Shown here: positions 1-64,000 of the stretch, piece by piece
Position numbering within the stretch: position 1 is the stretch's first letter
Layout: the number at the start of each line of letters is the position of its first letter
NCBI GenBank assembly: GCA_029721435.1
Contig: CM056574.1
Location: 28,939,001-29,003,000, forward strand
Direction of reading: 5' to 3'
Origin: Gymnothorax reevesii
Taxonomy: Eukaryota; Chordata; Actinopteri; Anguilliformes; Muraenidae
DNA length: 64,000 nt
Position numbers and translations under genes: made by a program
The notes under the pieces: generated by a model
The model's database searches: none
The model's input: the letters and a program-made list of their open reading frames with translations, nothing else
What the model was told of the DNA's origin: nothing

Positions 1-1116
1 TACTAAAGGGAGAAAAATTCACGCAATTTGAAAACGATAACATTTTTCATAGTTCCTTTGTTTTTCTAAGGCGCAAACTAGAGTTGCTGATCTCTGGTCT
101 ATGGTGGGGTAGATTGTAAACAAGCAGTGAAAGAAAAAAAAAATGCTAGCGGGTATTCTGAACCGTCATCAAACTCAGATTTTAGAGGGCCTAATTTTCT
201 TGTGGCCCCATGGAAGTTTAAGATGGTCAGATTTACGAAATTGATCTCTATTGTTTAATTTATGTACATAGTACTCCGTGTCTTCAAGGCAGTACTTTTT
301 TCTTTTCAATCCCCCTACATATTTAATTGGGGGGGGGGGGGGGGGAGGAATTAACCTGAATAGGTTTAGTAGGGGGCCTCCGTAAGCTACCAGATCAACT
401 TGACACACCTTGGCATGAAGTTTGCATGTTTTTAGCTTTACTTGGAGGAAGGAGTACCTTGGTTCTCAGACATATGCCCTCATTAGGTGTTTTAATGATG
501 ATGATGATTATGAAGATGATGATGATGATGATGGAGAGCTCTTTCCAAAACGTCAAACCAAAATCTCTGATATGAGTTCAGTTGGTGACTGTGAATGTAA
601 TGGCGTATACTTAGGACCATTCTCAAACTCATAAAACCATTCAGTGACCCCTTGTGCCCAGTGAGGCTTGAGTTATTGTCATCCTGGAAGAGACCCTTCA
701 TGGTGGAAAAGCTTCATTACAGGATATAAAGGTGATCACACAGAATAACTCAGCATTGATTTGCAGTGTCTCTTTCCCGTAAGAGGCCGCGTGGAACAAA
801 ACCATGCTAAGGAAATTAACCAGAGCATCTGCACATGTTGTGTTTATGCACATATTTATTCTGGTATTTTCCTTTAATTTTTCACCTGTTTGTTCATGGA
901 CTGTGCAGTTTCACGGTTGAAGGAAATCGACAGACCTCCCGCGGTTTCAGCAGGAAGCATATGCACTGTACCTCTGTTCACACGCCAGGCTCACATGCTT
1001 CAGTAAAACAACCGTCTCCCCCCTCTCTTTCCCTCTTTCTCTTATTCTCTGCCCCACTGGCTTTTATCTTCCTCTCTTGCTCTTGTTTCTTTTTTGTTTT
1101 CATGCTGCTCTGTACA

Positions 1117-1147
<31 letters not shown>

Positions 1148-4100
1148 AATGCTACAAAGGGCTCCAGAGACACTTATATGTCCCAATTCTCCTTGCTGGG
1201 TGAATAACATCCCATTACTCATCACAGCCATAGAAATGAAGTGGAGAAGTTTGAAGTTTTTGAGGCTGCGGCTCTGTATTTTGCTCCCAGCTGCTCACTT
1301 GTTTAGGTGTTATGGGGAGCTGCTTCTGGAGGGGTTGTGTTGGGTATGTTTTGACATTACTGTGACCTTATACAAGCCTCTCCTGGGCTTCTATTAGCAC
1401 GCTCTCCTCTCACCTCTAAAATAGACTCTCTGAATTTATAATCAACTCTCATCTAGTTATGCCCTTCAGATCCCAGACTTAAGTCCCAGCAATATCAGGT
1501 CTGACCCTCAGACTCCCTAAACCCCACCCAAACTAATCCTGGCTTCAGACTTTGCATATACTTCCTCCTTGACTCTTTACAAACCCCTCCTCTTGTTTCC
1601 CATTGTGGCAGAATGATGCTTTGCTTGTGTTTAATAAAGCAACTTGCAGTGAACAAGTTAGCCAGGCTGTTAAAAAACACCAGGAGCCCAAAATCATTAC
1701 GGAGTAAAAGTACATTTAAACTTCAAGTTTGTAAACTGTTTAAATTAGTAATGCTTTTGTAACCAGCAGGTGTAGGTTATCTTAAAGCATTTAAATATTC
1801 TAGGCATAGGCCCAAAATAACTTGCCTTACTCAATTATGTGTTCTCAGTCCAAACTGTGTCCTGCCAGGGCTGCTTTGAACTATGAGAAATTAATGACCA
1901 TTTTTTTAGGTGTGCTGCCAAAATGTGTGGATTAAAAATGTATGTTTTAACATTTTTAGTCAGCATTCTCTGAGAAAATGAAAAAATATATATCACCCTG
2001 TATGGCATAAAAAGTGTTCATTATCTGTATAAGTATGATTCACACTGCCTGTATAGGAGGTAGAAGACTTCGATATAAAACTTCATCCTCGGCGAACAGC
2101 AGATTCCTGTACTACTGTCTATGACCTTGACTAAAGTTGATGTGCAGAGCTGGATCATTTCTTGACTGTCAAGCAAGTGATAGAGCATATGTGCACCCAT
2201 TTTTGGGCTGGGCCGAGCAGCGGCCAGGCCCTTTTAAACTTGAATGTCGCTGTTTGAGTGACTGACTGACTGACTGAGTGATCAAATTCAAAGATTGGCT
2301 GGCCCGCAGGGAAGAAGTTCAGCGATTGGTTGGCCAGCGAGGAAGAGGCGGCCCAGCCATAGGTGCACCTAGTCTTGTTTCATTTCTCTTTGTGCATTTC
2401 TGATTTTTTCAGGACTATATTCAACTTCATTTCGTTAGAATTAACAATCAAAGCCATGTTTATGTTTTATATAAGTATCCAATGGCCCTAAGGTATGGTC
2501 CATGTGAAATGACTTTGAACAAATTTTGGAGCTACAATGTACATGAACCCTGAGGATGAGAAGGGATGTTGAAGTCCCTGGTGGCAGCCTTCCTCTCTTA
2601 GTTTAGGGGAGAGATTCTCCTCCTCTTCCAGAAGACTCCCAGTGGCTTCATAAAGGAGATTTGGACATGCTGCTGATCTTCTTGAAGCCATAGAAGGTAG
2701 ACTCAATTTCTGGCAGTTATGTTTGCGCAACAATCAGAGTTTCCATGTTTGATCATCACTGAGGCAGTGGCAGAGAGGACCGTGCCAGGCTTTCTGTGAC
2801 CAGTGCAGCAGGCAGTATTGACCCTACCCAACATTTTCAAGCGTGCTCACTGGTTAAGGGAATCGTTTCTTTTGTTTAATGCTCTGAACCAGTATTGATG
2901 TTAATTTGGCCCACCAATCACCATTGATGTCTGGCAGAATTGAGAAAATGCACTGACCTTAAAACTTCTCAGTTGAAATGAGCACTGGTGTGAAATATAT
3001 GAGTGTAATGTGGTTAATGTGCTCTATTACCTCCTCAAAAAAAGAAAGGAAAAGCTAGGAAATGATAACATTTTAAGTACAATGAAATTTTTCAGGACAG
3101 TACGGATTTGTCTAAGGTATTTTTTTCTGTTTTTCCTGAATATTATCTGTTGTTGAAGTAAAATATTAACTTTTTGTCACATTAATGGTTTTTCATTGGC
3201 ATTAAGGTGCACGTGACTCTTTTGTCTTGCTTGTAGATCTATTTGATTATACTAATATAAGGAATGTGTCACAGTAGACAATGCATTGCACCCCTCTGCT
3301 TATAGCGTTTTGTAGCAGCAGACCTGTCAGAGTGCCTATTCTTACAACCTGAGACCACTAACAAAAGTGTCTACAATGGGCAGTTGAGCATCAAAACTGG
3401 ACTTTGGAGCAATTTAAAAAAGGCCAGCCAGTCCAGTGAGTCCCATTTTCTTTTACATCATGTGCTTTGGCCCAGGATTTCTGCACGATTTACCTGGGAA
3501 ACAGGAATCAACAGGATGCAGTGTTGTTTGAAGACAAGCTGATGAAAGGAGTGTGATGATCCGGGAAATGTTCTGCAGGGAAACCCTGGGACGGGGAATT
3601 CAAGTGCACGTCAGTTTGATGGAGATGTTTTTCAGGTACAACGGAGACCAACACAATATTGGGCAGATGATTATAATGTTGTGTCTGACCTTTGTAAGCA
3701 TTCATCTCCTGATGCCAAATACTGGCAATAAATCCCAGTTAAAGGTCAAGATGAGAACTGTATAATGCAATTTATATAAAATAATAATCATTAAAAAGAT
3801 AACAATTTTAGTCTCTGTAGGGAATTATCTGTGGTGTTATTGCTAAAGATGAAGGAATACAGTCATTTATCAGTTGTCTGAATTGTTTTTGAAGTCACTA
3901 TAATAATCTCTCACTCTAGGTGTAAAGCAAGAACAGGACAGATTCAAAATGTAATTACCAGGTAATTATTGCCCCATTTTGCCAGTAAAATAACTACTAA
4001 GGGCTGCTAAAGATGGCGGTAAATTCATATTATCAATAGCTCAGAAAGTGCATTTATGGGATAGTAGAAGAAGGGAATAGAAAATGGAAATTATGAGGTG

Positions 4101-5163
4101 GAGATAGAAAAGGCGAACGGAAGATGGCAAATCTGCAGTGAATTGGATTTTGCTTTTGAAATAAAGAACATTTCTGGCTTCAATGACGGGCTTCAAAAGA
4201 TGCAGAGACGCCGTGTCACTTCTTTCACAACCTCTTTGGCTCAGAGCAAGACAGGAATAGAGGATGAATTATTCTGGGATTTCAATTAAAACTGAAAAGA
4301 GATCACACAGCCTCTCGGTCAACCTCCAGTGATGTCAGCCATGGAAATTACCAAAAAAAAGAAGAATAAACAGACACACCATGTTTTGTGTGCGTGTGTG
4401 TATGTGTGTGTGCGTGCGCATGTGTGTGTGCGTGTGTGTCTGTGTGTGCGCACATTACATGGTTCTGCATTGACTCTGAACGCTGCAAATGTGCGACCAA
4501 AATTCTTTTTGATCTGAAGAAATTTGAAATTCTACATGTGACCCCAACCTCAGAGCCACAGAAAAAGAAATTTTCATTCTAAAGCAAATTTCCTGTCACC
4601 GGCATTGTGATGCTTTTGTTTGTTCACAGTCCTGAATAACATGCATAAATTCTAATAGGCCACGGAGTCAAGCTCTCTTATTTACGAAGAGCAGCCACAT
4701 CAACCTGCTGGAGAGTCACCTGTGAGCACATGACTGTTACCTGACTTTAATTAATACTTGGCAGGTAATACGCAGGTTTATATAAGTTGGCATTCTGAGA
4801 ATTAGCTCCTCGCGCCCGTCACTTGGCAGCCCTCCTCCACCAGCTCCATCCTTTAATCATATCATTCAGTAATATTTTTTTCTTAGTACTAAGTTGCCAT
4901 TCCGCAGTATAACATCTTTTCATTTTGAGGTCATTGTTAGTTAGTTGCAACTCCCTGCCTTCGGTTCCACATTTTTATGGGAAGGGATCTCTCAGAACCG
5001 AGCCATGTCACCAAACCCATTGTATGCACATATGCCTGTGTGCCTTCAATAAATCTTTTCCTTTATTGACAAAGTGGTCCCCTTAAAAATGTTTTTATAT
5101 GTTGCTGTTAACTGGCCTTGACTCAACATACTTTTTAATGAGGAGAATTTTGGCAATTAGGGC
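1..5163. other. Non-coding flank with microsatellites, no gene seen
   Basis: I find no convincing exon or conserved protein domain here; the open frames are short and low in complexity. Simple repeats include a G homopolymer near 330-346, an imperfect GAT/GATG run near 494-533, a (TC)n tract near 1117-1143 and a (GT)n/(GC) tract near 4386-4452. A GC-richer patch at 2200-2360 repeats a 'GATTGG..GGCC' theme twice and may be an old repeat fragment. The rest looks like ordinary AT-rich unique vertebrate sequence. Confidence 0.6.
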
Positions 5164-5367
5164 AGGGGTCCCCAATCTTTCCCAGAAAGGGCCGGTATGG
5201 GTGCAGGCTTTCATTGCAACCAAGCAGCTACACACCTGACGCTACTAATCAAGCTTATGAGCAAAGAATTCAGGGATTGATTAGTAGTATCAGGTGTGTA
5301 ATTGCTTGGTTGCAATGAAAGCCTGCACCCACAGCGGCCCTATCTAGAAAAGATTGGGGACCCCAGC
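5164..5367. repeat. Short palindromic MITE-like element (hAT-type ends)
   Basis: The ends are inverted copies. The left reads CAGGGGTCCCCAATCTTT and the right carries AAAGATTGGGGACCCC. Inside them, GGTGCAGGCTTTCATTGCAA is mirrored by TTGCAATGAAAGCCTGCACC. The whole of about 204 bp folds into one long hairpin with a short central loop. The CAGGGG start resembles hAT MITEs, but I could not find a clean 8-bp target duplication. No coding capacity. Confidence 0.6.
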
Positions 5368-5570
5368 CTAACAGAAGCTAAAAATAAATCAGTTGGCACC
5401 AGCCCCAGGCTGTGTCAGCTAAGAGAAGCTATCGGTGTTGTCTGATAGCATACAGAATTAAGCTGACAGAAATGCAATTGTATTTTATAAGTATTGCCCA
5501 TGGTTTAGTTTACATCTACACCAGGATCACAGGAAGCTCCTCCGTCTTAAAACATAGGCTGTCTCAGTGA

Positions 5571-6330
5571 GTCTAAATGCAATGCAATGTTATCAGTGCC
5601 GGCTATTTTATCAACACAAGCTGGATCATTACCTGTTTTAATTCATTTATTTATTATTCAGGGCTGCATTACACACACAAGGAGGTAAATTTATGTTGAA
5701 GGAGTAGTTCAGGATTTTGGACATTGGCTCACTTGGAAATGAGGTCCTGAGTGTTTGAGACATGTGGAGGCAGTTTTCAAGTCATCTCATTCAGTCCTTC
5801 TATTTGCAGAGTTCGCTGGTGTTTGGCTAGCGCAAGTCAATGGTTTTAGTTAGCCTACCAATAAAAACAGTCTTACCCACTCCACAGTGCACCCGAAGCA
5901 AGTCAGTTATAACTCCAGGCTATCGCTGTATATGTCTGTGTTGATAGAACAATGTTTGAAATAAAACTGACCTTGCATTTTAAGGATTTATGGCTCAGCA
6001 GCAGCAGCTCCCTGTACTTCCTGACAGTAAACTAGACAGCGGCGGACTGATTTCAAGTGAAAGCACAGTGAAATTCCGCTGCTGCTGAGAAGCTAGTCCT
6101 CAAAATGCAATGAATCATGAGATGCAAGGTCAGTTTTATTTCAAACATTGTTCTATAAACACAGACATCTACCTACATCGATAGCCTGGCGTTATAACTG
6201 ATTTGAGTCTAAATACTGTGTAATGTTATCGGAGTCAGCTATTTTATCGACACAAGCTGGATCATTTCCTGTTTTTATTCATTTGTCTATTCAGGGCTGC
6301 ATTACGCACATGAGGAGGTAAATTTATATT
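5571..6330. repeat. Direct repeats of about 125 bp flanking an inverted-repeat unit
   Basis: Two direct copies of about 125 bp (5571-5695 and 6207-6330) both read from GTCTAAAT through TATTTTATC.ACACAAGCTG to GAGGTAAATTTAT. The roughly 510 bp between them contain an inverted repeat of about 80 bp: 5900-5983 mirrors 6125-6205, sharing GGTCAGTTTTATTTCAAACA. The centre is CAGCAGCAG-rich. No ORF. It looks like a palindromic non-autonomous element beside a duplicated target or internal repeat; the family is not recognised. Confidence 0.5.
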
Positions 6331-6352
6331 AATATTGGTTTTGCAGGAAAAG

Positions 6353-6668
6353 TGTCATGGATTTTCCCCCGCCGGCTGAAGACAAGAAACCGGCGGGTAC
6401 TGGGACCATGTGCAGGTTTAGGGACCCAAACGCACAGGCAGAGTGAAAATAAACTATTTTTAATTTAAATTATAAAACATTCCCAGAGGGGGGGAGCAGC
6501 AGCACACAAGAAACAGTCAGGGCTCCAGAACCCAGAATACTGCTGCACCAAAGTAAGGTGCGGCCAGCCCTTAAATAACAGCACTTCACCTCCACCTTAC
6601 CGAGCCACACCTGTTGCCCGTTAAGGTGGAGGCGAAGAATGCAGCAGTGGGGGGGCTGCAGGCCAACA
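6353..6668 (-). mobile_element. Solo LTR of a 310-330 bp LTR family, copy 1
   Basis: On the minus strand this 316-bp unit starts TGTTGGCCTGCAG and ends ATCCATGACA, giving TG...CA ends. It aligns along its length with the units at 31153-31461 and 43610-43940. All three share an inverted CCTCCAC..CGAGC / GCTCG..GTGGAGG stem. Unlike the other two copies, I see no clear 5-bp target duplication here (AAAAG on the left, ACATA on the right), so this copy may be older or rearranged. Confidence 0.55.
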
Positions 6669-8050
6669 ACATAAAAAGAAGAAGACTTTTCTTGTTTTTC
6701 AGGGCCTATTCTAACTGCTGAAAAACAGTATTTTTCATGGAGAAGGACTTTTTTCAAGGCTGTTGGTCTTGTAAAAGTAGGTCCACTTCGCTGCTTTCTC
6801 TGGGCTGTTGATCTTGAGCACACAATGCTGCTTCCTGAATACTGAATTGAGTTCTTGTGCCAGCAATTGAGAGAGAAAAAAAAAACAAAACAAAACCCAA
6901 CTTTCAAGCAGAAGTCCTATCTTCCTGCACAGGCAGGCTTGAGGACTGTAACTTTGAATCACATACATAGCCTGGCGTATGCCCCACATCTCTTGAAGGG
7001 AAATACAGTGTGTTTGCCAGTTTTGCTGCAGAAAGTGTGACTGTGCTTAGACTTTGAAAGATGCTTCTTGACAAATGGCAATGACATAGGCCAATGTGTG
7101 TTCCTTTGAAATCTTCACTTCCGTTCCTCCATGTTAGCACTGGCCCTGTCAAAGGGGTCACTGGGCTAAACAAAAGGCAATTAATAAAGAGATAGGCCTT
7201 TTCAGGGCCCTCATAATGGAAACTGGGTTTGACTTTAGCTGTAAGTTGGCCAGAGGAAGATTTCAAATTAGACAAGCAAATGATCATCTCTAGATCTGTA
7301 TGAAATGGCACGTGGGAAATAAAAAAACTTTGCCTGCAATAGGGACACTGGGGCCCCATCCAGGAGCCAGGCATGGGAAGGGGGCTTGTAGGCAAATGCC
7401 TGGTGCCCGCGTTTTTCCCTGGACCTGGCCGGGCTAAGCCTGAAATGGCAACGCCGAGCCGCCTACTGGTGGCCCCACCAACCTTGAGGACAGGAATAGG
7501 GTTTGGGTGCATTGAAGACTTGGTTGGCAGTCAAAGGATGGATGCGCACCAGATGTTTTGACTATTGTATTGTGCATTGCAATCATTACAAACCAAACTC
7601 TTGTTTGTGAAAATCCTAGAAGGTTACCAGTTTTGTGAATGCTGGCATGACCACATCTGGCTTTAAAAATGATCCTTTAGGCAAAGTCACTTACATCATG
7701 TTTACTGCATATTTAGTGTTTGGCGAGATGAAATGCTAAGCCTCATCTCTGTGTTTGCATGTTTTACCTATAGTTGCTGTCACGTGTTTCAATGTACAAC
7801 ATACTGAAGGGTGGGCTGATGGCGTGAATGAGATATGATTCAGAAATAAAATGGTCTGTGAGAGTATATTTCCTTGACTGTACATTATCAGATCCAGCCG
7901 AATATGTTGAGCCATGGTGTGTTACGTTACCACTGGGTCACCATTTGGGTGATGGAGAGTTATCTTCAGAAGCTGTCAGCTAGAGCTGATTTCACTCTCA
8001 AATAATGCAATGTAAGAAGTGATGTACTCGACAAAGCCATTTTCATGAAG
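6669..8050. other. Non-coding stretch, no gene seen
   Basis: There are several open frames, the longest about 200 codons on the minus strand at 6904-7512. They overlap one another, lack recognisable domains and show no repeat or splice support. I treat the interval as non-coding. Confidence 0.5.
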
Positions 8051-8052
8051 TA

Positions 8053-9653
8053 CAGTTGTGTGAAAAAGTGTTTGCCCCCTTCCTGATTTTTTTTGCATGT
8101 TTGTCACACTTAAATGTTTCACATCATCAAACAAATTTAAATATTTGTCAAAGACAACACAAGGAAACACAAAATGCAGTTTTTAAATGAAGGTTTTTAT
8201 TATTAAGGGAGAAAAAAAAATCCAAACCTACATAGCCCTGTGTGAAAAAGTGATTGCTCCCCTGTTAAAGCATAGCTTAACTGTGGTTTATCATACCTGA
8301 GTTCAATTTCTCTAGCCACACCCAGGCCTGATTACTGCCACACCTGTTCTCAATCAAGAAATCACTTAAATAAGACCTGTCTGACAAAGTGAAGTAGACC
8401 AAAAGATCCTCAAAAGCTAGACATCATGCTGAGATACTCAGAAATTCAGGAACAAATGAGAAAGAAAATAATTGAGATGTATCAGTCTGGAAAAGGTTAT
8501 AAAGCCATTTCTAAAGCTTTGGGACTCCAGCGAACCACAGTGAGAGCCATTATCCACAAATGGCGAAAACATGGAACAGTGGTGAACCTTCCCAGGAGTG
8601 GCCAGCCGACCAAAATTACACCAAGAGTGCAGCGACGACTCATCCAAGAGGTCACAAAAGACCCCACAACAACATCCAAAGAACTGCAGGCCTCACTTGC
8701 CTCAGTTAAGGTCAGTGTTCATGACTCCACCAGAAGGAAGAGACTGGCCAAAAATGGCCTGCATAGCAGAGTTCCATGAAAAACCACTGTTGAGCAAAAA
8801 GAACATTAAGGCTCGTCTCAATTTTGCCGGAAAACATCTTGATGATCCCCACGACTTTTGTCTCATCAGACCACAGAGTATTTCCCCAAAAGTTGAACTT
8901 TTTGGAAGGTGTGTGTCCCATCTGGTGTAAAAGTAACACCACATTTAAAAAAAAAAACATCATACCAACAGCAAAATATGGTGGTGGTAGTGTGATGGTC
9001 TGAGGCCTTTTTGCTGCTTCAGGACCTAGAAGACTTGCTGTGATAAATGGAACCATGAATTCTGATGTCTACCAAAAAATCCTGAAGGAAAATGTCCGGC
9101 CATCTGCGCGTGACCTCAAGCTGAAACAAACTTGGGTTCTGCAGCAGGACAATGATCCAAAACACATCAGCAAGTCCATCTCTGAATGGCTGATGGAAAA
9201 ACAAAATGAAGACTTTGGAGTGGCCTAGTCAAAGTCCTGACCTGAATCCTACTGAGATGCTGTGGCATGACCTTAAGGCGTTTCATGCTCGAAAACCCTC
9301 TAATGTGGCTGAATTTCAACAATTCTGCAAAGATGAGAAGGCCAAAATTCCTCTACAGCGCTGTAAGAGAGTCATTGCAAGTTATCGCAAACCCTTTATT
9401 GCAGTTGTTGCTGCTTAAGCGTGGCCCAACCAGTTATTAGGTTTAGGGGGCAATCACCTTTTCACACAGGGCCATGTAAGTTTGGATTTTTTTTTCTCCC
9501 TTAATAATGAAAACCTTCATTTAAAAACTGTGTTTACTTGTGTTGTCTTTGACTAATATTTAAACTTCTTTGATGATGTGAAACATTTAAGTGTGACAAA
9601 CATAGAAAAAAGTAAGAAATCAGGAAGGGGGCAAACACTTTTTCACACAACTG
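8053..9653 (+). mobile_element. Degenerate Tc1-like transposon, 1.6 kb, long inverted repeats
   Basis: The element is flanked by TA dinucleotides (8051-8052 and 9654-9655). It begins CAGTTGTGTGAAAAAGTG and ends with the inverted counterpart CACTTTTTCACACAACTG. The inverted repeats run about 200 bp at each end. Each contains the 'GTGTGAAAAAGTG' type motif twice: an outer copy and an inner copy near 8240-8255 and 9453-9472. This matches the IR/DR arrangement of fish Tc1 elements such as the Sleeping Beauty-like group. The 1601-bp length is typical. The internal transposase gene is broken, so it is not autonomous. Confidence 0.9.
8426..9418 (+). pseudogene. Broken Tc1 transposase
   Basis: Reading starts at ATG 8426 with a Tc1-type paired helix-turn-helix DNA-binding domain (KKIIEMYQSGKGYKAISKAL, then TTVRAIIHKWRKHGTVVNL and a GRPR-like SGQPTKIT). 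The frame is lost near 8770-8780, just before the catalytic domain. The remaining pieces sit in other frames. They include LLSKKNIKARLNF, then QQDNDPKHISKS (second catalytic Asp), then SPDLNPTEMLWHDLK (catalytic Glu) and a normal C-terminus at 9418. The segment carrying the first catalytic Asp (WSDET) is inverted in place at 8854-8893. A cut-and-paste transposase would be the ancestral product; this copy cannot make one. Confidence 0.9.
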
Positions 9654-9655
9654 TA

Positions 9656-10620
9656 TATCATTAATTTCAAGTCCAATCCTGCATTTTCTGCGCTATATTT
9701 TTTTTTCCTGTCGGTCATTTTTGTCCAGATTATTTTTGCTGCACACCATTATTGTTTATTATTCATTAAATCAGTTTTTTGTTTTTGAATATTACTTGTA
9801 ATTGGGAGTTTTCTTTATTAATTATAGGCTCGGTTACCTTAGACATTCAATTTTGTATTTCTGATATAGTTGTGATATTTTAATGAGAATAAAATCCAGT
9901 TAAATCTTGGTTCTGTAAACATGCAGTCATCATGAGCTGATGGAAAAGTTCATACTTGAGCCCACAAGGTCTCATCAATCGGACCCAAATTGCTCTGTGG
10001 AAATTATACTACTGCTCAACCAGTCGACAGAAATTGATTGAAAAAGTTTTATGGGAACTATTCTTCCTATCTCAGTCCTTCTAACCGCTGCGTCAAGGTT
10101 AAACATTTTTAAATAAAGCCATGTTTACACAACAATACTGTTGCGTTACCACTGCAGAGACACTGGCAATGTTGATTTTGGGCGTTATCTCAAGCAGCCA
10201 AAGCTAATGCGTGTGTGTGTGTGTGTGACAAAGAAGGTTCAGTCTTTGGTGCTGATCACAGCTGAGTTGAATATTTTAAACAGTCAGACAAATAGATTAT
10301 GCTGCCTTTTTAGTCTGAAAGGAATGTTCTCATATTCAGTTCATCTGTGAAACACTTTTTCTGCAATATCTCAGGAAAGATTGATTGCTCTCCATAGTTT
10401 TCTTGACAGGAGTATTTTACCTAATGTCTAGAGAGCCTACATTTCAAGCCATAAGATGATTACTATTACTTTCTTGGGAAATACACAAGATTTTTTGAGT
10501 GAAATTCAATAGCATATATTTCTGAGTTGTGCTTTGACAGTAAGTGCGCTCAAAATGTATTTTCTTTTCATTTTGCTTTCATCTTTCCTTCATTGAGGTT
10601 TTTTTTTTTTGTCCTCAATG
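9656..10620. other. AT-rich unique flank left of the giant element
   Basis: No gene or domain is seen. There is a short (GT)n tract near 10211-10228 and a poly-T run at 10600-10610. The last seven bases before the giant element (10621-10627) are its target-site copy. Confidence 0.5.
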
Positions 10621-10627
10621 CATCAAT
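10621..10627. repeat. Target-site duplication CATCAAT, left copy
   Basis: CATCAAT lies immediately before the TAC terminus at 10628. The same seven bases follow the GTA terminus at 30789-30795. Sequence outside them differs (CTCAATG on the left, ATATTTTC on the right). This is what a single insertion event of the whole 20-kb unit would leave. Confidence 0.88.
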
Positions 10628-10862
10628 TACGGAAGCTTATTGCTGCCAATGAAAAAAAAAAAAAAATTTCTAATTTTTTTTTTTTCCACAGCTCATTGCT
10701 GCCAATGGGGGAAAAATTTTTTTTAATTTTTTTTTTTCCCACAGCTTATTGCTGCCAATGGGGAAATTTTTTTTTTTTTTTTTCCACAGCTTATAGCTGC
10801 CAACAGGGGAGAATTTTTTATTTTTTTTTCCCACAGCTTATTGCTGCCACTGGTGGGGTGGG
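10628..10862 (+). repeat. Terminal tandem array, left (five units)
   Basis: Five units of about 45-55 bp run from the very terminus. Each has the core CAGCTTATTGCTGCCAATGG (variants CTCATTG, CTTATAGCTGCCAACAGG, GCCACTGG), spaced by poly-A or poly-T blocks. The outermost unit is itself the TIR tip (TACGGAAGCTTATTGCTGCC). Regularly spaced copies of the terminus core are typical of transposase-binding sites. The short ORFs here are by-products of the homopolymers. Confidence 0.75.
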
Positions 10863-11209
10863 GGGATCCACAAAATATTCCCCTGACTTATTTGCAAACC
10901 CTCACTTTGCACTGAATTCACTTCTTGAGCACCCAGTGACTGGAAAACAAAAGACTCAGTTGCCATCTCCTGCCACAGCTGAAAGCCATCTCACTGGAAC
11001 TGCATGTGCAGGGAACCACGAGTAAGCAGCTTGGATTAGTTTCAGTCATGGAAAACTTTTGTTTCCTCTGTAAAATAGAATGCATGCTGCCTTTATTTCT
11101 TTTCTCATTGCTTTCCACACACCCAACACATTGGATGGTTCATGGTCAAACATAATGAATAATGAGGATCAATCAACAGCAGTCCTTTCTTATGGTTGAG
11201 AAGGACAGT

Positions 11210-11481
11210 ACCATAAAAATGGGGTAATAAGGGACGGCTTGGTAACAAGGGACAATTTTCTTGGAAAGTTTTCAAATGCAAATTCAAATTTTTTTTTTGA
11301 CACTCCCTGTCATGATACATTATTGTTAATGATACCTTGGTAGGTACTTGAAAATTGCAAGGTGAGTTGGATATGATTCTATTGTTCTTTTATGATTGAC
11401 AGCAATAACTGACTCATACTTGGCCTGGATGCTTTGGGAGGAATATTAAAAAAGTATCTCTTATTACCCCATTTTACGGTA
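11210..11481. mobile_element. Mariner-type MITE nested in the left arm
   Basis: The ends are inverted: TACCATAAAAATGGGGTAAT on the left mirrors TTACCCCATTTTACGGTA on the right, both bounded by TA. No transposase is encoded. The same unit is present at the matching place in the right arm (about 29939-30211), so it inserted before the arms were duplicated. Confidence 0.6.
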
Positions 11482-12324
11482 CATTGCCAAATGTTCGTGG
11501 GGACTTCTTGGTCTGGGCATCTTTCTCATTAAGGCTAGATCTCTTAATTCTGCTGAAGGAAAATCTTAATGCTGGATCAATCAATCACATTCCAGATTAT
11601 TTTATGCTTCGAGCCGTTTGGGGAAGGCCTGTTCTTGTCACAGCATTACTGCAGTCCTCAGAATGAGGTGCACATGTGGTTTGCTGCCATCACTGTGCGA
11701 ACTCTGTAGTGCTTTTGTGGATGGAATGGTTACAAATATCCAGCGATGCTTAAACATCTAGTAGGAAAGCCTTCCCAGAAGAGTCCATCGTAGCAGCAAA
11801 TGGGGGACCAACTCCTTAATGCCCACAATTTTAAAACGTTGGATGAGCAGATTTCCCCATTCTTTCGTCAATTCAGTGTATTCATACACGTGGTTTCAAA
11901 TTGCATGCCTTTTTCAGGCCATAATGAGGTGCACATTTCTATTCTTACTCAGCGCTACCACACACGATGCGCTGATCACCTAATGACAAAGCCCCTGATT
12001 ACCAAAATCAGGCTGCTCTCAGATAGTCCTAAAGAAAATTGTTCATTGCTTGGATCCCCGCATTGAAAACCATGGTACTAGATTTACTCCTCCTTTCCTA
12101 AGTACAAAAATCAATGTACAACAATAATCACTGAGACATGCACAAAGACAGAGGTGACTCAATGGCAACATGAATATCAAAATATTCCTTTATGAACGTA
12201 AACTTTTCTTCAAGACATAGTATTACTAATTACGTCACGTTTCTGTGACATGCGTACCAATATGCCAACATACATGGGGATAAGTACCTGCAGATAGTGT
12301 GGTATGCGTAATGTGCGACCATAT

Positions 12325-12645
12325 TCTGCCACCAGGTGAACCTTTTTTTTTTTTTTTTTCATACATGAATGTTGCTGCCAGGTGAATTTTTTTTTTTTTT
12401 TTTTTTTCCGTCCACGAATGTTGCTGCCAGGTGAAAAAAAAATAATTTTTTTTTTTTTTTCATCCATGAATGTTGCTGCCAGGTAAAAATTTTTTTTTTA
12501 TTTTTTTTTTTTTGGTCCACGAATGTTGCTGCCAGGTGGGGAAAAAAAAAATAAAATTTTTTTTTCGTCCACGAATGTTGCTGCCAGGTGAAAATAAAAA
12601 AAAAAAAATTTTCATCCATGAATGTTGCTGCCAGGTGGAAAAATA
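12325..12645 (+). repeat. Internal tandem array, left (six full units)
   Basis: Six full units of about 50 bp each carry (C/T)C(A/C)TGAATGTTGCTGCCAGG or CCACGAATGTTGCTGCCAGG, separated by poly-T/poly-A blocks. A degenerate edge unit (TTCTGCCACCAGGTGAA) lies at 12325-12345. The core TTGCTGCCA is shared with the terminal array. The right arm has eight full units at the equivalent place, so this array changes copy number. The apparent lysine- and phenylalanine-rich ORFs are artefacts of the homopolymers. Confidence 0.75.
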
Positions 12646-13192
12646 AATCGGCGTTACTTTATTTAGAAAGAGGGTGCCTTTTTGTCAGTGTTGCAGTGTG
12701 AATGAGGACCGCAGATTTCACCAGTTCAACATTCGCTAATGGAAAGTGTTTTGAAAACGCCATTAACATTAGTTTAAAGCAAGCCATTTAGTTTGTTAAT
12801 TACCTTGTGCATTGATAATGCATGTAAAATCTTAAATTAATTCAAGTCACTGTTTTCAGATTGCAAAGCAGCCGAGCCCTGAGCCAAGTTGTTAGCCTGA
12901 AGTTCTCTTCCAGCCTACGTGCATTGCGCAAGTTTCCCTTTTTAAAGCGCATAACAACGTCAGTACCCTCGGTTGATATATTGAGCCATGTCGCTGAACT
13001 TGCACAAAAATACGTGAAACGCATGTGTAAATTTACAATTTACAATTATAACAACCATCCTTGATGTACAGGCAAATTAACAAACTCGATGACTTGCCAT
13101 AAACTGAGGCCACATCTGTTTATAGGATTTCAAAAGCTCTCACTCAGCAGACAGGCATAATCTGCGCTCCTCCTTCAGATTGCGAGCCCAGT

Positions 13193-13382
13193 CAGCTGAC
13201 TAACCAGAGGACCATCGCCCTGTATCTAAATATAGTAACACAAAAAGCGAAAAAAAAAAAAAAATAGCTTAGCAACCTAGCTATACTGGGCTAGCTCTGT
13301 TGCTAAGCTAATTTTTTTTTTTTTCCGCTTTTTGTGTTACTATATTTAGAAACAGGGCGATGGCCCTCTAGTGAGACAGCTG
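13193..13382. repeat. Long hairpin in the left arm
   Basis: An almost perfect inverted repeat of about 80-90 bp per arm. CCATCGCCCTGTATCTAAAT is mirrored by ATTTAGAAACAGGGCGATGG. Inside, ACACAAAAAGCG plus poly-A mirrors poly-T plus CGCTTTTTGTGT, and AGCTTAGCAAC.TAGCTAT closes the loop around ACTGGGCTAG. It could be a foldback MITE or a structural element of the transposon. The right arm has the same hairpin at about 27940-28119. Confidence 0.7.
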
Positions 13383-13509
13383 AGTAGTGTCTGAGAGACA
13401 TCCACATCTTATGCTTCAAGTGATGATTGCTAATTTTGATAATGTAATGCGTTGTGAAAATGTAAGTTGCTATACTTGATCCTCAAGGGTAAGGCGGCAT
13501 GTATATGGG

Positions 13510-13937
13510 CTAGTAGGAAACATGGTTGATGACTGAGGCAATGTCGCTGAACTTCCTTGCCACAGCTTTTAAAATTCGCGATTGAGGTGTCCTTATGTTG
13601 TCGCTCAAGTTTGTAATCTGACACTGAACTTGTTTTGTAGTAGAAGGAGAACGCGACTCCAAAAACACGCTGACAACCTGGTGTAGCAAACTTCGCGGTG
13701 TTTTACGAAACGCGTCATAGCTGTGGCCGTTAAATCCAGGGCACAGGCTTTTCACTCGCTCAAATGACCATTTTGCGGCATGCAGGTAGTCGATGAGCGA
13801 GCTAGCTGGCCTTTTGCTCAAGTAGAATAACAACTCCCGAGCACTTCGAAGTCTGCACAGTGTAAGTGTATTTGAAATCCTGTCGTTGGGGGAGTAAATT
13901 ATGTCGTGCTGGTGCCTAATTTGGCCGAGCAATGTTA
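13510..13937 (-). CDS. Unrecognised ORF of about 140 codons in the left arm, possible exon
   Basis: A minus-strand frame is open for about 140 codons, ending KFSDIASVINHVSY-stop at 13510. It contains a hydrophobic patch (ARELLFYLSKRPASSLIDYL) and a basic/serine-rich second half. I do not recognise the family. No ATG occurs before the upstream in-frame stop; the frame can only start at TTG 13932. If it is real, it is therefore an internal or terminal exon. A possible splice acceptor (TTCAATTTAG) lies just upstream. It is divergent to the SAM-HECT gene and shares the roughly 0.8-kb region between them, which could be a two-way promoter. The same frame is intact in the right arm (27380-27802). 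It may equally be chance. Confidence 0.25.
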
Positions 13938-14379
13938 TTTCAGCTAAATTGAAGTAACAGCTAAAGTAATAGCTTGCTGTATTTGAAAGCTCCTTTTAAA
14001 ACTGCCTGATAACGTTGGCATGCAAATTAACTTTATATTCACTGAATAGCGACGAAGAACAAACGCTGTAGCTGACTACGAGTAGTTAAATGTCACCGTC
14101 TCGTGGTCATTTCGTTTGCTAGCCAGCTAGTTAGTAGTGAACTAGTTATAATGGACACTAGCATTATTAAGCTTTGGTGGGAGCAAGATTTTCCTACATA
14201 AGCAATGTTCGCTATTTAGCTTACTAGCTGGCGGAGCCAACAGGGAGGTATAACGGTATCAGTTAGCTCGGCCTAGAATCTCGTGAAATCGCTTGTAAGA
14301 GTTAGCGGTTCTGTATAAGTTTGTAGCTAGCATTAAAATTTGACTTCTAAAATTAGAGACATAATGAACCTCATCCAAC

Positions 14380-14710
14380 TATTGTTGCTAGCAAGTGAAT
14401 CACTGCGTATTTTTCTACTCTGTGCAAAGCAGACCGGATTTGCACAAGCTTAGCGTACAATTAACAGTTAACGTAGGTAAAGTTTTGGCTTTCTGGTCAA
14501 ACGTAAGGTAATAAATCAACAAAGGAGATATTCTGTATAACGGATCCATTTGCTTAATTTAAGTTTATAGACGTAAATGCGCTTTCGGAAATTCGTGTGA
14601 CTTCGCTTGCTGTGAAGTTGATGCGCTTGAACATGTGCGCACTTATTGGTTTTATCATAAGAGGAGGACCTGGGACAATTCTCTGACCCTTATTCCTACC
14701 ACCCATCTAG
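14380..14710 (+). promoter_or_regulatory. Probable promoter and 5' UTR region of SAM-HECT gene, left copy
   Basis: The stretch directly upstream of ATG 14711 has no ORF of its own. It is followed by a good coding exon with a clean GT donor. An inverted CCAAT motif (ATTGGT) lies near 14644. No obvious TATA box is placed for the gene. The assignment rests on position only. Confidence 0.3.
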
Positions 14711-17700
14711 ATGGCTGCCGCGGAAGATGCGGAGGAAGACAAAGCCGTTCAATTTCTTAGAGAGAGGGGGGTTGCCGAGGAAGCCCTCGCCCAAATGAAG
14801 GAGCAGAAGGTAAAAAGTACATATTTTGCTTGCATTGACGCGGCGGATACAGAACTGATATAGCTGTGTCGCGCAGTGCACTGTTGACCTAGCATTCACT
14901 ATGCCACCTCGGCCGTCATGTAAGGAGTGAAGTGAGGTTGCAGGGAGGAAAACAAGTTTGACTCTATCACCTTGAAATCCTGTCATGCGAGGATTTGAGA
15001 GATACGAGTTGCGAGGTAACTTATTCATGCTTTGGCTGGAGTGTACAGAAATAATGGGCGGCAAGACTTTGTAGCCCGCGGAGTGCGATCAACTGCCTGC
15101 TGTGTTTAAATTAATCGCTGCTTGTCCTGCAACCCTGCAAATAATATTTCGCGTAATTTTTGCGACTGTAACCCGAAATTGCCTTTTGGCTTCCGAAACT
15201 CAAAGCTATACCAGTGAGCCCCAACTAAGGTTACACCAGATGAGTGAAATCGTCCAAATACCCTGACTCTCTTATCAATGTAAATCAATGCTTGGATTTC
15301 AGAGCAGCGGAACATCGGGTCAGTGGAACTCGCAGTTAGCCCATTGAGTAACCCGTTTGCGGTGTTACCCCTGAACCAATTACGGTATCGTTTGGACGCA
15401 CTTCACTTGCTTCAATGTTGTATACCTGTGTACATTTTAGAAACTTTGCCATGAGGTAATCAGAAATTAAAGCTGGCTAATTTACGTAGCACAGTACTTC
15501 TGACATTTTTGGAAATCATAGAGCCGTATCCAGCAGAATAACAAGTGGACATGGTCTACAACATCCCCCGCAAATCGTGCGCTTCTCATTTTCGAACTCA
15601 ATCAAGGCCTTTATGGTGTGAAGCTACACACCAAATTTGGTGACTGTATCTGTAGTAGTTTCTGAGTAAAGCTGTCCCCTTTATCTCAGATGGACGGACG
15701 CACGGACGGACGCACACACGGACGGACGGACGGACGGACGGAGGTCAAACCTATATCCCCCTCCCACTTCGTGTTGGTGGGGGATAATAAGCCTTCAAGT
15801 TTTATGAAAAGTGAATTAACTTCAAGCTGGTGTGGAAGTTGTCAGGAAAAAAAAGGTCAAGGAGAAGCAAACCACGTGTCCAGCACATCTATGTGAACTT
15901 GTAAAACTGTGCTGATGTGGAATATATGAACATACATCCAAAAGTTTTTTTCCCTTTTTTTTGCTGTATCATGTACCTGAGAAATAATAAGTCATGCAAT
16001 GCATCTTGTTACTTTTACATAATAATTCAACAGAACTCTGTAATTACATTGTGTAAAAGTTTGCTACCATATTTTTCAGATTGATAGCAACACCATTCCA
16101 TGGATTGAGGACAGTGAACTTGCCAAAATTATTCCTAAAATGGGAGACAGAGCAGCTGTGAGACACTACTGCAGAGATTCAAAGGATGAGAGGGAAAGCA
16201 GGAGGATGACACTCTTTGATAAACTGAGAGAGAAAATGGGGATCAAGCCATTTCAGGAGTCTTCAACAGGGCAAAGTCCCTCGCAAATTAAGAACAAACT
16301 AAAGATGAAGACACAGCAAAAAAGGAAAGTTGAGTTTGGCTGGATGCATGATGGCAGAATCATGTGGGCTAGATTTGGGGGGGGTACACGGACTCTGAGA
16401 GTAGATGGTGGTGCCACTCGAGGCGCTCTGCTGCAGATAGCGAAAGATTTGTACTTTCCGATGGGAGTTTCCCCTCAAGGAAAGGCAGAGGATTTTAATT
16501 TGGATATTCTTGATTACAAACAAATGACGCTGTCATCAGAAATGACTGTAGATAGTTTATGTGAAAGCATGCACATGGGCAGAGTTAAATTTTACCTCTC
16601 CAGCATAAAAAAAGTGGAGGAGAAAAATGACAGCAGCCAGAGTAAGCAAAAAGACAAGGCTGCCAAAAGTACAAACACCAGCCCTGTCTGCGCGGAGGCA
16701 AAATCCAATGTCTCTCCAGTTGATGTTCATGAAATCATCGTCACCTCAAGCAGTGATGATGACATTGTCCAGGTTAGACCTCTAAAGAGGTCAGTTCATT
16801 TTGTATCTGATGATGATGATGATGATACTCTTCCCCTTAGCAACTCATCCTCTCTCAATCTGGATGACAGTGACAGCCCACCCCCAAAAAACCGAGATCC
16901 TGATAATCGAACAAAACATCAGCAGTCAGATCTTGGCGGTAGTCCGCCTCCTCAGGCGTTAGTTGCTCAAAGTTCCGCTGTAATGCTGCAGGAGCAATTG
17001 CCTTTGAGGTCCGACAGTAATGCTGAGACTACGTATGTAACCGTGAAAGTACACCGGGTTAATATTCTAAAAGAAATGATGGCACTGTTCAAATCAGAAG
17101 ATATCCTACAAACACACATTAAGTTTAGTTTTGTTGATGAAATGGGATCAGACGCAGAAGGCGTCTCTCGTGAGGCATTCTCTGAATTTTGGAATTATTT
17201 CCTGGCGTCGTGTGCAGAGGGGGAAGATGTGCGTGTCCCAGCATTATGCCCTGAATTTGGATTCCAGGAGTGGCAAGCTGTAGGCAGAATCTTAGTTAAG
17301 GGGTTCTGTACCCACAACGTATTTCCTTTGCAGCTAGCTCCGGCTTTTTTTATTTCTCTGATCTTTGGGGAAGATGCCGTGACACCAAACGATCTTCTCG
17401 AGTCACTTTTTAATTTTGTTAGTCACAACGATCGTGAAGTCTTGCAGAATGCGACCACTGGGCTCATGACCGAAGATGACAAAGAAGTGTTCCTGGAGAT
17501 TCTTGACAGAGAGGGTTTCCATGCACTTCCACCCCAGGATCAGGTGCCTTATGTTCTCCAGCAAATGGCACATAAGAACCTGATCCAGGAGAGCAGCTAT
17601 GCTGTTGAGGCAATGAGGCCCATTGTGCAGGCAGGTCTCGCAGATAAAGTCAGAAATGTTGAAGATGTCAGAAAGATGTACACTAATCTGAGACCAACTG

Positions 17701-18023
17701 CAAAGAAGGTCTGCAGCATACTGCGAGCTAATCCTGCGAACAGAGAACAGGATCAGGCCTTTCGGTACCTACTCCAGTTCGTACGGGCCCAAGACGACCA
17801 CGGTCTAGCAAAATTGCTACATTTCCTCACTGCCTCAAGGGTTCTTAGTGTTGATGACATTAATGTTGAATTTACTGCATCATCTGGAATAGAAAGGAGG
17901 CCGATAGCACACACATGTGGCCCACTGCTGGAGCTCCCAGCTACCTACACCTCATACAGAGATTTTCGAAATGAATGGGAAGCTGTCCTGTCATCTGGGT
18001 ATTGTAGGATGGACATAGCCTAA
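14711..18023 (+). CDS. SAM-HECT E3 ubiquitin ligase-like protein, left copy (join 14711..14809, 16080..18023)
   Basis: Two exons encode 680 aa. Exon 1 (14711-14809, 33 codons) ends CAGAAG|GTAAAA. Exon 2 begins after TATTTTTCAG at 16080, and the junction is phase 0. Residues about 11-64 look like a SAM-type helical domain (FLRERGV...IPWIEDSELAKIIPKMGDR). A conserved block at about 115-212 (VEFGWMHDGRIMWARFGGG, LRVDGGATRGALLQIAKDL) occurs in fish G2/M-phase-specific E3-ligase-like proteins. A SUMO-interaction-like motif (EIIVTSSSDDD) is at 251-261, followed by acidic and serine-rich linkers. The HECT-type domain runs from about 354 to the end: GSDAEGVSREAF, then IAHTCGPLLELP with the expected thioester cysteine at C646. 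HECT enzymes pass ubiquitin through this cysteine to substrates. The frame is fully open with a normal end, so it looks functional. The downstream poly-A signal is AATAAA at 18884. Its role in the transposon is unknown; it may act on host factors or on the transposase. Confidence 0.85.
15541..15790. repeat. Interspersed repeat with (GGAC)n core in the SAM-HECT intron, left arm
   Basis: The intron (14810-16079) carries a repeat-like segment. It includes TTTGGTGACTGTATCTGTAG, a run of GGAC/GCAC units at 15690-15742, and CTATATCCCCCTCCCAC followed by GTTGGTGGGGGATAATAA. This layout of a GGAC run followed by an inverted GGGGGA end is common in fish non-autonomous repeats. The matching segment in the right arm (about 25513-25770) has a slightly different number of GGAC units. 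Confidence 0.45.
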
Positions 18024-18883
18024 AATCTAGCTAATTTACGAGAGCGGAGCGTGACGTAGATAAAAAGATATTGCTGTCAGGCAGATATGGTTGAATGAAT
18101 GGTTTTTGTTTTATTCCAAGGAGCCATATTTGTCCAATTCTCTTAGTTACCGTGCCCAAGACTGGTTTTTACGTGTGTTCTGGTCACTGTCAGTCTTCCA
18201 CATCATCGTCATCCCTCCTTATTTTATATGGAAGACATTGTCATATTGTGGGGTGTTCTGACTGCCTCAAGTTAGGCGAAATTAGCACTGAGACCTCAGA
18301 TTTATTTTTTTTTAAATCTATATTTACTGGTTTGAAGTGAGCTTTGTTAGCTTGTTTGTTCTACAAGTACTTCTCTTTTGTACTTCCCTTACCATATGCC
18401 ACTTTATCTGTGGCTGTGAAATTCGTGGTCCATTTAAGAATGCTGACTTAATTTTCATCTCCGGTCTGATATAGTCCTTAGAGTCTTTTGAAACTGAATT
18501 GCATTAAATTGATGAACAAAAGGCATGGATTATTTGCAGCAGAATGTATTAAATTGAAAAACAATGCTTTGCCATTGAGTTTTAAAATTAAAAAAACATT
18601 TTATTTATACTGCAACAAAATGACCTTGCTGACCATGCAGACTTGTTTTCAATGTATAACATCTTCATGTAGAATGATTCCATGTAATACTTTCCATGGT
18701 TTAGCTTTTTTTCCCCCCAATTCCAGATTAATTCACAGCACTTGTGACAGATTATGTTCATTAAAGGAAAATATTTCGACTTATACACGTCTCAGCTGTT
18801 GAACAACACAAAGAAAACTTACTGTGTGTGCACAGCACAGGTTAGCATTGTCTTGAATTACTAATGCATTCAGGGAAATGATT

Positions 18884-18889
18884 AATAAA
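18884..18889 (+). terminator. Polyadenylation signal AATAAA for SAM-HECT gene, left copy
   Basis: AATAAA sits 861 bp after the stop codon at 18023 on the coding strand and is the first good hexamer I see. It lies only about 130 bp from the 3' end of the convergent integrase gene (19017), so the two transcripts probably meet or overlap tail to tail. Confidence 0.5.
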
Positions 18890-19016
18890 GGTCAGGTGAA
18901 CTTCCTGAAATTTAGCTGGCATGTGTTTGTTTAAAAAAAAAAAGCCGTCAAACAATCCAAGGTTCATACAAACAGTACCTTCTAAGACGGCACCAGTTTT
19001 TCCATGCTGCGTTAAA

Positions 19017-21707
19017 TTACAGGCGTGACTTTATGTAATTTCGCAAGAATATGTACAATTCAATTGCTTCATCAGGACTTTGGGGGGGCTGCAAAATATT
19101 CTCTTCCATAAGCTGGCAGCATAATTCAAAAACAGTCTCATCACAAGGGAAGGGCCCCCTGGGAGTGCACTCCTCTCTGCACGCCAGAATCTGAGCCTCA
19201 GTCACGTGCTGCAGGTGGTCCCCAGCACCATAAAGGTGTGGTGCTGTGTACAAGAGGAAAGGTCGTCCATGTGGTGCTGCTGCATTCCTTGCTGCCCTGA
19301 TGTGGTGCGTGTTCCAAAGGGAAACCAAGCGCTGAAGCTCTTCCTTGAGGGGAGAAATGGGGGGGTGAAATGGCACATTCAGCTTTCAAGAACGGGGAAC
19401 TCATCCCATATTTAGTCATTTGGAGTAGAAGAGAGAGCCAAAAGAGGATGGGGTAGATCATTGTATTACTACAAATATCATCCATCCATTAATACACCGC
19501 TTCCTCCGCACAGGGGTTTCTGGGGAGCTGGAGCGTATCCCACAGGCGAAAGACAAGGAAACACCCTAGGGTGCATTTCCCGAAAGTACAAATGCGAACT
19601 TGCATAACTGCAACCCATCTGCCCCGCTACTATTATCAATCCGCATTTCATTTGAAATTATTATTAACAGTTTGGCTGACACGCGAAGCAGCCTAAAAAG
19701 ATTAAGGCGACTTCAAAGTAGCAACAAAGGATGACTGTCACTGAATATCATTAAACCGAATTTCTTTCCATTTTGGAGATCACGGTGATCAGGTCTCCAT
19801 ACCTGTTAGCCAGTGACGTACAGTCGGAGGTTAGTTTGGTGAGGCAGAAACCTTCCCTTTGCTTGATTAGCAATCAGACGATTAACTAGTTTAGTAAGAC
19901 TATTCGGCAGAATGACGGGCCATTTTAAGTTTCCGCGGCGTTTTTACTCAGTAGGCTACATCGACCTTGAAATGCTCACGAAACTGCAGATTTGCGAGTA
20001 TTTGCTTACAGGAAGCCAGAGACGTGCGGTTGAGATGAGGCAGTGATCCAAACTTTAATGTGACCCAAACTTTCCTGTAGGAAGCCTGATGCTGATAGAG
20101 GAGATAATAACTTAATTCACGTACACGCTGCAATTCGAGACTGCAAGGACGGAAATCTGAATAATCAATTAGGAAAAAGTCTCGGCTCGGTAATTCTGTT
20201 TTAAAACATTTTGTTAATCGGATTACGAAAGAAGACTGAAAATAAACGCCCGCTTTCTGTTTGGGAGTAAAACAGAGTATTTAAAGGAGAATACATTATA
20301 GGCTATTGATTAAGCATTGAACTCTGCATAAGTCGAACTACGGTAATATTTTCTGATGACATTGCTTCGGCCTCCTGGAAGCTAGTAAGCGCAAATCTGC
20401 TGTTGAGCATTTCAGGTTCGATGTACTGAGTAATCACGCCGCGGAAACTTAAACTGGCCCGTCATTCTGCCGAATAGTCATACTAAACTAGTAAATCGTC
20501 TGATTGCTAATGAAGCAAAGGGGAGGTTTTTGCCTCACCAAACTAACCTCCACCGCACGTCACTGCTGTTAGCCTATCTATGCAAGATTTCCGCTCCCGA
20601 GTAAAGGCTCAAGGCTGCTTGACTAGATAGTTTGATTTGCGTCAAGTCCAAGCATCCAATCAATATTACGGCCTTATCAATGACTAAGTCATCACCTTTA
20701 TGTTTGCACATAACATAACTTGAACCAGTTGTGTGTGTTTGTGAACGTTAAGTAGTCTAAATTCCGGGTGAGTGGTATTTCGTATCGCAGGCAAAAAAAA
20801 AATAAAAAATAAAAAAAAAAAAACAATTTTCTTGACCAAAAAACAACGTTAAATAATTAATTAAGACCGACAAACGTACCTCGATTAAATTGAGACAGGT
20901 GAACTGCACGAGGGACTTGTCCAGGAAGTCTCCAGTGAAATTGTCGTCGTCTTTCAGCGACTGAAAACAATTCATCCAAAATTGGGCATGTTGTTTTCGC
21001 AGAAACGCCCACCAGCTTTCTATGCGCTGGTTATGATTGCTGGAACCGTAAATGAAACAATTCCTTGCAAAACGATCCTGATGCTCATATCTGAAAAATC
21101 TCAGCATTTGCTGCACAGTGCCATTTTCCGTTCCCATGTCCGATCGTATTCGAGCAGGACATCCCATCCTATTTTGAACCTGATCAATGAAGTACCCAGC
21201 AATTACCTTCGGGTCACTATTGGTGCAGTAGGTATGCATCCACATAATCATGCGAGAGAAGCCATCAATGGCACCATTGATGCAGATGCCGAATGGCTTC
21301 AACTTGTCGTATGAATCGACGTGCCAAATGAAGTTGGGCCCTGGATTTGAGTACAAACGACGGCGAAGCCGACGTCTGCTTCTGTGTTGGACACCCTCCG
21401 GATCAAGTACTTTCAAAAGGCGCCTAACTGTGTCTTGGGAGGCGACATATCCCTCTTGAATGCATTTAAGATGCATAAGCCTGTAACCATGCAGCTGTCC
21501 ATGTTTTGACAATTCATCACACAGGAACAGTGCCACATCGATCAGGCTGGATCTCTGCTTTCTTCTGTATAATCCTGCGGTTTTTAGGATTCTACGCAAG
21601 GTTCGAATACTCATAACAATACCATCCACGTGAGCTAGACACTGCAAAATGTCTCGATGCCTCAAGCCGAGTTGAAAGTAAAATAATACAACTTCTGTCA
21701 AATCCAT
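19017..21707 (-). CDS. IS3-like integrase/transposase (join 20880..21707, 19017..19343 on minus)
   Basis: Two exons encode 384 aa. The first ATG is at 21707; the GTG three bases upstream is not needed. Exon 1 (21707-20880, 276 codons) ends AATCGAG|GTACGT. Exon 2 starts at 19343 after the pyrimidine-rich acceptor TTTCTCCCCTCAAG, and the junction is phase 0. Residues 1-50 form a helix-turn-helix-like region. Residues 70-100 (HGYRLMHLKCIQEG...DTVRRLLKVL) resemble the HTH_21 region of bacterial IS3 transposases. Residues about 120-250 are an rve-type RNase H-fold core with D131 (WHVDSYDKL), D190 (IRSDMGTENG) and E230 (NQRIESWW), a D-58-D-39-E spacing. This is the expected triad for DNA strand transfer. 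The 1.5-kb intron contains a nested hAT MITE and a common fish repeat. Exon 2 spans the left-arm boundary at about 19257. The gene is convergent with the left SAM-HECT gene. Confidence 0.85.
19482..19566. repeat. Fish interspersed repeat fragment in integrase intron
   Basis: The segment reads ATCATCCATCCATTAATACA, then CCGCTTCCTC, then GGAGCTGGAGCGTATCCCA. This matches, by recognition, the very common fish repeat tail of the type 'CATCCATCCATT...CCGCTTATCC...GGGGGCTGGAGCCTATCCCA'. It lies just outside the arm, in spacer intron sequence. Confidence 0.6.
19803..20573. mobile_element. hAT-type MITE inside the integrase intron, with 8-bp target duplication
   Basis: The element is 755 bp (19811-20565), flanked by perfect 8-bp direct repeats CTGTTAGC (19803-19810 and 20566-20573). 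It has terminal inverted repeats of about 140 bp starting CAGTGACGT. The left TAGTTTGGTGAGGCA and CGGCAGAATGACGGGCC are mirrored on the right. An 8-bp duplication and CAGTG-type ends are typical of hAT transposons. No transposase ORF is present, so it depends on another element. It sits in spacer intron only, so it has no second copy in the palindrome. Confidence 0.85.
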
Positions 21708-22055
21708 CACTGGCCTTAAAACAGACGTTCTTACTAGAGACTTGGTGACAGATGGACAACACGAATGTAGCGGTATCTTGCCACTATAAAGTCAAACTGC
21801 TTCGTTAAAACTCGCAACTCATACTTCTAGCTACAGAAATCAAAGAAACATGACACAACAGCCAACTCATCTGTCTCGCGAGATTTAAAAATTAAAGAAA
21901 TCACGAACCTTTTTCGGAAAGGTCCACGATAAATTCGACAGTGACATAATTTTCATTATTTAGCCTCAAAGCAAGACCGCAATGGATTTGAAATTGAGAT
22001 GAGATCGATCTTTCGGCTATAATTCTTAAAATTTCCTGATTTTCTTATATTTTTT
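21708..22055 (-). promoter_or_regulatory. Probable promoter/5' region of the integrase gene
   Basis: This 348-bp stretch lies between the integrase start codon and the inner edge of the right arm. It has no ORF of note and is AT-rich. Any integrase promoter must lie here or reach into the right arm, where the truncated exon copy begins. No specific element can be assigned. Confidence 0.3.
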
Positions 22056-22056
22056 C

Positions 22057-22293
22057 TTGTACACAGCACCACACCTTTATGGTGCTGGGGACCACCTGCA
22101 GCACGTGACTGAGGCTCAGATTCTGGCGTGCAGAGAGGAGTGCACTCCCAGGGGGCCCTTCCCTTGTGATGAGACTGTTTTTGAATTATGCTGCCAGCTT
22201 ATGGAAGAGAATATTTTGCAGCCCCCCCAAAGTCCTGATGAAGCAATTGAATTGTACATATTCTTGCGAAATTACATAAAGTCACGCCTGTAA
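22057..22293 (+). pseudogene. Truncated copy of integrase exon 2 (C-terminal 78 codons)
   Basis: On the plus strand the frame repeats the last 78 residues of the integrase, from YTAPHLYGAGDHLQHV to FLRNYIKSRL-stop. Upstream, the splice acceptor and the first 30 or so codons of the exon are missing and replaced by unrelated spacer sequence. It has no start codon and no catalytic part, so it is a by-product of the inverted duplication. It fixes the inner breakpoint and shows the left arm is the original context. Confidence 0.9.
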
Positions 22294-22421
22294 TTTAACG
22301 CAGCATGGAAAAACTGGTGCCGTCTTAGAAGGTACTGTTTGTATGAACCTTGGATTGTTTGACGGCTTTTTTTTTTTTAAACAAACACATGCCAGCTAAA
22401 TTTCAGGAAGTTCACCTGACC

Positions 22422-22427
22422 TTTATT
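22422..22427 (-). terminator. Polyadenylation signal for SAM-HECT gene, right copy
   Basis: TTTATT on the plus strand is AATAAA on the coding strand, mirroring the signal at 18884-18889 at the same distance from the stop codon. Confidence 0.5.
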
Positions 22428-23287
22428 AATCATTTCCCTGAATGCATTAGTAATTCAAGACAATGCTAACCTGTGCTGTGCACACACAGTAAGTTTTCTT
22501 TGTGTTGTTCAACAGCTGAGACGTGTATAAGTCGAAATATTTTCCTTTAATGAACATAATCTGTCACAAGTGCTGTGAATTAATCTGGAATTGGGGGGAA
22601 AAAAAGCTAAACCATGGAAAGTATTACATGGAATCATTCTACATGAAGATGTTATACATTGAAAACAAGTCTGCATGGTCAGCAAGGTCATTTTGTTGCA
22701 GTATAAATAAAATGTTTTTTTAATTTTAAAACTCAATGGCAAAGCATTGTTTTTCAATTTAATACATTCTGCTGCAAATAATCCATGCCTTTTGTTAATC
22801 AATTTAATGCAATTCAGTTTCAAAAGACTCTAAGGACTATATCAGACCGGAGATGAAAATTAAGTCAGCATTCTTAAATGGACCACGAATTTCACAGCCA
22901 CAGATAAAGTGGCATATGGTAAGGGAAGTACAAAAGAGAAGTACTTGTAGAACAAACAAGCTAACAAAGCTCACTTCAAACCAGTAAATATAGATTTAAA
23001 AAAAAATAAATCTGAGGTCTCAGTGCTAATTTCGCCTAACTTGAGGCAGTCAGAACACCCCACAATATGACAATGTCTTCCATATAAAATAAGGAGGGAT
23101 GACGATGATGTGGAAGACTGACAGTGACCAGAACACACGTAAAAACCAGTCTTGGGCACGGTAACTAAGAGAATTGGACAAATATGGCTCCTTGGAATAA
23201 AACAAAAACCATTCATTCAACCATATCTGCCTGACAGCAATATCTTTTTATCTACGTCACGCTCCGCTCTCGTAAATTAGCTAGATT

Positions 23288-26200
23288 TTAGGCTATGTCC
23301 ATCCTACAATACCCAGATGACAGGACAGCTTCCCATTCATTTCGAAAATCTCTGTATGAGGTGTAGGTAGCTGGGAGCTCCAGCAGTGGGCCACATGTGT
23401 GTGCTATCGGCCTCCTTTCTATTCCAGATGATGCAGTAAATTCAACATTAATGTCATCAACACTAAGAACCCTTGAGGCAGTGAGGAAATGTAGCAATTT
23501 TGCTAGACCGTGGTCGTCTTGGGCCCGTACGAACTGGAGTAGGTACCGAAAGGCCTGATCCTGTTCTCTGTTCGCAGGATTAGCTCGCAGTATGCTGCAG
23601 ACCTTCTTTGCAGTTGGTCTCAGATTAGTGTACATCTTTCTGACATCTTCAACATTTCTGACTTTATCTGCGAGACCTGCCTGCACAATGGGCCTCATTG
23701 CCTCAACAGCATAGCTGCTCTCCTGGATCAGGTTCTTATGTGCCATTTGCTGGAGAACATAAGGCACCTGATCCTGGGGTGGAAGTGCATGGAAACCCTC
23801 TCTGTCAAGAATCTCCAGGAACACTTCTTTGTCATCTTCGGTCATGAGCCCAGTGGTCGCATTCTGCAAGACTTCACGATCGTTGTGACTAACAAAATTA
23901 AAAAGTGACTCGAGAAGATCGTTTGGTGTCACGGCATCTTCCCCAAAGATCAGAGAAATAAAAAAAGCCGGAGCTAGCTGCAAAGGAAATACGTTGTGGG
24001 TACAGAACCCCTTAACTAAGATTCTGCCTACAGCTTGCCACTCCTGGAATCCAAATTCAGGGCATAATGCTGGGACACGCACATCTTCCCCCTCTGCACA
24101 CGACGCCAGGAAATAATTCCAAAATTCAGAGAATGCCTCACGAGAGACGCCTTCTGCGTCTGATCCCATTTCATCAACAAAACTAAACTTAATGTGTGTT
24201 TGTAGGATATCTTCTGATTTGAACAGTGCCATCATTTCTTTTAGAATATTAACCCGGTGTACTTTCACGGTTACATACGTAGTCTCAGCATTACTGTCGG
24301 ACCTCAAAGGCAATTGCTCCTGCAGCATTACAGCGGAACTTTGAGCAACTAACGCCTGAGGAGGCGGACTACCGCCAAGATCTGACTGCTGATGTTTTGT
24401 TCGATTATCAGGATCTCGGTTTTTTGGGGGTGGGCTGTCACTGTCATCCAGATTGAGAGAGGATGAGTTGCTAAGGGGAAGAGTATCATCATCATCATCA
24501 TCAGATACAAAATGAACTGACCTCTTTAGAGGTCTAACCTGGACAATGTCATCATCACTGCTTGAGGTGACGATGATTTCATGAACATCAACTGGAGAGA
24601 CATTGGATTTTGCCTCCGCGCAGACAGGGCTGGTGTTTGTACTTTTGGCAGCCTTGTCTTTTTGCTTACTCTGGCTGCTGTCATTTTTCTCCTCCACTTT
24701 TTTTATGCTGGAGAGGTAAAATTTAACTCTGCCCATGTGCATGCTTTCACATAAACTATCTACAGTCATTTCTGATGACAGCGTCATTTGTTTGTAATCA
24801 AGAATATCCAAATTAAAATCCTCTGCCTTTCCTTGAGGGGAAACTCCCATCGGAAAGTACAAATCTTTCGCTATCTGCAGCAGAGCGCCTCGAGTGGCAC
24901 CACCATCTACTCTCAGAGTCCGTGTACCCCCCCCAAATCTAGCCCACATGATTCTGCCATCATGCATCCAGCCAAACTCAACTTTCCTTTTTTGCTGTGT
25001 CTTCGTCTTTAGTTTGTTCTTAATTTGCGAGGGACTTTGCCCTGTTGAAGACTCCTGAAATGGCTTGATCCCCATTTTCTCTCTCAGTTTATCAAAGAGT
25101 GTCATCCTCCTGCTTTCCCTCTCATCCTTTGAATCTCTGCAGTAGTGTCTCACAGCTGCTCTGTCTCCCATTTTAGGAATAATTTTGGCAAGTTCACTGT
25201 CCTCAATCCATGGAATGGTGTTGCTATCAATCTGAAAAATATGGTAGCAAACTTTTACACAATGTAATTACAGAGTTCTGTTGAATTATTATGTAAAAGT
25301 AACAAGATGCATTGCATGACTTATTATTTCTCAGGTACATGATACAGCAAAAAAAAAGGGAAAAAAACTTTTGGATGTATGTTCATATATTCCACATCAG
25401 CACAGTTTTACAAGTTCACATAGATGTGCTGGACACGTGGTTTGCTTCTCCTTGACCTTTTTTTTCCTGACAACTTCCACACCAGCTTGAAGTTAATTCA
25501 CTTTTCATAAAACTTGAAGGCTTATTATCCCCCACCAACACGAAGTGGGAGGGGGATATAGGTTTGACCTCCGTCCGTCCGTCCGTCCGTGTGTGTGTGC
25601 GTCCGTCCGTGCGTCCGTCCATCTGAGATAAAGGGGACAGCTTTACTCAGAAACTACTACAGATACAGTCACCAAATTTGGTGTGTAGCTTCACACCATA
25701 AAGGCCTTGATTGAGTTCGAAAATGAGAAGCGCACGATTTGCGGGGGATGTTGTAGACCATGTCCACTTGTTATTCTGCTGGATACGGCTCTATGATTTC
25801 CAAAAATGTCAGAAGTACTGTGCTACGTAAATTAGCCAGCTTTAATTTCTGATTACCTCATGGCAAAGTTTCTAAAATGTACACAGGTATACAACATTGA
25901 AGCAAGTGAAGTGCGTCCAAACGATACCGTAATTGGTTCAGGGGTAACACCGCAAACGGGTTACTCAATGGGCTAACTGCGAGTTCCACTGACCAGATGT
26001 TCCGCTGCTCTGAAATCCAAGCATTGATTTATATTGATAAGAGAGTCAGGGTATTTGGACGATTTCACTCATCTGGTGTAACCTTAGTTGGGGCGCACTG
26101 GTATAGCTTTGAGTTTCGGAAGCCAAAAGGCTATTTCGGGTTACAATCGCAAAAATTACGTGAAATATTATTTGCAGGGTTGCAGGACAAGCAGCGATTA

Positions 26201-26601
26201 ATTTAAACACAGCAGGCAGTTGATCGCACTCCGCGGGCTACAAAGTCTTGCCGCCCATTATTTCTGTACACTCCAGCCAAAGCATGAATAAGTTACCTCG
26301 CAACTCGTATCTCTCAAATCCTCGCATGACAGGATTTCAAGGTGATAGAGTCAAACTTGTTTTCCTCCCTGCAACCTCACTTCACTCCTTACATGACGGC
26401 CGAGGTGGCATAGTGAATGCTAGGTCAACAGTGCACTGCGCGACACAGCTATATCAGTTCTGTATCCGCCGCGTCAATGCAAGCAAAATATGTACTTTTT
26501 ACCTTCTGCTCCTTCATTTGGGCGAGGGCTTCCTCGGCAACCCCCCTCTCTCTAAGAAATTGAACGGCTTTGTCTTCCTCCGCATCTTCCGCGGCAGCCA
26601 T
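23288..26601 (-). CDS. SAM-HECT E3 ubiquitin ligase-like protein, right copy (join 26503..26601, 23288..25231 on minus)
   Basis: This is the inverted twin of the gene at 14711-18023: exon 1 at 26601-26503, intron, exon 2 at 25231-23288. The splice sites are the same (CAGAAG|GTAAAA and TTTTTCAG|ATTGAT). It also encodes 680 aa, with a SAM-like N-terminus, a central conserved block, the SUMO-interaction-like motif and a HECT domain with C646. The only protein difference I find is Thr instead of Met at residue 109, in a basic linker. The frame is fully open, so both copies look able to make the ligase. It is transcribed in the same direction as the integrase and ends about 1.6 kb upstream of the integrase start. 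Confidence 0.85.
25513..25770. repeat. Interspersed repeat with (GTCC)n core in the SAM-HECT intron, right arm
   Basis: Inverted counterpart of the repeat at 15541-15790. The CCGTC/GTCC run at 25570-25622 has a slightly different unit pattern from the left arm. It forms one of the few visible differences between the arms. Confidence 0.45.
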
Positions 26602-27379
26602 CTAGATGGGTGGTAGGAATAAGGGTCAGAGAATTGTCCCAGGTCCTCCTCTTATGATAAAACCAATAAGTGCGCACATGTTCAAGCGCATCAACTTCAC
26701 AGCAAGCGAAGTCACACGAATTTCCGAAAGCGCATTTACGTCTATAAACTTAAATTAAGCAAATGGATCCGTTATACAGAATATCTCCTTTGTTGATTTA
26801 TTACCTTACGTTTGACCAGAAAGCCAAAACTTTACCTACGTTAACTGTTAATTGTACGCTAAGCTTGTGCAAATCCGGTCTGCTTTGCACAGAGTAGAAA
26901 AATACGCAGTGATTCACTTGCTAGCAACAATAGTTGGATGAGGTTCATTATGTCTCTAATTTTAGAAGTCAAATTTTAATGCTAGCTACAAACTTATACA
27001 GAACCGCTAACTCTTACAAGCGATTTCACGAGATTCTAGGCCGAGCTAACTGATACCGTTATACCTCCCTGTTGGCTCCGCCAGCTAGTAAGCTAAATAG
27101 CGAACATTGCTTATGTAGGAAAATCTTGCTCCCACCAAAGCTTAATAATGCTAGTGTCCATTATAACTAGTTCACTACTAACTAGCTGGCTAGCAAACGA
27201 AATGACCACGAGACGGTGACATTTAACTACTCGTAGTCAGCTACAGCGTTTGTTCTTCGTCGCTATTCAGTGAATATAAAGTTAATTTGCATGCCAACGT
27301 TATCAGGCAGTTTTAAAAGGAGCTTTCAAATACAGCAAGCTATTACTTTAGCTGTTACTTCAATTTAGCTGAAATAACA

Positions 27380-27802
27380 TTGCTCGGCCAAATTAGGCAC
27401 CAGCACGACATAATTTACTCCCCCAACGACAGGATTTCAAATACACTTACACTGTGCAGACTTCGAAGTGCTCGGGAGTTGTTATTCTACTTGAGCAAAA
27501 GGCCAGCTAGCTCGCTCATCGACTACCTGCATGCCGCAAAATGGTCATTTGAGCGAGTGAAAAGCCTGTGCCCTGGATTTAACGGCCACAGCTATGACGC
27601 GTTTCGTAAAACACCGCGAAGTTTGCTACACCAGGTTGTCAGCGTGTTTTTGGAGTCGCGTTCTCCTTCTACTACAAAACAAGTTCAGTGTCAGATTACA
27701 AACTTGAGCGACAACATAAGGACACCTCAATCGCGAATTTTAAAAGCTGTGGCAAGGAAGTTCAGCGACATTGCCTCAGTCATCAACCATGTTTCCTACT
27801 AG
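27380..27802 (+). CDS. Unrecognised ORF of about 140 codons, right-arm twin
   Basis: Identical in translation to the ORF at 13510-13937, in mirrored orientation. It has no ATG; the frame can only start at TTG. It runs to the same VINHVSY-stop. The lack of any amino-acid difference agrees with the overall arm identity and does not by itself prove selection. Confidence 0.25.
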   Translation: MLGQIRHQHDIIYSPNDRISNTLTLCRLRSARELLFYLSKRPASSLIDYLHAAKWSFERVKSLCPGFNGHSYDAFRKTPRSLLHQVVSVFLESRSPSTTKQVQCQITNLSDNIRTPQSRILKAVARKFSDIASVINHVSY

Positions 27803-27939
27803 CCCATATACATGCCGCCTTACCCTTGAGGATCAAGTATAGCAACTTACATTTTCACAACGCATTACATTATCAAAATTAGCAATCATCACTTGAAGCA
27901 TAAGATGTGGATGTCTCTCAGACACTACTCAGCTGTCTC

Positions 27940-28119
27940 ACTAGAGGGCCATCGCCCTGTTTCTAAATATAGTAACACAAAAAGCGGAAAAAAAAAAAAT
28001 TAGCTTAGCAACAGAGCTAGCCCAGTATAGCTAGGTTGCTAAGCTATTTTTTTTTTTTTTCGCTTTTTGTGTTACTATATTTAGATACAGGGCGATGGTC
28101 CTCTGGTTAGTCAGCTGAC
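27940..28119. repeat. Long hairpin in the right arm
   Basis: Inverted counterpart of the hairpin at 13193-13382, with the same GCCATCGCCCTGTTTCTAAA / TTTAGATACAGGGCGATGG stem and small poly-A length changes. Confidence 0.7.
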
Positions 28120-28671
28120 TGGGCTCGCAATCTGAAGGAGGAGCGCAGATTATGCCTGTCTGCTGAGTGAGAGCTTTTGAAATCCTATAAACAGATGTGG
28201 CCTCAGTTTATGGCAAGTCATCGAGTTTGTTAATTTGCCTGTACATCAAGGATGGTTGTTATAATTGTAAATTGTAAATTTACACATGCGTTTCACGTAT
28301 TTTTGTGCAAGTTCAGCGACATGGCTCAATATATCAACCGAGGGTACTGACGTTGTTATGCGCTTTAAAAAGGGAAACTTGCGCAATGCACGTAGGCTGG
28401 AAGAGAACTTCAGGCTAACAACTTGGCTCAGGGCTCGGCTGCTTTGCAATCTGAAAACAGTGACTTGAATTAATTTAAGATTTTACATGCATTATCAATG
28501 CACAAGGTAATTAACAAACTAAATGGCTTGCTTTAAACTAATGTTAATGGCGTTTTCAAAACACTTTCCATTAGCGAATGTTGAACTGGTGAAATCTGCG
28601 GTCCTCATTCACACTGCAACACTGACAAAAAGGCACCCTCTTTCTAAATAAAGTAACGCCGATTTATTTTT

Positions 28672-29093
28672 CCACCTGGCAGCAACATTCATGGATGAAA
28701 ATTTTTTTTTTTTTATTTTCACCTGGCAGCAACATTCGTGGACGAAAAAAAAATTTTATTTTTTTTTTCCCCACCTGGCAGCAACATTCGTGGACGAAAA
28801 AAAATAAATAAATAAATAAATTTTCACCTGGCAGCAACATTCATGGATGGAAAAAAAAAAAAATATTTTTTTTTCCCCACCTGGCAGCAACATTCGTGGA
28901 CGAAAAAAAAAAAAATAAAAAAAAAATTTTCACCTGGCAGCAACATTCATGGATGGAAAAAAAAAAAAAATTATTTTTTTTTCACCTGGCAGCAACATTC
29001 GTGGACGGAAAAAAAAAAAAAAAAAAAAATTCACCTGGCAGCAACATTCATGTATGAAAAAAAAAAAAAAAAAAGGTTCACCTGGTGGCAGAA
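28672..29093 (-). repeat. Internal tandem array, right (eight full units)
   Basis: Eight full units carry CCTGGCAGCAACATTC(A/G)TGGA, separated by poly-A/poly-T, against six in the left arm. One spacer has become (AAAT)n near 28801-28820. The array is about 100 bp longer than its left counterpart, and this is the clearest size difference between the arms. Confidence 0.75.
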
Positions 29094-29938
29094 TATGGTC
29101 GCACATTACGCATACCACACTATCTGCAGGTACTTATCCCCATGTATGTCGGCATATTGGTACGCATGTCACAGAAACGTGACGTAATTAGTAATACTAT
29201 GTCTTGAAGAAAAGTTTACATTCATAAAGGAATATTTTGATATTCATGTTGCCATTGAGTCACCTCTGTCTTTGTGCATGTCTCAGTGATTATTGTTGTA
29301 CATTGATTTTTGTACTTAGGAAAGGAGGAGTAAATCTAGTACCATGGTTTTCAATGCGGGGATCCAAGCAATGAACAATTTTCTTTAGGACTATCTGAGA
29401 GCAGCCTGATTTTGGTAATCAGGGGCTTTGTCATTAGGTGATCAGCGCATCGTGTGTGGTAGCGCTGAGTAAGAATAGAAATGTGCACCTCATTATGGCC
29501 TGAAAAAGGCATGCAATTTGAAACCACGTGTATGAATACACTGAATTGACGAAAGAATGGGGAAATCTGCTCATCCAACGTTTTAAAATTGTGGGCATTA
29601 AGGAGTTGGTCCCCCATTTGCTGCTACGATGGACTCTTCTGGGAAGGCTTTCCTACTAGATGTTTAAGCATCGCTGGATATTTGTAACCATTCCATCCAC
29701 AAAAGCACTACAGAGTTCGCACAGTGATGGCAGCAAACCACATGTGCACCTCATTCTGAGGACTGCAGTAATGCTGTGACAAGAACAGGCCTTCCCCAAA
29801 CGGCTCGAAGCATAAAATAATCTGGAATGTGATTGATTGATCCAGCATTAAGATTTTCCTTCAGCAGAATTAAGAGATCTAGCCTTAATGAGAAAGATGC
29901 CCAGACCAAGAAGTCCCCACGAACATTTGGCAATGTAC

Positions 29939-30211
29939 CGTAAAATGGGGTAATAAGAGATACTTTTTTAATATTCCTCCCAAAGCATCCAGGCCAAGTA
30001 TGAGTCAGTTATTGCTGTCAATCATAAAAGAACAATAGAATCATATCCAACTCACCTTGCAATTTTCAAGTACCTACCAAGGTATCATTAACAATAATGT
30101 ATCATGACAGGGAGTGTCAAAAAAAAAATTTGAATTTGCATTTGAAAACTTTCCAAGAAAATTGTCCCTTGTTACCAAGCCGTCCCTTATTACCCCATTT
30201 TTATGGTACTG
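29939..30211. mobile_element. Mariner-type MITE nested in the right arm
   Basis: Inverted counterpart of the MITE at 11210-11481, with ends TACCGTAAAATGGGGTAATA and TTACCCCATTTTTATGGTA. Its presence in both arms dates it before the arm duplication. Confidence 0.6.
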
Positions 30212-30557
30212 TCCTTCTCAACCATAAGAAAGGACTGCTGTTGATTGATCCTCATTATTCATTATGTTTGACCATGAACCATCCAATGTGTTGGGTGTGT
30301 GGAAAGCAATGAGAAAAGAAATAAAGGCAGCATGCATTCTATTTTACAGAGGAAACAAAAGTTTTCCATGACTGAAACTAATCCAAGCTGCTTACTCGTG
30401 GTTCCCTGCACATGCAGTTCCAGTGAGATGGCTTTCAGCTGTGGCAGGAGATGGCAACTGAGTCTTTTGTTTTCCAGTCACTGGGTGCTCAAGAAGTGAA
30501 TTCAGTGCAAAGTGAGGGTTTGCAAATAAGTCAGGGGAATATTTTGTGGATCCCCCC

Positions 30558-30788
30558 ACCCCACCAGTGGCAGCAATAAGCTGTGGGAAAAAAAAATAAA
30601 AAATTCTCCCCTGTTGGCAGCTATAAGCTGTGGAAAAAAAAAAAAAAAATTTCCCCATTGGCAGCAATAAGCTGTGGGAAAAAAAAAAATTAAAAAAAAT
30701 TTTTCCCCCATTGGCAGCAATGAGCTGTGGAAAAAAAAAAAAATTAGAAATTTTTTTTTTTTTTCATTGGCAGCAATAAGCTTCCGTA
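30558..30788 (-). repeat. Terminal tandem array, right (five units)
   Basis: Five units with the core CCATTGGCAGCAATAAGCTG (variants GGCAGCTATAAGC, GGCAGCAATGAGC) end at the terminus GGCAGCAATAAGCTTCCGTA. This is the mirror image of the left array, with small homopolymer changes. Confidence 0.75.
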
Positions 30789-30795
30789 CATCAAT
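30789..30795. repeat. Target-site duplication CATCAAT, right copy
   Basis: Identical to 10621-10627 and directly abutting the GTA terminus of the element. Confidence 0.88.
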
Positions 30796-31152
30796 ATATT
30801 TTCTGAAGTGTTTTTTATTTTTCCTGTGAAGCCATACAACAGTCTAAGAAAAATGATTGAATGTGTATAGTCATGCCCCTTCACATGAAACAGTTGTTTA
30901 TTGCTCTGTGAAATGGTTGTGTACAATTCTAAAATATATCTTCTGCCCTGCAGTTCACCAGTGGGAGCTTTCACCTGCCCTGTGGGACTCATGCAGTGGT
31001 GTCACCTGCCCAGAGCTTAACATACAGTGTTATGGTCAAAACTATACATAAGAAGAAGTCAAAAGTGCTGTCAGTTTTTTTTGGCATTATAGTTTGCCCT
31101 GAGGTTCCGATGAGGAATATTGACCTGCACTGTCTTTCTCTTGTGTCTGCAC
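30796..31152. other. Short unique stretch between the giant element and a solo LTR
   Basis: No gene or repeat is recognised. This should be the host sequence that originally continued from position 10620. Confidence 0.4.
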
Positions 31153-31466
31153 TGTAAGGGTTTCCCCTTGCAGTCTCTCCCTGGCTGCATTCCTCACCTC
31201 CACTTTAACGAGCTACAGGTCTGGCTCGTTGAAGTGGAGGCGAGGGCAGGGTATATAGGGCTGGCTGTTGGCAGTAATCATTGCCCCTGCATTCTTTGTT
31301 TTACCAGGTTATATGTTTTGTGCTGCTCATTGGTTTTGTGGCTATGTTTGAAGTTTATTTGATTAAGTCTTTTGTCTTTTTTACCAGCCAGGCATTTGAG
31401 ACTCTTCATTTATCTTTTGGCCCATGGACCTAGCTCCCGCCAGATTGCCAAATCCATGACATGCAC
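31148..31466 (+). mobile_element. Solo LTR of a 310-330 bp LTR family, copy 2, with 5-bp target duplication
   Basis: The unit is 309 bp (31153-31461), starts TGTAAGGGTTTCCCCTTGCA and ends AATCCATGACA. It is flanked by TGCAC at 31148-31152 and 31462-31466. It shares the CTCCACTTTAACGAGC / GCTCGTTGAAGTGGAG stem with the other two copies. A TATATAGG box follows the stem and is a plausible LTR promoter. There is no internal retroelement sequence next to it, so it is a solo LTR left by LTR-LTR recombination. Confidence 0.8.
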
Positions 31467-32183
31467 TGCATATTATGTAGTAATCCCCTGTCCTGCATGA
31501 GGACTACACATGAGGACTGATAACCTGCCCTGCAGGTCATATATGTAGTTGTCATATGCATCTTCCCTGCATTTTATACAGTATATCCAGTCATCACCTG
31601 CCCAGCATTACAGACAAGAGCGGATCACCTGCCCAGTCATTCACATGTGAAAGCAATTGTCCAGTATTTCACTTGTATTTTCATCACATTTCCAGTTGTT
31701 CACCTGTGAGAGCTGAAAGGTTTCTCCTATAATGAAACTGCTGCACAGTGGTTCTTACTGCTTAGGATTTTTGTGTTTCTAACATGTTCTGACATTTCTT
31801 CTTTGCTTTCTGTTCCGCTCTCTGATCTGGTACATACTGCACAGCATTCACACACTTATTTCATCTAAAGGCCCAGTCACACAGCCGATCACGCACGAAT
31901 CACTCACAAATCACGCACAGATTGGGTTTGTGCGTGCTTGTGCGTTGAGAAATTGACCAATTTTTCGGGGTGTCGGGGGTAGAAATCTTGGACGAATCAC
32001 GCATGAATCGCGCATGAACCACGCATGTATCACTTACAATCACTGACATATCGCGCACGTCAACGCATAATAGCAAACACGGTGCAGTATTCCACGAACA
32101 TTCGACGCACGCCCGACGCATGAATCACCGGCGGAGCACGCACGAAAAACGCACCTTCGGCGTCACTATCGCTTCGGTTCAGC

Positions 32184-32194
32184 GCATATAAAAA
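32184..32194 (+). promoter_or_regulatory. TATA box inside the Harbinger-like element
   Basis: CATATAAAAAG lies about 60 bp upstream of the ATG at 32251 in an otherwise GC-rich context, a position typical for a core promoter with a short leader. Confidence 0.5.
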
Positions 32195-32250
32195 GCGGTG
32201 AACGACGGGAGTTCCTCAGTACCTTTCGCCAATCAAGAACACTTCAAGAG

Positions 32251-32571
32251 ATGCCACCCAGGAAAGCTCGCTTGCCCTCAAAGACAAGGGTGCAGAAGAA
32301 GAAAGCTGCTGAAGAAGAAGTCCATGTAGATCCACCAGAAGCTGCTGCTGCTGAAAAACCTGCTGCTGGTGCTGCTGCTAGGAGGTCCCGTAGGTCTGGA
32401 ATGGCAAAAGTGCCCGAAATGGCTGCTTTTATATGCCAAAATACATACGTGAGTTGTCAGTGGTTCGTCAGTGGAACATCAGTGAATCATCAGTTTTCTG
32501 TCAGTCAGTCGTGCGTCGGAAATGCGTCACTCGTCAGTGGATGTGCGTCGTTATGCGTTTTCCGTCAGTGA
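32251..32571 (+). pseudogene. Truncated ORF (5' end only) in the Harbinger-like element
   Basis: The ORF starts at ATG 32251, just after a TATA box. About 65 codons are basic and alanine-rich (PPRKARLPSKTRVQKKKAAE, then RRSRRSGMAKVPEMAAF). From about 32450 the frame enters the CGTCAGTGG-type subterminal repeat and runs to a chance stop at 32571. The start resembles the basic N-terminus of a transposon DNA-binding protein, but too little remains to name it. It is probably the remnant of an autonomous parent's gene. Confidence 0.4.
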
Positions 32572-33024
32572 TATGTCAGTTATTCGTCAGTTTTATAATT
32601 GATTGTCAGTGGATGTCAGTGGAATGAACGTGATACATGCGCGTTTCATGCGTGATATGAACGTGGGGCATCAGTGGACGGACGTGGACGTGCGCGGATT
32701 CAAACCAGTTCTGACGCATAAGCACTGACGGCCGACGAGTGTCCCATGCATAGTTACGCATACTCGACGCATAAACTACGCATGCCGTCTCATGAATTAC
32801 GCACACCAACGCACAGTTGTGCGTCGGAAAATTTTTGAACCAATTTTTTCAAAACTCAAAATCACGCACAAACCGCCTTCGACGCACATCCACTTACAAT
32901 CACTGACAGTCCACGTTCGTTCCACCTACGAATTACGCATACGACGTACGCTCCGCGCAGAAACGAAAATCTGTGCGTAATTCATGCGTAATTCATGCGT
33001 TTTCGCTGTGTGACTGGGCCTTAA

Positions 33025-34850
33025 GGCGAAATACACCCACCATGCATCGAAGGGGAAGTTACATCTGCCTCCCAAACGCCACCATAGAAATACAGTAATC
33101 ACTCAAAGACTCTCAGAGAATCCATTAATTTAACATCCAGTTACAGTTGGTTTACTCAATCTTGCATCTAGAGAAAGAGTGTATTCAATCAGGGCAATAT
33201 CTGGAGCTGAGGCATGATCAATACATCCACCATGCTTTGTCATAGTCACCATACACAGCTGTACTGCACAGTGATCCTTTCCTCAGACTGGCTTGTGATT
33301 TCTGGTGACGCGCATGACCACATCTTCCATCTGATGGGAAAGGGGTAGGCAATTAACAGGTGCTCTGGTACAAATAAATGTACTTGCCAAGTTCTTGTGC
33401 TTTTATCAAGGATACAGTCACAAATATTGTGCCTGTGAATCTATCGTACAGATTCAGTTTTAGGCTCTCGTTCATTAACCATTATGCGGTACCATATTCC
33501 AGTTTGTTCCCCGCAGCACCTGGCTAAGATAATGGGTACTCAGCAAATTACATATTTGCTTACTATTTGCGTAGAGTTTGAGAAATATGCCAAGGATGTT
33601 CACCCTGCAGGAGGTTGGATGTAGACTGCGTTCTTCAGGCAATGTAAGTTTCCAAATCAAGGCAAGTTTGTCTCTGTATCCATCTATCCTTTTCCTTTGG
33701 CCTCCTATAATAAATGAAAATATTCTTCTTCTATCCCTTGACTTCTAATGATGTTACTGGGGCACCATTGCAGACGCAGCCACCACTCTCCTCCATTTGT
33801 CTCTGTCCTTCGCCTCTCTGGGACTCTGCCGGGCTCATTCCTGTCCATTCACGGATGTTGTCATCCTACCTCTTTTGTTGTCGTCCTTGTTTGCAGTGAA
33901 AATATTACACTACGTAATTCAGCCAAGGAACTGGTTGCTCACTGAATGTGCAATTTTGTCTGTTATGTTAATGATGATTGACTGGTGCTGCCCGCAGAAG
34001 TTCAGCATATATATATATATATATATATATATGCAGGGGATATTTACGATATTGAGCATGCAGAGTTTTTTTGTAATTAAATGAATCAATGCAGTGCCAG
34101 TTGGCAAATTCTCACCTTAATCATACGATACTATACACTTTTTTGTTGTCATGGTTTGTGTGTATTTGCTTTTGGTGATTCTCGTCCCTGACGACATCGA
34201 ATCCTTTCTCCATTGGATTTTTAACCCAGCTGGCTGATAATATCTTGGCGGCGCTTCCCCGGAGTCAAAATAACCCGGAGGTCCGGCACACCCCCCATTG
34301 CTGGAGTGTCTGCTTTGTAGTTACTCACTTTGGCTTGAGATATCTGTAGTCAGGGTTTGTTAGACTGTATCTTATCTTTATTTCAGGGAAGCTCTGCTTC
34401 TTTAGCGATTTTCTCGCACAATTGTTTGGTGCCTTGTTATTTTCTCATTTATTGAGATTTCTTTTCCTCTGTTGTTGCTTGCCTTGTTTCTGGCACTTAG
34501 TGTTTCGTGCATTCAGAAACGCGAGCTTTTTTCCTTTCCATCCTCTCTATCACTTTCAGCCTCGCCGGCTCCATGCTTGGTGCACCTTCGCCTGCCACTG
34601 CATCTGAACTCCACTTTAACCAGCGTTAACAATGGTCCCCTTAGGGAAATTTGTCTTGGACTCCAAGAGCTGCACAGATGAAGCTGCCAGTTAATAACAT
34701 AGAAGAACAAAGATACAATTGCATCACCCACACATATTGCACATTCTCATATTGCACAAGACTCTCATATAAATATTTAAAAAGAGAGCACCGTGACATT
34801 GTTGCACAATCTGGCTACATCCTTATGAAATGTCATTTAAAACTCTAATT
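33025..34850. other. Non-coding stretch, no gene seen
   Basis: There is an (AT)n microsatellite near 34006-34032. GC-richer patches at 33760-33860 and 34180-34320 look repeat-like but are not recognised. No supported exon. Confidence 0.45.
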
Positions 34851-36345
34851 GAGGTGGGCACAACTGAGTTTTTAAAGCGGTTCAGTTTACATCCCTATCT
34901 CCTACCAGAGGGCAAGAGTTCATACTCAGGGTAAAGGATGTGAGAAGGATCAGATAAAGCTCGCCTGTTATGATTCTGCCTTTTGTCTCGAGCTTATTTG
35001 TGCTTGTGCTTTACTTTCGTTTTATATTTCAGCTTTCATTTCGGCCGTCTGACGATCCACTCCCACTCTGCCTTCAGTGATGTCGCGTGACTGCCTTCAG
35101 CATGCTTGCGTCTCGTCGTCCAATCACGTTTCCTCTTTCGGTTTTGGCTCTGGTATTTCATTCATTGCTTCCAGCTAGGTTTAATTCTGGGTCTCACGAA
35201 ACTCTGAGTGAATGCATTCTCTGATAGAATATTACTAACCTGTACTAACCAGCACTTATTTAAGGGTGATTATAAATATTTTGTCACGTAGTATTAACCT
35301 TAATTAAATCTAGCGAGTGCGTGCGATTCTGGCTTTTGTACATTCAGGCTGAGCTATCTCTGATTAACTGATTTAAAAGCTGTGCTTTCCTTCGCTTTTC
35401 TTGTGGTGCTTTTTACTTGTCACATTTAGATTACCTTAATGTAAACTGTTTAGCTTGATTTATGGTCTCAGCCTCTTGTCTCGAGTCACTATTGTTAACT
35501 TGGTTCTCATGTTATTGTTTATTAATCCCATGTGTTTCTGTTTCCTTCCGAGATTGCATTTCGAGTCCCCACCTCCTCTTGTGACTATATGTGGCAGAGT
35601 TGGGAGAGCGGATGTCAGACAGATCCTCTTATTGACTCAGTCTACTTAGTGAAATCTCAGTTCTTTATGCCTTCCGAGTTTCTCCTGTGTATGATTCCCG
35701 AGTCTGATTCTCTGCTGCGCCCTTGTCTTGTCTGCCCCGTGTTAAAGTCTCCCAGTGTGTCCGTCGGTTAGTTAGGTTCAGTTTTTGTTTTCTTAGTTTA
35801 TCCACTCTTGGAGTGAGTATTTCTGTTTCCCCCTGCCTTTGGCAGTGTACCTCAGTTCTCCCATTTGTTCAGTGCTTGTGCACGGTGTTTTGTTTCTGGC
35901 GTGTCTGCCAATTTCCCCTTAGTGTTTTGTGTTTAATAAACACTTCTGAATCGTGCACCTGACCTCTCCTGTTCCTTTGACCTCTCCTTACATCGCCGCG
36001 CTTGCCTGAGAACAGACTGTTCATATAAGGATGGCAGAGAAGTGTATTCAGTCCTCCCTACAATCTTAATGGCGGTCTGCACCAGACGAGCAAGTTTAGA
36101 TTTTAACTGGACAGAGAGATTACCGAGTTGAAGTTACTAAGATAAAGTCAATGGTCTAAAATCATTGTTTGCAGATAGACAGGGCTTCTTTGGCACAGAA
36201 GTAATAGTTGATCTTTTCTCGGGTGTAGGGACTGTGTGCTGATCTACAGACTTCTGGAAGACAGGACACCAGGCTGGTGTGAGCTCTACTGAAAAAGTCT
36301 TTCAAAGAAAACCAGAGATGCCATCTGGACCAGCAGATTTATTTT
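34851..36345 (-). pseudogene. CR1/L2/Rex-type LINE reverse-transcriptase relic, split by a solo LTR
   Basis: Read on the minus strand, 36345 to about 36080 encodes pieces of a LINE reverse transcriptase: KSAGPDGISGF, then TPAWCPVFQKSVD, then NDFRPLTLS, with stops. The reading continues from 36060 to 35998 (YTSLPSLYEQSVLRQARR). After the solo LTR it resumes at about 34960 (ALSDPSHILYPEYELLPSGR). That C-terminal motif is typical of fish CR1/L2/Rex-type LINEs. Stops and frame changes show it is dead. Confidence 0.75.
34961..35997 (+). mobile_element. Solo LTR, 1,027 bp, with 5-bp target duplication
   Basis: The LTR (34966-35992) starts TGTTATGATTCTGCC and ends CCTCTCCTTACA, with TG...CA ends. 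TCGCC flanks it on both sides (34961-34965 and 35993-35997). An AATAAA signal lies near 35934, followed by a short R/U5-like tail. It interrupts the LINE relic between the codons for ARR and AL. A diverged partial relative sits at 41053-41300. No internal retroelement is adjacent. The orientation follows from the poly-A signal. Confidence 0.85.
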
Positions 36346-39030
36346 TGTGCACCCCACTGAAAAGTGACCTGATTTGAAAGAGATCAACTATCAACCTAGT
36401 GCACAAAAGTCAGTACTTGAAGTAGATTTAAAAACATTTTCCACATTCCAAAGGAAAGTCCTTTGTAATCAATAAAGAGGTGTCTATGTAGGAACAGAGC
36501 CAAAAGAGGGACAGAAATAATAAACCACTCAGTTTTTCTAGTTGACTTGCGCTGTCATCATTGCATTGTCATCAATGCTTTGTCAGCTTATCTTCTTTTC
36601 AGACATCAATGTCAAATATTATTTTCTTATCAAATGTATATGGAAAATGAATGCTAACTGGGTGTTAATGGAAAGAAAGCTACCTAAGCGTTAAATCCAC
36701 ACTGCTCTAGTGCCGTCTTCTGTCTCCGCCATGGAGAAAGTTGTAAAACGTGTTCAATGTTTTCAGTACATTATGTGGTTACGGGTAGGTTCTCGGTGGC
36801 ACAATGTTGTTCAGTAAAGGAAATAACATGCTGTGATGGTACGGCATTTGGAATGTGGCGTCACCAGCCATGTCTAAAATCACAAATCAATTAAGGTATG
36901 AAGTTTGCATCCATGTAAACTAAACATCTGGGGTCCTGGTGGCGGGATCCAGGGACATAGCAGGAGAGATGCAGCTGATGAAGTGTAGTGTGAACCCGAG
37001 TGGGATGTTTTACTTCCTGTCTGTAGCTATCTGGAAACCCTCTTAAAATCCCCTCTGTTTTCAGCACCATCTGTTAACATTTCATTCTTTGGAGTATGGC
37101 ACTGTATCTAGTATCTGGAAAAATCAGCAATGTTATTTACATGAATGACCATTGCATTCTTGGTCTTTACTTGCTTGCTTGTCCCATCACAGAAACAAAC
37201 ATCCTGTGTTTAAAAAAAAAAAAAAAAGGCTTGCATCCAAAGTCAAACCTCAACTGGTGAGGACATAAGCCTTAATGCTCCTAACTTACCCTGCTTGTGT
37301 ACTGATGTATCATCATTGATCATCACTTGTATGTCGTAGCTGAGCCAATGTGAAAGCACCGAAAAATCATGGCTGCCACACCTGACAGCCGGGGATTGGT
37401 GCTGCTGTTTTTGTTTGTTTCTGATTCCGGGGCTTTTCAGACTCACTTGCTGCGTCATACTATGAAGGCATTTAGACATGCTTTACTGAGGGCAAATTTG
37501 AATCCCTCAGACAACAAAACCCAGTGTTGTTCAAAAGTATAATTTCTCTTCAGGTAAATTTGAGATATCTTTCCAAATACATCTCAACATTTCCTTCAGC
37601 GCTGTACTACATTTTGGATAAAAAAAAGATTTCGCATCTGGATCCCAAATGTACCCTGAAAGTATATAAATGTTCAAATGAGGAAAATATTTTTAAAAAT
37701 CAACGATGAAATATCAGCTGTTTTTTTGTTTGCCCCATGGTGCAACCCACCCCAGTGCATGAAGGCAGTGGAAAGGCCAGTCCCTCTGGGCATATCAGTG
37801 ATTACTCAAAATACTTGATCTTATCTTCACTCAAACATGATATGCAGAGCAGGTTCAGGAAAGTTTTTCCACAGTTGAATGCTCAAGGCTTTCCTGGAAA
37901 TGTACATTGGTTTGACTCGTCAGATGACATTTGTTATCTCTTACAATTCAAAAACCTGAAACTCTGAAAATGTGTTTTATTCAAAAAAAAAAAAAACATC
38001 TAGCAATTCCTTTGGTGATTCAGGAGTAATAATGTCTCCAGCATATTTTTTCTGCATTGGCCCTTGCAGTGACAGAATCATCTTCCCACAGTGATTAAAA
38101 CCAGTGCTTTGCTGTCAATTATCTATCAATGAGAAAAGAGTGGGGGATAAAATCATGCCTCTTTTTCCATCCTTGCCTCCTAGCACTCCAAGGAAATGTA
38201 GCCAATTCTTGCTTTTCATAGCACTTGATGTTTCTTAGCGTATATTTACGATTTATACTGTATCATGGCTCTGCACTGGCACAGCGAGGCAACATTTTGT
38301 GAAAGTGAAACAGTTTCCTAAGCGGAAGTGATCACTGGGACATAGTAACTTAAATTACTCAGGTGGAGGCACTTATGTTCTCTTTAACAGTAAATGGCAG
38401 TAGAAAATTGGCTCTGTTAAATTAATGTACTGTGAACTGGATCTCCAGGAAGAGCAATGCCGCTTGTAGCACCTGTGCTTCAGTATTAGAAGCAAACTTC
38501 AGGAAAAGCGTCATTGCCTTTAACAAATCAAAGTCAGGAATACTGAGCAACATAAGAAATACTCTTCACACCTGATTTGAAGAGTTTTTCTAAAATGCAA
38601 TAAGTGCCAAAATGACAAAAAATGAGATAATACTATTGAACGGAGCCGTGTTTCTTACACATGGTGCAAAAATCTGTTTTTAGAAATTTATACTATAAGG
38701 CGTCATTTTTCGGTCAAATTTTGTATTTTTCTCTAAAATGCAATGGGTGCCAACATAGAAAAAGCTGATTTACTCAAAATAAGTAAAATGGATATAATGC
38801 CTTTTGGAAACAAACTCTTCATTTTTGTGGATCCTCCATTTCTCGTATCCAAAGGAAATACCTAGTAAGTCACATTTTGATAGTTATGGAGAAAAATGGG
38901 ATACAATTTTCAGCCCCTGCATTAAGATTGGGAATGATACCGTTGAGATGTTTGGTGATGAAAAGCGCTTTACATCAACTGGTCTGAAAAACTTTTGAGA
39001 GTTATCCAAGAATATGTTACACGACTGGAC
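36346..39030. other. Non-coding stretch, no gene seen
   Basis: AT-rich, with poly-A runs at 37210-37226 and 37984-37996. Short ORFs have no recognisable domains. Nothing here can be supported as an exon. Confidence 0.5.
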
Positions 39031-39032
39031 TT

Positions 39033-39381
39033 AAAGGTGCACTATGCAAGTTTGTTTACTTTCACTTCTGTCGACATTCAAACTCAAACAAAACAGAGGT
39101 AGCCCGCCCCGCCCTCCCATAGTTCCCTACTTCCCATGCTTCCATAGCTGTCAACTCTTGTCGGTGATTGGCCGGGACAGTTTGTTATGTTATGGGGCAC
39201 AGCCTGTGCCCCTTGTGTTTATTTGCAGTTTTTGACGCCTCTGCGGTCTCCAGAGCCCGAGTGGTTTTTTTTTTACAGTGAATTTAGGGGCAGGCAGCTA
39301 GTGGATCGTGGAGAGATGTCGGCGAATTGAGACAAAAATATAATTGCTCAGAAAGTAAACAAACTTGCATAGTGCTCCTTC
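39033..39381. repeat. MITE with 30-bp inverted ends
   Basis: AAAGGTGCACTATGCAAGTT on the left is mirrored by AACTTGCATAGTGCTCCTT on the right; the match continues inward through TGTTTACTTTC. About 350 bp with no ORF. The 'AAAGGTGCACTATGCAA' end is a common fish MITE signature. The target duplication is unclear. Confidence 0.65.
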
Positions 39382-40345
39382 AATGTGACTTTTGTTTTAC
39401 AGTCAGAATTTCTGTAAGAATGCAACAATAAAACCTAGTAAGTCACAGTTCTGAGCAGTTCCCTCTGTCGATTTCACCAGCAATAATGTTGTCCATCTTG
39501 TTTTTGGAGGAAATTAATGAAGAATCATTCAATACAGAACAATCCACAGAAATTTATCAAATTGAAACACTGATGAAAGAGTACTATCATCCTTTTATCA
39601 GGTGGAAATATCCAGTCAGTTCCAAGACTGATCAAGTTGTTCCAAGTAGTATACACCAGTTAAAAACGAAACATATAAATTTCATTCCCAAGACAAAGCT
39701 ATTCCAAGCTTTGAGCATAGATGTAATCAGTGGTTCCATCTCGTCATCATAGGAAATCGAATAAAAGAGAAACAGCTTCAGCAACAGTAAAGTACAACCT
39801 CCAATCAGGGTAGCACAAATCTTTGCATTGAAAAATGGCTGCTCAGTCAACAGGTGACAACACGCCTTCCCCCTCAGAGGTAGACGGAAGAGAACACCCC
39901 AGCTGAACTCTACGCAGTAGAAATTTATCTAGATGGGAACAGATGAAACTAAGTTATGTTATATGCCTCAAAACTTTATCACAACATTCCAGCAGACCAA
40001 ACAAATTCAAGAAAATATTAACTCCCACCTAGCAGAGGAAATGAGAGAGAGAATAAGATGTGGAAGGATGGCGTTATGAATCTTTGGCTGAGACTATTTG
40101 TTTTACAGAATTTTTCTGCGGACCCTGAGGTTCAGCAATAAGATAATACTTCAGCAGATACTGCAGGTTTTCATTGAGTGGATTTGGGTGTTAAGAAAAA
40201 ATTGAGCTCATCCCTTCCAGAATCTATGCAATATCATTTTGTCTTCAAATATTCTGTGTTGAACCTTTTTCTGGTCATTTAATAGTAATGGAGCAATAAA
40301 GCAGGTTTTTGGGTGGTTTCACAAGATTTCTGTGTAATGAGTTTG

Positions 40346-40386
<41 letters not shown>

Positions 40387-40394
40387 CTCAGTTA
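39382..40394. other. Non-coding stretch with a (GT)n microsatellite
   Basis: A (TG)n tract lies near 40347-40381. An 88-codon frame at 39486-39752 has no recognisable domain and low complexity. No supported gene. Confidence 0.45.
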
Positions 40395-40690
40395 CTTCGG
40401 GGAGATTCTGTTAGCAAAACTCAGGATCACAAATGGAAGTTAGCCAAGGGTAAATTTAGCACTGATATCAGTAAATGTTCTTTTCATGCAGAGAATAATC
40501 TCAGTGTGGAATAGCTCGCCGAGCCGTATTGCAGAGGTACAAAACTCTGGCAATTTTCAAGACCAGGCTTGATTTAGTGCAAGACACAATTTAGTCCTTG
40601 AGTATCTTAAGTTCGCTTTTGCGATAGGAAAATGGCAAGCCGAGCTGGGCTGAATGGCCTGTTCTCGGCACTCATTGTGTTAATTGCAAT
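40395..40690 (+). repeat. LINE 3' end fragment
   Basis: The segment runs from ACTCAGGATCACAAATGGAA through AGTGTGGAATAGCTCGCC to GGGCTGAATGGCCTGTTCTC. It matches the end of the LINE relic at 41310-41960 and is a second truncated copy in the same orientation. The translation keeps GSQMEV/KLAKGKFST-like scraps with stops. Confidence 0.65.
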
Positions 40691-41052
40691 GCAATATTTA
40701 CAGTAAAAAAATGAGCTTGGCTTCAGCTTTCTCTGACAGGTCATGTTTGACGCACTGACTCCATTATTTTTACTATTCTCCTTTTATCAGTCCCCCACCC
40801 CTTCATTCATTTGTCTTTCAATACTTTCTGTATCTGAATGTGGGTCAGTCTTTTTGATTTTGCAGTTTCTGATGCCATATTAACATATTAATATAAAATT
40901 AACATCTTAAAAACTATGTCTGTATGATTCCAGTAATTTGTGGGTTGGCACCTGGCTGAACATGGCGGGGTTATAGATGAGCCTGACTTACACAGTAGAT
41001 GATGGACCACTTTAATTAATCTGCTTCGTAAAGCGCGGCCAGGTGAACACTC
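40691..41052. other. Non-coding stretch, nothing recognised
   Basis: AT-rich sequence between a LINE 3' end and a partial LTR. No exon, RNA gene or clear repeat is seen. Confidence 0.4.
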
Positions 41053-41300
41053 TGTTATGGTTCTGTCTCATGTTTGCTGTTTTGTGTTTTTACTTTTATA
41101 TTTGTGCTGGTGCTTTTTCTCCCCTGCCTCACTCTCTCACTTTATTTTTCAGCTAATATTCCCACCGCCTGATGATTGATTCTCTCTTGCCCAAACTCCT
41201 GTGATATCACGTGACAGCCTTCAGCATGCCTGCGTGTCGTTGTCCAACCACGTTTCCTCTTTCGATTTTGGCTGTGGAATTTCATTCATTGCAGGAACCT
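41053..41300 (+). repeat. Partial LTR, relative of the 1,027-bp solo LTR
   Basis: It starts TGTTATGGTTCTGTCTCATG and runs through ATCACGTGACAGCCTTCAGC and CACGTTTCCTCTTTCGATTT, closely following 34966-35180. The remaining three quarters of the LTR are missing and LINE sequence follows directly. Confidence 0.65.
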
Positions 41301-41960
41301 TCCAGGTTCTAGCCATTTTGCTGAAGCATTTAAAAATGCCAACAAGATGCTGGGATATAAAGCCAAAATTATTGTGTATATATCCACGGAGGTCATACAT
41401 CTCTTGTAAAACACATTCATTAGACCACATCTAGAGGATTTTGTACAGTTCTGGGGACCATAGTTTAAGAAAGATATAGACACCCTTAGAAAAATTCAGC
41501 GAAGAGCCACAAAGTTAATCCCAGGTGTAAAACATGAAAACTATGAGAAGAGGCTGAAGATCCCTAATCACTGTAGTCTTAGGTAAAGGACACTTAGGGG
41601 GGATCCGATTAAGGTCTGTAAATATGTTAAAAGGATTAACAAATAAATTATGAGGGATTACTCACGCCAAGTTTTATAAGTAGAACTCGGGGTCACAAAT
41701 GGAAGTTGGCCAAAAGTAAATTTAGCACTGATATTAGGAAATATTTTTTTCACCCAGAGGGTAACCTCCATGTGGAATAGCTTGCCTGACCATATTGTTG
41801 AGGCAGAGACCTTGGGAATTTTCAAGAGCAGGCTTGACTTAAAGCTAGATATCATTGAGTCATTGAGTATCTGAAGTGATAGATTGACTATAGTAATAAG
41901 AAACTGGGGAGCCTAGTTGGGCTGAACAGCCTGTTCTCACTACTTATGTTATGCTATGTG
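41301..41960 (+). pseudogene. LINE C-terminal reverse-transcriptase relic
   Basis: The frame encodes LRKIQRRATKLIPGVKHENY and EKRLKIPNHCSLR. After a stop it continues TLRGDPIKV, then SRTRGHKWKLAKSKFSTDIR and KYFFHPEGN, ending in the GGGCTGAACAGCCTGTTCTC tail. This is the C-terminal region of a fish CR1/L2-type LINE ORF2. Several stops and frame changes make it inactive. Confidence 0.7.
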
Positions 41961-43604
41961 ATGTGATGTTATGTTACTATTTGATCCTCCATCTCATAGA
42001 ACTGCCAGTGTGTTACAATTGAAAAAGCTGGCACACAAATCTTGAGAAAACTATCTGCCAAATAAACAAAATTTAAACAACTGTTCAAATTAAGTGATTT
42101 TGCATCTGCTTTTAATGAATTTAATACCATTTTTTCTCCTTTTTATTTGGTTTTATTTGCAATCACTTTCTTATTTTTTATTTTCCTGTCTCTGCAGCTT
42201 CCTGTCCTCCCATATTGATTGCCTCATTCCCCTTCAGTTTGCCTTGTGAATCTGACCGGATGAGTATCCAGTTTCATTTGCTCGTATCATGATCCGTAGT
42301 TAGAAACATCCCACCTGATTATTGATGCAGGCATCACTTGTGTCTATTTGTTGTTCAGTACGGAAATCCAATTTGAGCACTGATGTGGCCTGATTTACAT
42401 CTGGATTTACTTTCCTGTTTGTTGATATGGAGCCGCTGACCTTCCACTTCATTCTGCACCCCTTTTCACCTCTCTATCTGTAACCCTCTCCTTCTCTGTA
42501 TCTGTGCTTTAAACCTGTCCATTCGACATTTCACAGTTCCTGCGCAACTGTATACTTACTGAGACGTGACATTATTAGGCATCTCAGTCAAACATATCAG
42601 CAGGTTCAGTTCACTTGCACTGGTATGAGGCCAGGCACCTCATATCTCACATCTGCCATTCACAAACTCATGGATTTTCCAGCCTCTCACGCTGACAATT
42701 CAATCAAAAAACATCTATGATGTAGAAAATTACTGTCACCACAGGCAGTTTTTTTTTTTACACTTGACTTCCAGTCCACCAGGCTAAGCGACGTGACTCT
42801 TACTTGCCTCTGTGCACTGTGTGTTTTTCACTTGAATAAAATCCAATTCCTGAGTTCCAGTGTTGGGATGATTTTGCAGTGCACTACTACTCTCAATCTT
42901 TTTGTTGTTACGTTTCAGGTCATGGAACCCATTTCTGTGATGGTCACTCTGTTTTATTTAAGGAAACCAACACTTTGTCTCAGAAAACCCATTGTTCTTT
43001 TTATTCGGCTGTGAAGTGATCTCTCGTCAGTTCTGGAAATGTTTCTTTACAGGACTGACGTAGAGGTTGGAGTGAGATTTAACATTGCTATATGCATGGA
43101 ATTCCTACTCACACTTTTATCTAAGCCTGTGGGTGGGTGTTATGACACACAGGATTAAGTTGTCAAAGGGAGGACCACCTGCATAATGTGTGTTCATCAG
43201 GTGCTATTTATTGGCATTGAACCCTTTCTCAGCTTGGGAAGTAGCTTTAAAATTGTGGCGATTGATGGAAATTACCTCAATGGTACATTCAGACTTGAAT
43301 GGAAATCATTTTGCACAGGTTTCAGTGCGAGAGAGAGAAAGGGAGAGACTGTGCCACAGAGAGGCACAATCGTTGAATCCCTATTGGATTAGAAAAAAAA
43401 AAAATCTGGATGTTGTGTCTCTTGCCTCATGGGATTAGTAGCCTCATGGAGGAATTGATAGAGCTATCAGCACCACTAATAGCATATTTTTGGCACCCAA
43501 AGATCTGTTGATTGTGGAAATCCAATCACTTGTGATAATCATGTTAAGGCTGCGCAGCATTGAATTGATTGAATTGAGCATTAGGTATTCATCCAAAAGC
43601 AGGT
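41961..43604. other. Non-coding stretch, no gene seen
   Basis: A short ATGTTATGTTATG-type simple repeat is near 41945-41975. The remaining ORFs are short and featureless. Confidence 0.5.
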
Positions 43605-43945
43605 ATGACTGTCAGGGGTTTGCCTTGCAGTCCCTCCCACTCCTGCTGTCTTCGCTTACACTTCAACGAGCAACAGGTGTGGCTCGTTGAGGTGGAGGTG
43701 AAGGCAGAGTACTTTATTTATTTATTTACTGGCAATTGCAGCTGCATTCTGAGATTTTAGTCCTGCTGTTTTGCGCTGCTGCTCACCTGATCTTTTGATT
43801 GTCTTTTTTGTAAGTCTTTTTAAAAGTTATTTTATTTTTGTATCAGCATGTGCGTGTGGGTTCTATCTTCCTGCATTTGGGCTCCTGGTCCCAGTGCCCA
43901 CTGGATTGCAAGTTACATCCGACAAGACCAAACCATGACAATGAC
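43605..43945 (+). mobile_element. Solo LTR of a 310-330 bp LTR family, copy 3, with 5-bp target duplication
   Basis: The LTR is 331 bp (43610-43940), starts TGTCAGGGGTTTGCCTTGCA and ends AAACCATGACA. ATGAC flanks it on both sides (43605-43609 and 43941-43945). It carries the family stem CACTTCAACGAGC / GCTCGTTGAGGTG and a TTTATTTA-rich stretch after it. There is no internal retroelement. Confidence 0.8.
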
Positions 43946-45894
43946 ATGTATATGCAAATGAAGGAACCTGCTTTCAAGGGGAAAGTTTTAGAGTTTTTGA
44001 ACTTTACTTTAATTGATAAGTGAAAATAAGTTTGGTCACACCAAAATGTCAACAAAAGATCATCTTGGAAGGTAATCCTATTGTCACAGGCACGAGCACA
44101 AATATTTGTTCCTCCGTTTTAAAAGTCAATCATAATGACAATATTTATACTTATCATTTTTATTTTAAAAACTGTCCTTGTTTTATTAAATTGTTTCTAG
44201 CAACATTAAATGGGTTTTGGGGGAAAAAAAAATTTTAAATCATGAAACAGTCTTATTATAGCCCCAATAGTTTTGGTTATGATGTTATATAAGTGCGTAA
44301 CGAACAACATCTTGCAATGATATTGTTGATGAATTCTGATTTATTACATGTTAAACTGATGGGAAAGTGTAGTAACTACCCCAGGTGGAGGGGTTTGAGC
44401 AGTAAAGAGATCAGGCTCCATTTTCACTGCTTGGCTGACTAAGGAACACCTGAAGATCACCAGGAGAGAAAACATGAGTCTGATTCAGGAGAAGGAGGTT
44501 CTGAACTTGTTGTGAATTAAGTAATTTATGCTTTGTTTTTGTATGTTTTCAGTTTCATGATGTTTAGAATTATTTGTTTCTTTGTGTTAGATTTATTTCT
44601 AATGTGATTGTTCATGTTTCATGAATGCTTGTCTTTTGTCTCTCGCTCCCTTGTGTGTCTAAGTGTGGTGTCTTGTTTCCATTCACAGTCTTTTCCCCTG
44701 TTTTTTCTGGTTGGGTACTTCCTGCTTCTTTCTTCCTGTGCTTGTTAACTGTCTGCACCTGAGAATAGTTTAGCCGAGGCACTGGTGATTAGAAATGGGT
44801 AGGACTACACATTAGAGCAGAGTAGTTAGGCACGGTGATTAGTTAGTTTGAAGAAGCAGGGCACACCTACTTGCTCAGTCTGTCCTATCACTATCCTTTG
44901 CTGTTCTAGATTCTGCCTCCTCTCAGCTGTCCTTCATTTCTTGGGCTAAACACTCTAATTAGTTTGTTTATAAAGACCCCACTTTTCCGCTTGTTTTTGT
45001 CGATTCGTGACTGTTCCTCTGCCTGGTCTTTCCATTTCTGCGCTTTTTCCTCTGTGTGTGTTTCTGTGATTAATGAGAGTTTTTGTCTTTTGTGATTTTC
45101 TGTATTCAAGTAATTGATTGTATTCGTCGAGTGAGTGTGGTGAGTTTGTGAGTCTGCCGTTTCCCCAGCTCCCTTTATACTTTGACTGTTTAGTTTATTT
45201 CTGTCTCCCTCTTTTCCCTTTCCCCATTCCCTTAGATTTGTTTCCCTTCGTTTCTGTATTCTGTGCCGACTGATTTCCTTTTTTTTTTTTTTTTTACATT
45301 TTGCCTGTCCCTGACTACGATTGAGCTTTTCTGTGATATTCCTAATTTCTGGCTATTGACCTCATCCTTTTTTTTTTTTTTTTTTTGTCTGACCATGAGC
45401 AACGGTAATGTGAATAAAAGACGCTCTTCCGAGCTTGAGCCGCGATTGGAGTCTCCGTACGTTCATTACAAAACTGGCTTTTTTTTTCTGTCAGAAAATT
45501 GCCAGTAGGAGTCAGTGGCCATGTCCTGTCAGATCTCATTAGATCACAGCTCTCTCCTCCAGCTGGGAGGATGTAAACGGTTGAAACCACACATAAGGTT
45601 GCTGTTCTGCACCCCTGTGAGGCTGACCTATAAATGAGATTATATGCGATGTGAGTACAGATCAGCACACAGTGATCTAATCAGAGTGAGGGAGGGAGGG
45701 AGGAGCAGTGGTTTAAAATGAGGCTTTTCACCAGAGGACTACATAGGAACACTGATAGAGAAGCTGAGTCACTTGGAGAAAATATCCAAATATGCACATG
45801 GTGCATGAAAACTGAGATATAGCCTCTACAGTAACCAGTCAAGCAGCTATCCTGCTGTCCATGCCAGTGTGATATACTTAAGTTTACAATAATA
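43946..45894. other. Non-coding stretch, no gene seen
   Basis: Poly-T runs occur at 45280-45297 and 45367-45386. The pyrimidine-rich interval 44560-45310 has the texture of LTR or LINE 3' sequence, but I cannot assign it. No supported exon. Confidence 0.4.
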
Positions 45895-46132
45895 ACTAGA
45901 GCACTCGGCAACCGAGCACATGTATCCCCTGAAGGCCCCCCAGATGGTCCCAGAGTACCCAAAATCAATAGGTGTTGCGAACTTACCATAATACATGTCC
46001 CTGCAAAATTTGAAAAGAATCGGTGCGCTTTTGTGGGCTGTAGAGCATTCACAAGAAAATCTCTGTGGACGCGGCGGACGTGTGACGAGGCCAAATCCAT
46101 AGTATCCTCCGACCTTCGTTCAGGGGATATAA
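45895..46132. repeat. Interspersed non-autonomous repeat
   Basis: A segment containing ACTAGAGCACTCGG, CCAGATGGTCCCAGAGTACC, and GACGCGGCGGACGTGTGACG, followed by GGGGATATAATAATAA. It is GC-richer than its surroundings and has the feel of a fish non-autonomous DNA repeat. The minus-strand frame across it has no known domain, so I do not call it a gene. Confidence 0.4.
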
Positions 46133-46157
46133 TAATAACAGCCCCGCAAAGCAGGAG

Positions 46158-46631
46158 TTACCCCTCAGCCCCTGGATAGTGTGGAATGATTGCATGATAA
46201 ATGATAAATGATTGTGGAACAAATTGCAAAGCCGTTTTCAATTTATCCTACGGAATACAAAATTCAAGTAGGCAGCTTTGGGGGCCATACTGGACATCTG
46301 AGTGCTGTCAAATTTGATAGGCTTCTATAAGTGCACAAGACTGAGTAGCAAAGCAAAAATGGCATAGATTGACAGGCATTTGCAAGCTATCGTGTGGAAT
46401 CCTAAATTTAAGATGGTGGTTGTAGCAGCCATACTGAACATCCAAGCACCATCAAAATTGATAGGCTTCTGTAGGTACCCAAGACCAAGCAAAACTGCAA
46501 AAATGGCGTGATTGATGAAGGCATTTTCAAGTTATCGTATGGAATACAAATGTTTATGGGACAGAGGGACACACAGACATATGTTGCATGTGACAAAAAT
46601 AACCCTCTGCCCCTTAGAGGCTGAGGGGTAA
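46158..46631. repeat. MITE with TTACCCCTCAGCC ends and internal tandem duplication
   Basis: The left end TTACCCCTCAGCCCC is mirrored on the right by GAGGCTGAGGGGTAA. The middle holds two tandem copies of about 150 bp (about 46255-46395 and 46400-46550). Both read GCCATACTG.ACAT, then TTGATAGGCTTCT, then AAGCTATCGT or AAGTTATCGT GTGGAAT-type ends. No ORF of note. Confidence 0.55.
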
Positions 46632-46968
46632 TAACTTATGATCCAGACAAGGAACCAAATGCAGATTCAGGGCACAGTCCACAAAGAAGTATTTATGTAT
46701 AGGAGTATGGTAATAGTGCAAAGAAAGGCCGATCCCAGAACAGAGGAGGGGCTAGTTCTGGAGTCTGAAGGTTTTAGTAGGAACATAGCCCTAGAGACCG
46801 ATAAAGGCTTTGGAGGTGTTCCTAAAGGACTGACTTCGAGGTCCAGACTTTGACAATGGATTTGCAAGAAGAAAGTAAAAAGTCAGCTGCAATGTCACTT
46901 TACATCTCAATAAAATTTGAAGTCACTTCAGAGGTAAGATAGCGTTTCCTCATAACCCTTGCAAGAGA

Positions 46969-48006
46969 ACGACCATGGTTCAACCAAGTTTGGAATTGTT
47001 TTTGACCATGGTAAAGGGATTGATGGACGGTCGACCCTGGTTACAAACAACGGATGACCATGGTTACTATACCATGGTCAAATTAATGAATCATGTTGAA
47101 TTGGGCTATAGACCATGGATGGCCATGGTTGCCAACCATGGTCATATAATAACCATGCTGAAGATATTCTGATGGGAACGTAACCATTCATATCATTTTC
47201 AATAAGCTTTTCGTGTTTAACAATTTTAATTTCACCAGGGTTAAGATAGTTTAGTTATCTAATGTTATGGCATAGAGAACACAATGTAATTTACTGTAAT
47301 CCCTACTTCAATGACTGTCCCATCAAGTACCTGAATATTATAAAATCAAAATTCTAACAACCCATTAAACATTTTAATAACTGCTAAAAATGACACACAT
47401 TGCATCAATAATCAATGTAGATTATTACTAGATTTGTAAAGATGACTAATTTATCTTGAAGTAAACATTAGGCCTTGTTTTAATAGGACAGTTTACAAAA
47501 TAACTGTAATTGAAAATGTCAGACTTTTTTTCTGTTTTCAATTTTCAATCTCATTTTAACTAAAAATAAGATGCATAACTACTATTACAGTGAAATATTT
47601 AGAACTGCTCTATGGCACAGTAGTTAGTATTGCTGCCTCACATCAAGGTCGTGGGCTCGAATCCAGCCTGGGGCCTTTCTGTGTGGAGGTTGCATGTTCT
47701 CCTCCTGTTCATGCGAACTACCTCCCACAGTCCAAAGATATGCATATTATGCTAATTGGAGATGCTGAATTGCCCACTTGTATGAGAGGGAGACTGGATA
47801 GATTCAGAAAAAAATTTTTGGATTGATAACAGACATGACATTAATCACAGCTTAACCATGGTTGACAAAGGTTTAGTCATGGAGGACCATGGTCAGAAAC
47901 CATGGTCTAAGAGTTGGCCATGGCAAATGTCAAATGGCTGAACCATGGTTATATGATAAGGGCTAACTGTGGTTGAACCATGGATAACCATGGTGGTCAA
48001 TGGTAT
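46969..48006. repeat. Inverted CCATGG-rich repeat arms with a SINE between
   Basis: About seven CCATGG motifs lie in 46969-47160 and about seven more in 47850-48000, mostly as AACCATGGTT or GACCATGGTC. ATGGTTCAACCA on the left is mirrored by TGGTTGAACCAT on the right. The arrangement looks like one foldback-type element whose interior (47170-47850) is AT-rich and carries a SINE. No transposase ORF. Confidence 0.5.
47606..47820 (+). repeat. DANA-like tRNA-derived SINE fragment
   Basis: The sequence begins TATGGCACAGTAGTTAGTAT and passes through GGGCTCGAATCCAGCCTGGG (an RNA polymerase III box B-like GTTCGAATCC variant) and TTTCTGTGTGGAGGTTGCAT to CACAGTCCAAAGATATGCAT. This is the familiar tRNA-plus-body layout of zebrafish DANA-type SINEs. 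The copy is diverged and 3'-truncated. Confidence 0.65.
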
Positions 48007-50099
48007 CCACTGCATGGGGTGGTTCGCTCTGAAACAACCTGCTGTAGAAAACCAAAGACGTTAAAAAAAACAGAAATGGTCAGTCAACGCCAGATCAACT
48101 ACAAAGGAGACACTGATGGACAGGCCACTCTTATAACAAGATCCAAGGTGTGTCCTCTTTTGCGAGTGGGTTGAGTGACGTGTTGAAGGGAATGTTGAAG
48201 AGAATTCACACAACTAAAAATGTTTTAAAATTCTGAGGCAATGGGGTCTGACTGATTATCTATAAGTATATGAAAGTGCAAATTCATCCTATTTTCTCAA
48301 AACAAAACTAATTTGGTCTATGTTTGACCAAATAGTTCACGAACAGTGAAAATGTAGTGTAATGCAAGTGGTAGAAGCAACAAACCAAACAAAAGGACGG
48401 GTGAGGTAGCTGTAGCAGGCCCGGCTCAGAGCTACAGCTCTGAGAGGCGGGCCTTTAAACTTTCTGGAAGCCCCGCCCAGCCAGGCAGGTAAATTAGACT
48501 ACCCCTTCCAGCTCCGCCCACATACCACTTTCAGGTACCTGCAAGCAGCAGAAAAACAGGACTGAGGACATCAGGACATGACATGCAGGCAGAGCGGGAG
48601 GGTTTGTCACAACCCTTACAAAAAACCACTACTGGAATACCTTAAAATTTACCCACAGTATTACTGTAGTAATTGTTTGGTTTTTTGGAACGTACTTTAG
48701 ACATTTTAGTGTTAGGATTGAAATATTGTAAGGCTACCATAGCCAACAAAATAACATAACAGAAAAAAAACTATTGTAATACTTTAGTTGGTGAAACATG
48801 CTACAACCACACTTTAGAACACTGTATAAGTCTTAAAGTATACTATAGTAACTCTGTAGTGCGTTATGGTTTATAAAGCAGCGATTTCAGTAATTACTAA
48901 CCTGTTATAATATCCAGACTTTTCCTGTGACTCGGGATCTGGCTGGTAAAAGCAGTCATAAGTAAAATGTTTAGAACAGATCAGCGATCTTGATCCAGTG
49001 TTGTGTCCGATTGAGTTCCCCTGTCAAATAGTGTTTCCGCAAACAACACGATGCAATGAAATCCCTAAATAGTGTAAATAGTGAATGGTCATTGAACTCT
49101 GAATTTGACTGTTGAACAGATCATTAAAGCATGGGTAGTTGTGTGATCACTGTCGAGCTGAAGACCGAAATATTGCGAAAGGAAAAATCACAGGAGATGG
49201 CCGAATCTCGAAATTCATCACTTTGCGGCATCATCCGTGATAGGTTCTGAAGAGAAAACTGATTCATCAATGCCCATTACGTTATTTCTTTTATGATTTT
49301 CTTAAATCAGCAACAGCATGATAAAATTTTCTCGACAGGGGAACATGACTTAATGGGGGAGCAAAATTGGCCAGATCGCTGGGCTCCGTGAAATCCACTT
49401 GTTTCGTCTTCACAAAATCCACCCATGCCTTTAAAATTGAGGGGTGGTTCGGAAATTTACTGACCATGATGCCTCTGCTTGCATCAACAGGTCACATATT
49501 TGGCATGTTCCCAAGGGAATAATCCACCATTACGAATCACTGAGTCCAATACTGTTGACAATTTATTCTCTGCCGCTGGCTTGGTTCCTTCTGTAATGTC
49601 ATCGCCAAAGATAAATTTTTTCAGAGATGATCGCGATTTCTAGTGATTAAAATGCGAATAAATTTGTAGCAGCTTATTAGAATTTTAAATGACCAATGCT
49701 CTAAGGGTATGTTTATATTTAAAATTCCCTGGTCTAAATCTTATTTTTGGATGAAAAAATCTTCAGAAGTTATTATTCTGTCATAGGTGGTATGGTTTAT
49801 TGAAAGCAGTTCTGAATAATTGGAAATAAAAGAGGGACATTGTATGGGTGGTCTGTATGTCATCATCACGAGTATGGGAAAGCTGCTGCAAACAAAAGTG
49901 TGATATTCAAATAAGGTGTTGTTGTTGAATAGAATGTCCGTAGAAAGTTGAAGGATAAATGGACGCTGTGCCGCCACCTTTCTAACCTGTCCTGGGGTAT
50001 GTTTCCTGAAAACACTGATGCTAACTTACATAGTTGGAGCCACTGACTCTGAATGGATGAACAATTCAAGTTGCTAACGTATTAGTAACAACACTTTTG
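48007..50099. other. Non-coding stretch, no gene seen
   Basis: A GC-rich patch at 48410-48540 (CAGGCCCGGCTCAGAGCTAC, then GGCGGGCC) has a small inverted repeat and may be a MITE end. The rest is AT-rich, with no supported exon. Confidence 0.45.
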
Positions 50100-50345
50100 G
50101 GAAATGCACCCTTAATTGAAAACAAGGGATTAAAATTGAGTGGGGAGGCTTCAGTGAGTATATCTGGAGCGTCTGCAGTAAGCCGTGTTTCTGTTAAAAA
50201 CAAGCAGTCGATATTGTTGTCTAAAGTCAAATCATTAATAGTTAAAGTTTTATTTAGAAGAGATCTTATGTTCAGTAGTGCCATGTTAAGGGTCACTGGT
50301 GTGCTTCTGCTCTGTGGTTTGATTTTTGGGTCTACATGTTTATAA
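50100..50345 (-). pseudogene. LINE endonuclease (APE) N-terminal fragment
   Basis: On the minus strand the frame reads ALLNIRSLLNKTLTINDLTL, then NNIDCLFLTETRL. This is the start of the apurinic-like endonuclease domain of fish non-LTR retrotransposons (N-I-R-S, then LTETxL). Only about 75 codons remain and the frame ends without the catalytic core. Confidence 0.7.
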
Positions 50346-52823
50346 GGTTGATAAAATTCACTTCATCTGGTCATTTATTGTGATGTGCGTGAGCACTGTG
50401 TGTAATGGGCCATATGTGGGAAGTGATGGGTTGTGAGTTAATAAAGATTCCTAGAATCACGATGCTGTTACTGAGCACTCAGGAGCTGCAGCAGCCTCCC
50501 ATTCTGAGTCAATGCATTGCAATTAATTACTGTGACAATCTGTAATCACTCTGGGCTTGCCTAATTATGAATATGCATGGTCTGCACACACCACACAAAT
50601 TGTGAGAGGCTAAATTTGCTGAGGCAATGAAAACATCACAAGACAGTCTGGTGACGGAGTCCATGAGAGCGAAATGAAGGAGCTTCGTATAACACCATTG
50701 CAACCACAGCTGGGGTTGATTCAAGTTTAATTTGATCAATTAAGGAAATTAACCGGAATTCAATTAATCAACTGAAAGATGTTTTTATGGAACGTGAAGG
50801 ATTTTTTTTTTTTTTTTTTTGCATTAGCAAATTGGTTATTTGTGAATTTCCTGAAATAACTGGATGAAAAAGGAACTTGCCCTCAATACTGTGGAAACAC
50901 ACTGTTGGTAGTCTCTCAGGCATTTTTATCTGGATTAGTAAAATGCCCTGATTCCAAGGCCTCTGAACAGGGAAATTGGGACAGTGTTTGACAGTGGCAG
51001 GCAGCTGACGGTAATTACCATGAGAAGCTCTTTTATAGACACGGTCAGCTGACCTCAACCTGCCCAAATCAGCTCATTCCATGGAGACAGAAAAACATGA
51101 CAGCTGGAAGCACAGATGATCCATTCGCATGAGCCAAATTGTCTGCAAGGACTGTTATTTTCTCCTCAGACTAATGCCATGTCAAAACATTTACTTTATT
51201 TGGTCAATCGATATTGGACCATGCTTGCCTTTTGGGTTGCCTGGCTGAAAAAAATTCTATTTACGTAGATTACAATTTTTGAAAGCTAAGCAAATAAAAG
51301 TTGTTGGGTGTGTTTTTTGGCAGTGAATACAAACATGTTTTCTGGTTGTGCATTAAATTGATTTCAGTTGATTAATTAAATCCCAGCTCACACACACGTA
51401 GTTATGGCTTTGAAGAATTAAAACAGTGCTCTGAAGGAATTTCTCTGTAGATTTCTTTTTATCCCCCCGTAATTGAAGATTCGGGGGCAGATAGTTTTTT
51501 CACCTGTCCATCCGTCTGTCTGTATGTCTGCAGAGGGGGGAAAAACTTTAACCTGCAATACTTTACCCTGCCGCCGGGGGCATCAGTTTTCCACGAACAC
51601 TGCTTGTTTTTTTTGAAACGTTATTCATTGTCTTAACTTCAAGATTAATTGATTATGTTTCTTTTTTTTATTCGGCAAAACATTACCAAGTGAGGTTAAG
51701 CAGTATGAACAAGGAAAATTTGCAATCAAAGTTGTGATAATTTAAAACTTTAGACTTGAAATTAGGCTCCTACACTCACATGCACACGTCACACTTGCTT
51801 TAGAGCTCAATTCTCTTCTAGTCTGTTGGGGACTACATCATTAGAGCTCCTATTTCCTGACAGGCTGCATTGATGTGGCTGCTTCAGTGGTGTAGTGGAA
51901 AATTATTATTGCTCATTTGTTTTCTGTGTGAACTGTTCGAGATCACAGTGGGTTGTTTTGTGTTCTGCTTGAGACAGTGTATTCTGTTTAATGGAGATGC
52001 ATTAGGGTACAGACTGTATACTCTTATCAGTGGAAGATACTGAGAGGTAGAGATCAAATGTCTCAAAAAAGCTATGTGCACTTGTGTATGTGGTGCTTGT
52101 GTACAAAGACGGAAAGTAAAAGTCTGGGACATACCACTGCAGAATGAAGGCACTGAGCATATTGTGGCTAAAATAATGAGACCTGACATTACCTTTTAGA
52201 CAGATAATGACTATAACAATATAATAACAATACTGCCAAAGGTTTGGCGTATTTCAAGCGAGTGTAATAATACTATACAAGGTAACAGGCATTTCATGCA
52301 GATGAAAAGTAGAGAGTTAAAGACACCAGAGGGAAGAACTGTAACCCGCCAGAGTAAAAGATGTTCAGAGTAATAAGAAAGATCCAAAGTGTAAATGATC
52401 ATTCTAATAAGAATACAATGGTACAGAATAATGGTATTACAGTAATAAAAATTTGGCTATTTACTCATTTCAGCAGATAGAGAAGGAACAGAAATGGGAG
52501 TAATTTGTGCACGGAAAATTTTTAATATTGTTTTTAAGATCAACTAGTAGAAGAAGCCGGAGGGCGGCAGAGGCCCAAGCCTTCAGCTCTGCTTTGCTCT
52601 CACCTTTCAATTGGCGCCTGGGTTTATCGCACTCTTAGTACTAGGAGGGCAGTTTCTACCAACAAAAGAAGAAAAACAAGATCTTTCCAACTGGAGCAGT
52701 GACACAGCAGAAAATATCACTCTGGCAGGAGAATAAAGCCCAATTGCCCAGTGACTGGTTGAAACTGAGACATTTTACATTTTTATCCACAAAATGAGCT
52801 TATTTCGAATTTTCTGGCTGCAA
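50346..52823. other. Non-coding stretch, no gene seen
   Basis: A poly-T run lies at 50802-50820. A fish-repeat-like patch (CACCTGTCCATCCGTCTGTC) is near 51500-51530. One copy of a roughly 55-bp direct repeat at 51893-51950 recurs at 54222-54280. No supported exon. Confidence 0.45.
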
Positions 52824-54025
52824 CAGGTCTCAAAAAAAGTTGGGATACGGGCAAAAAAAGGGCTGAAAAAGCAATTTGTATAAAAGAGAATCAGCTGAAA
52901 GAACATTTACCAAGTATTTACTAAGCTAACTGGAATCAGGTGAGTAACTTGATTGGATATAAAAGGGATGTCCTAGAGAGGCTGAGTCTCTCAGAAGTTG
53001 ATGGCCAGAGGCTCTCCAACCTGAGAAGGCTTGCATAAAAAAAATTGTGGAATACTTCAAAAACAATGTTCCTCAACGGCAAATTGCAAAGGCTTTGAGG
53101 GTCTCATCGACAGTTCATAGCATCATCAAAAGATTCAGACAAACTGTAAAACAAGGCCAAAGACCTTTACTGGATGCCCATGATCTTCGGGCCCTCAGAC
53201 GCCACTGCATCACTCACCGGCATGATTCTGTTATTGACATTACTAAATGGGCCCAGGAATACTTCAAGAAACTACTGTCTGTAAACACAGTCTGCCGTGC
53301 CATCCACAGATGCCACCTTAAACTATCATGCAAAAAAGAAACATTGTTGAGCGTGATCCTGGAGTGTTGCCGCGTTCTTTGGGCTAAGGCTCATTTAAAA
53401 TAGATTGTGGCAAAGTGACAAAGTGTCCTATGGTCAGATGAATCTAAATTTGACATTCTTGTTGGAAATCATGGGCGTCATATCCTCCGGGCTAAGGAGG
53501 AGAAAGACCACCCCTTCTATCATCAGTGTTCAGTTTAAAAGCCAGCATCTCTGATGGTATGGGGATGCATTAGCGCATATGGTGTGGGACACTTGCATGT
53601 TTTAAAGAGCACCATGAATGCTAGAAGGTATGTAAAGGTTTTAGAGCAACATATGCGCCCCTACAGACAACATCTACTCCAGGGAAGGCCTTGTGTATTT
53701 CAGCAGGACAATGCAAAACCACATACTGCAGCTATTACAACAGCATGGCTTCATAGTAGAAGAGTACGGGCGCAGAACTAGCCTGCCTGCAGTCCTGATC
53801 TTTCACCGATGGAGAACATTTGGCGCATAATTTTAAAAAAAGTCCGGCAAAGGAGACCCAAAACTCTCCAGCAGCAGCCTGTATTAAACAAGAGTGGGAT
53901 CGAATTCCAATGCTAAACTCCAGAAACTTGTCTCCTCAATGCCCAGACGCCTCCACTCTGTGTTAAAAAGAAGAGGGATGCTACACCATGGTAAAGAGGC
54001 CCCTGTCCCAACTTTTTTGAGACAA
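52824..54025 (+). mobile_element. Degenerate Tc1-like transposon, about 1.2 kb
   Basis: The ends carry the inverted motif GTCTCAAAAAAAGTTGGGA on the left (near 52830) and TCCCAACTTTTTTGAGAC on the right (54007-54024). Between them lies a broken Tc1 transposase. The outermost bases are uncertain because I could not place TA target sites with confidence. Confidence 0.75.
53041..53880 (+). pseudogene. Broken Tc1 transposase (second Tc1 element)
   Basis: Pieces in order: VEYFKNNVPQRQIAKALRVS and SIIKRFRQTVKQGQRPLL (DNA-binding region), [17 protein letters not shown] (first catalytic Asp), SLMVWGCISAYGVGHLHV, VFQQDNAKPHTA (second Asp), and SPDLSPMENIWRI (Glu). In-frame stops fall at about 53401 and 53416 and again near 53535, with further frame changes near the end. 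All three catalytic positions are still visible, but the protein cannot be made whole. Confidence 0.85.
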
Positions 54026-56183
54026 TATGTTCACTTGGCTCAAGGTAATTACATTTGCACAGCTCCACTTGATGATGTTGAAGCTGCCAGGAGAATAGAA
54101 GCTTTGCATGAAATGCCTCAGGAATATCCTTAAATATTGTCATAAGCTGAGCTTAGAATTGCCATTTGTTTAATCATTTTCTGTATTTTATAGTCAAAGA
54201 ATGACAAAAGGAGGGAGCTCTGGTGGAAAATTATTGTTGCTCATTTGTTTTCTGCATGAACTGTTCCAGAGCACTGCCGGTGGGGTTGTTGAATGAAAAT
54301 TCTTTCTCTTTCTGTGTACTCTCGCTCCCTCTACCTGCTCACACCTCCCTCTCTCTGTTTCTGTGGACAAAAGCCTGTCATGAAAAGCCCATCATGTCTC
54401 TATGGAGGGAGAGGATGAGAAAAAGAGAGAAAAAGGAAAAGAGGATCACTGGGCTGAATTGTTTTACAAAAATCTCTTTCCCTTAGCATTTTAATCCTTA
54501 TCCCCTTTCAATAGCTCAGGGCAGCACAATGGCTGAAAGTGTACTATTGATTTTGTACAGCACATTCTACACAGACTCATGAATAGATTCATAATATGTT
54601 TACTTCTAATTAGCGGAGACTATTATAATACTGTATTGATTGACTAGTTTCTTATCCAATTCTAGAGAGATTAAACATTCCACTGTAACTGAAAGACAGT
54701 GATTGGACAATAAGAATAGTATACAAACCTATGGGTAAAAAAGTAAGGTAGGTTGTATTCTCCTAATGTTGGGCATGTTTGCAAGGCTAGAAAATGACGC
54801 AATTTTAAAGAAAAAAAGACATCCAAAACTGGACTGAAGTGTTCGGTTACATTTACGAGATTTAAATGTGGTACAGACATGGTCAATGGGAATTATTCTG
54901 AATGAAACTGGACTGGAGGGTTCCTTCTACCCGATAAATCTGTCTCTGGAGGAGGGATTCAATGAAGAAAGGTTATGCTGCTACTCTGTTTGCATTTTAC
55001 TAAATGTGTTTTTTTGTTTTAGAATTTATACCATGGTCAACGAAATCAAATGCCAAGGTTTTGGTTTCTTCAAAATGCAAGCAGTTCACACACTTCAGTA
55101 GACCCTCTGGTACGTTCATTGCACCATTCTGTTCAATTTGAAATTAATATTTCATTTCTGAGTATTTTTTTTTGACAATTTCAATGCTGAATTGTCGTGA
55201 AGATTTTTTTTATGCTTGCAGCCCTTTTTCTTTTCCAAAATCATGAAAATAAACTGAAATATGATGGAATTGTAGATGCTATAAGTGTCTTGACTCAATT
55301 GAGCCATACCCTTCCTCTCTGTGAAGCTGCAATCTTGAATTATTCAGCCTTAAATACAGTAACACACAAATAGCCAGATTTGGCTTCTGCACAGAGGGGT
55401 TCAAGTTAAAGCGCTGAAATCAACAATAAGACTAGCAATAAAACACAGGAATAAGGTTTACGAGACTTTGCAAAGACTAAGTGTGAGGTTCGGTCTTAAA
55501 TAGCATAATACTGACGGATAGTAGAAATGAATGTAATGATTCCGGAGCTGAAGGTAGCGGTTCAGGTCTTAATAGACCGATGAGTCTGGAGGCTCGAGGC
55601 GTGGCCTTACAGCCGGAGGTTTACTTACAATTACAATACAGTATAACACAATATTACACCTACAGCACTAATCAAACTTGAACAGTAGCCCATGGTTCAT
55701 ACCACTCTGCCTGTCCTAAAGATGACATTACAGTTAAGCAGCTCACACGTTGACAGGGCTCAGCTCTGCATGGATGTCTGCAATCTCATTGTTGGCTCAT
55801 TTGCATCTTAAGGAGTGAGCTCTGTTCTGTTTGTGGCACTGAGGGAGGGCTTTTGACTGTGCTTTGGAACACAATTGTCTGCCAGTCAGCTCATTGAAGG
55901 ACCAAGTGCGCCTGTCTGCGCGCAAGTATTTATGCCAATGTTTGTGACCTTTACCGTAACTATGTTAAAATTAACTTTTATATTGTTACTTATATTGTTA
56001 CTAATACCTCAGTATGAATATTTAATGAATTTAGGCAACAAATGAATACAGATTTTGTTGCTTATTTTATGGTAAAATTGAAATTGATTGAAAATGTATG
56101 AATCACTTGTGATACTATGGGTATTTAACCCATATGCAGGATATCTGCAGGAGTGTCAGCAATTCCACTGATATTACTGTATT
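54026..56183. other. Non-coding stretch, no gene seen
   Basis: It contains the second copy of a 55-bp direct repeat (54222-54280), a purine-rich GAGAGAAAAAGG patch at 54405-54450, and otherwise AT-rich sequence. Nothing supports an exon. Confidence 0.45.
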
Positions 56184-56346
56184 TACAGCGCCCTCAATAA
56201 TTATTGGCGCCCCTGGTTAATATGTGTTCTTTAGCTTCTAATAAATTCAGATTTTTTCTTAGTAATATAGGACTACAATGGAAAAAAGAAGAAAATCCAA
56301 CCTTTAATTCAAGTGCATTTATTCTGTGGGAAAAAAATCCCACGTT

Positions 56347-56866
56347 AAGAAATAATTCTTTGTGCTGCCGGGTGGCTCACACGGTTAAGGCACTGCTCTG
56401 CAGCGCAGAGGTGATCACCACGTCGCAAGTTCGAGCCCCGGCGTACCCACCGGCAGGGGTCGGCAGCTTTTTCAGAGTAGCGCACAATTGGCCATCGCGC
56501 TTCAGGGTTTCAAATTGGCAAGGGACTGCCGTATTTGGGTATATAATAACAGCTTTGTTCGTTGCTCCAGTGCCTCCTGTCGGTCAGACGGGCGCTCGTC
56601 AGGAAGACTCCGGGTTGGTTCATGTCCAGGTATCCTCCGCCCTAGTTCTGAACTTGCGAAGATTCAACCAATGAGTGTATAAGAATCAGTGGCAGACAGG
56701 CACGTGCTTCGGAGGAGAGCCGTGAACTGTCTCACTATCCTGAGTTGGCAGCAAGGGGTCGCATATGAGCAAGCTTTGTACATAGTTCCCCACTTGGGCA
56801 TTCCAGATTCGGGTGGGATTGGAGATGCCAAATTTTTTTATAAGAAAAAAAAAGAAATAATTCTTT
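56347..56866 (+). mobile_element. tRNA-derived SINE inside a Tc1 element, with 15-bp target duplication
   Basis: The SINE (56362-56851) begins GTGCTGCCGGGTGGCTCACA. It has a tRNA-like head with box A (TGGCTCACACGG) and box B (AGTTCGAGCCC), an unrelated body and an A-rich tail. AAGAAATAATTCTTT flanks it on both sides (56347-56361 and 56852-56866), the mark of LINE-driven retroposition. It is not a functional tRNA gene. Confidence 0.8.
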
Positions 56867-56999
56867 TACATCAAATCATGTGTGCCATAATTATTAAACA
56901 CCCCTGATGTCAATACTTAGTACAACCCCCTTTTACCAACAAAACAGCACCTAATCTTCTCTATAATGCTTCACAAGATGGGAGAACACAGAAAGAGGG

Positions 57000-57886
57000 A
57001 TCTTCGACCATTCTTCTTTGCACAATCTCTCTTAATCATCCAGCGACCTGGGTCCTCTCCTCTGCACTCTCTTCTTCAGCTCACTCCACAGGTTTTCAAT
57101 GGGGTTGAGGTCTGCGAACTGAGATGGCCATGGGAGGAGCTTGATTCTGTGTCTGGTGAACCATTTCTGTGTAGATTTGGCCACATGTTTAGGGTCATTA
57201 TTACATTATGCTGAAATTACAGTAACAACACTTCTTCAGCTTTCAGGCAGAGGCCACCAGATTTTGATTTAAAATGTCCTGGTATTTCAAAGCGTTCATG
57301 ATGTCATGCACCCTAACAAGGTTCCCAGGGCCTCTGGAAGAGAAACAGGCCCACAGCATCACTGATCCTCACCCATACTTCACAGAGGGCATGAGGTGCT
57401 TTTCTGCATACTCATTTTTTCAGTTCTGCCAGACGCACTTGGAGTGTTTGTTGCCAAAAAGCTCTATCTTGGTCTCATCTGACCAAAGCACATGGTACCA
57501 GTTAAAGTCCCAGTACCGTTTGGCGAACTCCACACGTTTGCGTTTAAGATTGTGAGTGAGAAAAGGTTTTTTCCGTGGATGCCTCCCAATCAGCTTGTTG
57601 GCATGGAGATAGCGCCTGATGGTTGTTTGGAGACTTTGTGACCCCAAGATGCTACCATTTGTTGCAATTCTTTAAAAGTGAGCTTTGGAGAACTTTTTAT
57701 TTCTCTTACCATCTTCCTCACTGTGCGTGGTGGCAAAATAACCTTGCATCCTCGTCCAGGCTTGTTTAACACTGTTCCAGTTGTTATAAACTTCTTAGTG
57801 ATTCCTCTGACAGTAGATATGGGCAGGTGCAGGCAAGTGGCTATTTTCTTGTTGCCATTGCCTGACTTGTGAAGGTCGACACACAT
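57000..57886 (-). pseudogene. Broken Tc1 transposase (third Tc1 element)
   Basis: On the minus strand, HKSGNGNKKIATCLHLPIST and VRGITKKFITTGTVLNKPGR form the paired DNA-binding region. After a frame change come TIRRYLHANKLIGRHPRKKP and YHVLWSDETKIELFG (first catalytic Asp). Further downstream, diverged pieces of the rest of the catalytic domain continue to about 57000 with stops. The element is inactive. Confidence 0.8.
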
Positions 57887-58317
57887 CTGTCTTACTTGGT
57901 GTGTTCCTTTCTCTTATCCACTCTTCAACATGGGAAAGACAAATGGCCTCTGTGTCACATCATATTTATACCCCAGGGAAACAGGAAGTGATGATTTACT
58001 AATTAAATGTTCCTAGACACTCTGATCAACTTTGTAAACAACTGCAGAAAGGACAGAAATACTCCAATTACATTTATTCCTAGGAATTGTTGGGGGTGCC
58101 AATAATTGTGGAACAGGTGATTTTATGAAAAATAATTCTTTCTTAGTCAGGGATTTTTTCCCCCTTAAAATTCACTTGAGTTGAAGGTTACATTTTTCTA
58201 CAATTTTTAGTGTGAGAGTATGCTTCTGCAATAAAAATTGAATTAATTTTCAGGCTTTTAACACATATTAACCAATAGTTAAGTTAAGTTAAGCCAATAG
58301 TTATGGAGGGCACTGTA

Positions 58318-59622
58318 TTAGGCTCATTTTTTAAGCTAGTGCAAAGTTAAGTCTTCTAGTTTCACAGGATACTTCCAAGGCATCCATTGGTAGCGCGCAT
58401 TTTGCGCTAGCTTGTAGGGATGCAGTACAAAAATATCAAACATGATGAAAACAGTTTGAATCAATGAAATTCATTTGATTTTTTTAGCATTTTTTGACAG
58501 TGTGCCCATTATGTTACTTTTCGCTGGTCACTCTTGTATTCTTGAAGTGTAGTAAAAAGGTATAAATGTGTCATTGTCAAAAAAACAATTCAGTTTTCTA
58601 ATGCTGGCCATTTCTGCAGTGCTTGTGCGTGAAACGCTTTGTTGAGCTCCCGGCCCCTCCTGAAAACCCCAGTGTGCCGCGATTGGGGAACTTGAGCACT
58701 TACTTATTGGTCGTCTGCTTTGCACCTGCGTGGAAATGTCACGCCCCTTACCATAAATAGATTTCCATTCTTGAGTGTAAATGAGCTTGTGGGTGTAAAC
58801 CGCTTGATTGAAAGGTGTGCCAAACTATCTTCTTGGCATGAAAATTCAATTGGTGACGTCCCTCATTGACAAAAAAAAAAAATGGCCGGGAGCTATTTGG
58901 GCATTTCGGGCAGCTCTGAAGCAGTGTGTTTTGTGGCAGAGAGGGCTTCTTTTAGTGGTGACTGTGAGTTGTTTTCCGACACAGACCTTTTACATGCACA
59001 TTAAAAAAACTATATATATGATTCATGCAATTACATTAAAAGAATGAAAACCATAATAGCTGCACTTTAAAGATCCAGTAAATACTTCAATTTCATGGTT
59101 TAGGCTTTACATGGTTAATACAGTGTTGAACTTTTAAAAATGTATCAAAAAAGACAAGAAAAAACCAAAGAAGCAGCAGACATGTCTGGAAGGGAAGTCA
59201 CATCAGCTTTCACAACACACGAGCAGGGCTGATGAAGCAAAACACTCATTTACTTGCTGCGGGCTGGATAATGGGCCCCAGCAGGCTGGAAGGATAAATG
59301 CGGTCAGTGCCGGCAGATCAAGGTGGAATTACAAAAATGACAGTCAGCTTCATGCTTCCGATTTCATTGTTCTTAGAACAGTCATTCCCATCGGCACTGA
59401 GCCCAGAAGCTCTGGTAAATGTTGCCGTTTTCAATTTTGTTGCTCTTCTGATGAATACAGGAAGCTGACAACAAGCAGTAAACACTTCCATTATATCTGC
59501 TGCTTTGGCTAATTTATTCAGTCTTAACAGTGGAGTCTTCAGAACAATCTGATCCCCTATACTGTCAAAGCTGATAAACAGACAGTAAATCTCAGTGTTC
59601 ATGGATGAGTTTTTCTCACTAC
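58318..59622. other. Non-coding stretch, no gene seen
   Basis: Short featureless ORFs only. The sequence directly left of the LTR (to 59622) should be host DNA flanking the LTR retrotransposon, with ACTAC as the likely half of its target duplication. Confidence 0.45.
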
Positions 59623-60120
59623 TGTTATGGCCCCAATTTGTTATTACATTTATAACACAACAGCAACAGCAAGGGATGACAAACACAGTTTTAACAACTA
59701 AAACACATTTAATTTTTAACAAAGACAAAGACTAATAACAACATACAACTAAAGACCAAGATTGAAAAATAAGAAAAAACAGAAATAATTACAGTCCCTT
59801 TTTGGTGGGGTGGCTTGGTGATGTCCTGGATGAAGAAAATGCTCAAACACAGGAAAAGAAATCCACAAAAGAAACGTCACAGGTCTTGAACAGAATGGCA
59901 GGTCTGGTCATCTTCTTGCAATTTCTCCTACTACTTTACTGTCTCAGTTCTTTTCCTTATATACTCTTTTGCAGACCCCACCCACATTTAGACCTCTTTT
60001 TTTCTTAATTTTCTGAGACTTGCCCCAGACATGTCCAGGACATGTCTAAACATGACTCCAGTCTGAGCTAAACAAAAAAAAGGTAAATACTGCCATCTAG
60101 TGGCCTATATTCACATTACA
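59623..60120 (-). mobile_element. 3' LTR of a Gmr1-like retrotransposon
   Basis: Read on the minus strand the LTR starts TGTAATGTGAATATAGGCCA and ends GGGGCCATAACA (498 bp, with short imperfect inverted ends TGTAAT/ATAACA). A TATATAAGG promoter box lies near 59957-59965. The polypurine tract GGAATGGAGG (60121-60130) directly precedes it. The partner 5' LTR lies outside the window, so the exact ends cannot be cross-checked. Confidence 0.7.
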
Positions 60121-60130
60121 CCTCCATTCC
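60121..60130 (-). other. Polypurine tract of the LTR retrotransposon
   Basis: GGAATGGAGG on the minus strand abuts the 3' LTR. This is the usual primer site for plus-strand DNA synthesis in LTR elements. Confidence 0.6.
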
Positions 60131-60247
60131 AAAAGGGAAAAATTTTGACTCATAAAGGCAAAATTTTTCTTTTCAATACAAAATGGTTAAGTGAACGCTT
60201 GTCTATATATACATATCATACAATATTCAAACACATGATATACACAT

Positions 60248-62158
60248 TCAAACACGGGATAAGCAATCAGCAATTACATTGTCTGTACCCTTCACATGCT
60301 TAATTTCCAAGTCAAACTCCTGTAAAATCAAACTCCAATTCAACAATCTCCGATTCTTGTCTTTCATCTTACTCAAAAACATTATCGGATTGTGGTCAGT
60401 GTACACAATCATTGGCTTTTGTCCTGTACAAACATAAACCTCAAAGTGTTGTAAAGAAAGGACCAGAGCCAACAGTTCCTTCTCTATTGTGGAATAGTTC
60501 CTTTGGTGGCGATTGAACTTCCTGGAGAAGTATGCCACGGGATGCTCAATGTGATCAGAGTCACTTCTCTGTAGGAGCACAGATCCACAAGCTTGGTCGC
60601 TAGCATCGACCGCGATGGAAAACGGTTTGTTGAAGTCAGGAGATTTGAGCACGGGGAAGTGACACAGCAGAGACTTCAGGCGATCGAAGGCTCTCTGGCA
60701 TGCATCATCCCAGGTGAACTTTACGCCTTTTTTCAGTTGGTTAGTTAGACTGAGAGCAATCTCAGCAAAGTTCTTGCAGAACTTGCAGTAGTACCCGATC
60801 ATTCCAAGGAAGCGGCGCAAAGCTTTTTTGTTGTCAGGAACTGGAAAGTCCATGATGGCTTGGACTTTAGCATTTATGGGTGCCACCTTACCCTGGCCAA
60901 TGACGTAGCCAAGATAGGTGACAGTAGCACAACCAAAGTCACTCTTGTTCAGGTTAACAGTCAGGTTAGCCTGGGTCAGGCGCTGGAACAACGTCTCTAC
61001 ATCTTTTAGATGTTCTTCCCAGGAGTCACTCCATGTGATCAGGTCATCGATGTATGCACCCGTGTGTGGCAATCCGGCGATTGTAGACTGTATCATCCTT
61101 TGGAACGTGGCTGGGGCATTTTTCATGCCAAAGGGTAGGACTTCATACTGGTACAATCCAGATGGTGTGGCAAAAGCAGAGATGCTCTTGGCCCTCTCAG
61201 TTAAAGGCACACACCAATAACCCTTCAATAAATCAATCTTGGTCAGAAACTTTGCTTGCCCTACACTATCAATACAATCATCAATCCTAGGTATTGGAAA
61301 CACATCAGTTCTAGTTACTGCATTGACTTTGCGATAATCTGTACAGAATCTAGTACTTCCATCAGGTTTTGGAACTAGCACACAGGGTGAACTCCAGTCG
61401 GAGTTGGAGGGTCTGATAATATCATGTTTTAACATGAACTCAACCTCTTTCTCAGCAATCTTTCTCTTTTCAGGATTCATCCGGTATGGATGCTGTTTTA
61501 TTGGTTTGGCATCACCAACATCTACATCATGAGAGGCTATTGTAACTCTCTTTGGAACATCAGGAAACAAATCCTCATATTTCTTGATCAACCTTTCAAA
61601 CTGATCTCTCTGTGAGGGTTCTAAGTGCTGGAGTTTTACATCAAGATTTTGCAACACTTCAGTGTTTGACAATTTACATGAAAGAACTTCAGCTTTAATT
61701 CTTGGTTCATCATCTTGAAACTCCCCCTCATCTTCACACGTTTCGACCATTGGAGAATCTGAAGTGACAGCTGCAACCCTAGCATTTCTGTCATGACAAG
61801 GCTTTAGCATGTTAATATGACACAATTGTTTTGGTTTTCTCCTATCTGGAGTGTTCACAATGTAATTGAGATCATTGAGTTTTGTCAGAATTTTATAAGG
61901 ACCATGAAATCTAGCCTGCAATGGATTGGACTGCAAGGGAAACAACACAAGGACCTTGTCTCCTGGTTTAAACTCACGGCTTCTAGCCTTATGATCATAC
62001 CAAGTTTTCATTTTTCCCTGACTTGATTTCAAGTTCTCTTTGGCAAGGTCACAAGCTGCACGCAATCTTTCCTTGAACTTGCTAACATAGTCTAACAGAC
62101 TGATTTGCGGCTCTTCCTCTTGCCATTGTTCACTCAATAATAGCAAAGGTCCTCTCAC
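60248..62158 (-). CDS. Retrotransposon pol, C-terminal part: GPY/F module, reverse transcriptase, RNase H
   Basis: The frame is open for 636 codons and continues in phase from the upstream ORF after a single TAA; its first codon is GTG, so it has no start of its own. It opens with the integrase C-terminal GPY/F module (KPGDKVLVLFP, FHGPYKI). Reverse transcriptase follows with SSPCVLVPKPDGSTRFCTDY, LPFGMKNAP and the catalytic YIDD. RNase H has IAVDASDQACG (Asp), STIEKELLALV (Glu) and VYTDHNPI (Asp). The protein would copy element RNA to DNA. It ends NVIADCLSRV, close to the LTR. The sequences are Ty3/gypsy-like, but they follow the integrase, as in Gmr1 of Atlantic cod. The frame is otherwise undamaged, so the copy is fairly young. 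Confidence 0.85.
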   Translation of the reverse strand: MRGPLLLLSEQWQEEEPQISLLDYVSKFKERLRAACDLAKENLKSSQGKMKTWYDHKARSREFKPGDKVLVLFPLQSNPLQARFHGPYKILTKLNDLNYIVNTPDRRKPKQLCHINMLKPCHDRNARVAAVTSDSPMVETCEDEGEFQDDEPRIKAEVLSCKLSNTEVLQNLDVKLQHLEPSQRDQFERLIKKYEDLFPDVPKRVTIASHDVDVGDAKPIKQHPYRMNPEKRKIAEKEVEFMLKHDIIRPSNSDWSSPCVLVPKPDGSTRFCTDYRKVNAVTRTDVFPIPRIDDCIDSVGQAKFLTKIDLLKGYWCVPLTERAKSISAFATPSGLYQYEVLPFGMKNAPATFQRMIQSTIAGLPHTGAYIDDLITWSDSWEEHLKDVETLFQRLTQANLTVNLNKSDFGCATVTYLGYVIGQGKVAPINAKVQAIMDFPVPDNKKALRRFLGMIGYYCKFCKNFAEIALSLTNQLKKGVKFTWDDACQRAFDRLKSLLCHFPVLKSPDFNKPFSIAVDASDQACGSVLLQRSDSDHIEHPVAYFSRKFNRHQRNYSTIEKELLALVLSLQHFEVYVCTGQKPMIVYTDHNPIMFLSKMKDKNRRLLNWSLILQEFDLEIKHVKGTDNVIADCLSRV

Positions 62159-64000
62159 TTAATGACCAAACACTAGCTCAAATGGACTGAATCCAGTAGA
62201 CTCCTGCACTGCTTCTCTAGCTGCAAACAACAGCAAATGAACCCCTTCATCCCAGTCTTTCTCATGGTCATAACAATAAGTCCTCATCATTGTCTTGAGA
62301 GTGGAATGAAACCGCTCTAAGGCACCCTGACTTTCTGGATGATAGGCACTAGAAAGAATCTGTTTTGCACCTAGTTCATACACAACCTGCTGAAACAATC
62401 CTGAAGTGAAATTGCTACCTTGGTCTGACTGAATTTCCCTGGGAAGACCAAACAACGTGAAGAACTTTATCAAAGCCTTCGAGATTGCAGTTGCCTTGAT
62501 GTTACGTAGAGGTATGGCTTCGGGGAATCTGGTAGATGCACACATGATTGTCAACAAGTACTGATTTCCAGATCTAGTCTTGGGTAATGGACCAACGCAA
62601 TCAACAATGACCCTAGAGAATGGCTCCCCAAATGCTGGGATAGGCTGCAATGGAGCTACAGGTGGGTCTAACTGGTGTTTTCCAACTACCTGACAAGTGT
62701 GACAGGTTTTGCAAAAGTTGGAAACGTCTTTCCGAAGCCCAGGCCAAAAGAAGTGTTTCATGATCTTATCAACAGTCTTGTTAACACCAAGATGACCTCC
62801 TAAAGGTAAACTATGAGCCATTGTTAAGATCTCATTCCTATAGACCTTCGGAACAACAATTTGCCTGACCACTGCCCAATCTGCATTGGCAGGGATATCA
62901 GGAGGGCGCCACTTCCGCATCAACACACCATCCTTGAGATAATACCCAACTGGAACTGCATCTATTTCTTTTTCAGGAAGGGCTCTCCTCTTTAGTACAC
63001 CAATTTCAGGATCATTAGTTTGCTCCTCAATCAACCGCTTTCTGGACAGAGACAAGTCTCCAGACACATCAGAATCACCAGACCCATCCGGCTGGCTGAA
63101 TAGAGAACTGATAAAAGTATCTGATAAGTCCTGAAACGGAGAAACCATAGTAGGCCAATCAGAGTCATGAGGCGAACCACCTGAGTCCTGACTATTCAAT
63201 GTACTGGACGGCACCACAACATCTTCTTCTTTAGCCTTCTTGGCCATAGCACGAGTCACTGCGCAAGAAGGATACAGAGATGGGTCCTCATTCCCATTTT
63301 CAGTGCTCGGCTGTGAAGTAAGATGTACAGGGGGAACTACTTTGCCCCCAGCCAGGTCATTGCCTAGCAACAGAGAAACACCCTTTATAGGTAGACTTGA
63401 CATACGTCCCACCTTTACCTGTCCTGTAACTAAATCTGACTTCAAGAATATAGAGCGCAGGGGTACAGATACAGTCCTCCCTTCAATACCTTGTACAAGT
63501 ATGAAATCCCCTGAAGCGGTCTCATCACGTAACTCCAAGGAGTCCATCAACAAAAGTGACTGAGAAGCTCCGGTATCCCTTAGGATATATATGGGGACAG
63601 GAGTAGTATGCTCATTCAGAGCTACAAATCCCTCTGACACAAATGGAAGAAATTCCTCCCTCACAAAGTCAGCTGTATTAGGCTTTTTAGCCCCACAAGA
63701 AGCAGGCAATTTAGCAGATTGGTTATCTACTACAGGGGTTTCTAACCTTGTTTTCACAAAGGCATTTGGTTTGGTATCCTTTTCTTTTTCTTTCTTAGCT
63801 TTAAGGAACCAACAGTTAGTTGTAACATGACCAGATTTCTTGCAATAACTGCAAACTAGACCACTTTTGTCACTGTCAGCTTTCACACTTTGATCAGACC
63901 TGTTACTGGATTTCTGAGCACCATCACCAGATTTGTCTTTGTCTTTGGGTGAGGAATCTTGGGTATCACCGTAACCCTTTTTCTGAAATTGGGACCATTT
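62159..64000 (-). CDS. Retrotransposon gag-pol, middle part: zinc knuckle, protease, integrase (runs off the window)
   Basis: The frame is open from the window edge to a TAA at 62159-62161 (613 codons visible). A CCHC zinc knuckle (CSYCKKSGHVTTNC) belongs to the nucleocapsid part of Gag. The protease has the active-site triplet DTG (LRDTGASQSLL). The integrase has an HHCC zinc domain (GGHLGVNKTVDKIMKHFFW, then CKTCHTCQ) and catalytic Asp (VIVDCVGPLP), Asp (IQSDQGSNF) and Glu (ESQGALERF). The integrase thus precedes reverse transcriptase. The TAA falls inside a conserved stretch between the integrase core (FELVFGH) and its GPY/F module. It is either a disabling nonsense change in this copy or a read-through point. 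Confidence 0.85.
   Translation of the reverse strand, partial: KWSQFQKKGYGDTQDSSPKDKDKSGDGAQKSSNRSDQSVKADSDKSGLVCSYCKKSGHVTTNCWFLKAKKEKEKDTKPNAFVKTRLETPVVDNQSAKLPASCGAKKPNTADFVREEFLPFVSEGFVALNEHTTPVPIYILRDTGASQSLLLMDSLELRDETASGDFILVQGIEGRTVSVPLRSIFLKSDLVTGQVKVGRMSSLPIKGVSLLLGNDLAGGKVVPPVHLTSQPSTENGNEDPSLYPSCAVTRAMAKKAKEEDVVVPSSTLNSQDSGGSPHDSDWPTMVSPFQDLSDTFISSLFSQPDGSGDSDVSGDLSLSRKRLIEEQTNDPEIGVLKRRALPEKEIDAVPVGYYLKDGVLMRKWRPPDIPANADWAVVRQIVVPKVYRNEILTMAHSLPLGGHLGVNKTVDKIMKHFFWPGLRKDVSNFCKTCHTCQVVGKHQLDPPVAPLQPIPAFGEPFSRVIVDCVGPLPKTRSGNQYLLTIMCASTRFPEAIPLRNIKATAISKALIKFFTLFGLPREIQSDQGSNFTSGLFQQVVYELGAKQILSSAYHPESQGALERFHSTLKTMMRTYCYDHEKDWDEGVHLLLFAAREAVQESTGFSPFELVFGH

Follow-up and report, generated by a model that had tools for sequence, protein, structure and literature searches.

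We consider it likely that the element described here is an IS3EU-like transposon whose ancestral transposase-side end gave way to an inverted copy of the HECT-side end. Its two arms were thereafter kept alike, probably by repair copying from arm to arm after movement. It lies in the window (the whole stretch of 64,000 nucleotides that was analysed) and, as a mobile element, carries whole genes within its terminal repeats.

Structure of the element

The element is one unit of 20,161 bp with the termini TACGG...CCGTA. The initial annotation had reported an exact CATCAAT on both sides of it, and this heptamer is indeed present, immediately outside TACGGAAGC... and ...GCTTCCGTA. The organization of the element is as follows.

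10621..10627, no strand: left target-site duplication CATCAAT (read from the sequence)
10628..30788, no strand: transposon, 20,161 bp, TACGG...CCGTA
10628..19255, plus strand: left arm, 8,628 bp
10663..10853, no strand: subterminal tandem repeats, left, with the terminal motif GCTTATTGCTGCCAATG
12345..12647, no strand: inner tandem repeat array of the left arm, 52/105-bp units
19256..22054, no strand: unique centre, 2,799 bp
22055..30788, minus strand: right arm, 8,734 bp, repeating the left arm in inverted orientation
28663..29070, no strand: inner tandem repeat array of the right arm, the left array plus one 106-bp unit
30564..30743, no strand: subterminal tandem repeats, right
30789..30795, no strand: right target-site duplication CATCAAT (read from the sequence)

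When 10628-19255 was aligned with 22055-30788, the inverted arms were 99.14% identical over 1,972 bp and 99.52% identical over 6,921 bp. A global alignment up to the inner boundary contained 20 substitutions and 7 indels; one of the indels is the 106-bp tandem-unit difference, and five of the substitutions fall within an A/T tract (10666-10673) in which the alignment is uncertain. Both arms together account for 17,362 of the 20,161 bp. Their description as very long terminal inverted repeats stands, and the share of almost 90% first given for them was slightly high, the measured value being 86%. The duplication has 7 bp in the window copy versus 6 bp in its relatives, and its sequence fits equally well a 6-bp CATCAA with an extra T at the left end.

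Transposase and class assignment

The predicted transposase has two exons and 384 residues, and the last of these exons contains the edge of the left arm.

20880..21707, minus strand: predicted transposase exon 1, integrase core (Pfam rva_4), ending at a GTACGT donor
19017..19343, minus strand: predicted transposase exon 2, spanning the left arm's inner boundary at 19255
22055..22293, plus strand: truncated mirror of transposase exon 2, innermost in the right arm (from the arm alignment, mirror coordinates computed)

Since exon 2 crosses 19255, roughly the C-terminal 79 residues of the transposase are encoded by the arm. The integrase core was recognized by Pfam (rva_4, 6e-27, plus a weak rve), in agreement with the integrase-type transposase that had been proposed to be enclosed in the element. 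Residues D131, D190 and E230 are invariant in all eight sequences compared, and we read them as the putative catalytic triad. The best-matching named transposases point to a fish as the host. A comparison with PDB by sequence gave a single match, at chance level (0.59). Pfam detected no P-element family in the transposase, and a P-type enzyme, as in Galileo and the P superfamily, was not found there.

According to the available portions of the sources, IS3EU members have TA..TA termini (TAYGG..CCRTA in fungal members) and a 6-bp target-site duplication, and fungal IS3EU / GingerRoot members carry an alpha-kinase gene facing the transposase (PMC10045372, PMC12730594). The termini TACGG...CCGTA are present in the window copy and in the short-ended relative C8t, and duplications of 6 bp flank C8t and all four relatives with both ends intact, the window copy having 7 bp or 6 bp plus T. 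By its ends and by the length of its duplication the element fits an IS3EU-like DNA transposon, and the initial assignment to IS3EU is compatible with these two features as those sources describe them.

HECT-type E3 ligase gene

The expectation of full genes within the terminal repeats was confirmed by a HECT-type E3 ligase gene, found once per arm.

14711..14809, plus strand: predicted HECT gene exon 1, left arm
16080..18023, plus strand: HECT-type E3 ligase gene exon 2, left arm, with a 627-codon open frame from 16140
23288..25231, minus strand: HECT-type E3 ligase gene exon 2, right arm, whose 627-codon frame differs by one residue
26503..26601, minus strand: predicted HECT gene exon 1, right arm (mirror of 14711-14809 by arm alignment)

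The product is predicted to be a HECT-type E3 ubiquitin ligase. Pfam identified a HECT domain (1.9e-7), and an HTC motif with the putative catalytic Cys593 is invariant in the ten sequences compared. The structure model of the protein has a mean pLDDT of 69.5, reaching about 90 or higher across residues 371-560 and falling below 50 at residues 584-595, around the HECT Cys. Its top PDB match is the HECT domain of HUWE1 (E 1e-8; rmsd 7.9; TM 0.56 when scaled by target, 0.37 by query), and the modelled protein has a two-lobed HECT fold; by sequence, no PDB match was obtained at 0.1. Constraint on the gene is supported, with dN/dS values of 0.38-0.49 between the HECT gene of the window and five other arm copies, and of 0.79 between the two arms of C5a, an old copy of the element.

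A search restricted to proteins with short exact words in common gave 14 HECT homologues at E 1e-3, 12 of 523-681 residues and two of 344-363. The named ones belong to Holothuria, Crassostrea and Sinanodonta, and this search returned no named fish protein among the 14, a result without bearing on whether the pair is fish-wide. In viral contigs, five stretches fit a pattern, and none of the five encodes a relative.

The transposase-HECT pair in the genome

In the Gymnothorax genome the HECT ligase gene is a regular partner of the transposase. It is downstream and convergent at 40 of the 41 transposase loci with HECT within 12 kb, and at 38 of them it is present as a single copy in this arrangement; these counts derive from lower-bound match lists, in which 125 of 685 and 70 of 181 candidates were scored, and the loci are not all independent, because four C4 loci score alike and may be copies of each other. 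Recent capture of a host HECT gene by the window element is unlikely, given that HECT is paired with diverged transposases throughout the genome. With HECT as so regular a partner, similar HECT genes of other animals may also be transposon genes, including those of the same kind in sea cucumber, oyster and mussel. The papers searched yielded no report of IS3EU together with HECT, and nothing on HECT in such transposons was found among the literature matches listed.

C8t is 11,279 bp long, with transposase-HECT order, terminal repeats of about 200 bp and AAAAAT on both sides. We take this short-ended, single-HECT type as the ordinary, ancestor-like form. The window element would then be a derived form: the end on its transposase side mirrors the one on the HECT side, and the arm edge at 19255 falls within predicted exon 2 of the transposase.

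The same architecture would result from a composite origin, in which two ordinary two-gene elements, facing opposite ways, were fused within the transposase exon by a deletion, after which the outer HECT-side ends moved jointly. Both outer ends are HECT-side and have the terminal motif, as such an origin would have it. However, it requires two nearby insertions and a deletion ahead of the first joint move, no intermediate was seen, and it would account for the formation of the palindrome but not for the later concerted change of its arms. We regard it as rather unlikely.

Other copies of the element

A search for further copies with TAC...GTA ends and duplications of 6-7 bp had been proposed as a check, and such copies exist. 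Among 15 other places fetched there are eight two-ended candidates, four of them with both ends intact, and all four have duplications of 6 bp (GTGTCC, CAGGTC, TTAAAT and TCATTA). C14, C5a and C1a have only one intact end, and C8 has none. The initial view of the long-armed palindrome as a single mobile unit is borne out by its flanking duplication and by these intact relatives. One copy, C6a, has 4.1 kb and consists of inverted repeats almost throughout. C5a is two-armed and located on another chromosome; its left end is lost and later insertions interrupt its arms.

A genome-wide query spanning the inner junction matched through at the window and at C5a only (88%), C5a being the one other copy in which the exact junction was seen. 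On these matches, the junction in the two copies is evidently common by descent. A common break site at the inner junction was rejected, the through-match occurring at only two places.

Concerted change of the arms

Over 4,751 columns, the window and C5a present 234 sites that are alike within and different between the copies, and none that is arm-specific or crossed. The arms have therefore changed in concert, and groupings other than arms-by-copy were rejected (AU p 7e-45). In the ten other comparisons arm-specific sites numbered 0 in each and crossed sites 0 or 1; in copies without a centre, left and right are arbitrary and both classes are hence equivalent. In trees the arms paired by copy for C5a (99.7/100), C8 (100/100) and C14 (99.3/100), and more weakly for C6a (88/76) and C7 (68/66). 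The outer tree used 19 arms: from a set of 23, to which C12 and C1b do not belong, C1aR and C5bR were left out, 21 were supplied, and C7L and C7R, with less than 30% of columns, were also omitted. C1b speaks against the pattern: over 218 bp its two arms match each other at 90.4%, no better than they match the window (91.2 and 90.6%).

The arms of C5a differ from each other at 448 of the 4,751 sites, a drift of about 9%, while those of the window have stayed alike. The 448 changes are almost evenly split, 223 in one arm, 205 in the other and 20 in neither. This contrast between drift and likeness was counted as a link to movement. Having a recent and an old copy of one palindrome to compare makes the growth and upkeep of terminal inverted repeat identity directly testable. 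The window arms are nevertheless not wholly alike, because a clustered patch agrees with different copies in each arm: six of the 15 differences counted lie within 167 bp (p about 1e-4; 15 of the 20 substitutions were used, the five at 10666-10673 being left out), where the right arm equals C1a at all three comparable sites and the left arm equals C5a and C7 at the first four of six. From these comparisons, it is likely that the arms were kept alike as the family evolved and that one arm was copied over the other on movement.

In the mechanism that we propose, the transposase would cut and join at the TACGG ends. A broken end may have annealed to the wrong terminal repeat, been copied about 8.6 kb inward and been rejoined, giving the palindrome. 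Later rounds of excision and gap repair would keep the arms alike, and the same rounds could yield short palindromic derivatives such as C6a. The HECT protein would be an active ubiquitin ligase aiding the element, perhaps by tagging host proteins that hold it in check. More tentatively, at somewhat short of even chances, this would be a self-mending palindromic transposon in which one arm is rewritten from the other at each move, with two mirror copies of a ubiquitin ligase, belonging to a group of IS3EU-like elements with a HECT ligase as standard second gene. If so, a mutation in either HECT copy would be wiped out or fixed in both, a behaviour of chromosome palindromes transferred to a mobile element.

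Independent re-formation, in which each insertion builds the palindrome anew with one arm as template, for instance via a hairpin or a replicative intermediate, and without gene conversion, also predicts arms alike at insertion and drifting afterwards, as in C5a and other copies. We judge it unlikely: an inner boundary shared by two copies must be either inherited or tied to a fixed site, and the clustered patch of differences suggests that the arms did not come from one template. Passive conversion between the two arms while the palindrome rests, movement playing no part, has in its favour that long inverted repeats can, as is generally known, convert each other, and it would parallel chromosome palindromes; the extensive arm differences of the resting C5a, although its arms are interrupted by later insertions, make it improbable. 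An assembly artefact, one arm having been folded into an inverted duplication, would typically show such long near-identical inverted arms, but it is scarcely credible here, because the duplication lies outside both ends, the flanks differ, the 2.8-kb centre is unique, the arms differ and a second, diverged copy on another chromosome (C5a) also has both arms.

Comparison with known elements

As far as the source text available describes them, IS3EU / GingerRoot elements share with the window element the TACGG..CCGTA ends, the integrase-like transposase and the short duplications (7 bp here versus 6 bp), and in fungi also a second gene facing the transposase, an alpha-kinase gene there and HECT here. 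The window element differs in that each of its 8.7-kb terminal repeats holds a gene, and in having a HECT ligase as second gene. Teratorn, a piggyBac-herpesvirus element of fish, is described in the part of its source available as having a piggyBac transposase, 18-bp TIRs, a length of 41-182 kb and virus genes; in the window element there is no sign of such a transposase, such TIRs or virus genes.

In Galileo (P superfamily, Drosophila) the repeats grow by uptake of internal sequence that extends into the end of the transposase frame, by 69 bp and in one copy by over 500 bp (PMC4168063); the accessible part of another source gives repeat lengths of 18-1,250 bp (PMC3573991). The terminal repeat of the window element likewise includes the end of the transposase frame. 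However, its transposase belongs to another superfamily, and a whole gene is not reported for Galileo repeats in the portions of the sources available. Copies of Foldback-type elements are almost wholly inverted repeats, as is C6a; what sets the window family apart is a transposase-bearing element together with an ancestor-like short-end form, C8t. In chromosome palindromes, such as those of Y chromosomes, gene-bearing mirror arms are kept alike, as in the active line of the window element, but here the palindrome itself moves, and the resting C5a has lost the likeness of its arms.

Organization of the element

The exact 7-bp flanking repeat claimed in the initial annotation is present: CATCAAT lies at 10621-10627 and at 30789-30795, directly abutting the TACGG and CCGTA ends of the palindromic transposon. 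Its parts are as follows.

10628-19255: left arm, inverted relative to the right arm (self-alignment)
22055-30788: right arm, inverted relative to the left arm (self-alignment)
2,799 bp between the arms: centre (alignment)
15151-15317, mirror 26161-25995: patch with six arm differences (alignment)

Alignment of one arm against the other gave 20 substitutions and 7 indels. Among the 15 differences that were counted, six fell within the 167 bp of the patch, where the right arm was identical to C1a, another copy of the element, at the three comparable sites, and the left arm to copies C5a and C7 at the first four of the six sites. On one reading, the patch may have been introduced by conversion from a different copy. 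Two short self-palindromes were found within the arms (13192-13383 and 27929-28118); a third (5157-5371) and an inverted repeat pair (8042-8263 and 9445-9664, 88-89% identity) lie to the left of the element.

Genes of the centre and of the arms

The centre encodes a protein with an integrase core (Pfam rva_4). The central reading frame of this transposase stops at a splice donor, and the remaining coding sequence is found in an exon at 19343-19017, which matches the final part of P0001 and other fish proteins; the predicted splice product is an uninterrupted protein of 384 residues. Its closest named matches were from fish. Residues D131, D190 and E230, invariant in all eight aligned transposase proteins, are read by us as the putative catalytic triad. 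The left arm has its inner edge at 19255, inside the last exon, and the right arm begins with a truncated mirror of that same exon.

A short inverted-repeat element (19812-20566), flanked by the 8-bp repeat TGTTAGCC, is nested in the predicted intron; given the length of that repeat, we take it to be hAT-like. Copy C5a lacks it and has an empty site at the corresponding point, and a piece of it is 88% like copy C14. Upstream of the transposase, 21911-22004 has 23 scattered short matches elsewhere in the genome (about 50-85 bp, 76-88%), so the promoter region may derive partly from another repeat.

Each arm carries an open frame of 627 codons, with a difference of one residue between them; adding a predicted upstream exon and 20 further codons, by our sum, would give a protein of 680 residues. 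Judged by Pfam, the HTC motif and the predicted fold, the arm gene is a putative HECT-type ligase. The motif was invariant in all 10 proteins compared, and the fold matched the HECT domains of HUWE1, UBR5 and NEDD4-type, with a poor model near the cysteine. The dN/dS of the window frame against five other arm copies, all partial and four with stops in the compared frame, was 0.38-0.49, and that between the two arms of C5a was 0.79. This pattern would fit constraint in the active line and release once inserted.

Copies in the genome and classification

The terminal 480 bp had at least 47 matches in the 2.17-Gb genome (40 of 156 candidates scored), and 15 other places were retrieved and compared with the element. 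As the initial annotation had envisaged, copies with both ends and short duplications exist: four of eight opposed-end copies had both ends intact, each with a matching 6-bp duplication. A single intact end was present in C14, C5a and C1a, and none in C8. C5a is a large old copy with two arms; both arms of C7, pieced from two loci, are present, with a deletion at the centre; the 4.1-kb palindrome C6a resembles the ends of the window element at about 98%; and C21 showed one end only within the 20 kb examined.

The IS3EU group, already suggested from the window, appears to fit by the ends and the duplication length, according to the features described in parts of PMC10045372 and PMC12730594. The same parts report that fungal IS3EU elements likewise carry a gene facing the transposase, theirs being an alpha-kinase. 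A literature search without Repbase and most subscription papers found no paper joining IS3EU and HECT.

Origin of the two-HECT form

The transposase gave at least 129 matches and the HECT protein at least 85, which clustered into 120 and 59 loci, respectively. A HECT gene lay within 12 kb at 41 of the transposase loci, and none was found within that distance at the other 79; 16 HECT loci, including both C7 arms, had no nearby transposase. In 38 of the 41 pairs a single HECT gene was downstream and convergent, in one it was upstream, and only in the window and C5a did it stand on either side. C8t is a complete ordinary element of this kind (11,279 bp, both genes convergent); its terminal repeats are about 200 bp long and 92% alike, and AAAAAT flanks it on both sides. 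Given the 38 convergent loci and the intact C8t, the best reading is that the two-HECT form is derived. Its end on the transposase side would have been swapped for a mirror of the HECT-side end, extending into the last exon of the transposase. Since 347 bp separate the transposase start from the junction (the inner arm boundary) in the window and 357 bp separate it from the element end in C8t, perhaps little beyond the old end was lost. Separately, at 99.45-100.36 Mb of C4 four similarly scoring transposase loci, each with a HECT gene located 6-15 kb downstream, may have arisen from a single element by segmental copying.

Concerted change of the arms

The junction is common to the window copy and C5a. 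For a palindrome predating their split, unconverted arms are expected to cluster by side; the arms grouped by copy instead. In 4,751 columns, 234 sites were the same within a copy and different between the two, with no arm-specific and no crossed site, and both alternative groupings were rejected (AU p 7e-45). The trees also paired the arms of C8 and of C14 with full bootstrap and those of C6a and of C7 weakly, and identity comparison over the short overlap of the C1b arms showed no extra similarity between them. The arms of C5a differed from each other at 448 of the 4,751 columns, the window state being kept there by its left arm at 223, by its right arm at 205 and by neither at 20. Because resting C5a has lost arm likeness while the window line kept it, the data point to copying tied to movement.

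The steps we infer are these. Cleavage by the transposase would occur at the TACGG ends, with a 6-7 bp stagger on insertion, and the excision gap would be filled from a sister copy. Given similar ends, a broken one might pair with the wrong arm, and inward copying would then yield longer terminal repeats and matching arms; interrupted copying would yield small palindromes such as C6a. The first palindrome could also have been made by a head-to-head composite. Galileo offers a smaller-scale parallel for such growth of terminal repeats, as described in parts of PMC4168063 and PMC3573991.

Elsewhere in the window, two adjacent long open frames on the minus strand (60248-63886) resemble Ty3/gypsy gag-pol and integrase by our motif reading.
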